DNA from: a virus
DNA length: 34,372 nt
IMG/VR virus record: IMGVR_UViG_3300032271_000989
Span: 1 to 34,372 of that record
Direction: 5' to 3' (one strand)
Shown: piece after piece, positions 1 to 34,372 of the stretch
How the letters are laid out: each line of letters opens with the position of its first letter
Numbering within the stretch: position 1 is the first letter of the stretch
Notes under the pieces: model-generated
What the model was told of the DNA's origin: nothing
The model's input: only the letters and a program-made list of their open reading frames with translations
The model's database searches: none
Made by a program: the position numbers and the translations under genes

Positions 1-303
1 CTGCACGCGCGGCTCGCTGTCATCGTAAGCGTCCGCATCTTCCTGCTTGGCGATTTCGCGTGCTTCGATGTTTTCGTTCATCATGCGCGCCACCCGCTCC
101 ACCGCGTCACCGGCAGGCGTGGGTCGGCGGTTCCAGGCAGATACAAGGTTCTCTTTTCGCCCGAACTCTACGCGGCTGCACGCCTGACAATCCTTGCAAA
201 CGATAACGTCACCGCCTGCATTGTTAGGCTCTTCTTCGCCAATCGTTATTCTTTGGGCCTCGCCACCACAGAACGGGCACGGCTTAAGGTCATGCTGGGT
301 CAT
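1..303 (-). CDS. Lar-like restriction-alleviation zinc protein, partial
   Basis: The ORF starts with ATG at 303 on the minus strand and stays open for 101 codons to the left edge, so its C-terminus is missing. The N-terminus reads KPCPFCGGEAQ, followed by CKDCQAC and then a SAWNRR block. CPFCGG, a second CxxC pair and a W-N-R tail are the hallmarks of the short Lar (restriction alleviation) zinc-ribbon family of phages and prophages. Rac-prophage Lar modulates type I restriction and modification. It is the most distal visible gene of the leftward operon and lies four genes downstream of an adenine methyltransferase, which fits an anti-restriction theme. After about residue 60 it becomes acidic and helical and could be a separate domain. 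The SD is weak. Family membership is likely; function is inferred. Confidence 0.75.
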   Translation of the reverse strand, partial: MTQHDLKPCPFCGGEAQRITIGEEEPNNAGGDVIVCKDCQACSRVEFGRKENLVSAWNRRPTPAGDAVERVARMMNENIEAREIAKQEDADAYDDSEPRVQ

Positions 304-314
304 GTGTTTTGCTT

Positions 315-578
315 TCAGGGGCGCAGCTTTTCGAGCTGCTGGGTGATCTTCGCGTACTCGTGCTGGAAGGCGGCGAGCTCGCGGGTGCGTTCGATGATGA
401 GGTGCTCGATGACGCGGCTGCGCCGTGTCAGCCGCTGGCGCTTCAAGCGGCGCGCCCTGGTCATCTGCGCGGGAGAAATGGCGGGGTCGGCGGCCAGCTT
501 GCGCGCCTCGCTGGCGCGCAGCAGGATGGGCTTGTACCAGGCGCGGGCCTCGTCGCGGGTGGGATAGGCGATGGCCAT
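315..578 (-). CDS. Small basic helical protein of unknown function
   Basis: This 87-aa protein starts at ATG 578, sharing one base with the stop of the upstream GapR-like gene (TGATG junction), so the two are probably translationally coupled. It is helical and strongly basic in the middle (RARRLKRQRLTRRSRV), with an N-terminal YPTRDEARAWYKPI segment. The basic patch suggests nucleic-acid binding, but I recognise no catalytic or zinc motif. It is followed after 11 bases by the Lar-like gene. Length, overlap and strand agree with the rest of the operon, so I take it as real, with no function assigned. Confidence 0.7.
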   Translation of the reverse strand: MAIAYPTRDEARAWYKPILLRASEARKLAADPAISPAQMTRARRLKRQRLTRRSRVIEHLIIERTRELAAFQHEYAKITQQLEKLRP

Positions 579-838
579 CAGTCGATCCCCAGCGCGTTCT
601 TGTAGACGTCGAGGATCGCTTCCATTTCGCGGCGATCGTCGGGGTTCATCTTCCGCAAGCGGATGATCTGGCGCATGATCTTGGCGTCGTAGCCGGCGGC
701 CTTGGCCTCGCTGAAGACGTCCTTGATGTCATCGCCGATGCCCTTCTTTTCTTCCTCGAGCCGCTCGATGCGTTCGACCAGGAGGCGCAGGCGTTCGTCG
801 GTCTCTTCGGCGCCGCTGTTGTGGCCAGCGCCGCTCAT
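578..838 (-). CDS. GapR-like (DUF2312) DNA-binding protein
   Basis: This 86-aa protein starts at ATG 838, overlapping the upstream stop as ATGA; an ATG further up would add 12 unlikely residues. Its core has the pattern LVERIERLEEEKKGIGDDIKD, then EAKAAGYDAKIMRQIIRLRK, then an acidic stretch and EAILDVYKNALG. That is the characteristic layout of the GapR/DUF2312 family. Caulobacter GapR is a nucleoid protein that clamps overtwisted DNA ahead of replication and transcription and works with topoisomerases. A copy in the early operon could help phage replication or transcription, or interfere with the host protein. The short Gly/Ser-rich N-terminus (SGAGHNSG) is typical of alphaproteobacterial members. 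The family call is strong; its role in the phage is inferred. Confidence 0.9.
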   Translation of the reverse strand: MSGAGHNSGAEETDERLRLLVERIERLEEEKKGIGDDIKDVFSEAKAAGYDAKIMRQIIRLRKMNPDDRREMEAILDVYKNALGID

Positions 839-1149
839 GCCGCCACCTGCAGGCGCTTTTCGACCGATACGCACCAGTTCTGCAGAGCGGCCGCGACGCC
901 CATGGTGCTGGTGGCGCTAATGCCATGGATGCGCGCGCGAGCGCCGTCGAAGCGGTCGGTGATGCGCGCGGACAGATCGGACTCGAGGGCCTGCGCGATC
1001 CTGGCGACAAGCGCCCGGTGAAGCGAGAACCATTCGCTGGTGCCTTGCCGATAGCGGGCGGTCGCATCGGCCTGCGCCTTTTCGAGCTCGGCGCGGATGC
1101 GCTGTGCGGTCTGCTTGACCTGGGCAGGGTTACGAAGCGGCGCGGTCAT
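835..1149 (-). CDS. Unknown early protein, predicted helical
   Basis: This 104-aa protein starts at ATG 1149 and overlaps the stop of the preceding gene by four bases (ATGA), then overlaps the GapR-like gene in the same way. The sequence is almost entirely helical and Ala/Arg/Gln-rich (PAQVKQTAQRIRAELEKAQADA), with an aromatic cluster around EWFSLHRALVARIAQALE and a Trp/Cys in the C-terminal quarter (LQNWCVSVEKRL). It has no signal peptide, membrane segment or catalytic motif that I recognise. Its place between a possible nucleotide-metabolism protein and a GapR-like protein fits an accessory replication function, but nothing in the sequence proves this. Confidence 0.7.
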   Translation of the reverse strand: MTAPLRNPAQVKQTAQRIRAELEKAQADATARYRQGTSEWFSLHRALVARIAQALESDLSARITDRFDGARARIHGISATSTMGVAAALQNWCVSVEKRLQVAA

Positions 1150-1493
1150 GCGGCGGCCTCGTCAGCGCGCTCGCGGTCGATCCGCTCGATTTCGGCGACG
1201 ATCAAGGCCGCAGCTTTAATAAGATCGCGGCGAGGATCTGCCAGCTTCAGCCAGTGCAAGTCCCACGGCCAAAGCATTTGAGCGCCAAAATGATTAGGCC
1301 CGAACTGTTTGGCGTGTTCGCGATCGTGCTTCGGCAAGCTGGCGTACAGGGCATAAACGCTAGCAGCGCGGGGCAGTTCGCCGAACAAATGGCTGTCGTC
1401 ATGCGCAGAGTTGAAGCCTTCGTGCTCGACCTGTCGCGCGCGCTCGTCGCGGATCTCGGCGAATATGTCGATCGTGGCTGGAATATGAATCAC
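1146..1493 (-). CDS. Phage protein with HDDxH / GEL signature, possible MazG-like fold
   Basis: This 115-aa protein begins at GTG 1493, overlapping the methyltransferase stop as GTGA. The conserved-looking parts are IFAEIRDERARQVEHEGF, then SAHDDSH, then GELPRAASVYALYA, then a WPWD motif, and finally RRDLIKAAALIVAEIERID. I recall this pattern (ER.RQ...G + HDD.H + GEL..AA..Y + WPW + RRD.I.AAALI.AEIER.D) from a widespread family of uncharacterised phage proteins. The acidic/His cluster inside an all-helical protein resembles the metal site of MazG-type nucleotide pyrophosphohydrolases, but the canonical EExxE pair is not obvious, so that link is tentative. The 133-aa gene at 2777-3178 looks like a divergent relative. 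Confidence 0.75.
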   Translation of the reverse strand: MIHIPATIDIFAEIRDERARQVEHEGFNSAHDDSHLFGELPRAASVYALYASLPKHDREHAKQFGPNHFGAQMLWPWDLHWLKLADPRRDLIKAAALIVAEIERIDRERADEAAA

Positions 1494-2218
1494 AGCAGCG
1501 GTCCTTTCTCGGCGGGGAAAAGGTGGGAGTAGTCGGGGTAGTCCGCGTCGCGCTCGAGGCGGCGGCGGGTGCCGGGCGGTATCCAGCGCTTGCGCGTGTC
1601 GTGCTGGCCGGGGCGGAAAATGAAAGCGCTGTAGGCCGTGGCGCTCGACGCGCTGCGGGGCTTGCCGGCCTCGTCAAGGTTGAACGGATCGGGGGCGCCG
1701 CTGCGGATCAGGCGGCCCTTGAGCATCACCACGCGTTCGCAGAACGTGACTTCGTACGTCGGCCGCGCGTGAGGGTGAAACAGGTCGCCGTAGCGTTCCC
1801 CGCCCTCGGCAAAGGCGGTGCGGGCGATCACGACGACGCCGCGCCGCGCCAGCGTCACCGCGCGCAGGACGAACTGCGCGCCGACGTTGAAGGGCGGGTT
1901 GATGAAGATCCAGTCTGGATCGTGCACCGGCAGCGGCGCGCTGCGATCGAGGAAGTCATAGATCCCGTGATCGAGCGAGTAGCGAAAGACGTCGGTGGCG
2001 TAGACCTGGGCGAAATACTCGCGCATCGGCCGCGCCATGTGGAGTTCGCCGCAGCACGGTTCCCATGCCCGCTGGACGTTGAGCGCTTCGCCCATTTCCT
2101 GTTCGAGGAATTCGCAGATCGAGCGCGTGGCCCAAGGCTGGGTGGGGAAATAGTCAAGGCTGTCGGGCGCCTCGATCCGGCGGGCCATGACGGCCGTGGA
2201 GCGGTTGGCGGCGGTCAA
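1490..2218 (-). CDS. Phage DNA N6-adenine methyltransferase
   Basis: This 242-aa protein has the phage Dam-type layout. The N-terminal DYFPTQPWATRSICEFLE resembles the usual D-[FY]-P-T-P-P-W-A-T start of the family. Next comes the SAM-binding motif I (AWEPCCGELHM), then the catalytic motif IV FINPPF (about residues 105-110) of the amino-methyltransferase class. It would methylate adenine in phage DNA, probably against host restriction. The longest frame starts at GTG 2230, but I chose TTG 2218: it has an SD (GGAGG) 5 nt upstream and overlaps the previous stop as TTGA, like its neighbours. ATG 2188 is a fallback. A Lar-like protein in the same operon fits an anti-restriction role. Confidence 0.88.
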   Translation of the reverse strand: MTAANRSTAVMARRIEAPDSLDYFPTQPWATRSICEFLEQEMGEALNVQRAWEPCCGELHMARPMREYFAQVYATDVFRYSLDHGIYDFLDRSAPLPVHDPDWIFINPPFNVGAQFVLRAVTLARRGVVVIARTAFAEGGERYGDLFHPHARPTYEVTFCERVVMLKGRLIRSGAPDPFNLDEAGKPRSASSATAYSAFIFRPGQHDTRKRWIPPGTRRRLERDADYPDYSHLFPAEKGPLL

Positions 2219-2466
2219 TGATGCCTCCACGCGGTGGTGGCGATCGCGAAGACCGCGCAGGCGGTGAAGAACAGGAAGGCGGCGGCGAGGCGAACGACGA
2301 TGCGGTCGCCGGGGGTCATGGCGGCAAGCGCGTCGTCGATCGGCATGGGCGCGTCGGGCCAGTCCACCGGGTAATCCTCGGTGTAGGCGGGGTCGTCGGG
2401 CAGCGGGGTAACGTCGCGGCCGAGGGTGCGCATGTAGGCGTCAAGGTCGGGGTGCCGGTCCATCAT
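2215..2466 (-). CDS. Small protein with one C-terminal membrane segment
   Basis: This 83-aa protein starts at ATG 2466, embedded in the upstream stop (ATGATG junction). The first 50 residues are acidic and Pro-rich (DPAYTEDYPVDWPDAPMPIDD). They are followed by one hydrophobic helix, IVVRLAAAFLFFTACAVFAIATTA, near the C-terminus and a short WRHH tail. A cytoplasmic domain with a C-terminal anchor is likely. I do not recognise the family. It is coupled to the methyltransferase downstream by a one-codon overlap. Confidence 0.65.
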   Translation of the reverse strand: MMDRHPDLDAYMRTLGRDVTPLPDDPAYTEDYPVDWPDAPMPIDDALAAMTPGDRIVVRLAAAFLFFTACAVFAIATTAWRHH

Positions 2467-2774
2467 GCCTGCCCCCGCCCTGCCAGCCACTGCTGGATCA
2501 TCCCGTCGGCCTGTGCGCCCTGAATCGCTTCAAGATGATCGGCCGCGCGGATCAGCTGCTGCGCAAACTGGCGTGCGCCCTGCGGGGTGTGGTCGACGAA
2601 CAGTGCTGCTCGATCGGCCATCAGGACGAGGCGGACGTTGGCGCCGTTGGTGGCGATCGCCAAGTGCCGGCTCGGGCAGATGTCGACGCCATGGAACTGG
2701 CTGCACGTCTGCTGAAAAGGGGCGATATCGGCATCTGGTTCCTGATAGACCAGCTGCGGCTTTTCCTCAGACAT
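2463..2774 (-). CDS. Unknown 103-aa early protein
   Basis: The protein starts at ATG 2774, preceded by a strong SD (GGAGGGG) whose sequence lies inside the end of the upstream gene. The sequence begins MSEEKPQLVYQEPDADIAPF and contains two Cys (QQTCSQFHGVDICPSRH). A beta-like stretch, HLAIATNGANVRLVLMADRAALFVD, comes next, then a C-terminal helix ending in WLAGRGQA. The pattern (short N-terminus, beta-rich middle, helical end) recalls small phage proteins that have no assigned function. No membrane segment or catalytic motif is visible. Confidence 0.7.
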   Translation of the reverse strand: MSEEKPQLVYQEPDADIAPFQQTCSQFHGVDICPSRHLAIATNGANVRLVLMADRAALFVDHTPQGARQFAQQLIRAADHLEAIQGAQADGMIQQWLAGRGQA

Positions 2775-2776
2775 GG

Positions 2777-3178
2777 CTATTTCCCCTCCGGTATGTCCGC
2801 GTCGATGCGGTCGATCAGGGCCAGGCACAGGGCGGCGAGCGTGACCGCATGCGCGCGCACCAGGTGTGGCCGGTTAAATTGCGTGTATTCGGTGACGGCG
2901 ATGCCCTGCCGCGCCAGCTGGCGGGCGAAGTGGGCGAGGCTGCGGCCGCGGTCCTTTTCCGGGGTGTGGCCGCAGTCGAAAATGTGGCGGTGGCGTTCGG
3001 CCATGACCGCTTCCATGGCGGCGACCCGGACATAGCGGGCCGGCGGTTCTGCCGGGGCGGCGGGTTCGACCCGCGAAGGCGGTCCGTCCGCCCCGGCAGC
3101 TTCCCCTCCATGCTCCGAAGGGCTTTTGGCCGAAGGGCTTGCGGTGCGACTGTTGCATGAAGGGGGAAGCTCAACCAT
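2777..3178 (-). CDS. Unknown helical protein, possible relative of the 1146-1493 gene
   Basis: I place the start at ATG 3178 because a GAGAGG SD lies 7 nt upstream; the longer frame to 3277 would invade the previous gene. The 133-aa protein has a low-complexity Ser/Pro/Ala N-terminus (about 55 residues). A helical domain follows: AAMEAVMAERHRHIFDCGHTP, then RSLAHFARQL, then RAHAVTLAALCLALIDRIDADI. The spacing of ER.R....G.T...D and the C-terminal AA(L)...A.IDRID echo the 115-aa protein at 1146-1493, so the two may be diverged copies. Function is unknown. The Cys/His cluster DCGHT is unusual but isolated. Confidence 0.65.
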   Translation of the reverse strand: MVELPPSCNSRTASPSAKSPSEHGGEAAGADGPPSRVEPAAPAEPPARYVRVAAMEAVMAERHRHIFDCGHTPEKDRGRSLAHFARQLARQGIAVTEYTQFNRPHLVRAHAVTLAALCLALIDRIDADIPEGK

Positions 3179-3195
3179 GGGAAAGCCTCTCGATT

Positions 3196-3381
3196 TCAGG
3201 GGTGTGCGTCGGCCTCGGCCGACAGGGTGCCGCCCCGCTGAACCCATGCCTCGGACGCGACCACGGCGACGTTGCACAGCAGCTGCATGACAAGGACGAG
3301 GCCCATAATCAGGACGATGCCGGGCAGGCGGGCGCCCGCGATGATCGCGCGATCGGCGAGGATCAGGAGGCGGCGAGTCAT
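3196..3381 (-). CDS. Small membrane protein
   Basis: This 61-aa protein begins at ATG 3381, overlapping the stop of the upstream gene as ATGA; a longer in-frame extension to 3417 lacks an SD. The N-terminus is positive (MTRRLLILADR). It is followed by a hydrophobic helix at about residues 17-41 (LPGIVLIMGLVLVMQLLCNVAVV) and a hydrophilic C-terminal tail, so one membrane span is likely. It could be an early inner-membrane effector. There is no recognisable family. Confidence 0.6.
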   Translation of the reverse strand: MTRRLLILADRAIIAGARLPGIVLIMGLVLVMQLLCNVAVVASEAWVQRGGTLSAEADAHP

Positions 3382-3665
3382 AGCTGAACCGTCATTTTCT
3401 CGATCGTGGCGCCGCACTTGGCGCCAACGTCAAGCAAGGCCTCGGTGGCGAGTTCGATGCGGCCCCGCAGGACGCCCAAGGCCACGCCCATGGCCGTCGT
3501 CCCGACCGCCCCGTTGGGGTGGCTGAACGATATGCGCATCAGGGTCTCGATGGCTTGGTCTGCAGCGTGCACCGCAATGTCGGCGATCTCGGGCACAAAC
3601 TGCGGAGGGATCGCCTTGCCGGCGAGGGCTGCGCGGATGCTGGCGCGCGCGCTGTCATCGCTCAT
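3378..3665 (-). CDS. Unknown 95-aa early protein
   Basis: The gene starts at ATG 3665, overlapping the stop of the preceding gene (ATGA), and ends in an ATGA overlap with the next. The protein is helical: IRAALAGKAIPPQFVPEIADI, then VHAADQAIETLMRIS, then a Gly-rich GAVGTTAMGVALGVLRGRIELATEAL. The middle segment is moderately hydrophobic but interrupted by charges, so I do not call it a membrane span. No family is recognised. The operon position makes it a delayed-early gene controlled from the OL operators. Confidence 0.65.
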   Translation of the reverse strand: MSDDSARASIRAALAGKAIPPQFVPEIADIAVHAADQAIETLMRISFSHPNGAVGTTAMGVALGVLRGRIELATEALLDVGAKCGATIEKMTVQL

Positions 3666-4036
3666 GCCACCCCCCTCATGTCACGGCCGCCGACCAGGCG
3701 CAGGTGGCGGGCGGCGTCGTCCATCGACGCGGCGGCGTCGGCGCGGGCCTTGCGGTCGACCAGGGCGGCGCCGTCAGGGGGAAGAAACCCCTCGATCCAC
3801 GCCTCGACGCCGGCGCGAACCCATGTCGAGCGCGCGGTAACGTCGGCGGACAGGGCGCCGCCCTTGGTCATGGCGGGCAGCGGATGGGGAAAATCGTGGT
3901 GCGCGATCAGCTGGCGCACATAAGCGATCATGCGCCGATCGCTGTAGCCATGCTGGCCGAGCTCGCGGCGAATGAACCAGAGGGTGCAGGTGGTATCGCC
4001 GGGATCGTCTGCCGGCTTGGGGGAGCGTAAAGGCAT
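3662..4036 (-). CDS. First gene of the leftward operon, possible small DNA-binding protein
   Basis: This 124-aa protein starts at ATG 4036, with a GGAGG SD 8 nt upstream. The longer frame from ATG 4069 has no SD and would overlap the promoter. The sequence has WFIRRELGQHGYSDRRMIAYVRQLIAHHDFPHPLPAM, then TARSTWVRAGVEAWIEGFLPPD. A helix pair, an 'FPxPLP' strand and a second helix with a conserved-looking TWVRAGVEAWI resemble AlpA/excisionase-like winged-helix proteins, in which an HTH is followed by a W-R-R-x-D-x-x-A-W-x helix. I regard this only as a suggestion. Being first behind the operator pair, it is an early gene that would be silent in the lysogen. Confidence 0.7.
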   Translation of the reverse strand: MPLRSPKPADDPGDTTCTLWFIRRELGQHGYSDRRMIAYVRQLIAHHDFPHPLPAMTKGGALSADVTARSTWVRAGVEAWIEGFLPPDGAALVDRKARADAAASMDDAARHLRLVGGRDMRGVA

Positions 4037-4067
4037 GGGAGAGGCCTCCGTGGTGGGTAACGGGGCC

Positions 4068-4097
4068 ATATGTGTTAGCGTTGCGCTAACATGTCAA
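4068..4097 (-). promoter_or_regulatory. Leftward early promoter (PL-like) containing operator O1
   Basis: On the minus strand a perfect -35 TTGACA lies at 4097-4092. The -10 candidate about 17-18 nt downstream (CACATA/ACATAT, near 4074-4068) is poor. The 17-bp operator O1 fills the spacer, so a bound repressor would block RNA polymerase. The SD and ATG 4036 of the first leftward gene follow about 20 nt downstream of the expected start site. The arrangement is equivalent to lambda PL/OL. The promoter is inferred from sequence alone. Confidence 0.6.
4074..4090. promoter_or_regulatory. Operator O1 (OL), 17-bp palindrome
   Basis: GTTAGCG-TTG-CGCTAAC is a perfect 7-bp inverted repeat with a 3-bp centre. 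It differs from the operator O3 beside the Cro-like gene only in the centre. It lies in the spacer of the leftward promoter. The expected ligands are the Xre-type repressor at 4353-4739 and the Cro-like protein at 4803-5012. Confidence 0.85.
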
Positions 4098-4106
4098 TGG
4101 AAATCT

Positions 4107-4123
4107 GTAAGCGTTACGCTAAC
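4107..4123. promoter_or_regulatory. Operator O2 (OL), 17-bp palindrome
   Basis: GTAAGCG-TTA-CGCTAAC matches O1 and O3 in 13 of 14 arm positions. Its centre is 33 bp from that of O1, about three helical turns, so repressor dimers would sit on the same face of the DNA, which favours cooperative binding. It lies just upstream of the -35 of the leftward promoter. Confidence 0.82.
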
Positions 4124-4134
4124 TCTGCAACCTC

Positions 4135-4344
4135 TTAGATTGTCCCTAAGGTCGAGAATACGTAACTCAGGCACCATGCAAACGCTATCGCAGCTACCAC
4201 GAAGGCAGCTGCGATCCAGTTCGTTCGGTGGGCCGGCGACATGTTTGGCGCCATCCAATTGATCGCGCGGACAATGCCGACTGGCATGGCAATGGCGGCG
4301 GCTATCAAGAGCAGTGCCTCCAAGAAAGGCGCCGCCGTTTGCAT
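4135..4344 (-). CDS. Small two-span membrane protein in the rex position
   Basis: This 69-aa protein starts at ATG 4344, eight bases after the repressor stop, so it is very likely cotranscribed with the repressor and made in the lysogen. Hydrophobic helices lie at about residues 7-27 (FLEALLLIAAAIAMPVGIVRA) and 43-66 (WIAAAFVVAAIAFAWCLSYVF). A short loop, NWMAPNMSPAHRTN, separates them. It is the only gene between the OL operators and the repressor gene, the position held by rexA/rexB in lambda. It is therefore a candidate lysogenic exclusion or conversion protein. There is no sequence similarity to RexB that I can see; the inference is positional. Confidence 0.7.
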   Translation of the reverse strand: MQTAAPFLEALLLIAAAIAMPVGIVRAINWMAPNMSPAHRTNWIAAAFVVAAIAFAWCLSYVFSTLGTI

Positions 4345-4352
4345 TGCGTCGT

Positions 4353-4739
4353 TCAGGCCCTGCGCTTTTGCGGTGTTTCCGCTTCGAGCGGAGCGGGGAG
4401 CAGGACGTCGATCATCTGTTTCACCTGGGCGCGTTTGTCTTCGGCAGCTGCGCGCAGTCGATCGATGATTTCACGCTCCTCGGCCGATAACGCTTCGGCG
4501 TTTTCATCCCTGGGAAGCAAGTCTGCTGACGTTACGCCGAGCGCCGCAGAGATCCGGCGCATGTAGTCCTGGGTAAGCGTCATCTTGCCAGTTTCGAGGT
4601 CGCTGATGGTCGGCTTTGACGTGCCAATGCGATCTGCCAGCGCTTGCTGGGACATGCGCGGCACAGCTGCCATGCGCAATTCTCGGATGCGGTTAGGTAA
4701 ATCTGACACCCGCACAAAATGATAGATTTCCGCTGACAT
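4353..4739 (-). CDS. Xre-family (CI-like) lysogeny repressor
   Basis: This 128-aa protein has an N-terminal helix-turn-helix at about residues 16-70. The signature is MSQQALADRIGTSKPTISDLETGK, with the recognition helix SKPTISDLETG, followed by LTQDYMRRISAALGVTSADLLP. The C-terminal half is a charged helix (AEEREIIDRLRAAAEDKRAQVKQMIDVLL) that could dimerise. There is no LexA/CI-type Ser/Lys peptidase domain, so inactivation by RecA-driven cleavage is not expected; the antirepressor at 27496 could supply the release mechanism instead. It is transcribed away from the Cro-like gene, from a promoter with a perfect TTGACA -35, and is nearly leaderless. It should bind the 17-bp operators on both sides. 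Confidence 0.9.
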   Translation of the reverse strand: MSAEIYHFVRVSDLPNRIRELRMAAVPRMSQQALADRIGTSKPTISDLETGKMTLTQDYMRRISAALGVTSADLLPRDENAEALSAEEREIIDRLRAAAEDKRAQVKQMIDVLLPAPLEAETPQKRRA

Positions 4740-4748
4740 GATAAGACG

Positions 4749-4775
4749 ACTATCCTCTAACGCGGGCTTGTCAAT
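4749..4775 (-). promoter_or_regulatory. Repressor promoter (PRM-like)
   Basis: On the minus strand, TTGACA (4775-4770) is followed after 15 nt by GATAGT (4754-4749). The expected start is near 4742, only about three bases before the repressor ATG, so the message would be nearly leaderless. The -35 overlaps the -35 of the rightward promoter on the other strand. An operator half-site, CTCTAAC (4755-4761 on plus; 6 of 7 matches to CGCTAAC), lies in the spacer and could allow autoregulation. Confidence 0.6.
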
Positions 4776-4796
4776 TCGTTAGCGTTTCGCTAACCT
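4768..4796 (+). promoter_or_regulatory. Rightward early promoter (PR-like)
   Basis: TTGTCA (4768-4773) is followed after 17 nt by TAACCT (4791-4796). Operator O3 fills the spacer, so repressor binding would shut it off. Transcription should start near 4803, which is the A of the Cro-like ATG. No SD precedes that ATG, so the message may be leaderless. Confidence 0.6.
4778..4794. promoter_or_regulatory. Operator O3 (OR), 17-bp palindrome
   Basis: GTTAGCG-TTT-CGCTAAC is a perfect inverted repeat with arms identical to O1. It sits between the -35 and -10 of the rightward promoter and eight bases before the Cro-like gene. Together with O1 and O2 it brackets the repressor and the small membrane protein. 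Confidence 0.87.
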
Positions 4797-4802
4797 CCCG
4801 AC

Positions 4803-5012
4803 ATGGGACATACAGTCGCAGAGCACCCCTTAAAAAAGTGGCGTAAATCCAAGGGTTACACTTTGGAACAAGCCGCCAAAATGGTGGGGACATCGCGCCC
4901 GGTCTGGTACGACTGGGAGCGTGGCCGTCGCCGGCCTAGCGCCATGTTCATGCCGAAGTTGCGTGATCTGACCGGCATATCCGCAGATATTTTCTACAGC
5001 GACGCGGCCTAG
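4803..5012 (+). CDS. Cro-like helix-turn-helix protein
   Basis: This 69-aa single-domain HTH protein contains LKKWRKSKGYTLEQAAKMVGTSRPVWYDWERGRRRPS, then a short C-terminal segment, LRDLTGISADIFYSD. It is divergent from the repressor gene and directly behind operator O3, the cro position. It would compete with the repressor for the operators and open the rightward early operon. The ATG has no SD (the sequence before it is CTCCCGAC) and coincides with the predicted +1, so translation may be leaderless. The call is firm on architecture; direct homology to lambda Cro is not claimed. Confidence 0.85.
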   Translation: MGHTVAEHPLKKWRKSKGYTLEQAAKMVGTSRPVWYDWERGRRRPSAMFMPKLRDLTGISADIFYSDAA

Positions 5013-5016
5013 CGCC

Positions 5017-5583
5017 ATGGCGGGGGGCGGATCAGCACCGGCAGTCGCAGTCGCCAGCAAGCGCCCGGGCGAACCCTGGGGCGTTTGCGTGATCCGCGGC
5101 GGCTTCGCACTCACACATGTGACGGCGGCCGAGGCACGCGCGCTGGCCGAGCAGCTGCTGGCGGCGGCGACAGTGGCCGAGGGCCGGCACGCCAGTCAGA
5201 CGCCGTCGCGACTTGACGATTTCAAGGCCTATATCGCCGAGCAGCCGCGCGCCACCGGTGTCTCAAGTCAGCTGATGTGGGGCGATGCCGGGGCGCTGCG
5301 CGCGCGATGTGCCGAAGCACTGAAGCCGTTCATTGCGCCACAGGCGGGATTGCTGCTTCGTGGCGGCGTGGTGCGTGACGGATCGGTCAGGGCGTATCTG
5401 GCGCACCTTGAGCAAGGTGGCGTGCTGTCACCTGAAGCGCGGCAGCCAGTTCCATGGCGCCGGGGTGTTCTTCGGCATCGAGACGCCGTGTCAGTCGCGA
5501 GAAATGTCGCGCAAGGCTTGATGCGGTTTGCGGCAAGAGCAGCCCGTGGCGGTGCAGTTCGCCTGCAAGCGTGGCGCAAATGA
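5017..5583 (+). CDS. Early protein of unknown function with a suspect C-terminus
   Basis: The ORF opens four bases after the Cro-like stop and encodes 188 aa. The first two thirds look genuine: GVCVIRGGFALTHVTAAEARALAEQLLAAA is a compact beta-alpha unit, and codons there favour G/C at position 3. After about residue 125 the codon bias falls and the sequence turns into an Arg/Ala-rich tail antisense to the well-supported gene at 5387-5656. In another frame a stop occurs near 5410 (cct-TGA). An ancestral gene may have ended there and been extended by a frameshift, or been joined to the minus-strand gene by recombination. SD is poor. Function is unknown. Confidence 0.5.
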   Translation: MAGGGSAPAVAVASKRPGEPWGVCVIRGGFALTHVTAAEARALAEQLLAAATVAEGRHASQTPSRLDDFKAYIAEQPRATGVSSQLMWGDAGALRARCAEALKPFIAPQAGLLLRGGVVRDGSVRAYLAHLEQGGVLSPEARQPVPWRRGVLRHRDAVSVARNVAQGLMRFAARAARGGAVRLQAWRK

Positions 5584-5656
5584 GCATGGTTTCGACATTC
5601 AGGTCGAACAGCAGGTGCTGTGCGTTCAAGTCGTCGTCGTTCGGCGATGCCGTCAT
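5387..5656 (-). CDS. 89-aa helical protein on the opposite strand of the early operon
   Basis: The minus-strand gene starts at ATG 5656, with a very good SD (GGAGG 5 nt upstream). The protein is a soluble helical bundle: LNAQHLLFDLNVETMLICATLAGELHRHG, then TASSLARHFSRLTRRLDAEEH, then MELAAALQVTARHLAQG. Codon position 3 is more G/C-rich here than in the antisense plus frame, which supports the minus strand as coding. It is divergent from the primase gene (36-bp gap) and lies inside the rightward early transcript, so PR transcription would produce antisense RNA to it. It may be expressed mainly in the lysogen. No family is recognised. Confidence 0.65.
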   Translation of the reverse strand: MTASPNDDDLNAQHLLFDLNVETMLICATLAGELHRHGLLLPQTASSLARHFSRLTRRLDAEEHPGAMELAAALQVTARHLAQGAPDTP

Positions 5657-5692
5657 GCCTTCCTCCCGTCGATTCGGCGCAGGCACTGTAGC

Positions 5693-6793
5693 ATGACGCC
5701 CAAGACGGTCGCCGAAATCGAACAGGATCTGCGCGACAACGTGCTGTCGGTGGCGCGTCAGTGCCTGCCGGGCGGGCGCGAGGAAGGGAACTACGTCACG
5801 GCCGGCGACTTGCAGGGCGGCCCCGGCGGCTCGCTGGTGGTGTACCTGCGCGGTGCCAAGCAGGGCCTGTGGCGGGATTATGCCGCCGACGTCGGCGGCG
5901 ACATGCTCGACCTGATCCAGCAGACGCAGGGGCTGGCCGGCAAGGGCGCGGCAGTGGCGCTGGCGAAAGAGTGGCTGGGCATCGACGATGGCTGGGCTGG
6001 GCGCGTCACCACGATCAGCCCGGAAGAGCGCGCGGCGCGCGCGCGGCATCTGGCGGCGCTGAAGGCGCGGCGCGACCGGGAGATGACCGAGGCGCGGGCC
6101 AAGGCGATCAAGCAGGCGCGCGGGATCTACCTCAACCGTAATGCCCTCCCGATCGCGGGCACGCCGGCAGAGACCTATTTGCTGGGCCGTGGCCGCCTGC
6201 CCAACGCGGAAGGCGCATGGCCCGGGGCGCTGCGGTTCTGCGCGGAGGTCTATCAGAAGGACACGAAGCGCAAGGAGCCGGCGATGCTGGCGCCGGTGTA
6301 TCTGCCGAACGGCGAGCTCGTCGCGTGTCATCGCACCTATCTGCAGCCCTGCGCGCGGCGCGGGTGGACGAAGCTGGACGTGCCCAAGCCCAAGCTGGTG
6401 CTGGGCAAGGCATGGGGCGGGTTCATCCCGATCAGCAAGGGCGCCAGCGGCAAGAGCATGGCGAAGATGACGGCCGAGGAGGCCGTCTACATGGCCGAGG
6501 GCATCGAGAAGTGCCTCGCGATCCGGGAAATCCGGCCGGAGTATCGGGTGGTGGCCGGGGTTTCGCTCGGCAACATGGGGGCGATTGTCTTCCCGCCGCA
6601 CGTGCGCCGCCTGGTGATCGTGGCGGACCGTGATGAAAACGACAGCGCGGTGTCCGCGCTCGAGCGCGCGATCGCGCAGCAGCAGTCGCGGATCGAGGAT
6701 GTGCGCCTCGTGTTTCCGCCGGCGCCTTTCAAGGATTTCGACGAATGGGTGGATGCAGGGCGGGCGCAGATCCGCGCCGATCACGCGGCGTGA
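5693..6793 (+). CDS. Toprim-domain DNA primase-like protein (DUF7146 type)
   Basis: This 366-aa protein probably starts at ATG 5693; the open frame extends further up but would be antisense to the 89-aa gene. The N-terminal part (LRGAKQGLWRDYAADVGGDMLDLIQ) matches the small zinc-less lid domain usual in phage and plasmid Toprim proteins. The middle has TPAETYLLGRG, then ALRFCAEVY, then MLAPVYLPNGELVACHRTYL. The Toprim catalytic residues are visible: Glu269 in VYMAEGIEK and Asp312/Asp314 in VIVADRDEN. It should synthesise primers, with the downstream ATPase as helicase. It lacks the N-terminal CHC2 zinc finger of bacterial DnaG, as do other members. Confidence 0.88.
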   Translation: MTPKTVAEIEQDLRDNVLSVARQCLPGGREEGNYVTAGDLQGGPGGSLVVYLRGAKQGLWRDYAADVGGDMLDLIQQTQGLAGKGAAVALAKEWLGIDDGWAGRVTTISPEERAARARHLAALKARRDREMTEARAKAIKQARGIYLNRNALPIAGTPAETYLLGRGRLPNAEGAWPGALRFCAEVYQKDTKRKEPAMLAPVYLPNGELVACHRTYLQPCARRGWTKLDVPKPKLVLGKAWGGFIPISKGASGKSMAKMTAEEAVYMAEGIEKCLAIREIRPEYRVVAGVSLGNMGAIVFPPHVRRLVIVADRDENDSAVSALERAIAQQQSRIEDVRLVFPPAPFKDFDEWVDAGRAQIRADHAA

Positions 6794-7494
6794 GCGCGGG
6801 CATGTTCTTTCGTGCGAGCGCGCGGCGGGCGGCGGTGCTGCCGCCGTTGTGGCTGGGGCGCGACCGCGTGCGCATGACGGGCGGCGCGATCGGCGGCCCG
6901 ATCGGCGGCGGCATGAAGGATGGCGCCCCGGATTTTCCAGATTTCGAGCTCCCCGTGGTGGGGATCAAGACGGCCGACGCCAGGAGCGGCCGCGAAGGGT
7001 CGGCAGCGGCAGTAACCAGCGGGTCCACCACGGGGCCTCTCGGGGCATGCGAACCTGCGAATGCCGATCAATCCTGGACACAATCCCAAGCGAAAGCGCG
7101 TGGGGAAGCGCAGGGGGGGCGGCGCGATGCTGCCTGCGCAGAGCGCGCGAGTAGGCCCGGTCGGGGGCGGTCCCGGCCTGCAACGTCTGAGACGATGGAC
7201 GTGACGGCGGGAGAGACCGCACCACCTTTGCCATTGCCTGCCGAGCCTGACCCCGGCGCGGCAGGCAAGCCCGAGCCGGCCGCGCCCTGTCTCCCGTCCA
7301 CGGGGCGGCCGGTTCGGGCACCCCAGCCCGATTGGGCGCGCGTGGCAGCAGCTGCGCGTGCGCGGACGCTCGGCCCCGCGCCCAAGCGCGCACCGACGCG
7401 CCATGCGCTCGATCGAGGGCCTTGCCCGCGATGCGGCATCCCGGGATCGCGGGGATGCGACCACCAGCTGCCGTTCGATGAGGCGCTGCTGTGA
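6790..7494 (+). CDS. Unknown protein between primase and helicase, C-terminal Cys cluster
   Basis: The frame opens at GTG 6790 (GTGA overlap with the primase stop) or ATG 6802 and ends in a GTGA overlap with the ATPase gene. The long middle is low-complexity (Gly/Ala/Pro/Arg-rich). The C-terminus carries CPRCGIPGSRGCDHQLPFDE, a possible zinc knuckle. Codon bias is uneven. An alternative reading is a short gene at 7061-7204 (47 aa, start MPINPGHNPKRKR) overlapping a 99-aa gene from ATG 7195 with the Cys cluster. I report the continuous frame because its ends match the operon style, but the division into genes is uncertain. Function is unknown. Confidence 0.45.
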   Translation: MSAGMFFRASARRAAVLPPLWLGRDRVRMTGGAIGGPIGGGMKDGAPDFPDFELPVVGIKTADARSGREGSAAAVTSGSTTGPLGACEPANADQSWTQSQAKARGEAQGGRRDAACAERASRPGRGRSRPATSETMDVTAGETAPPLPLPAEPDPGAAGKPEPAAPCLPSTGRPVRAPQPDWARVAAAARARTLGPAPKRAPTRHALDRGPCPRCGIPGSRGCDHQLPFDEALL

Positions 7495-9488
7495 GCGCGC
7501 TGCCGCACGACGACGATCCGCTGTCGGTGATGGGCGCGGCGCTGGATCATCCCACGCCGGCGCCGGCGCTGGTCGAGCAGGGCGAGCGCGTTGCCGATCG
7601 GGCCGAAGACGACGACGGCGAGGACAATTTCCGGCCGTTTCCGCTGGACTGCCCGGTGAAGCCGCTGGGGATGGAAAGCGGGCTAGATGGGACGCAGCGC
7701 TGCTATTACCTGAACGTGCTGGGCGAAATCGTCGGCCTGGAAGCCGGGAACAAGCACGGCAAGAACCACCTCGTCGCGCTGTTCGGGCACAAGTCGCGGT
7801 TTCTGGAAAACGAATGGCCGATGTGGTCCAAGCCGGTGCGCGAGCAAGACCCGAACACGCGCCAGTGGATCGTGACCGTGCCAAGCAAGGTGGTCGGGTT
7901 CGACCAGGCCGCCGCCTCGCGCGCGATGATCGAGCAGTGCACGCGCGAAGGGATCTTCAATCCGGTCGGCCGTCTGCGCGGCCGCGGGGCGCATGCGCTG
8001 ACGGGTGGCGGGCTGCTGATCCATGTGGGCGATGAAGTCGGCACCTTGCGGGTGCGTGCGAACGGGACGCTTGCGGACCTGGAATGGCGTGAGACGGGCT
8101 TGCACAAGCCCTACGTCTATCCCGCCTCGATGCCGCTGCCCCGGCCCTGGCCCTCGTCCGTCGGCATCAAGGTGGCGTCGGATCTGTCGAAGCTGCTGCA
8201 GACGTGGAACTGGAAAAGACCCGAACTGGACCCGGTGCTGCTGCTGGGCGCGATCGGGCAGGGCTTTGTCGGCGGTGCGCTGGCATGGCGATCGAACGTG
8301 TGGATTACGGGCGGGGCAGGCAGCGGCAAGTCGAGCCTGAACGGTCGACCGCAGGACGGGCTGGGCCAAGGCATCATCGCGCAGATCTTCGGCGAGGCGC
8401 TGTTCCGCACGGCCGACACGAGCGCGGCGGCGATCCGGCAGATGCTGAAGAACAGCACCGTGCCGGTCATGATCGACGAGGCGGAGTCCGAAGCGGACAA
8501 CACCCGCATCATGGAAGTGATCAAGCTGGCGCGCGTGGCATCGAGCGGGGATTCGATCCATCGCGGCGGGTCGGATCACAGTGCCCGCGAATTCACGATG
8601 CAGTCACCGTTCTGGTTCTCGTCGATCAACATTCCGCCGCTGGAAACGAGCGATCGAAGCCGCCTCGCCATCCTTGAGCTCAGGCCGTTCAGGCCGGGCA
8701 CGGAGAAGCCGAACTTCGGGGAGTTCAATTTCCCCGACATAGGCCGCAAGCTGTTCCGGCGGATGATCGATGCGTGGCCCTGGCTGCACGAGGCGGTGGG
8801 CGTGTTCCACAAGCTGTTGTCGGAAGCCGGGCATAGCCAGCGGGCCTGCGACCAGTTCGCCACGCTGCTGGGCTGTGCCTGGGCGCTGTTGAACGACGAG
8901 GCGCCTGCAGAGGACGAGGCCTGCGACTGGACGTCGCTGTGCCGGCCGGAGCGGCTTGCCGAAGTCTCGGACTCGCTGAGCGACGAAGAAATGTGCGTCA
9001 ACCAGATGATGACCGAACTGGTTCAACCGCGCGGGCGCGACAGCCGCGAGACGGTGTCGTCGCTGCTGGAGCGCTGGGTGCGTGCCAAGGTCGCCGGGCA
9101 GACCGACGTGCTGGGCACAGAGCGGGATCTGTACCTGGAGCAGCTGGGCCTGAAGGTGGTCAACCCGCGCATGACGGAGTCGGGGCGGTGGGGCGCTGAG
9201 TCCTTCATGCCGCATGCGGCGCCGGGCTATCTCGCGGTGGCCTATCGGCACAAGGCTCTCGACCAGATCTTCGCGCAGAGCCGCTGGCAGGGCGGTGTAT
9301 GGCGTCAGACGCTGTCGCGCATCACTGGCGCCATCGACGGGGTCAAGGTGAGCTTCAGCGGGCACAAGATCAACGCTGTCCTGGTGCCGCTCCATGCCTT
9401 GCTCGATGCCGATCCGCTGCCGGCGGTAAGCCGGGCCGAGGAAGCGCGCGCCTGGTTCGAGACGATGATCCAAGGGCGGCGGGCATGA
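7491..9488 (+). CDS. DUF927/D5-like AAA+ ATPase, putative replicative helicase
   Basis: This 665-aa protein starts at GTG 7491, overlapping the previous stop. Residues 1-70 are acidic and low-complexity. A beta-rich DUF927-like region follows (CYYLNVLGEIVGL, then NGTLADLEWRE). The ATPase core has Walker A ITGGAGSGKSSL (Lys280) and Walker B VPVMIDEAESE (Asp329-Glu330). After it come FWFSSINIPPLETSDRSRLAIL, with a sensor-type Asn and an Arg-finger-like RSR. The remaining C-terminal half is helical, with a WGAESFMPHAAPGYLAVAY segment. It would act with the Toprim protein at the nearby origin. It is not a T7 gp4-type fusion, since primase and ATPase are separate polypeptides here. It is the last gene before the candidate origin. 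Confidence 0.82.
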   Translation: MSALPHDDDPLSVMGAALDHPTPAPALVEQGERVADRAEDDDGEDNFRPFPLDCPVKPLGMESGLDGTQRCYYLNVLGEIVGLEAGNKHGKNHLVALFGHKSRFLENEWPMWSKPVREQDPNTRQWIVTVPSKVVGFDQAAASRAMIEQCTREGIFNPVGRLRGRGAHALTGGGLLIHVGDEVGTLRVRANGTLADLEWRETGLHKPYVYPASMPLPRPWPSSVGIKVASDLSKLLQTWNWKRPELDPVLLLGAIGQGFVGGALAWRSNVWITGGAGSGKSSLNGRPQDGLGQGIIAQIFGEALFRTADTSAAAIRQMLKNSTVPVMIDEAESEADNTRIMEVIKLARVASSGDSIHRGGSDHSAREFTMQSPFWFSSINIPPLETSDRSRLAILELRPFRPGTEKPNFGEFNFPDIGRKLFRRMIDAWPWLHEAVGVFHKLLSEAGHSQRACDQFATLLGCAWALLNDEAPAEDEACDWTSLCRPERLAEVSDSLSDEEMCVNQMMTELVQPRGRDSRETVSSLLERWVRAKVAGQTDVLGTERDLYLEQLGLKVVNPRMTESGRWGAESFMPHAAPGYLAVAYRHKALDQIFAQSRWQGGVWRQTLSRITGAIDGVKVSFSGHKINAVLVPLHALLDADPLPAVSRAEEARAWFETMIQGRRA

Positions 9489-10103
9489 TGCCCGCACCCC
9501 GGCCCGGGCAGGAACGGACAGCGCTGGCGACCGTCGGCCAAGGCCAATGCGCAGCATTTTCGACCAGCTGCAGCGCCGCAAAAAGCAAGGAAAGTGGGTC
9601 TGAAAAACCGGGCCTGCTTTCGCGTGTCAAGCCATGTGGAAAAGATGCGCAGCGCGGCGTCGTGGCGCCTGCGCGCGATTGCAGCAATGGCGCCGGCCAC
9701 GGCGCCGTTGCGGTGCGCAATCGCCTGCATTTCAGCCACATAGCGCGGGGCTCGATGCTTGGCCTGGCGTGGCGGTTGGCGCCGACGTGCGGCCGCAGCG
9801 GCGCCGCCGGCGACGCGGAGCGCGGCCGCTCGCTCTGTCACTCCCGCGCTGGGTTGCGTCACCCTGGCCCGTCACGCAACGCAGCATCCTTGGCTTTGCC
9901 CTTGCCCCGGCCCGTTTGGCATGTCAGGAAGTTGGCGCGCCAGCTTGCCGGGCAATGTGGGTCCGGGGTGGCAGTTCTGGCTGGAACTGCACGGGAACTG
10001 GGCCAGTACCATAAAATAGTTGTTTGTGAGTGCCTTAGCCAGAGTTCTGGCAGTTCCAAGGCCGATCCCTCGCGTCATGCGCGTGGGCGCGCGCGTATGC
10101 GCA

Positions 10104-10128
10104 CCCCTACGCGCGTATACGCGAGGGG
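10104..10128. repeat. Imperfect hairpin with a 12-bp palindrome
   Basis: CCCCT-A-CGCG-CGTATA-CGCG-AGGGG can fold into a 9-bp stem with one bulged A. Within it, CGCGTATACGCG (10112-10123) is a perfect palindrome. A related CGCGTATGCGC word lies about 20 bp upstream. It lies between two clusters of GTTCTGG repeats and is probably part of the origin. Confidence 0.6.
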
Positions 10129-10179
10129 CCTCAATTTCTGGAACTCACATGCCATTATCCTTATAAATCATGAGTTTAA

Positions 10180-10230
10180 GGGTTCTGTAGAGGGTTCTGT
10201 AAGGGTTCTGGGCGGTTCTGGCCAGAACTG
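10180..10230 (+). repeat. Four tandem GGTTCTG iterons plus an inverted copy
   Basis: The core GGTTCTG begins at 10181, 10193, 10204 and 10214, giving spacings of 12, 11 and 10 bp, close to one helical turn each. An inverted copy, CCAGAAC, follows at 10222-10228. The array directly adjoins the AT-rich stretch. Further copies occur upstream (AGTTCTGG at 9973 and 10043; TTCTGGAACT near 10136). The phasing is what an initiator-binding iteron array would show. Confidence 0.75.
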
Positions 10231-10856
10231 CGCCCGATCCGGGGTGCTGATTGGCCGCCGCGCGCGGCTCGAACCGAATATTCTGGCCGGCGGAAATGCG
10301 GCGCGGCCGTCCAGCTGCTGCCGCTCGAGCAGAGCGGGCTGCATCTGGGGTGTGATGCGGGGGCTGGGCGGCGAAAGTTTCCGGGTTTTCGGCCTGGCGG
10401 CCGGTGACCTGGGCGCGGCGCCGATCGGCGGGCGAAATGGCGGATTTCTGCGGTTTCCGGCGCATCGATCGGCGCAGGTTGGAACGATGATGTTGGAAGG
10501 ATTGGCCTATCATGCTGGAAAGGCTGCGCTTTCTGGCTTGGCGCCTAAGCCTGTCAGGCTGACGGCCGCGACCCCCCGGGGGGGTGCATCGGCCGCGCGG
10601 GGGGGTGGGCGCCCCCAAGCGCGCGCGCGCTCCCCTCGCTCGCTGGCGCACCACGTGAACCGAATTTGGATCGGCGTTTCGGCCTGCGCGCCTTCTCCGA
10701 ACCATGCCTTGCGCGGTGGGGCGGCCGGAAACTGGCGCCCGACCGTCGGGTCGGGGTGTGGGCGGCGGCCGATGATGGGGAACCGCGGCGGGGCCGGGGG
10801 AGTGGCGGCGGCCCTGAATCGCTGCGGTTTAGTGACGATGAATCGGGGGCGCTGAC

Positions 10857-11444
10857 ATGTCAAACGGGCAACGCGATGCGGGCGGTGGAAAAGTCGAGGC
10901 GACGGCGCTGCTTGAGCAAAGCAAGGCGCTGGTTGAGCAGGCGGCCGCCGAGGAAGACCAGCTGTCGATGCTGGACCCCGTGACGCCGGAGGAAATGGCG
11001 GTGGCGCAAGAGCAGCTGGGCCCGCGCGCAAAGCGCCTGGCTGTGCTGCAGAAAGCCCGCGCGAACCGGCGGGGGCGGCCCAAGGGGGTCAAGAACCGTC
11101 GCAATGAGGACTTTCGCCGGTTCATCCTGGGCTTCGGGCAAGATCCCGCGATCACGCTGATGCAGATCCAGGCCTCCGACCCGGAAATGCTGGTCGAGCG
11201 GTCGGCATCGATGGACCCGATCAAAAAACGCATGTCGTATTCCGAGGCGCAGTCGCTGCGCATTCGGTGCGCCGAGGCGCTGATGCCGTTCATCCACTCG
11301 AAGCAGCCGGTTGCGGTGGACATGAATTTCACCGGGCTGTCGGATTTGGTGATCGCTGGCGTCACTCACAGCGAGGCGGATGTGCAGGATATTCTCGACG
11401 CCGATTTCTTGCCGCTGGATGATGACATGGGTGGCGATCGATGA
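10857..11444 (+). CDS. Putative small terminase subunit
   Basis: This 195-aa protein lies directly before the large terminase gene and overlaps it by four bases (ATGA). The N-terminus is a Gln/Glu-rich helix (LEQSKALVEQAAAEEDQ). A basic RRGRPKGVKNRRNEDFRRFILG segment of the kind that precedes the DNA-binding region of many TerS proteins comes next. A helical domain follows, and then an acidic C-terminus (DADFLPLDDDMGGDR) that could contact TerL. It should recognise the packaging site and stimulate TerL. The call depends largely on position and the RGRPKG motif; classical HTH residues are not obvious. Confidence 0.7.
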   Translation: MSNGQRDAGGGKVEATALLEQSKALVEQAAAEEDQLSMLDPVTPEEMAVAQEQLGPRAKRLAVLQKARANRRGRPKGVKNRRNEDFRRFILGFGQDPAITLMQIQASDPEMLVERSASMDPIKKRMSYSEAQSLRIRCAEALMPFIHSKQPVAVDMNFTGLSDLVIAGVTHSEADVQDILDADFLPLDDDMGGDR

Positions 11445-12985
11445 GCAGGCTCAAGCGGACGTTGATTTCGCCGGGCCCGGTGGCCGACGCGTTCATGCAG
11501 AGCCGCGCGTTCATCTGCGGGATCATCGGCCCGGTGGGCAGCGGGAAGACTATGGCTGCATTGCAGAAGGGGCTGCGCCTCGCCGCGCAGCAGGGCGGCG
11601 TGCGCGATGCAAACGGGATCGTCTGGCGCAAGGCGCGCATCGGGATCATCCGCGAAAGCTATCCCTCGATCGAATCCACCATCCTCAAGTCGTGGTTTCA
11701 AATCATGCCCAAGGATGACGGGTTCAGTATGCGTGCGCCTTACACGCATCGGTTTCGCAAGGTTTTGCGCCGCGATGCGGATCGCCACCCATGCGATATT
11801 CTGGATTGCGAATACGAGTTTCGCGCGATCGGCGACCAGTCGGTGGAAGAAGCGTGCCGTGGCTGGGAAGTGAACGGTGTTCTGGTCGATGAGGCCGACA
11901 TTCAGCCCGAAGCGCTGGTGCCATTTCTGACCGGCCGCGTCGGCCGCTTTTCGGATCTGAACGCGTCGACGGTCTATGACCCGCAGATCATCCTGTCGCT
12001 CAACATGCCGGATATCGAGAACCATATCTACCGGCTTCTGATGACGCAGGACGGTGGCGATTTCCTGGCCGAAGACGACAAGGCCGAGCTTGCCAAGGTG
12101 CTGGGCGAGCGGCCGCTGATCGAATGTTTCGTTCAGCCCGGAGGGCGTGAGCCCGATGCGGAAAATATCCACAACCTGCCGGGTGGCCGTGGGTATTATG
12201 TGCTGCAGGTGGCCGCGAACCGGCACAAGCCCGGGTACGTCGATCGCATGGTCGACAACAAGCCGGTGCCGATCATGTTCGGCATGCCGGTCAATGCCGA
12301 GTTCGTGCACCGCGTGCATGTGGTGAAAGCCGGCACGATCAAGTGGGATCGTCGGCACAAGCTGATCGTGGGGATCGACCAGGGCCTGTTCGCGGCGGCG
12401 GCGATCTGCCAGCGGAACGCCTATGGGCAGCTGCGCACGCTGGGCGAGGTGGTTAACCTGGCGCCGGGCGGAAAGACCCTGCTGAAGGTCGGGCCAACGG
12501 CCTTCGGGCAAAAACTCCGCGCGTACCTGATGGAGCATTTCCCGGGCATCCGGCCGGACGAGATCCGGTGTGTGGGCGACCCGGCAATGTTCGCCGCGAC
12601 CGATCGCGAGGACGATGAGCAGGACTGGCGCCTCGCATGCCAGAAGGCGCTGGGGTTCCGTATCCACCGCGCCAAGAGCAACCGGCAGGGCCTGCGCAAC
12701 GAGGCGATCTGGCGCGCGCACAAAGAGCGCGACGGGTACATGATCGATGAGCGCTGCAGCCACCTGATCAAGGCGCACAGTGGCGGTTATCGCTACGCCA
12801 AAGCCGAGTTGGGCACCGGCGAAACGCGCGGCCACCTCGATATCGCCGACACGATCTACACGCACGTGGCCGACGCCGAGCAGTACGCGGCGCTCGAAGG
12901 CGAGAACGTCATACAAGAAATCCGCGGCACCGAACGCAGGGGGCCGCCGATCCAGATCCAGTCGGACTGGGACATCTACAGCTAG
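11441..12985 (+). CDS. Terminase large subunit (packaging ATPase-nuclease)
   Basis: This 514-aa protein has Walker A GPVGSGKT (Gly30-Thr37, Lys36) right after a short N-terminus. An R-containing WRKARIGIIRESYPSIE segment of the phage TerL type follows, and Walker B GVLVDEAD has Asp150-Glu151. The C-terminal nuclease begins around LIVGIDQGLFAAAAI, with a first acidic residue in a beta strand. It continues with IRCVGDPAMFAATDRED and ends near HLDIADTIYTHV, which supplies further acidic residues. It pumps DNA into the prohead and cuts concatemers. The layout resembles the short TerL of T7-like and BPP-1-like podoviruses. Confidence 0.93.
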   Translation: MSRLKRTLISPGPVADAFMQSRAFICGIIGPVGSGKTMAALQKGLRLAAQQGGVRDANGIVWRKARIGIIRESYPSIESTILKSWFQIMPKDDGFSMRAPYTHRFRKVLRRDADRHPCDILDCEYEFRAIGDQSVEEACRGWEVNGVLVDEADIQPEALVPFLTGRVGRFSDLNASTVYDPQIILSLNMPDIENHIYRLLMTQDGGDFLAEDDKAELAKVLGERPLIECFVQPGGREPDAENIHNLPGGRGYYVLQVAANRHKPGYVDRMVDNKPVPIMFGMPVNAEFVHRVHVVKAGTIKWDRRHKLIVGIDQGLFAAAAICQRNAYGQLRTLGEVVNLAPGGKTLLKVGPTAFGQKLRAYLMEHFPGIRPDEIRCVGDPAMFAATDREDDEQDWRLACQKALGFRIHRAKSNRQGLRNEAIWRAHKERDGYMIDERCSHLIKAHSGGYRYAKAELGTGETRGHLDIADTIYTHVADAEQYAALEGENVIQEIRGTERRGPPIQIQSDWDIYS

Positions 12986-12999
12986 GAAGGGGAAAGACT

Positions 13000-13239
13000 A
13001 TGCAGGCAGTAGCACCAGCGCTGGCCGTCGTGGGCATCGGCTCCGCAATCGCATCGATCGCCGCGCCCGGCCCGAAGGCGCAGGCCATGCCGGTTCCGAT
13101 CACGCGCGACGATGCCAGCAGCATGATCGATGCGAACGACAAGCTGGCGCAGCGGCGCGGCGGGGCCAGCGATATCCTCAACGGCGACAGCGGTTTCGCG
13201 CGTGCGCTGCCCACGCCCAAGGCGACCCTTGGGTCTTAA
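13000..13239 (+). CDS. Small conserved head-region protein
   Basis: This 79-aa protein has a strong SD (GGAAGGGG) and lies 14 bases after TerL. It begins with a hydrophobic, Ala/Gly-rich segment (APALAVVGIGSAIASIAAPGP), then ITRDDASSMIDANDKLAQRRGGASDIL and a Ser/Leu-rich end. I have seen similar 'D-N-D-(K/R)-L-A-x-R-R-G' small proteins next to TerL or portal genes in podoviruses, without a function. A minor virion or assembly role is likely. Confidence 0.75.
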   Translation: MQAVAPALAVVGIGSAIASIAAPGPKAQAMPVPITRDDASSMIDANDKLAQRRGGASDILNGDSGFARALPTPKATLGS

Positions 13240-13252
13240 AAAGAGGACCAAC

Positions 13253-13576
13253 ATGAGCGAGAAAATCAACCTGTTCGACCACGTGCTGGCCAATCCGGTC
13301 ACGCTGGTGGCGATCGTCAAGGGGAAGCCGAACCCGCGCGTGCTGACGGTGGAGGCCAAGCCGGAGGACTGGCACGGCGGGCACCCGATCGGCGCCGTAC
13401 TGATGAAGCCGGTCGACCTCGACTGCACGCGGTTCAAGCAACCGGTGATGATCGAGGGGTGGCAGCTGCGCGATGGGGATCGCGTGCTGGGGACCGAGCC
13501 GCTGGTCACGCCGATCCGCCTCGAGCCGGAAGTGACCATGCGTCTCGACCGGCACGCCGTCGTGCGCCGGCCGTAA
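13253..13576 (+). CDS. Unknown 107-aa structural-region protein
   Basis: The start is ATG 13253 with an AGAGGA SD; the open frame extends further upstream but overlaps the previous gene. The protein is beta-rich: NPVTLVAIVKGKPNPRVLTVEAKPEDW, then GAVLMKPVDLDCTRFKQPVMIEGW, then PLVTPIRLEPEVTMRLDRHAVV. It is probably a small beta-sandwich or barrel. It sits between packaging and portal genes, so a head-completion or minor structural role is plausible. I do not recognise the family. Confidence 0.75.
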   Translation: MSEKINLFDHVLANPVTLVAIVKGKPNPRVLTVEAKPEDWHGGHPIGAVLMKPVDLDCTRFKQPVMIEGWQLRDGDRVLGTEPLVTPIRLEPEVTMRLDRHAVVRRP

Positions 13577-13600
13577 CCAGCAAACCGGGAAGGGGAAGAT

Positions 13601-15238
13601 ATGGCCGACGTGCGAGACGAAGTGCAGGTGCTGCTGAAGCGGCACAACGAGTTGGTGACCGAGCGCGCGCCGCGCGAGGCGCTGTGGCGCGAATGCGAAC
13701 GCTGGGTCGATCCCGAGCAACAGGGCGGGTTCTTTCGCCGGCAGCCGGGTGGGCAGCGCGACGGCCATATCACCGAGAACACCGCGCAGATGGGGCTTGA
13801 GGCGTTCGTCGCGGCGATGGATGCGATGCTGATGCCCGAGGGCGAGCAGGTCACTCTGCTGAAGACCAGTGACGCGGCGCTGAACGATGTGCCGGCGGTG
13901 CAGCGCTGGCTGCAGCATGCCAGCGATCGGCTGCATGCCTGCCGCAATGCATCGCACACCGGTTTCCAGTCGGCGAGCGCGCTGCGGTGGCGGATGCTGG
14001 GCATCTATGGCTGGGGCGGCATGTGGATCGACGAATGGGTCGGGCGCGGTCTGTTCTACCAGACCCCGCATCCCAGCGAGCTTTACATCGACAACGACTT
14101 TCGCGGGCGCATCGATACCGTGCACCGCCGGCGCGAGGTGAAGGCGCGGCAGCTGGCGCAGATGTTTCACGACGACGTGTTGCCTGAGAAGGTCAAGCAG
14201 GCCCTGGCCGACAAAAAGCCGGACCAGCCCTTTACGCTGGTGCACATCATCCGGCCGAACACGGCGCACGAGCCCGGCAGGCTCGACAGCAAGCGCTTTC
14301 CGATCCAGTCGATCTACCTGCTGGAAGAGACGCGCGATCTGCTGGCAGTCGGCGGGTATTACTCGCACCCGTTGCCCGTATCGCGGTATATCCTGTCACC
14401 GCACGACGCCTATGGCGTCGGGCCAAGCGGCAAGGTGATCGGCACGATCCGCCAGCTTAACATCATGGCGAAGGACACGATCAAGGCGATGCACCTGGCA
14501 ATGCAGCCGCCGGTGCTGATGCCGAGTGACGGAACGATCACGCGCATGGCCATGACCCCGGGCGCGCCGATCCCGGGCGGCATGGACAACGGCAAGCCGC
14601 AGATCGCGCCGTTCCTGGCGGGCAACAACGCGGCCTATGCCAAGGAATCGTTCGTCGACGCGCGCAACACGGTCAACATGGCGTTCCTGGTGCACGTGTT
14701 CGCGATCATGCAGGAGCCGATCGACCGGCAGACGGCGACCGAATACCTTGGCCGGAAGCGTGAAGCGATGCTGCTGCAGGCGCCGAACGCCGGCCGCCAG
14801 ATCGGGGAAGCGCTGGTGCCGCAGTGCGAGCGCGAGCTCGATATCCTGATGCGCGCGCGCCAGATCGCGCCGATGCCGCCGGAAATGCGCGAGGCGGGCG
14901 CCGGGCTGCTGATCGAGTGCGACAATCCGCTGACGCGGGCGGCGAAGTCGGCCGATGCCCATAATTTCATGGGCGCGCTGCAGATGCTGGAGCCGATGGC
15001 GCAAATCGATCCCTCGATCTTCGACGTGATCGATACGGACGCGGCGCCGCGCGGCCTGATGCAGGCCATGGGCGTGCGCGCTGACTGGCTGCGCGATGCC
15101 GACCAGGTCGCGGCGCTGCGGCAGGAAAAGGCGCAGGCGCAGCAGGGTGCAAGCGTGGTCGAGGCCGCGCCGGATATGACGCAGGCCATGCTCAACATGG
15201 CGAAGGCGCGGCAAATCGCGCTGGGCGGAGGCGCGTGA
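13601..15238 (+). CDS. Portal (head-tail connector) protein, T7-like
   Basis: This 545-aa protein has a strong SD (GGGAAGGGGAAG region). It begins DEVQVLLKRHNELVTERAPREALWRECERWVDP and continues with TENTAQMGLEAFVAAMDAMLMPEG, both typical of the T7 gp8/BPP-1 connector family. Length matches the family. The central stem and wing region includes LPVSRYILSPHDAYGVGP. The C-terminal third is helical, consistent with a barrel, and ends in an Ala/Gln-rich tail. It forms the dodecameric vertex through which DNA enters and leaves. It overlaps the next gene by one base (TGATG). Confidence 0.93.
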   Translation: MADVRDEVQVLLKRHNELVTERAPREALWRECERWVDPEQQGGFFRRQPGGQRDGHITENTAQMGLEAFVAAMDAMLMPEGEQVTLLKTSDAALNDVPAVQRWLQHASDRLHACRNASHTGFQSASALRWRMLGIYGWGGMWIDEWVGRGLFYQTPHPSELYIDNDFRGRIDTVHRRREVKARQLAQMFHDDVLPEKVKQALADKKPDQPFTLVHIIRPNTAHEPGRLDSKRFPIQSIYLLEETRDLLAVGGYYSHPLPVSRYILSPHDAYGVGPSGKVIGTIRQLNIMAKDTIKAMHLAMQPPVLMPSDGTITRMAMTPGAPIPGGMDNGKPQIAPFLAGNNAAYAKESFVDARNTVNMAFLVHVFAIMQEPIDRQTATEYLGRKREAMLLQAPNAGRQIGEALVPQCERELDILMRARQIAPMPPEMREAGAGLLIECDNPLTRAAKSADAHNFMGALQMLEPMAQIDPSIFDVIDTDAAPRGLMQAMGVRADWLRDADQVAALRQEKAQAQQGASVVEAAPDMTQAMLNMAKARQIALGGGA

Positions 15239-15528
15239 TGGGCGGCCTCAACCGCCGGGCGATGCTGGCGATCGCGCGCATCAAAGCGCGATCGTTTCGC
15301 GTGGTGTTCGACACCGAAGGCGAGAACGGCCGCGAGGTGGGCCACGTGCTGGCCGCGCTGCGCGCATTCACCATGGCGCAGACGCCGGCAGTCGGCGCGA
15401 CGCCGGAGGAAACCTATCGGCTGAACGGCCGCCGCGACGTGTGGCTGTTCATCCAGGACAAGCTGAATTTCAACGATCGGCAGATTGCCGAATTTGTGGA
15501 GGCGGAAGATGAGTATTTCGGGGACTGA
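15238..15528 (+). CDS. Bbp19-like small podoviral protein
   Basis: This 96-aa protein starts at ATG 15238, with GGAGG 6 nt upstream inside the portal gene. The sequence has ARSFRVVFDTEGENGREVGHVLAALRAF, then TYRLNGRRDVWLFIQDKLNF and an acidic end. The layout (F..VF...EG..VL..L, a middle loop, then a G-R-R-x-V-W-L-x-I helix) is that of the Bbp19 family, named after Bordetella phage BPP-1 and found between portal and scaffold genes. Function is not established; a head-assembly or connector accessory is likely. It overlaps the scaffold gene by 20 bases. Confidence 0.8.
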   Translation: MGGLNRRAMLAIARIKARSFRVVFDTEGENGREVGHVLAALRAFTMAQTPAVGATPEETYRLNGRRDVWLFIQDKLNFNDRQIAEFVEAEDEYFGD

Positions 15529-16453
15529 GGGCGGCGCCGGGGACCAGGGCGCAGCTGCAGCGGCGGGTGGCGGTGGCCAGTCTGGCGGGGCATCGGCCCT
15601 GCTGGACAGCGGTGCGGCCACGCCGGCGGCGCCGGCAGGCGATGCAGGCGCGGCAACTGCGGCACCTGCCGCGCCGGCCAGCGCGCCGGCGGCCAGCGAG
15701 CCGGCGGAGTGGATGCGCAGCATCACCACGGACAGCGAAGCGCTGGGCTGGCTGGCGAACAAGAACTTCAAGACGCCGGGCGACATGGTCGATGCGTTCC
15801 GGCAGACCGAGCGGGCTTTCCACACGGCGATCCCGGGGGAGAACGATCCGGCCGAGCGGTGGGAGCAGTTCTACAAGCGGATCGGTCGACCGGAATCGCC
15901 CGACGGATATCAGGTCAGCGCGCCGGACGGGTACGAGACGAACCCCGAGTTCACCGGCCGCTTTCGCGATACCGCGCACAAGATGGGCCTGACCTCCAAG
16001 CAGGCCGCCGGCATGGTCGAGTGGTACAACGCCGAGGCGCTGGCCACGCTGCAGCAGGAAGCGAATTCGCAGCGTGAGCAGCAGCAGGCCCTGCGCAGTG
16101 AATGGGGCGCCGATTTCGGCAAGAACATCGAGATCGCGCGGCGCGGCATGCAAGTGCTGGGCGTCGACAATGCGACGCTCGACGGCATCGGGCGCGGTAT
16201 CGGGGTGGACCAGGCGCTGAAACTGATGGCGAAGCTGGGCACGATGACCAGCGAGGACGTGTTGCGCAGCGGCGGCAGCACGCCGGGCTTCACCGTGTCC
16301 GAGGAGTCGGCGCAGGCTGCGCTGGATACATTCCAGGGCGATCGCGAGAAGACCGCCAAGCTGCGCGCCGGTGATCCGACGGTCAAGGCCGAATACGACC
16401 GCCTGCTGCAGGCCGTTGCAGCGGCAAAGGACGCAAAGAAGGCGCGCGCCTGA
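15509..16453 (+). CDS. Scaffold / capsid assembly protein
   Basis: This 314-aa protein probably starts at ATG 15509, with GGAGG upstream inside the previous gene. The first 70 residues are low-complexity Ala/Gly/Pro and likely disordered. An acidic helical segment, NKNFKTPGDMVDAFRQTERAF, follows, resembling the helical motif of T7 gp9-like assembly proteins. Then come PDGYQVSAPDGYE and long helices (QQEANSQREQQQALRSEWG). The end is basic (AKDAKKARA), as expected for a capsid-binding tail. Position immediately before the capsid gene supports the role. Confidence 0.87.
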   Translation: MSISGTEGGAGDQGAAAAAGGGGQSGGASALLDSGAATPAAPAGDAGAATAAPAAPASAPAASEPAEWMRSITTDSEALGWLANKNFKTPGDMVDAFRQTERAFHTAIPGENDPAERWEQFYKRIGRPESPDGYQVSAPDGYETNPEFTGRFRDTAHKMGLTSKQAAGMVEWYNAEALATLQQEANSQREQQQALRSEWGADFGKNIEIARRGMQVLGVDNATLDGIGRGIGVDQALKLMAKLGTMTSEDVLRSGGSTPGFTVSEESAQAALDTFQGDREKTAKLRAGDPTVKAEYDRLLQAVAAAKDAKKARA

Positions 16454-16467
16454 TATTGCCACTTGAC

Positions 16468-16498
16468 GCCCGCCTTTCCCGTTTGGGATAAGGCGGGC
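16468..16498 (+). terminator. Strong hairpin after the scaffold gene, without a U-tract
   Basis: GCCCGCCTT-TCCC-GTTT-GGGA-T-AAGGCGGGC folds into a 13-bp stem with one bulge and a 4-nt loop, 15 bases after the scaffold stop. Only CTTCG follows, so it is not a classical intrinsic terminator. It may partially stop transcription, mark a processing site, or protect the 3' end of the upstream message before the strongly expressed capsid gene. Confidence 0.55.
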
Positions 16499-16502
16499 CT
16501 TC

Positions 16503-16608
16503 GCCGGACTAGCCCCGCTGATGCGCGGCCCTGGCAGCGATGGCCCCGATACGGCCCGCCCAAGCGAGCGATATCGCCAGAAATGGCCCCGTGGCATGCG
16601 GACTAGCC
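16503..16608 (+). ncRNA. Paired-GGACTAG leader element, copy A (upstream of capsid)
   Basis: GGACTAG occurs at 16506-16512 and 16600-16606, preceded by GCC and TGC respectively. GCCGG (16503) can pair with CTGGC (16531), with an inner CCGC/GCGG stem. GCCA-GAAA-TGGC (16576-16587) makes a GNRA-capped hairpin, and CCGT/GCGG (16589-16601) makes another. In both boxes the GG is paired and ACTAGC is left single-stranded. The element ends 38 nt before the capsid start. A related copy precedes the tailspike gene at the same distance. It could be a structured 5' leader, or, if the DNA acts, a promoter or operator. Confidence 0.6.
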
Positions 16609-16644
16609 TTTCGATCGATGCTCATCCATCTTTCGGAGGCTGCC

Positions 16645-17589
16645 GTGGTTGATCAGGTCAACACCACCGCCATTGTCACGTACCAATCCAACATGAAGCT
16701 GGCCCTTCAGCCGAAGGGTGGCGAACTTATCGGCACTTGCCTCGAGGGCGACCTCTCGGGCGAACTGGCCGAGATCGACGACTATTTCGGCGCGGCCGAC
16801 ACGCAGACGGTGCGCGAGCGCCATGTGCCGATCACGCCGAGCGATGCCCCGCAGGACCGCCTGTGGCTGGCGAAGCCCGACCCCGACTATTACGATCGCC
16901 TGGTCAACAAGCAGGACCAGCTGATGGCCGGCGTCCAGCTGCAGGGCGGTTACGTCATGCAGGGCGCGGCCGCGATCCGGCGCTACTGGAACCGCCAGTG
17001 GCTGAACGGCTTTTTCGGCACGCGCCAGACCGGCAAGAAGGGTACGATCGTGACCGCCTTCCCGAGCGGGCAGGTCGTTCCCTATACCACCGGCTTCCCG
17101 GCCGGCGGCGGCGGCAGCAACCGCATGTGCGTGGAGAAGTTCTTCGCGGCACGCGAGGTGCTCGGCCTGTCGAACGCCGACTTCACCGAGGAAGAAGCGT
17201 ACATCAACCTGACGCCCAAGCAGATCACTGACCTGCTGCGCGAGGTTCAGATCACCAGCAACGAATTCACGTCGCTGGGCGGGATGATGAGCCCCGATGG
17301 CAAGCGCCTGCTGCGCTTCCTCGGGTTCAACATCATCGAGATGAACCTGGCCGATGCCATGTACGCGACGAAGGCGCCGACCACCGAAGTGGTCAGCGGC
17401 ACCACCGTGCGCAAGAACGCGTTCTGGCTCAAGAGCGGGGTCTATACCGGCTACTGGGAACGGCTGTTCACCAACATCACGATCCGCGAAGACCTGCACT
17501 ACGAGACGCAGGTCTATGCGCGCAGCGCGATGGCGGCGACGCGCACGCAGGACGGCCTTTCGGGCTACATCCAGAACTACGAGGGCTGA
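16645..17589 (+). CDS. Major capsid protein
   Basis: This 314-aa protein probably starts at GTG 16645, with GGAGG 5 nt upstream. Earlier in-frame ATGs (16540, 16618) have no SD and lie in the leader element. The sequence has MKLALQPKGGELIGTCLEGDL, then GELAEIDDYFGAADTQTV, then PDPDYYDRLVNKQDQLMAGV and a long C-terminal beta-rich part ending TRTQDGLSGYIQNYEG. These features match the phage capsid family found in temperate T7/BPP-1-type podoviruses (HK97 fold, Phage_capsid_2 type). The C-terminal Tyr/Arg-rich region (ITIREDLHYETQVYARSAMAATR) contains residues typical of the coat fold. It should be the most abundant protein. Confidence 0.9.
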   Translation: MVDQVNTTAIVTYQSNMKLALQPKGGELIGTCLEGDLSGELAEIDDYFGAADTQTVRERHVPITPSDAPQDRLWLAKPDPDYYDRLVNKQDQLMAGVQLQGGYVMQGAAAIRRYWNRQWLNGFFGTRQTGKKGTIVTAFPSGQVVPYTTGFPAGGGGSNRMCVEKFFAAREVLGLSNADFTEEEAYINLTPKQITDLLREVQITSNEFTSLGGMMSPDGKRLLRFLGFNIIEMNLADAMYATKAPTTEVVSGTTVRKNAFWLKSGVYTGYWERLFTNITIREDLHYETQVYARSAMAATRTQDGLSGYIQNYEG

Positions 17590-17599
17590 TCGGCGCCGG

Positions 17600-17616
17600 C
17601 GCGGCCGGTGGCCGCG
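17600..17616 (+). terminator. Hairpin between capsid and decoration-like gene
   Basis: CGCGGCC-GGT-GGCCGCG is a perfect 7-bp stem with a 3-nt loop, 10 bases after the capsid stop. No T-run follows. It may attenuate transcription or stabilise the capsid message. Confidence 0.4.
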
Positions 17617-17651
17617 TCGTCCCGGTTTCCTTCCACCAGGAGTGAAACGAC

Positions 17652-18101
17652 ATGGCGAAGGGTTACTCGCTTCAGGCGCTGGGGGTGTTCGACGGCGCGG
17701 TGCCGCTGGCCATCCCGGATGGCGCAATCGTGGGCTCGCGCCTACGCCGCAATTCGATTTTCCTTACCGGCGCGTCGCTGGTCGCGCAGGGCGTGGGGGC
17801 GGTCAATGACACTATCGTGCTCTACGAATTCCCGGCGTTCTCGCTGTTCGATTCGATCACCTTCCAGACCGATACCGTCTTCACCGGCGCGACGATCCAG
17901 CTGGGCGTGGCCGGCAATGCCACGAAGTACGGATCGATCGCCGCCGCTGCGGCGAATACGCTCTACACCCTGCGCCCGGTGGCGGCCCGCATGGCCGGCC
18001 AGTTCACGGCGCCGGAACTGCTCATCGCCACGATCACGGGGGCGGCGCTCCCGGCGGCGTTCAACGCCGAAATCGCGATGACCTACCAGACCGCGAACTG
18101 A
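17652..18101 (+). CDS. Small structural protein, possible head decoration
   Basis: This 149-aa protein has an AGGAGTG SD. It is beta-rich and low in charge: LAIPDGAIVGSRLRRNSIFL, then NDTIVLYEFPAFSLFDSITF, then FTGATIQLGVAG, then NTLYTLRPVAARMAGQ, then PELLIATITGAALPAAFNAEIAMTYQ. The composition (small hydrophobic, Thr/Ala/Gly-rich, no Cys) and the place right after the capsid gene suggest a capsid-surface or head-fibre protein. I do not recognise the family by sequence. It is bracketed by hairpins, so it may be expressed differently from its neighbours. Confidence 0.75.
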   Translation: MAKGYSLQALGVFDGAVPLAIPDGAIVGSRLRRNSIFLTGASLVAQGVGAVNDTIVLYEFPAFSLFDSITFQTDTVFTGATIQLGVAGNATKYGSIAAAAANTLYTLRPVAARMAGQFTAPELLIATITGAALPAAFNAEIAMTYQTAN

Positions 18102-18111
18102 CGGTCGGCAG

Positions 18112-18144
18112 CATGCCCGGCCGCCCATGGGCGCGCCGGGCATG
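18112..18144 (+). terminator. Very strong hairpin between structural genes
   Basis: CATGCCCGGC (18112-18121) pairs with GCCGGGCATG (18135-18144). The interior CGCCCATGGGCG continues the stem, with one bulged C. No T-run follows (TCGCACTTTCC). This long perfect stem in a 72-base intergenic gap could be a transcript-processing or attenuation site. Confidence 0.5.
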
Positions 18145-18173
18145 TCGCACTTTCCAGCTGAGGAGCAAGGCCG

Positions 18174-18368
18174 ATGGCGCAGGTTAACGTGGTGATGAAG
18201 CGGGGCGACAAGCCCAAGGACTATGCGGTTTCGACCGGCACGCTGACGCTGGCGACGGACGGTATCGCGCTGAGCTACAACGCTTCGACGCTGAACCGCG
18301 GCGAGGTGTTCAAGTTCCTCGAGGAAGTGGAACAGTTCCGGTCCTCGCACGCGTTCCCGGCGGCGTAA
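18174..18368 (+). CDS. Unknown 64-aa protein in the head-tail region
   Basis: This small protein has a GAGGAG SD. The sequence runs AQVNVVMKRGDKPKDYAVSTG, then TLTLATDGIALSYNA, then RGEVFKFLEEVEQFRSSHAF, so two beta strands pair with a C-terminal helix. It is compact and soluble. It precedes tail tubular protein A by 10 bases. It may be a head-tail joining or minor capsid accessory. I do not recognise a family. Confidence 0.7.
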   Translation: MAQVNVVMKRGDKPKDYAVSTGTLTLATDGIALSYNASTLNRGEVFKFLEEVEQFRSSHAFPAA

Positions 18369-18378
18369 GGCCGCCGCG

Positions 18379-18978
18379 ATGGGGTCGAAACTGCAAGTCT
18401 TCAGCCTGGTGGCGCAGCACCTGGGGCAGGACGAGGGGCTGATCGATCCCGACCAGGACACGCGCCTGACTGTCGCGATCAACGCGGTATGGGACGTGGC
18501 GCGGAAAGCGACCCTGCGCAGCAATGCGTGGAATTTCGCCATCGAGCGCAGGGCACTGCCTTCATTGAGCGAGCCGCCGGCATTCGGGTTCGGTTATCAA
18601 TACAAGCTGCCCGAAGATTTCGTGCGCCTGGTCGACGTTGACGGGCCGGTGCCGCAGGCGCGCGACTGGAAACTGGAAGGCGGGAAGCTGCTGGGCAATT
18701 CGACCCCGCTGCAGATCCTGTATGTCCGCGACTGCATCGAGATCGATCGCTGGGACGATCTGTTCGAGCTGGCGGTGTCGTTCAAGGTTGCCGAGCTCAT
18801 CGCCGTGCAGATCACAGGCGATGCCAACGTCAAGATCGAGTGCCGCAATTCCTTCAACGATCTGTTCGGCGATGCGCAGGCGACCGACGCGCAGGAAAAC
18901 CCGCCGCAGGAATTCGACGAAGACCCATGGGTCACCGCGCGGTGGGGCTACGGACATTCCACAAGCTGGCCAGGGTAA
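18379..18978 (+). CDS. Tail tubular protein A (T7 gp11-like)
   Basis: This 199-aa protein matches the T7 gp11 adaptor in length. It starts with the helical SKLQVFSLVAQHLGQDEGLIDPDQ, and then RLTVAINAVWDVARKATLRSNAWNFAIERRAL, the 'A...W.......L....W.FA..R' pattern of the family. GYQYKLPEDFVRLVDVDG and FELAVSFKVAELIAVQIT follow. It forms the ring that joins the portal to the nozzle. It ends four bases before the tail tubular protein B gene. No clear SD is visible before ATG 18379. Confidence 0.9.
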   Translation: MGSKLQVFSLVAQHLGQDEGLIDPDQDTRLTVAINAVWDVARKATLRSNAWNFAIERRALPSLSEPPAFGFGYQYKLPEDFVRLVDVDGPVPQARDWKLEGGKLLGNSTPLQILYVRDCIEIDRWDDLFELAVSFKVAELIAVQITGDANVKIECRNSFNDLFGDAQATDAQENPPQEFDEDPWVTARWGYGHSTSWPG

Positions 18979-18981
18979 GCC

Positions 18982-21243
18982 ATGCCGACGCATTCGCTGC
19001 AGACCAGCTTCAACGCCGGTGCGCTGTCTCCCCGGCTGTTCGGCCGCACCGATGCCTCGATCTATGATGGCGGCGTTGCGGAACTGCTGAATTTCGCACC
19101 GACGGTCGAGGGGCCAGCGATCAAGCGTGGTGGCTCGATCACGGCAGGGCCAGCACAACCCAGCGCGGCGGCGATGATCCCGTTCGAGTTCAATGCGCGG
19201 CAGGCCTATACCCTGGTGTTTTCGGACGATGGCGCGGGCGCCGGCATCGTGCATTTCTTCGCAAACGGGGCGCCGCTGGTGGATGGCGGCGGCGTGCCGG
19301 TTTCGCTGGCAGTGCCCTATACCGCCGTCGATGCGCAGGCGCTGTATTGGCAGCAGTCGGCCGACGTGCTGTACCTGACGCACCCGGACTATCCCGGGCC
19401 GGCACGCATATCGCGCGTGGGGCCGGCCAGCTTCACCTATACCGTGCCGGAAATTTCGGGCGGGCCGTTTGCCGACCAGAACACGGACAAGACGGTGCTG
19501 GTGGCGGCGTCGGCCGCGACCGGCGTGGTTACGCTGACGGCGACAAGCGCCATCTTCAAGCCCGGCCATGTCGGCGGGCTGTTCCAGCTGCAGGCGATGG
19601 ATTTCGCCGGCATCAAGCTGTGGGAAGCGGCGATGGATACGGCCGCCGGCGAGATCTGGCGGTGGGACGGGAAGCTGTACCAGAACGTCGGGGGCGGAAA
19701 GACCGGCGCCACGCCGCCGACGCACAGCAGCGGCACATATTTCGACGGCACGAATTCGAGTGACCTGAACGGCAAGAACCTGGGTACGCAGTGGACCTAT
19801 TACTGCGACCAGTACGGGCAGCTGAAGATCACGGCTGTCGCGAGCGATGGTTTGTCGGCCACGGCGACGGTGCTGCGCACGATCCCGCCGGGCGCGGTGA
19901 CGGTGGCGGCCAGCGGCAGCTGGCGGTGGAACTTCGGCCGATTCAGCGAGCAGAACGGGTGGCCCAAGGCGGTGGCGATCTGGAACGATCGCCTGATGCT
20001 GTTCACGGATTTCGAGGTGATCGGGTCCGTCGTAGGCGACTACCTGAATTTCAGCGCCTTCGACGAAACCGGTCGCCTCGAGCCGGATCTGGCATTCCGG
20101 TTCCGCATCACGGGATCGAACCCGATCAACTGGGTCGCGCCCGATCTGCAGCTGCTGATTTCGACCGACAAGGCCGAGTGGACGGTGGGCCCGATCAACA
20201 GTCAGGCGGCGCCGAGCTCGACCAACCTGCAGGTGACGCGGCAGAGCCATTTCGGCAGCATGCCGGTGCGGCCGGTGCAATCGGGGCTGAAGACGCTGTT
20301 CGTGCAGCGCGGGGGCAAGAAGATCCGCGAGGCGGGCTATGACTATATCCAGAACCGCTATTCGGCCGCGAACCTGCTGATCTGGTGCCGGCACCTGGGC
20401 ATTCCCGGGATCAAGCGCCTGGGGTGGCAGCAGGAAAGCGAAGAAATCATCTGGGCCCTGCGCAACGACGGGGTGCTGTTGATGCACGCCTATGCGCCCG
20501 AGCAGCAGGTGAAAGGCTGGGGCGTGGCGCAGATCGCCGGGTTCGACGGCGCTGCAGCGCACGTGATCGATTTTTGCGTAATCCCGTCGGCCGACGGTTC
20601 TCCCGACATCGTCTGGCTGCTGGTCGACCGTGACGGCATCCGGTCGGTCGAGACGCTCGATCCCTGGTGGATCGACGGGACGCCGATGGCCGAAGCGCGA
20701 TTTCTGGACGGGGCGCTGTGGTACGACGGGGCGCCAGCTTCGCATATCGGGATCGGCGGCACAGGGTTTCCGACCAGCTGGGCAGGCAAGACCGTGCACG
20801 CGCTGGCAGACGGGCAGCATATCCCGTCGCTGACGGTGGCGAGCGACGGCAGCGTGACCTTGCCGGCACCGGCGTCGAAAGTGTGCGTAGGGCTGTTCTA
20901 CACCGCGCGGATCACCGGCCTGCCGCCCAAGCTGCCGCAGCCGCATTCGGGCGGCGCATCGGAAATGACCAAAAAGAAGGTGCTGAGCCTGCTGGTGCGC
21001 GTGGTCGAGACGGCCGGCCTGTGGGGCGGACAGGCGCTAGCCAGTCGGTTGGCCGAAATCTTCCGGCGGAATGCAACCACGGCGCTGGATACGGCGGACC
21101 CGCTGGCCAGCGGCGTGAGCGACAAGATCCCGGTGACCGGATCGACCGATCGCGAAGGCGCATGGGTGCTGGAAAGCCGCGCGCCGCTGCCGGCAATCAT
21201 CACCATGGTGAGGGGCACCTATCAGCCCGAGGACAAGGATTGA
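18982..21243 (+). CDS. Tail tubular protein B (T7 gp12-like nozzle)
   Basis: This 753-aa protein is close in size to T7 gp12 and in the expected position. Diagnostic sequence includes the N-terminal TSFNAGALSPRLFGRTD and VAELLNFAPTVEGPAIKRGG segments. Later come IWNDRLMLFTDF, the NPINWVAPDLQLLISTDKAEWTV stretch, and GLKTLFVQRGGKKIREAGYD, typical of the propeller-like central domain. It forms the tubular tail and nozzle. The stop overlaps the next start by one base (TGATG). It is one of the best-supported calls in the window. Confidence 0.92.
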   Translation: MPTHSLQTSFNAGALSPRLFGRTDASIYDGGVAELLNFAPTVEGPAIKRGGSITAGPAQPSAAAMIPFEFNARQAYTLVFSDDGAGAGIVHFFANGAPLVDGGGVPVSLAVPYTAVDAQALYWQQSADVLYLTHPDYPGPARISRVGPASFTYTVPEISGGPFADQNTDKTVLVAASAATGVVTLTATSAIFKPGHVGGLFQLQAMDFAGIKLWEAAMDTAAGEIWRWDGKLYQNVGGGKTGATPPTHSSGTYFDGTNSSDLNGKNLGTQWTYYCDQYGQLKITAVASDGLSATATVLRTIPPGAVTVAASGSWRWNFGRFSEQNGWPKAVAIWNDRLMLFTDFEVIGSVVGDYLNFSAFDETGRLEPDLAFRFRITGSNPINWVAPDLQLLISTDKAEWTVGPINSQAAPSSTNLQVTRQSHFGSMPVRPVQSGLKTLFVQRGGKKIREAGYDYIQNRYSAANLLIWCRHLGIPGIKRLGWQQESEEIIWALRNDGVLLMHAYAPEQQVKGWGVAQIAGFDGAAAHVIDFCVIPSADGSPDIVWLLVDRDGIRSVETLDPWWIDGTPMAEARFLDGALWYDGAPASHIGIGGTGFPTSWAGKTVHALADGQHIPSLTVASDGSVTLPAPASKVCVGLFYTARITGLPPKLPQPHSGGASEMTKKKVLSLLVRVVETAGLWGGQALASRLAEIFRRNATTALDTADPLASGVSDKIPVTGSTDREGAWVLESRAPLPAIITMVRGTYQPEDKD

Positions 21244-21701
21244 TGCCGGTTCTGTTCGAGCCGCTGCGGCCGCGCCATGTGCCGGCGATCAACCTGAAGG
21301 CGGAGCAGCGAGGGGCGATGGGGCTTTGGACCCCCGATCTGACCGAGGATTACGGGCGCGAGCTTGTCGCGGCCGGGCCGGCCTGGGCGGGCATCGATGC
21401 CGCGACGGGGCGCGTGATCGGGGCGGCCGGGTTCTGCATCATGTTCCCGACGCACGCCACGGCATGGGCGCTGCTGAGCGCTCATGTCGGGCGGCACGCG
21501 GTCGATATCACGCGGTTCGTGCGGCACCAGATCGCGATCGCGCCGTGGAAGCGGATCGAGGCGCTGACGCGGGTGAAATACCGCGAGCAGGGCAGGTGGG
21601 CGCACGCCTGCGGCTTTGCCCGGACGGCGACGCTGCGGTGCCACGGCCCCTTGGCCGAAACCGTGGAATTGTGGGAGGTTGTGCGCGATGCAGGCGGGTA
21701 G
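21243..21701 (+). CDS. T7 gp13-like protein with GNAT-type fold
   Basis: This 152-aa protein starts at ATG 21243 with an AAGGA-type SD. The sequence PVLFEPLRPRHVPAINLKAEQ, then AWAGIDAATGRVIGAAGFCIM, then ATAWALLSAHVGRHAVDITRFVRHQI, then RVKYREQGRWAHACGFARTATL follows the beta-alpha order of small acetyltransferases. It also matches phage T7 gp13 (Phage_T7_Gp13/GNAT-like), which is needed for virion formation. Whether it acetylates anything is unknown. It is placed exactly where gp13 is expected, between the nozzle and the internal virion proteins. Confidence 0.8.
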   Translation: MPVLFEPLRPRHVPAINLKAEQRGAMGLWTPDLTEDYGRELVAAGPAWAGIDAATGRVIGAAGFCIMFPTHATAWALLSAHVGRHAVDITRFVRHQIAIAPWKRIEALTRVKYREQGRWAHACGFARTATLRCHGPLAETVELWEVVRDAGG

Positions 21702-22233
21702 TGGTGGTGGAATGGGCGCCGGCATGGCGACGCAGGCCCTTTCCTCGTTCGCGCAGGGGTATGCCGGGTATCGCGCCGGGATGGCCAACGCGCGCATCGC
21801 GCGGGCCAACGCGCAGATGGCGACGATGGACGGGGCGACCGCCGCCACGGCCAGCGATGCGCGGTATCGTGCGGCGATCGGCGAGCAGCTGGCCGCGCAG
21901 GGGGCAAGCGGTTTCCAGATGGGGACCGGCTCTGCACTGGATGCGGTGGTGGCGAGCCGCGTCAACCAGACCTTTGCGTCAATGCAGATCGAGCGGCAGG
22001 CGGCCGCGCGCGCGGCCGGATACAACAACCAGGCGAGCATGGCGAAATTCAGCGCCACGCAAGCGCTGCTGACCAGGATCACGAACGCCGCCAGCGGCAT
22101 GATGACCAACATCCACGACTACGCCACCGCCGGCCAGCAATGGGCAAATGGCGGCGGCGGTGGCGGAAGCGGAGCCAGCGGCGCGCTGGCTCCAAGCACG
22201 TGGAATCCGGCTTACGAGGTTGGCTATGGTTGA
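21688..22233 (+). CDS. Internal virion protein B (T7 gp14-like)
   Basis: This 181-aa protein starts at ATG 21688 (GGGAGG 9 nt upstream), overlapping the previous gene by 14 bases. It has a Gly/Met-rich N-terminus (GSGGGMGAGMATQALSSFAQGYAGYRAG), then a long Ala-rich helical region (ARIARANAQMATMDG, then IGEQLAAQGASGFQMGTGSALDAVVASR). It ends in a Gly/Ser-rich tail. The pattern is the gp14-like ejection protein family, which is thought to form the outer-membrane part of the DNA ejection channel. It overlaps the next gene by 8 bases. Confidence 0.82.
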   Translation: MQAGSGGGMGAGMATQALSSFAQGYAGYRAGMANARIARANAQMATMDGATAATASDARYRAAIGEQLAAQGASGFQMGTGSALDAVVASRVNQTFASMQIERQAAARAAGYNNQASMAKFSATQALLTRITNAASGMMTNIHDYATAGQQWANGGGGGGSGASGALAPSTWNPAYEVGYG

Positions 22234-24214
22234 TCTGTCTATCGCACCCGAGAGCGCGCCGCTGGCGACCCCTGATCTGCCGATGAACGCCACGCCGGAG
22301 GCCTATGGCGCCGGACTTGCAGCCGCAGGCGCCCAAGCCGGACACCAGCTGGTGCAGATCGCGGTGCAGCGCAAGGAAATCGACGAGCGCAACCGCTATG
22401 AAGTGGACCTGACGGCGGGCCAGTTGCGCCTCGCACAGCTGCGCGAGCAGATGGCTGCGCAAGTCAACGCGCTGCAAGGCGACCACACGGTCAGTGTCGA
22501 CGACTATGCCAAGCGGGTAGGTGCCGCCTTCGACCAGCTGGCCGGCGCGGTAACCGAAGGGCAGACCAACCAGCGCATCCAGCGGCAGCTGGCGGGCCAA
22601 GTAGGGGAAATGCGCGCGCAATACGGCGAGGCTGCGCAAAACTGGCAATCGATGAAACGCGCGGTGCTGTTCGGACAGGGTGCCAACGCGCTGGGCGAAA
22701 CGATGGAAGCCCAGGCGTATCAGGCGCCGAACCCGCAGACAGTTGAAAGCCTGCAGCTGCAATGGGCCGAATATGCCCACGCGCTTAACGGCTTGCAGCC
22801 CGAACAGCGCAGCGCCCTGGTCCACGAGAAAGTTGCGAGCATGGCCTCCGCCTTCGGTCGTGGCCTAGCCAACCGCGACCCCTATCAGACGAAGGCCCTA
22901 GTGGCCGGTGGCTGGTTCGGCCAACATGGCATCAAAGGCGAGCAACTGGCGGCGATCGACCGTGCCGCAGACGTCGAAATTCGTGCCCGTGAGAACGAGG
23001 TCAAAGCGCAGCAGCAACTGCAGCGCACTGACGCGGAGCGTACCGTCGAGCAAGCGATTGGCCGCGTCCACGACGGCGCGATCCTCGACGACCACCTGCT
23101 GGCCACCTATGAGGCGCAGGCGACGGCACTGGGGCTATCGCCGGTCAAGCTGGACGAACTGAAGGATGCGCGGGCGCAAAACCGCGTGAAGAACGAGTTC
23201 CGGGCGGCCAGCCCCGAAACGATCGCGGCGGAGCTGAGCCGCCTCGACACCAAAATCGCCCAAGCCGGAACGCAAGCAGACTTTGGCATGGTCCAGCGGC
23301 GCAACCACGTTCAGGCCGTGCTTGAGCAGCGGCGGCGGGAGATCGGCGCGGATCAGGCCGGATGGGCGGCCCGAAACGGCATAGACGCACCGCAAGTGGA
23401 CTGGGACCATCCCGATGCGAACGTCATCATGCAAAGGGTCAAGGCAATCGACCTCGCCGCGCAGTCGGCCGGGATCGCGCCGGAGGCACGGCAGTACTTC
23501 TCGGCCGACGATGTGCAGCGGTTCAAGGGCGGGCTTGGCTCCAAGGATGGGTTCATGGGCGCCATCGCGGCGGCGAAGCAGTTCGGCGGCGCCCGCTCCG
23601 CCGTTGCAGCCGGGCAGCTGAAACCCGGCGACGCCAACTTCGCATACCTGACCACGCTGCCGGTTGCGACGGCGGGCGCGGTGTGGGACGGCCTTCACCA
23701 CCTCAAGCAATTTCCGGCGGCAATAACGATCCCGAAGGAAGAGGTGCGGCGAACGGAATGGCTGCACAAATTTGGCGAGCAAGACCGCTGGGCCATGGGC
23801 GCGCTGATGAAGCTGGACGCACAGCAACGCGGGGCATTCTTCGACACGGCGCGGAACCTGCTGGCGGGGTTCGTGGCGCAGGGCGAGCCGCTGACGCCGA
23901 ACCTGCGCTGGCGGGCGCTGAACCAGGCCATAGGCGCATCAGGGAAGCTGGGGCCAGACCAGCGGGGCGGCTTTGCGATGTGGGGCAGCACGGCATTCCT
24001 GCTTCCCCGAACGATGACGGATGCCCAATTCAAGAAGGCGGCCACGCAAGCGTGGGCCGCGTCGCCGCCGGTCGACGCCGGCGGAAAGGCCTATCCGATG
24101 GCGAACGCGCACCCCGTCAGGATCGGGCCGAGCAAATACCGCTTCGACACGGTGAACGGCATGCCGCTGCGCCGCCGTGACCACTCCGTGTTCACGCTGG
24201 ACATCAAACCATGA
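22226..24214 (+). CDS. Internal virion protein C (T7 gp15-like ejection protein)
   Basis: This 662-aa protein starts at ATG 22226 (GAGG 6 nt upstream). It is almost wholly helical and charged, with Gln/Ala/Glu-rich coils (QLRLAQLREQMAAQVNAL, then RAADVEIRARENEVKAQQQLQ). There is no membrane segment or enzyme motif. Length and position match the gp15-like protein of the ejectosome, which spans the periplasm. The later part (FAYLTTLPVATAGAVWDGLHHL, then RWAMGALMKLDAQQRGAFF) includes conserved-looking features of long ejection proteins. It overlaps the next gene by 4 bases (ATGA). Confidence 0.78.
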   Translation: MVDLSIAPESAPLATPDLPMNATPEAYGAGLAAAGAQAGHQLVQIAVQRKEIDERNRYEVDLTAGQLRLAQLREQMAAQVNALQGDHTVSVDDYAKRVGAAFDQLAGAVTEGQTNQRIQRQLAGQVGEMRAQYGEAAQNWQSMKRAVLFGQGANALGETMEAQAYQAPNPQTVESLQLQWAEYAHALNGLQPEQRSALVHEKVASMASAFGRGLANRDPYQTKALVAGGWFGQHGIKGEQLAAIDRAADVEIRARENEVKAQQQLQRTDAERTVEQAIGRVHDGAILDDHLLATYEAQATALGLSPVKLDELKDARAQNRVKNEFRAASPETIAAELSRLDTKIAQAGTQADFGMVQRRNHVQAVLEQRRREIGADQAGWAARNGIDAPQVDWDHPDANVIMQRVKAIDLAAQSAGIAPEARQYFSADDVQRFKGGLGSKDGFMGAIAAAKQFGGARSAVAAGQLKPGDANFAYLTTLPVATAGAVWDGLHHLKQFPAAITIPKEEVRRTEWLHKFGEQDRWAMGALMKLDAQQRGAFFDTARNLLAGFVAQGEPLTPNLRWRALNQAIGASGKLGPDQRGGFAMWGSTAFLLPRTMTDAQFKKAATQAWAASPPVDAGGKAYPMANAHPVRIGPSKYRFDTVNGMPLRRRDHSVFTLDIKP

Positions 24215-26625
24215 GCGATGACGGGCTGATCTTCAACGCGCAGGCCATCCAGCAGGATGAGCAGCGCCAATGGCGCCTGCCACAACCGAAATCGGCGACG
24301 CTGGACACGATCGGTGCCGCGTTCCGCGCGGCGCGCGACGATCAGCCGACGCACCTGAACGAGGAACGCATCAACGCCTATGCGCAAATCGCCAACGCCC
24401 TGCAGGAGAGGGGCTTTCCACACTCGCGATACTGGAACGAGTGGAACCGGGGGTACGGCGATCCGATCATGATCAGCCGCATCCAGGCCGACGTGGACCA
24501 TATCCGGGCGGGCGCAAAAGCGAAGGGCGAGCCGGACCCCTTCCCGAAGCTGCCCAAGAGCTGGCAGGAGTTCGACGAAGTGTGGCCGGCGCAGATGCGG
24601 GCGCGGCAAGAGCGGGATGCGCAAACGATCGCGCACGGCGGCACGGTGCCGTGGTTGATAGGCACGATGGCAGGCGGCCTCACCGATCTGCCCACGATCG
24701 CCTCCATGGCCTTTGGCGGGGGCGAAGCAAGGTTGGCGACGCAGATCGCGCGCGAAGCGCTGGTGCAGGGTGCTACGGAACTTGCGCAGCAACCGCTGAT
24801 CAATGCGGAACGGCGCGCACAGGGCCGGCCGGAATTGACGGCGCGGGAAAGCGCAGTGAATATCGCCAGCGCGGCGGCACTCGGCGCGGCGCTGCCCGTG
24901 GCGGCTCATGGAGCGGCGGCAGCGGCGCGCATGGTCCATGACCGACTGCCGGCAGGCCTTGTCATCAACCGCGCGATCAATGGAGCGGAACTGCCGCCGG
25001 TAACCGGAGCCGACCTTGCGCAAGCCTTTGAGCAGGCGGTGCCCGAACACGTCCGGACGCCGGACCAAGTGGATGCCCTGCACGTGGTGCGCCGCGATAC
25101 AGAGATGGCCGGGGCGACCCCGTTCACGCCGGATGCGATCGGAGACGACGCTCATGTCGGCGCGATGGATCGGGCGATAGGGGCACTGGCCGGCATCCCG
25201 CAGTCGCGCCCGCGTGTGACGCGCCCGGCGGGCGTCGATGGGTACCTCGCGGCCGTGCGGCGCAGCGAAAGCGGCGGCAACCCCAACGCGCGCAACCCGA
25301 TGCCCGGGCAGACGGCATCGGGCCTATACGGGTTCACCAACAAGACGTGGGTGGGCGCCTATCGCGCGGAGTTCCCGAACAGCGGGCTGAGCGAGCAGGC
25401 GATGCTGGCGCGCAAAGGCGACCCGGCGCTGCAAGAGCGGCTGATGCGCCGGCTTACCACCGACAATGCCGAGCGCCTGCGGGCGATGGGAATGGAGGCA
25501 ACGCCGGCCAACCTGTATGTGATGCACCACCTTGGCACTGGGGACGGGCCGAAAATCTTACGCGCAGGGGCAGATACGCCGCTGTCCGACCTGCTATCCG
25601 AACGCATCATCGCGGCCAATCCGCACATGCGGGGCAAGACGGTAGGCGAGTTCCGCGAATGGGCCGGCCGCAAGATGGGCCAAGCTCCGGCAGAGGGCGA
25701 GGCATTCGCCCTGCGCGATGACGGCGGCGCGGCCGCGGCCATCGACCAGGAGCGGATCGCCATAGAGGCCGACCGTGGCGCCGTGGACAACCTGTTCGCG
25801 CGTGACGACGAAAGCGGTGCAATGGCGGCCATGGCGCCGGACGCGGCGCATGCCGAGCCTGCACCCATAGAGCATCCGGCAGGGATCGAGATGAGCAGCG
25901 CGATCCCGCAGCTGCGCCGCGACCTGTTCGCGGACGAGACAAGCTGGCGCGTGGCGCAAGCCCGCATCGATGCCGAATACCTCGACCTGCCGGAGCCGAT
26001 GACGACGCGGCAAACGGTATGGGATGATGCCAGGGCAGAACTTGGCGCGGCGCGGGAAGGTGGATTTCAAGGCGCGCTCTATCACGACGAAGCCGGGCCG
26101 ATCGACGTGCAGTGGGGCGACAAAGAGGGCGGCCTTGCGCGGGTGATGGAGGCGCATCCAGACCTTGTCGAGCAGCTGCCGCAGATGCTGGACGACGCGC
26201 GGGTACTTCAAGGGGGTGGCAACGCGCTGCACCTTGAAAGCGCAGACGGTGCGGTGAATATCCGCCTTGCGCGCGATGGCGAAGACCAACCATGGCGGCT
26301 GTCCGACGTGCAGCGCGAGGCACCCGCCGAACCTGAGGCGAGCGCCGCCGCAGCGGCGGAGCGGCGAGGCGGCGCGGAGCGCGGGGCGGATGCAGGGCGC
26401 GCGGCGGGGAGCCCCGAAAGCGCGGCGGGCGAGCGCATGGCGGACCCCGGTGGCGCCGACATGAAGCTGGAGGCAGACCGGATATGGCACGATCTGGACA
26501 ACTCGGCAGAAGAAGACCAGCGCGCCTTTACGCTAGGCGATGGGGACGAACGCTCGATCGCGGCGGCGAAAGAGGACTTTGCGACAGAAGCGATGGCACT
26601 ACAGGCGCTGAAGGCCTGCTTATGA
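24211..26625 (+). CDS. Virion protein with lytic transglycosylase domain
   Basis: This 804-aa protein has an N-terminal helical region with a mildly hydrophobic stretch at about residues 225-245. At residues 343-440 it has a transglycosylase-type lysozyme domain: YLAAVRRSESGGNP, with the catalytic Glu at about 353, then ASGLYGFTNKTWVGAY, then LYVMHHLGTGDGPKILR. It would open peptidoglycan during DNA entry, the role of the N-terminal domain of T7 gp16. Here that enzyme is in a separate protein from the huge ejection protein at 28445. The C-terminus is low-complexity, Ala/Arg/Gly-rich. The stop is five bases from the end of the convergent gene at 26631. Confidence 0.85.
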   Translation: MSDDGLIFNAQAIQQDEQRQWRLPQPKSATLDTIGAAFRAARDDQPTHLNEERINAYAQIANALQERGFPHSRYWNEWNRGYGDPIMISRIQADVDHIRAGAKAKGEPDPFPKLPKSWQEFDEVWPAQMRARQERDAQTIAHGGTVPWLIGTMAGGLTDLPTIASMAFGGGEARLATQIAREALVQGATELAQQPLINAERRAQGRPELTARESAVNIASAAALGAALPVAAHGAAAAARMVHDRLPAGLVINRAINGAELPPVTGADLAQAFEQAVPEHVRTPDQVDALHVVRRDTEMAGATPFTPDAIGDDAHVGAMDRAIGALAGIPQSRPRVTRPAGVDGYLAAVRRSESGGNPNARNPMPGQTASGLYGFTNKTWVGAYRAEFPNSGLSEQAMLARKGDPALQERLMRRLTTDNAERLRAMGMEATPANLYVMHHLGTGDGPKILRAGADTPLSDLLSERIIAANPHMRGKTVGEFREWAGRKMGQAPAEGEAFALRDDGGAAAAIDQERIAIEADRGAVDNLFARDDESGAMAAMAPDAAHAEPAPIEHPAGIEMSSAIPQLRRDLFADETSWRVAQARIDAEYLDLPEPMTTRQTVWDDARAELGAAREGGFQGALYHDEAGPIDVQWGDKEGGLARVMEAHPDLVEQLPQMLDDARVLQGGGNALHLESADGAVNIRLARDGEDQPWRLSDVQREAPAEPEASAAAAAERRGGAERGADAGRAAGSPESAAGERMADPGGADMKLEADRIWHDLDNSAEEDQRAFTLGDGDERSIAAAKEDFATEAMALQALKACL

Positions 26626-26630
26626 ACCAT

Positions 26631-26912
26631 TCACGAAAAGCGCAGATCGTTGAGCAAGCCGTCGATGGTGGTGGCGGTGAAGCTCTTGACCAGCAGTTGC
26701 AGAATGATGCGGGCGGCACCGTCGACGACCAGCAGTGTGGCGTCGTCATGGGTGCAGCGGGACAACCCGAACACTCGGTCGCCTTTAAAAACTACGTGGC
26801 AGCGCTCAAAGCGGCAGTCCTCAAACCAGCCTCCGTCAAGCTCGATCTGCTGCCCAACGAACACCTCGCCGTAATGGAAGTGGGTGAAGAACTCCTCGCT
26901 GATCGGGGTCAC
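26631..26912 (-). CDS. Small F-x-x-C-x-F repeat protein (beta-helical type), minus strand
   Basis: This 93-aa protein starts at GTG 26912, overlapping the upstream stop as GTGA. The sequence GQQIELDGGWFEDCRFERCHVVFKG, then FGLSRCTHDDATLLVVDGAARIILQLL, has the 'F.xC.F..C...F.G' turns of a short pentapeptide-like coil, followed by a helix. I have seen similar small proteins in many proteobacterial genomes without a function. It is on the opposite strand to the structural genes and cotranscribed with the membrane protein, so it is likely a lysogen-expressed accessory (moron) gene. The plus-strand frame over the same DNA looks like an antisense shadow. Confidence 0.72.
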   Translation of the reverse strand: MTPISEEFFTHFHYGEVFVGQQIELDGGWFEDCRFERCHVVFKGDRVFGLSRCTHDDATLLVVDGAARIILQLLVKSFTATTIDGLLNDLRFS

Positions 26913-27205
26913 GAGGCGTGAGCCACGCGGGACTTCCGCCGCCGCCTCCAGCGACCAAAGGCGTGACCAGCCAAGTAAAACACGCCGTAAATGGCGTAGG
27001 TGAATGCGATATTCGCAGCCATCACAGCCGGGCGCCACACCCAACTGCCATCCTCACCCATGTTGGCCCACGCCTGGGCAACGGAGAGCGCCTTAACAAC
27101 ATATGCGCCCAGCGCTACGGGGAGCAGCAAGAGAAACGGGCGATAGGAAAGCCGACGAGAAGAAGCGCCGGCGATGATCAAGATTATCAAAAAAACAAGC
27201 ATCAT
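26909..27205 (-). CDS. Small membrane protein (moron-like), minus strand
   Basis: This 98-aa protein starts at ATG 27205. Hydrophobic helices lie at about residues 2-14 (MLVFLIILIIAG), 21-40 (YRPFLLLLPVALGAYVVKAL) and 60-80 (VMAANIAFTYAIYGVFYLAG). The cytoplasmic tail is strongly basic (GRWRRRRKSR). The gene is transcribed away from the antirepressor and overlaps the 93-aa gene. The first codons lie in AT-rich DNA. A membrane protein divergent from ant, between ejection-protein genes, is placed like P22 sieA; superinfection exclusion is a reasonable but unproved guess. Confidence 0.7.
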   Translation of the reverse strand: MMLVFLIILIIAGASSRRLSYRPFLLLLPVALGAYVVKALSVAQAWANMGEDGSWVWRPAVMAANIAFTYAIYGVFYLAGHAFGRWRRRRKSRVAHAS

Positions 27206-27219
27206 CGCGGCAGCCCCCT

Positions 27220-27247
27220 TGTTGCCCGAGTCGCTCTCAACTATAGC
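27220..27247 (+). promoter_or_regulatory. Candidate promoter for the antirepressor leader RNA
   Basis: TTGTTG (27220-27225), a 16-nt spacer, then TATAGC (27242-27247). The expected start is near 27254, just before the first hairpin of the leader RNA. The -10 region also reads TATAGT on the other strand, so a divergent promoter for the membrane gene could overlap. The match is moderate. Confidence 0.45.
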
Positions 27248-27253
27248 GGCGGG

Positions 27254-27340
27254 GACGCGGGGAGTCCCGCGTTAGGGATTGGAACCCCTGCATCGGTAGG
27301 CGCAGCCCGCGCCACACGCCCCGTGTGGGCGCGGTTTTTT
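27254..27340 (+). ncRNA. c4-like small RNA upstream of the antirepressor
   Basis: The RNA would begin with hairpin ACGCGGG-GAGT-CCCGCGT (27255-27272), followed by GGGATTGGAACCCC (27275-27288) and CGGTAGG (27294-27300), and end in the terminator at 27307-27340. GATTGGAAC and CGGTAGG are complementary (one G-U) and in nested order to GTTCCAATC (27393-27401) and CCTATCG (27380-27386) in the ant leader downstream. The layout of promoter, about 85-nt RNA, and ant leader with two complementary blocks is that of P1/P7 c4. Function is inferred; I did not compare it to the Rfam C4 model. Confidence 0.6.
27307..27340 (+). terminator. Intrinsic terminator in the antirepressor leader
   Basis: CCGCGCC-ACACG-CCC-CGTGT-G-GGCGCGG forms a 12-bp stem with one bulged G, followed by six T (27335-27340). 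This is the best intrinsic terminator in the window. It would release the c4-like RNA and limit readthrough into ant. Confidence 0.88.
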
Positions 27341-27499
27341 ATGGTCGGGCGTGTCGTGAGCACCCTTGGGTGCGCCGCTCCTATCGGCGGTAGTTCCAAT
27401 CATGGCGCGTCCGGCCACCAAAGGGTCCGCACAATCTGCGGACCCTTCCGGGATTGGAACCCCGGTGACCGGGCGATTTCGATAGGAAGTCGTCTATGA
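27341..27499 (+). CDS. Possible Icd/Ash-like leader ORF coupled to the antirepressor
   Basis: An in-frame ATG at 27341 directly follows the terminator T-run and opens a 52-codon frame, MVGRVVSTLGCAAPIGG...NPGDRAISIGSRL, that ends as ATGA on the ant start. In P1, ant translation is coupled to the small upstream gene icd, and c4 RNA blocks icd. The sequence has the look of the short Icd-like/Ash products seen upstream of ant genes. A second leader frame (27402-27485, 27 codons, MARPATKGS...) ends on the ant SD. Either or both could couple translation. SDs are weak, so confidence is low. Confidence 0.4.
   Translation: MVGRVVSTLGCAAPIGGSSNHGASGHQRVRTICGPFRDWNPGDRAISIGSRL
27380..27486 (+). promoter_or_regulatory. 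Antirepressor leader fold that can hide the SD
   Basis: CCTATCG (27380-27386) pairs with CGATAGG (27480-27486), which includes the first bases of the ant SD AGGAAG (27484-27489). Inside it, GTTCCAATC (27393-27401) pairs with GATTGGAAC (27452-27460). At the core an 11-bp hairpin (27421-27447) and a small CCCGG-TGA-CCGGG hairpin (27461-27473) fit without conflict. The closed form would block ant translation. The c4-like RNA carries copies of the 3' strands, so it competes for the same 5' strands. Confidence 0.65.
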
Positions 27500-28236
27500 C
27501 TAATGCCCTCCTCTCCTACCAATTTGACGACACACCCGTGCGCATCGTTATGGTCGCGGGCGATCCATGGTTCGTGGCAAACGATGTGGCCAAGGCACTG
27601 GGGTACCGTGAGGCCTACGACATGTGCCGCAACCTCGATGATGACGAGCGGGGTGCGCACAACGTGAGCACCCTTGGTGGCGACCAGTCCGTAAACATCA
27701 TCTCCGAAAGCGGCCTCTATGCCGCTGTGCTGAAATCCCGAAAAGAGGAGGCTAAGCGCTTCCGCAAGTGGGTGACTGGAGAAGTGCTGCCGAGCCTGCG
27801 CAAGACAGGCCAGTACCTGATGCACGACATCGAGCCGGCGCCGATGCAGTCGATCGACTTCGATCCGTCGCGTCTGGCGGTCGGCGTCTCCGTGATCCGC
27901 GAGGCGCGGCGCCTTTGGGGGCCGGTCGCAGCGCGCAACCTGTGGGCACAAGTGGGCCTGCCGCCCTGCGTGCTCGATAGCGAGGCCGTCTTCGACGGCG
28001 ACCCGATAGCGATGCCGCTGAAAGCCTATCTGACCGGCAAAGTCGAAACGACGATCCAGCAAGCCGCCGAGGGAATGGGGATCGACAACCTCGACATGAG
28101 CACGCGGTTCCGCATCGGAAAGCTGCTCGCCATGTGGGGCTGGGTCGCGAAAAACCGCAAGGTGTCGAAACACCGAACCGCGCGGATATTCAGCCGGCCC
28201 GCCGCGTCCGTCATCGTCGATCAGCCGGAGGCATGA
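27496..28236 (+). CDS. ant: Antirepressor with BRO-N domain
   Basis: This 246-aa protein has an N-terminal BRO-N (Bro/Ant) domain at about residues 8-105: IVMVAGDPWFVANDVAKALGY, then NVSTLGGDQSVNIISESGLYAAVLKSRKEEAKRFRKWVTGEVLPSLRKTG. The C-terminal domain (ARRLWGPVAARNLWAQVGLP, then TRFRIGKLLAMWGW) is a helical DNA/protein-binding region like those of other phage antirepressors. It would inactivate the repressor, which lacks a self-cleavage domain. AGGAAG lies 6 nt before ATG 27496 but can be hidden by the leader fold. The ant gene is unusually placed among late genes, as in P22. Confidence 0.88.
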   Translation: MTNALLSYQFDDTPVRIVMVAGDPWFVANDVAKALGYREAYDMCRNLDDDERGAHNVSTLGGDQSVNIISESGLYAAVLKSRKEEAKRFRKWVTGEVLPSLRKTGQYLMHDIEPAPMQSIDFDPSRLAVGVSVIREARRLWGPVAARNLWAQVGLPPCVLDSEAVFDGDPIAMPLKAYLTGKVETTIQQAAEGMGIDNLDMSTRFRIGKLLAMWGWVAKNRKVSKHRTARIFSRPAASVIVDQPEA

Positions 28237-28238
28237 CC

Positions 28239-28448
28239 ATGGCGCAGCTTCCGATGGATTTCGAGACGCGAGCCAACCGGTTCCTTGGGGCCATGGCCTG
28301 CGTGGAAAACATGCTGGGCAACACCGTGCCGGGTTCGGTGCTGGACCCCGAGAGCATGGCCTATCTGTTCAACCTGCTGGCCGGCGAGGCCAAGGAAGTC
28401 GTGAGGCCTTCGCGCCTGTGCGCCAACGATGATGATGACGAACCATGA
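28239..28448 (+). CDS. Unknown 69-aa protein between antirepressor and ejection protein
   Basis: The start is ATG 28239 (GGAGG 7 nt upstream); ATG 28233 would overlap the ant stop but is too close to the SD. The sequence FETRANRFLGAMACVENMLGNTVPGSVLDPESMAYLFNLLAGEAKEVVR is a compact helical domain with an acidic Asp-rich C-terminus (NDDDDEP). It overlaps the ejection protein start as ATGA. Either it belongs to the virion operon or it came with the ant insertion. Function is unknown. Confidence 0.65.
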   Translation: MAQLPMDFETRANRFLGAMACVENMLGNTVPGSVLDPESMAYLFNLLAGEAKEVVRPSRLCANDDDDEP

Positions 28449-30946
28449 GCTTTCAATCCTGCCTGGCCAAGCTGAAAAGCGAAGGCATCATCGACCGTGC
28501 GAACGCGGAACGGTTCGAGAAGCTGTTCACCGAAATGGAAGCCGGGTTCAAGCAGCGGTTCGGCGATACGGTCGGCGCGGTCATGGCAGGCGAAGAGACG
28601 CTCAAGGCGCTGGATTATGACCTGCAGTTGAGGCGCCGGCAGGCCGCGCTGCAAATCACAGCGCAGCAACGCGCCTACGCCGACATGCAGCGCTACAGGG
28701 GGCGCGGCAAAGATCGCGACATCGACGCCGTGCGCGGGATGATGGCACGCGACCTCGCCGCCCCCTACATGAGCATCGAAAGCCGCGCCGAGATGCTCGA
28801 CTTCCAAGCGCACCGGGAAATCGGCGAAGCGATCGACCATTTCAGCCGCGACCTCAAAGGCCAGATGCGGAACAAGGCAGACTTGATGGACGTGCTGCGC
28901 GCGCGTCACGGGGAGAAGGTCGACAACCCCCTCGCGCAGCGTCTGGCCGACGCGATCGGCGGCGTGTTCGAACGGCAGCGACAGCACTTCAACGCCCTGG
29001 GCGGCGACATCGGATACGATGCGAAGTACGGCCTGACGCACAAATGGGACGCAGCGCGAACGCGCAAGGTGCCCTATGAGACGTGGCGCGCGGTCGTGCT
29101 GCCAGAGCTTGACCGGGCGCGGATGATCGATGGCAAGACCAACCTGCCGTTCACCGACCAAGGGCTGGATGAAGCACTTCGGGCGGTCTATGAAACGATC
29201 CGAACCGATGGCCTAAGCGGCCTGGGCGTCGCCGAGGTGGGCGGCGCGGGCAAACTGGCGAACCGGCGCAGCGATGCGCGCTTCCTGCAATTCCGCAACG
29301 CCGATGGGTGGATGCGTGTCAACGCACAGTTCGGCGCGGCCGACCCGTGGACCGGGATCATCGACCAGATCCACGGGATGAATCGCGACATCGCCATGAT
29401 GGAGCGCTTCGGACCCGACCCGAACGCGTCGGTCAAATGGATCACGGGCCAAATGAAGCGGCGGCTGACCCAAAGCGACGACCCGAGCGCAGAACCGGTC
29501 AATCTCGCGAAATCGGGCGCGCACCGGATCGACGAATTGTGGCGCGAAGTCAGCGGGCAAGCGAGCATTCCCATGCTGGGGACAGCCGCCCAGACGAGAG
29601 CGGTGCGAATAATCCACGGCGCGCGCGATCTTACGACGGCCGCAAAACTGGGGCGGGCGACGATCTCCGCATTCTTCGGCGACATGGGGACGACCTCGGT
29701 CGCGCAGGCATTCAACGGATTGCCACAGACGGGACTGCTGCTGGGTTTCCTGCGAGAGATCAACCCGGCAAGCAAGGCCGAGCGCCAGCTTGCGACTGAT
29801 CTGGAACTGGGGATGCGCGATGCCACGCAAGGGTTGCTCGGCCTCAACCGCTACCTCGGAGACTCGCAAGGGCCGGCATGGACCAAGGTTGTGGCAGATA
29901 CGTCGCTGCGGCTGTCGGCACTCAACGCCGTCACGGAGGCCCGCCAAAGGCAGTTCGGGAAGACGTTCCTGTGGGCGCTGGCGCGGGAGCGCGAAAAGCC
30001 GCTGGGCGATGTGAGCGAAGGCCTGCGGCAAGCAATGGGCCGGTATGGCATCGGGGAAGACGACTGGAATGCCATGCGCCGGGCGGAAGTCGTCCGCTCG
30101 AGCGGGGCGTTCGACACGCGCGCATTCATGTCAGGCCCCGAGGTGCGAAAAGTGAACCCGCAGGCCGCGGACAAAATGATGGACATGATCCTGTCGGAAA
30201 CCGTCCGTGCCGTGCAGACCTCTACGGCCAAGGCCAGAGCAGCGCTGAACTTCGGCAATGCGGGCACGTTCAAGGGGGAGGCATCGCGCAGCATCCTGCA
30301 ATTCAAGACGTTTACCGCGTCGATGATGATGACGCAGGCCGAAACGATCATGGCACGCCCGGACCTCGGGCCGATGTACGGGGCCATGTACGCAGGCCGC
30401 CTGCTGGCTACGCTCACCCTGATGGGGGCGGCAATCGTACAGACCCGCCAGATCGCCAAAGGCGAAGACCTGCGACCGATGCTCGGATGGGAATTCTGGG
30501 TAGATGCCATGGTCGCGGGAAGCGGCATGGGCATCCTCGGCGATGTGATCGGGTCGTTCAAAAACCAAGACATAACAGGACTGTCCGGGATCATAAGCGG
30601 GCCGATGGTCGGAACCGCGACCGACATTGGCAATGCCACTATCAAGAACGCATTCCGCGCAGCGCGCGGAAAGGATACCCACGTTGGGCGTGATCTTGTC
30701 GATCTGGTGCGCAAGAACACGCCGGGATCATCGACCTGGTATCTCGGGCCAGCCTTCGCGCGGATGTTCACAGACCAGCTGCGCACCATCGCAGACCCTG
30801 ACTACCCAATGGCGTGGGGACGAATGCGGAAGCGTGCGGCTGACCAAGGCGCGCCGATGTGGTGGGAGCCGGGAGAGATGCTGCCCTCCCGCGCGCCGAA
30901 CCTCGGCACGGCCGTGCAAGCGCCGCCGCCCCAGCCCGCGCCTTGA
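28445..30946 (+). CDS. Large internal virion (ejection) protein
   Basis: This 833-aa protein is helical and charged, without an enzyme motif that I recognise. It starts FQSCLAKLKSEGIIDRANAERFEKLFTEMEAGFKQRFG. Later parts include FGDMGTTSVAQAF, RSILQFKTFTASMMMTQAETI and YAGRLLATLTLMGAAIVQ. This last hydrophobic stretch, with VAGSGMGILGDVIG, could insert into the inner membrane during ejection. Its size and position before the tailspike match the gp16-like ejection proteins of podoviruses, minus the transglycosylase domain, which is in the protein at 24211-26625. It ends before the second leader element. Confidence 0.75.
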   Translation: MSFQSCLAKLKSEGIIDRANAERFEKLFTEMEAGFKQRFGDTVGAVMAGEETLKALDYDLQLRRRQAALQITAQQRAYADMQRYRGRGKDRDIDAVRGMMARDLAAPYMSIESRAEMLDFQAHREIGEAIDHFSRDLKGQMRNKADLMDVLRARHGEKVDNPLAQRLADAIGGVFERQRQHFNALGGDIGYDAKYGLTHKWDAARTRKVPYETWRAVVLPELDRARMIDGKTNLPFTDQGLDEALRAVYETIRTDGLSGLGVAEVGGAGKLANRRSDARFLQFRNADGWMRVNAQFGAADPWTGIIDQIHGMNRDIAMMERFGPDPNASVKWITGQMKRRLTQSDDPSAEPVNLAKSGAHRIDELWREVSGQASIPMLGTAAQTRAVRIIHGARDLTTAAKLGRATISAFFGDMGTTSVAQAFNGLPQTGLLLGFLREINPASKAERQLATDLELGMRDATQGLLGLNRYLGDSQGPAWTKVVADTSLRLSALNAVTEARQRQFGKTFLWALAREREKPLGDVSEGLRQAMGRYGIGEDDWNAMRRAEVVRSSGAFDTRAFMSGPEVRKVNPQAADKMMDMILSETVRAVQTSTAKARAALNFGNAGTFKGEASRSILQFKTFTASMMMTQAETIMARPDLGPMYGAMYAGRLLATLTLMGAAIVQTRQIAKGEDLRPMLGWEFWVDAMVAGSGMGILGDVIGSFKNQDITGLSGIISGPMVGTATDIGNATIKNAFRAARGKDTHVGRDLVDLVRKNTPGSSTWYLGPAFARMFTDQLRTIADPDYPMAWGRMRKRAADQGAPMWWEPGEMLPSRAPNLGTAVQAPPPQPAP

Positions 30947-30974
30947 CGCGATTCGCGGCATGTGGGAAACAGAC

Positions 30975-31072
30975 GGCGCCGGACTAGCAGCCATGCCCCG
31001 GCGCCCGTGGTGCGGTTCACCCGGCGAGCGGCCGTAAAGCGCCAGAGGCGGCCCCGCGTTGCGGACTAGCCC
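30975..31072 (+). ncRNA. Paired-GGACTAG leader element, copy B (upstream of tailspike)
   Basis: GGACTAG occurs at 30981-30987 and 31063-31069. The 8-bp stem GGCGCCGG (30975-30982)/CCGGCGCC (30998-31005) displays ACTAGC in its loop. CGCC-AGA-GGCG (31040-31050) and CCGC-GTT-GCGG (31054-31064) follow, in the same order as in copy A but with different paired bases. The element ends 38 nt before the tailspike ATG. CGCCAGA, GGCCCCG and TGCGGACTAGCC are shared with copy A. The pairing differences that keep stems intact suggest an RNA-level constraint. Confidence 0.6.
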
Positions 31073-31107
31073 TTCGCCCATGACTGATCATGTGCGGGGC
31101 TTATCCT

Positions 31108-33969
31108 ATGTCCGTTGGGGTTGAAACCCTTCCTACCAACTATATCGGCGATGGCGTCACCACGCGCTTTCCGCTCGGGTTCTCGCTGACGAGCCCCGGC
31201 GATCTGCGCGTGCGTCTGAACCTTGCGGTGCAATCCGGCGGGGTGACGCCGGTCGACGGCGATGCGGTGTTCGACGTGGCGCCGGCGGTGGGCGTGAAGG
31301 TCGAGCTCGGCCGCGCGACGCCGCGCGCGCAGGACGACATATTTCCGGCCAACGGGCGGTTTCCGAGCGAGGCCTATGCCATCGCGCTGGATCGTCTGGT
31401 GCGCACCGAACAGGAGCAGGACGCGGCGCTGGCCGCTGCCATGGCGCGTTCGGTGCTGGTGCCCGATGGCGAGACGGCGGCGCCGCTGCCGGCGGCGGCC
31501 GCGCGGGCGGGGCTGTTCCTCGGCTTTGACTCGAGCGGGAACCCGGTGCCGGTGCCGGGCACGACGAATGCACCGGCCAATGGCGCGCAGATCGCATCGC
31601 CGGGTGGTGACAGCTTGGGCGATGCGGTGGAAACGCAGCGGTTCGCCACGGTGGCGGCGATGCTTGCCTCGACGATCCAGCGGCGCAGCGCGGGGCGGCC
31701 GTGGCGCGCGGCCGGTTATGCCTATGCCGAGGCGCCGGCGGGCGTGCTGGACTATCACCTGGTGACCGCCGGCGGCGTGCTGCTGTACGTGTTGCCGGTC
31801 AACGGGGCGGTGCCGGGCGAGGCGTTCGGCGCGATCGGCGACGGGGTGACGGACTGCGCGCCGGCGCTGACGCGGGCCTTTCAACTGGCCAAGCGGGTTC
31901 GGCTTGGCGTCGGCCAGTTCAACATCGGCGCATCGAGCCTGCCGTTCACGACGGATTGCGTGCTGCTGGGCGAAGGCGAGGCGACGCAGATCCTGTGGAG
32001 CGGCACCGAGGCAGTGCGTTGCCGGGCCGGGCAGGGCACGACGGGCGCGGCGATGTTCTCGACCTTCGCCTATCGTCTCGTGGTGCGCGGCATCAATTTC
32101 GTGCGCAGCGCCTTCAGCACGTCGGCCAGCGCGATCTATGTGTCGAACGTGCGTGGTGTGTGGGTTGAGGATTGCTTTTACAGCAATTCGCGCCTGCTGA
32201 TGGTCCTGCATGAGGCGGCAGACAGCGGGGTCTATGACACCAGCACCGGGTCGACGACGGTCGACCCCGCCGTTGTGGCGGGCTTTTCCAACACCGACCT
32301 GAACGATCTGAACGAGCATATCTATGTGCGCCGGAACACGAGCCGGAACACGCAATACGGTTGCCAGGGCGCGCGCATCAACTGGGCGCGCTATGGCGAA
32401 ATCTCGAGCAATCACTTCGCCTACGGCAATATCTCGTGGTGGGGCGGCGGCGCGCGGCAGGACCAAGGCGGCCAGCCCGGCATGCTGCGGCGCTTCGCGA
32501 ACTTCCGCATCTTCGGCAACTATTGTTCCTGGAACAACGGGTCGATCTACGGCAACAACGGCATCGCGGTGCTGGCCGAGGCCAACACGCTGGAATACTC
32601 GATCGACACCGCGCTCGATTTCGAGGGCTGCATCGATTGCCACGGCGTTGGCAACACGATCCGGCATTTCGGCAACTATGCCTGCTCGACCTTCTACCTC
32701 GCGCGCAATATCTCGTTCCGGGCGAACACGATCGAGTGCACCGTCGCCGGCGCGAGTGCGGCCGCGTCGATGTTTGCGACCACAAATTCGACGTCGTTCA
32801 TGCAGAGTGTGGCGACCACAGCATTTGCCGACAGCGGCGATGGCGGCACGCTGGTTACGCTGACGACGGGGCCGGATATCGTCAGCGGGCAGACGGCCCT
32901 GCTGCAGACGACGCCAGGCGGTGCACGCCAGACAGTGACCGTGACGAAGGTTTCGACCCTGGTCTATCGGGTCAACCTGCCGTTCGGCACCTTCACGCCG
33001 GGCGGGAACCTCACGTTCCAGCGCGGCCGCGTCTATTTCTGCGCGACCGCGGGCCTTGGTGTCGACACCGCCGGCACCGTGAAGGGTGAGGTCATCTTCG
33101 ATGGCAATACCGTCGGTGCCTATGACGGCATCATGGGCACGACGCAGGATACGCAGATCGAGACGGTCGAGGTCAGCAACAACAAGCTGACCAACTGCCG
33201 CATCGCCCTGACCTATGGCACCGGCGACCTGAAGATCGTCACCGACAACATCATGAAGTTCCGGCATGCGGTGGGCAGTTATGTCACCGGGTGGACCGCC
33301 GGCGTGCCGGAATTCGATCCGTCGCCACTAATCGACGTGCAGGGCTATACCAAGGTTGTCGTCAACGGGAACCTGATCAACCTGTTGAACAACGGCACCT
33401 GGGTGCCGGCCGGCACCTATGCGATGAACGTGGTCTCCGCGCGCCAGTCCAACACACAGATCATGATCGAGGTGCAGGGCAACAAGCTGACGCGCGTGCA
33501 GGCCGCGAACGTGACAGACGGCCTCAACCATAGCAGCCGCAACACGCTGATCGTCGGGGCTGCGGCGCGGATCTCGGACAATCTGCTGCCGACGATCGTC
33601 GACTCATCGCCGGCGGGCCAGTGCCGCAGCAGCTTTGCCGGCAACATGGTGTCGGCGAACGGCACCAGTGCCGACAAGCTGACGATCGCGCCGACCAATG
33701 GCGCGACGGTGCAGCTGCAGCCCAACCATCGCGCGGTGTATCTCACGCACAACGCGCCGATTGCCGCGCTGACGATCGCGCTGCCGGTGGACCCGGCCGA
33801 CGAGGCGACCTTCCGCGTCGTGAGCAAGTCGGCCGTCACCGCGCTGACGGTGACCAACGCAAGCACCGGCACGCCCTCGACGATCGGCGCGCCGCCCGCC
33901 TCGCTGGCGCCGGGCGACAGTATTTCGGTGCGCTTCTCGATCACGCTCAACGCCTGGATTTGGGGATGA
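31108..33969 (+). CDS. Tailspike / tail fibre with pectate-lyase-like beta-helix
   Basis: This 953-aa protein starts at ATG 31108, with GGGG 8 nt upstream; an earlier ATG at 31090 lacks an SD. The N-terminal 110 residues (VETLPTNYIGDGVTTRFPLGF, then SEAYAIALDRLVRTEQEQ) resemble the tail-attachment domain of podoviral fibres. An Ala/Pro-rich linker follows. At about residues 237-256, FGAIGDGVTDCAPALTRAF is the standard start of pectate-lyase-type right-handed beta-helices. The following coils repeat short Asn-rich strands (NTSRNTQYGCQGARINW, then NYCSWNNGSIYGNNGIAVL). The C-terminus is beta-rich. It should bind, and possibly degrade, surface polysaccharide. Confidence 0.9.
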   Translation: MSVGVETLPTNYIGDGVTTRFPLGFSLTSPGDLRVRLNLAVQSGGVTPVDGDAVFDVAPAVGVKVELGRATPRAQDDIFPANGRFPSEAYAIALDRLVRTEQEQDAALAAAMARSVLVPDGETAAPLPAAAARAGLFLGFDSSGNPVPVPGTTNAPANGAQIASPGGDSLGDAVETQRFATVAAMLASTIQRRSAGRPWRAAGYAYAEAPAGVLDYHLVTAGGVLLYVLPVNGAVPGEAFGAIGDGVTDCAPALTRAFQLAKRVRLGVGQFNIGASSLPFTTDCVLLGEGEATQILWSGTEAVRCRAGQGTTGAAMFSTFAYRLVVRGINFVRSAFSTSASAIYVSNVRGVWVEDCFYSNSRLLMVLHEAADSGVYDTSTGSTTVDPAVVAGFSNTDLNDLNEHIYVRRNTSRNTQYGCQGARINWARYGEISSNHFAYGNISWWGGGARQDQGGQPGMLRRFANFRIFGNYCSWNNGSIYGNNGIAVLAEANTLEYSIDTALDFEGCIDCHGVGNTIRHFGNYACSTFYLARNISFRANTIECTVAGASAAASMFATTNSTSFMQSVATTAFADSGDGGTLVTLTTGPDIVSGQTALLQTTPGGARQTVTVTKVSTLVYRVNLPFGTFTPGGNLTFQRGRVYFCATAGLGVDTAGTVKGEVIFDGNTVGAYDGIMGTTQDTQIETVEVSNNKLTNCRIALTYGTGDLKIVTDNIMKFRHAVGSYVTGWTAGVPEFDPSPLIDVQGYTKVVVNGNLINLLNNGTWVPAGTYAMNVVSARQSNTQIMIEVQGNKLTRVQAANVTDGLNHSSRNTLIVGAAARISDNLLPTIVDSSPAGQCRSSFAGNMVSANGTSADKLTIAPTNGATVQLQPNHRAVYLTHNAPIAALTIALPVDPADEATFRVVSKSAVTALTVTNASTGTPSTIGAPPASLAPGDSISVRFSITLNAWIWG

Positions 33970-34181
33970 CTATGCGAGTTCTCACGTGCGGATGCGGGGT
34001 GACTACCATGTCGGGTGTCGATGCGGTGGCCGACTGCGTCGGGTGCCCGACGTGCTTCACCATGCTGCGCGAGGAAGCGCCGTTCCCGATGGTGGAGCCG
34101 CATCAACCCGGGCCGATCGACCGCGACGATCCCGAAAGCCCGATCATTTGCCGCACGTGCGGCGCTCACGATCCTGGCTGA
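33966..34181 (+). CDS. Small Cys-rich protein after the tailspike
   Basis: This 71-aa protein starts at ATG 33966 (ATGA overlap with the tailspike stop) or ATG 33972. The cysteines form CGCG, then CVGCPTC, then CRTCGAHDPG, suggesting one or two zinc sites in a small ribbon. It is coupled to the tailspike gene by overlap. It might be a chaperone or assembly factor for the spike, or an unrelated regulator. No family is recognised. Confidence 0.6.
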   Translation: MTMRVLTCGCGVTTMSGVDAVADCVGCPTCFTMLREEAPFPMVEPHQPGPIDRDDPESPIICRTCGAHDPG

Positions 34182-34192
34182 CGGAGGTAAGC

Positions 34193-34372
34193 ATGGCTGA
34201 ATTAAAACGGTTGCAGGTCCAAAAACGCAGCACCATTTCGCCCATTGTATGGGACGGTTCTGTCATTCCAATGCTCGACATGGAATCCATTACCATCACT
34301 TGCACTGTGGCGCCCAGTGTGCCGCGTGCGATCAAGGGTGGACCGGCTTTTGATACACAGCGGCCACGGTTC
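34193..34372 (+). CDS. Start of a further gene, cut by the right edge
   Basis: ATG 34193 has a good SD (GGAGG) and opens a frame with 60 codons visible and no stop: MAELKRLQVQKRSTISPIVWD, then GSVIPMLDMESITITCTVAPS. The DNA is noticeably lower in GC than the neighbouring genes, suggesting a different origin. It may be the first of the lysis or host-range accessory genes expected to the right. The product cannot be named. Confidence 0.65.
   Translation, partial: MAELKRLQVQKRSTISPIVWDGSVIPMLDMESITITCTVAPSVPRAIKGGPAFDTQRPRF

Follow-up and report, generated by a model that had tools for sequence, protein, structure and literature searches.

A previously undescribed folded RNA fronts the coat-protein message in many tailed phages and, in the genome analysed here, the tailspike message as well. 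The window, which is the whole 34,372-nt stretch of IMG/VR record IMGVR_UViG_3300032271_000989, contains a copy before each of these two genes. The best explanation for this element, which we hold at a probability of about two in three, is a cis-acting translational RNA switch, in which one hairpin (P4) would represent the on state and another (P5) the off state.

Leader elements in the window

The heptamer GGACTAG occurs four times in the window (16506, 16600, 30981, and 31063, all on the + strand), as an earlier note had recorded; four copies are reached in 2 of 100 dinucleotide shuffles of the window. The 9-mer GGACTAGCC is present once in a 4.8 Mb Novosphingobium genome, vs. 392 times for the reversed control. 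Each pair of boxes would form part of a single cis-acting RNA, about 100-110 nt long and located at the 5' terminus of a message, the apparent carrier genes being that for the major capsid protein and, in the clade of the window, also that for the tailspike. Two covariance models were used: R1 was built from 36 capsid leaders, with members of the window clade left out, and R2 likewise contains no window-clade sequence. The features of the capsid leader, with helices designated P1 to P5, are as follows.

16463..16492, + strand: promoter-like pair (TTGACG 16463-16468, 18 nt, GATAAG 16487-16492)
16468..16498, + strand: inverted repeat GCCCGCCTT/AAGGCGGGC, overlapping the promoter-like region
16503..16614, + strand: whole capsid leader element (models R1/R2)
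16503..16535, + strand: P1, with the first box (16506-16512) inside (family covariation)
16564..16577, + strand: P3, GCGA 16564-16567 with TCGC 16574-16577
16580..16612, + strand: P4, the putative on-state hairpin, with the second box (16600-16606) inside
16604..16642, + strand: P5, the putative off-state hairpin, enclosing the Shine-Dalgarno (SD) sequence GGAGG (16635-16639)
16645..17589, + strand: major capsid protein gene (GTG start, 314 aa)

The capsid gene product matches the PHROG 3437 major head protein (E 7.8e-30), and a DNA similarity search of its leader against named phages found none. TTGACG and GGATAAGG are invariant in all aligned relatives of the capsid leader, and the arms of the inverted repeat co-vary in one relative, L008 (GGGCGCCC/GGGCGCCC). 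P1 comprises GCCGG (16503-16507), ACTA (16508-16511), and GCC (16512-16514) on one strand, and GGC (16527-16529), C16530, and CTGGC (16531-16535) on the other. The outer part of P4 pairs GAAA with TTTC (16580-16583 with 16609-16612) and GGC with GCC (16585-16587 with 16606-16608); its loop places C16588 opposite A16602 of ACTA (16602-16605, with a CTA bulge), and its inner part pairs CCGT with GCGG (16589-16592 with 16598-16601). Compensatory changes are found in L008 both in P3 (GCGA/TCGC to GCGT/ACGC) and in P4 (GGGC/GCCC). P5 shares 16604-16612 with P4, and its fold has a computed energy of -15.6 kcal/mol (z -3.5). The tailspike leader is similarly arranged.

30943..30971, + strand: promoter-like pair (TTGACG 30943-30948, 17 nt, GAAACA 30966-30971)
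30978..31077, + strand: whole tailspike leader element (models R1/R2)
30978..31002, + strand: P1, with the first box (30981-30987) inside
31009..31021, + strand: P2 equivalent, GGTG 31009-31012 with CACC 31018-31021
31023..31043, + strand: P3, GGCG 31023-31026 with CGCC 31040-31043, read directly
31045..31075, + strand: P4, with the second box (31063-31069) inside
31068..31101, + strand: P5, enclosing SD-like GGGG (31096-31099)
31108..33969, + strand: tailspike/tail protein gene (ATG start, 953 aa)

The product of this gene matches a PHROG 1640 tail protein (E 6.5e-8), and the TTGACG of its leader is kept in L016, L017, and L018. P1 comprises GCCGG (30978-30982), ACTA (30983-30986), and GCA (30987-30989), with TGC (30994-30996), C30997, and CCGGC (30998-31002) on the other strand. 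In P4, the outer pairs are GAGG/CTTC (31045-31048 with 31072-31075) and GGC/GCC (31050-31052 with 31069-31071), C31053 stands opposite A31065, and the inner pairs are CCGC/GCGG (31054-31057 with 31061-31064); the P5 fold has an energy of -16.7 kcal/mol (z -3.7).

Within this structured 5' UTR element, the boxes are the part that varies least. As described in the earlier note, both window elements have CGCCAGA, GGCCCCG, and TGCGGACTAGCC in common, and the GG of the boxes is paired with CC, for in L008 GG has changed to CC with compensation. The distance of 38 nt from box to start codon holds in the window (16606 to the GTG at 16645, and 31069 to the ATG at 31108) but is not a constant, since the end of the element lies about 30-47 nt, and rarely more, from the start codon in relatives. 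The CTAG core also varies, the box in relatives having ACAA, ATAA, GCAA, and others. The hairpin GCCA-GAAA-TGGC proposed earlier is not a conserved pairing: the conserved partner of GAAA is the UUUC that follows the second box, and that of GGC is the GCC within CTAGCC, so that on the basis of family covariation it was dropped and P4 put in its place.

Covariation and distribution of the element

R1 matches only two places in the window, the capsid leader (28.1 bits, E 0.0027) and the tailspike leader (35.4 bits, E 8.9e-5), plus the corresponding places in relatives; R2 gives 29.5 bits (E 4.6e-5) and 38.8 bits (E 2.8e-7), respectively, and its next-best match in the window reaches 13.2 bits. 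As had been envisaged, the same element precedes the capsid genes of other phages, and its pairing is kept with compensatory change across divergent capsid leaders. In a plain MAFFT alignment, 78% of pair cells are paired vs. 64.5% when shuffled, with 110 vs. 46 double-change cells. Among 90 distinct model-aligned leaders, 88% of pair cells are paired (66% in shuffles), and the 437 double-change cells (144 when shuffled) are reached in none of 500 shuffles, permutation tests on these leaders being inflated by relatedness. When all column pairs were scanned for mutual information, the eleven top-ranking ones all belonged to the model. RNAalifold returned almost no structure on the first raw alignment, because the variable loops are poorly aligned in it. 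Comparison of leaders thus predicts an RNA that forms P1, P2, P3, and P4, of which P3 is the weakest helix across the family by covariation. P1 and P4 have the same internal loop in opposite orientation, with RNAA on one strand and a single C or U on the other (RNAA/Y); these loops are the two boxes of the earlier note, the first boxes being the same motif as the second with the helix ends exchanged.

When 2.9 million viral contigs were scanned with a context-free pattern, 26 stretches emerged, all of which precede either a capsid gene of PHROG 3437 type or a window-clade tailspike gene. Three genomes match in overlapping bacterial samples of 299, 385, and 398 genomes, all with this prophage capsid or tailspike. 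Neither the genome samples nor 51 whole records contain a good-scoring copy in any other gene context; every confident match among over 1,000 bacterial genomes and dozens from phages is placed just before one of these two gene types. The element accompanies one capsid family across deep divergence, and most phages have one copy per genome. In agreement with the remark that no described family has this layout, there is no match at the element in Rfam 15, either at the gathering threshold (window and 11 other phage contigs) or at a relaxed E-value (14 loci), and a literature search for phage capsid leader RNA found nothing relevant.

A putative switch at the Shine-Dalgarno sequence

Comparison and folding indicate that P5 lies directly downstream, encloses the SD, and would borrow the 3' strand of P4. 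Computed without alignment, P5 has z < -1.5 in 57 of 59 divergent leaders (mean -3.4). Its 5' strand (GCC + YUUC) is made of the same nucleotides as the P4 3' strand; thus, P4 and P5 cannot coexist. Where GGC/GCC of P4 has become GAC/GUC, GGG/CCC, or CGU/ACG, the SD side mostly changes too, and the matched duplex energy is -10.3 vs. -9.4 with permuted partners (sd 0.23, 0/200). The correspondence is imperfect: in a few leaders from one clade, the SD retains GGACUU and P4 has GCC. An ordinary pyrimidine-rich anti-SD could also account for some of the SD complementarity. SD exposure is 0.16 vs. 0.32 with shuffled leaders (p 5e-10). By nearest-neighbour calculation, which handles non-canonical loops poorly, the P4 state lies 5-9 kcal/mol higher than the ground state, and P4 would therefore need help to form.

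We infer that the RNA is by default in the P5 state, which keeps ribosomes from binding, and that formation of P1-P4, through co-transcriptional folding or the binding of a protein or small molecule, would open P5 and allow the gene to be translated. Such an on-switch could time or scale the synthesis of capsid (and tailspike) protein. The fold, the covariation, and the SD-sequestering hairpin strongly support the earlier suggestion that a structured 5' UTR affects translation of both products, but "boosting" is too narrow a term because the computed ground state hides the SD. A further reading, which we consider possible and hold only tentatively, is that the element represents a new RNA switch class whose paired RNAA/Y loops sense an infection-stage signal (candidates are a phage protein, a host protein, or a metabolite) and so decide when coat protein is translated; it would extend over a large group of podoviruses, have diverged in HTVC010P-type pelagiphages, and have been copied to the tailspike in one clade.

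Of 86 leaders, 17 have TTGACA ahead of the element vs. 1.85 in shuffles, and in ten of the 17 it stands 31-40 nt before P1; only a subset of leaders has a clear promoter directly before the element, and in these a sigma-70-like promoter probably places the transcription start near P1. The boxes would thus be transcribed leader rather than promoter DNA. That they are promoter or operator DNA for a phage-specific factor, or that they kiss through CUAG, was suggested by paired boxes at a fixed distance and by the near-palindromic core in the window, and is given next to no weight here: the base-pair covariation is of RNA type, promoter-like signals lie upstream of the boxes, the box drifts (ACAA or ATAA in relatives) while pairing is kept, which is not conservation irrespective of RNA pairing, and kissing is rejected because nearly all relatives have lost the palindrome. 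The inferred start near P1 in many leaders would also suit a 5'-terminal stabiliser or processing element: the fold would increase the amount of these messages either by shielding them from 5'-dependent decay or by marking a site for cleavage. Both the window capsid copy and the L102-L143 clade have a strong hairpin or terminator-like stem immediately before the element, and the carriers are the two most demanded structural products. We regard this as unlikely, since it leaves unexplained both the complementarity of the P4 3' strand to the SD and the two specific RNAA/Y loops.

Autogenous control, in which the capsid protein (or scaffold) binds the leader and balances its own synthesis, is in keeping with the tracking of one capsid family, yet, because the folded state exposes the SD, any repressor would have to act by stabilising P5, whose only conserved sequences are the shared strand and the SD, and the tailspike copy is not simply explained; we consider it distinctly unlikely. 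A put-like antiterminator, a nascent RNA that binds host RNA polymerase so that it passes late-operon terminators, would fit the place of the element just after a promoter in many leaders (clear in the subset above). The T7-type RNA polymerase family PF00940 is absent from 17 records including the window, a search that is uninformative because the control genomes are equally empty, and the pelagiphage Skadi-1 is stated to be without T7-type RNA polymerase (PMC10504331). The element, however, abuts the start codon and has bases in common with the SD hairpin, a terminator-like stem lies upstream of it in one clade, and most phages have a single copy, making this role very unlikely.

The translational switch that we favour would mean that control of the most abundant phage protein involves a widely conserved structured RNA that had gone unrecorded. 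Phages with the element include relatives of HTVC010P, and no RNA polymerase of their own was found (search controls were also empty). No "ribonucleotide switches" were reported in the account of Skadi-1, which had looked for them (PMC10504331); in the sister isolate Skadi-4, the capsid leader seems to contain a diverged copy of the element. The timing of capsid synthesis in these phages becomes directly testable, and the element can serve as a marker for annotating the PHROG 3437-type capsid group in metagenomes.

Comparison with known systems

C4 antisense RNA (Rfam RF01695), which is present in the window at 27337-27422, is likewise a phage regulatory RNA, but the element is unrelated to it in sequence, place, and target. 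The leader of T7 gene 10 is also a structured leader before a podovirus major capsid gene; it lies behind a promoter for the RNA polymerase that T7 itself encodes, whereas the promoter-like signals here are sigma-70-like and no such polymerase was found (in a search with empty controls). The put RNA of phage HK022 has two hairpins, is part of early transcripts, and acts on RNA polymerase. Like it, the element would be a structured RNA in the leading part of a phage transcript made by host RNA polymerase, but the element adjoins a start codon and has nucleotides in common with an SD hairpin. RNA-phage coat operators also control a phage gene at its ribosome-binding site. Such an operator, that of MS2 for example, consists of one start-codon hairpin with a bulged A and an ANYA loop to which coat protein binds; the element instead has several helices, RNAA in internal loops, and a putative shared-strand switch. 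Unlike translational riboswitches, it is found only before phage structural genes, has no Rfam match, and repeats one internal loop in the reverse orientation, and it is not classed as a riboswitch because it has no known ligand. It is nonetheless a conserved structured domain upstream of a gene and, as computed, an alternative helix sequesters the ribosome-binding site and excludes that domain. In this it resembles translational riboswitches, which likewise have a conserved upstream fold, a strand common to two exclusive helices, and the SD in the off-state hairpin.

Leader copies and gene content of the window

The earlier note counted four copies of GGACTAG, arranged in two pairs that each end 38 nt upstream of a start codon, and the window sequence bears this out. 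These boxes lie within structured leaders at 16503-16614 and 30978-31077, of which the first precedes the major capsid protein gene (PHROG 3437; GTG start at 16645) and the second a tail protein/tailspike gene (PHROG 1640; ATG start at 31108). The window, a virus record of 34,372 bases, also carries genes for the terminase, portal, scaffold, and tail and for lysogeny; among named phages, its capsid has relatives chiefly in HTVC010P-type Pelagibacter phages. The lysogeny control region (4353-5012) comprises:

4353-4739, minus strand, XRE-type repressor, divergent from the Cro-like gene
4803-5012, plus strand, Cro-like gene, divergent from the XRE-type repressor

A C4 antisense RNA (27337-27422, plus strand; Rfam RF01695, 59.5 bits), directly 5′ of an antirepressor-like gene (27496-28236), is a known P1/P7-type immunity RNA, here in this temperate podovirus.

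The relatives of the window are four viral contigs at 90-92% capsid identity, one at 61%, and a prophage of Novosphingobium sp. FSW06-99; capsid and tailspike leaders were both found in all whose records span both genes. In the 61% relative the second box changes from GCGGACTAGCC to GCCCACAAGCC and its partner strand to GGGC, a joint change which argues that the GG of the box is kept for pairing rather than sequence, and which upholds the note's view that this GG is paired.

Fold and covariation of the leader

The leader has a conserved RNA fold in which one internal loop appears twice, in permuted form. Side-by-side reading of leaders gave four helices (P1-P4). P1 is laid out as stem, RNAA, stem, loop, stem, C, stem; P2, which follows a GAC that is often conserved, is a short stem capped in most cases by (G)AAAG(A); P3 is variable; and P4 (GAAG-GGC-C-CCG-loop-CGG-ANAA-GCC-CUUC) repeats the P1 motif with the ends swapped. 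The first RNAA residue of each motif lies opposite C or U (P4: A-C 78, G-C 6, G-U 4; P1: A-C 50, G-C 34, G-U 2), and the following NAA forms a 3-nt bulge. No A-U was seen in these counts; U occurs solely where its partner is G, which fits a wobble-type pair. GNRA tetraloops (GCAA, GUAA, GCGA, GAAA) cap many P1 and P4 hairpins across the family, and these caps might dock into the RNAA/Y loops of the other hairpin of the two.

Compensatory change, proposed as a check on the element, exceeded shuffles on both alignments used: 78.3% of cells pair in an unfitted MAFFT alignment (64.5% in shuffles, 27-49% in slid controls), and 87.8% in the model-fitted alignment (66.0%), with 437 double-change cells vs. 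144. The fitted alignment is biased towards its structure and the sequences are related, to which the unfitted alignment and slid controls are a partial answer. When all column pairs were ranked by mutual information (63 leaders under 85% identity), the top eleven were model pairs, and the 12th and 13th led to the GAAG/CUUC base of P4, then absent from the model. This base varies as GAAG/CUUC, GGAU/AUCC, GAAA/UUUC, and GAAU/AUUC, and reaches at least 4 bp in 68 of 86 leaders (44 with partners permuted).

Distribution and transcription of the leader

Covariance models built from capsid leaders of other phages, with the window's clade left out, recover both window copies. With rough E-values from short calibration, R1 (36 leaders) matched the tailspike copy (30978-31077) at 35.4 bits (E 8.9e-5) and the capsid copy (16503-16614) at 28.1 bits (E 0.0027; next best 14.3 bits), and R2 (91 leaders) at 38.8 (E 2.8e-7) and 29.5 bits (E 4.6e-5; next 13.2). 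At the corresponding place in pelagiphages, R2 matched the capsid leaders of Lederberg (25.4 bits) and HTVC035P (22.7), and R1 weakly those of Greip and Skadi-4; HTVC010P and HTVC203P are beyond reach of the models, and a P1 of the right form is readable in both. At 924-1016 of the Lederberg locus (L054), the annotated CDS Lederberg_17 overlaps the P4/SD part of the capsid leader and probably does not represent a true gene.

The element was likewise found before the capsid genes of relatives. A scan of 2.9 million viral contigs with a context-free pattern (GGCCCCG N4-9 GGAYWAGCCYTTCG) yielded 26 stretches, all a few dozen bases 5′ of either a capsid gene of this kind or the tailspike gene in the window's clade. 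Capsid-alignment profile scans added about 145 loci; a recognizable box (at most three mismatches, a loose criterion under which some placements arise by chance) occurs in 79 of 116 distinct upstream regions. Across three overlapping samples (299, 385, and 398 genomes), R1 matched three genomes, each either at a leader of this capsid or at the tailspike leader of Novosphingobium. Matches at E up to 1 occurred in 35 of the 51 whole records searched; good matches number one per genome and two only in the window's clade, and the tailspike copy is thus a clade-specific duplication. No Rfam 15 family matched at the leader, and no published description was found in the open literature, though this does not prove that none exists.

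Of 86 distinct leaders, 17 carry TTGACA in the 110 nt 5′ of P1 (1.85 in shuffles, 1 on the opposite strand); 10 of the 17 copies end 31-40 nt before P1, which places P1 close to +1. The window copies have TTGACG, then 17 or 18 nt and a poor -10, and many leaders lack a clear promoter at this place. In one clade of related loci (L102-L143, e.g., L118 and L129), a strong terminator-like stem and T run about 10 nt 5′ of P1 leave little space for a promoter. In two alphaproteobacterial genomes (L215, 4300-15785; L216, 3771-6600) leader and capsid gene come first beside a divergent host-type methyltransferase gene, so that the leader must there have a promoter of its own. Tail genes also occur in one of these genomes, and the other has just a single additional gene; inspection by eye recognized neither a terminase nor a portal gene nearby, and these are prophage parts that have decayed or were possibly domesticated. 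A single-subunit RNA polymerase was not found in 17 records, in a search made uninformative by controls that were also empty; its absence from Skadi-1 is stated in print (PMC10504331). An inverted repeat (16468-16498), overlapping the promoter-like stretch of the capsid leader, keeps its pairing through compensatory differences between the window and its relative L008 (2750-2850); it may be a terminator of the upstream transcript or a processing site.

Shine-Dalgarno pairing and a putative translational switch

The leader fold shares a strand with a hairpin (P5) that encloses the Shine-Dalgarno (SD) sequence. When only the stretch from the P4 3′ strand to the start codon was folded, against mononucleotide shuffles and using no alignment, almost every one of 59 dissimilar leaders formed a hairpin with the SD in its stem (mean z -3.43; 57 below -1.5); z was -3.5 for the window's capsid copy and -3.7 for its tailspike copy. 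The P5 5′ strand, GCC-YUUC, is the P4 3′ strand, and thus P4 and P5 are mutually exclusive. Where P4 has GAC/GUC, the SD side mostly has A at the middle position, and it mostly follows the GGG/CCC, AGG/CCU, and CGU/ACG variants too. In whole-leader folding SD pairing dominates (median 0.82), with SD exposure of 0.16 vs. 0.32 for shuffled leaders, and forcing P4 costs about 5-9 kcal/mol. With the downstream part left out, P4 has a probability of 0.3-0.4, and so can form before the SD is synthesized.

We infer that the leader RNA would act as a translational switch, off with P5 and on with P1-P4. Candidate triggers for P1-P4 are co-transcriptional folding, which would leave messages on while young and off once old; a protein, from phage or host, that recognizes the RNAA/Y loop pair; or a small molecule. 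The element is classed as a putative translational switch rather than a riboswitch.
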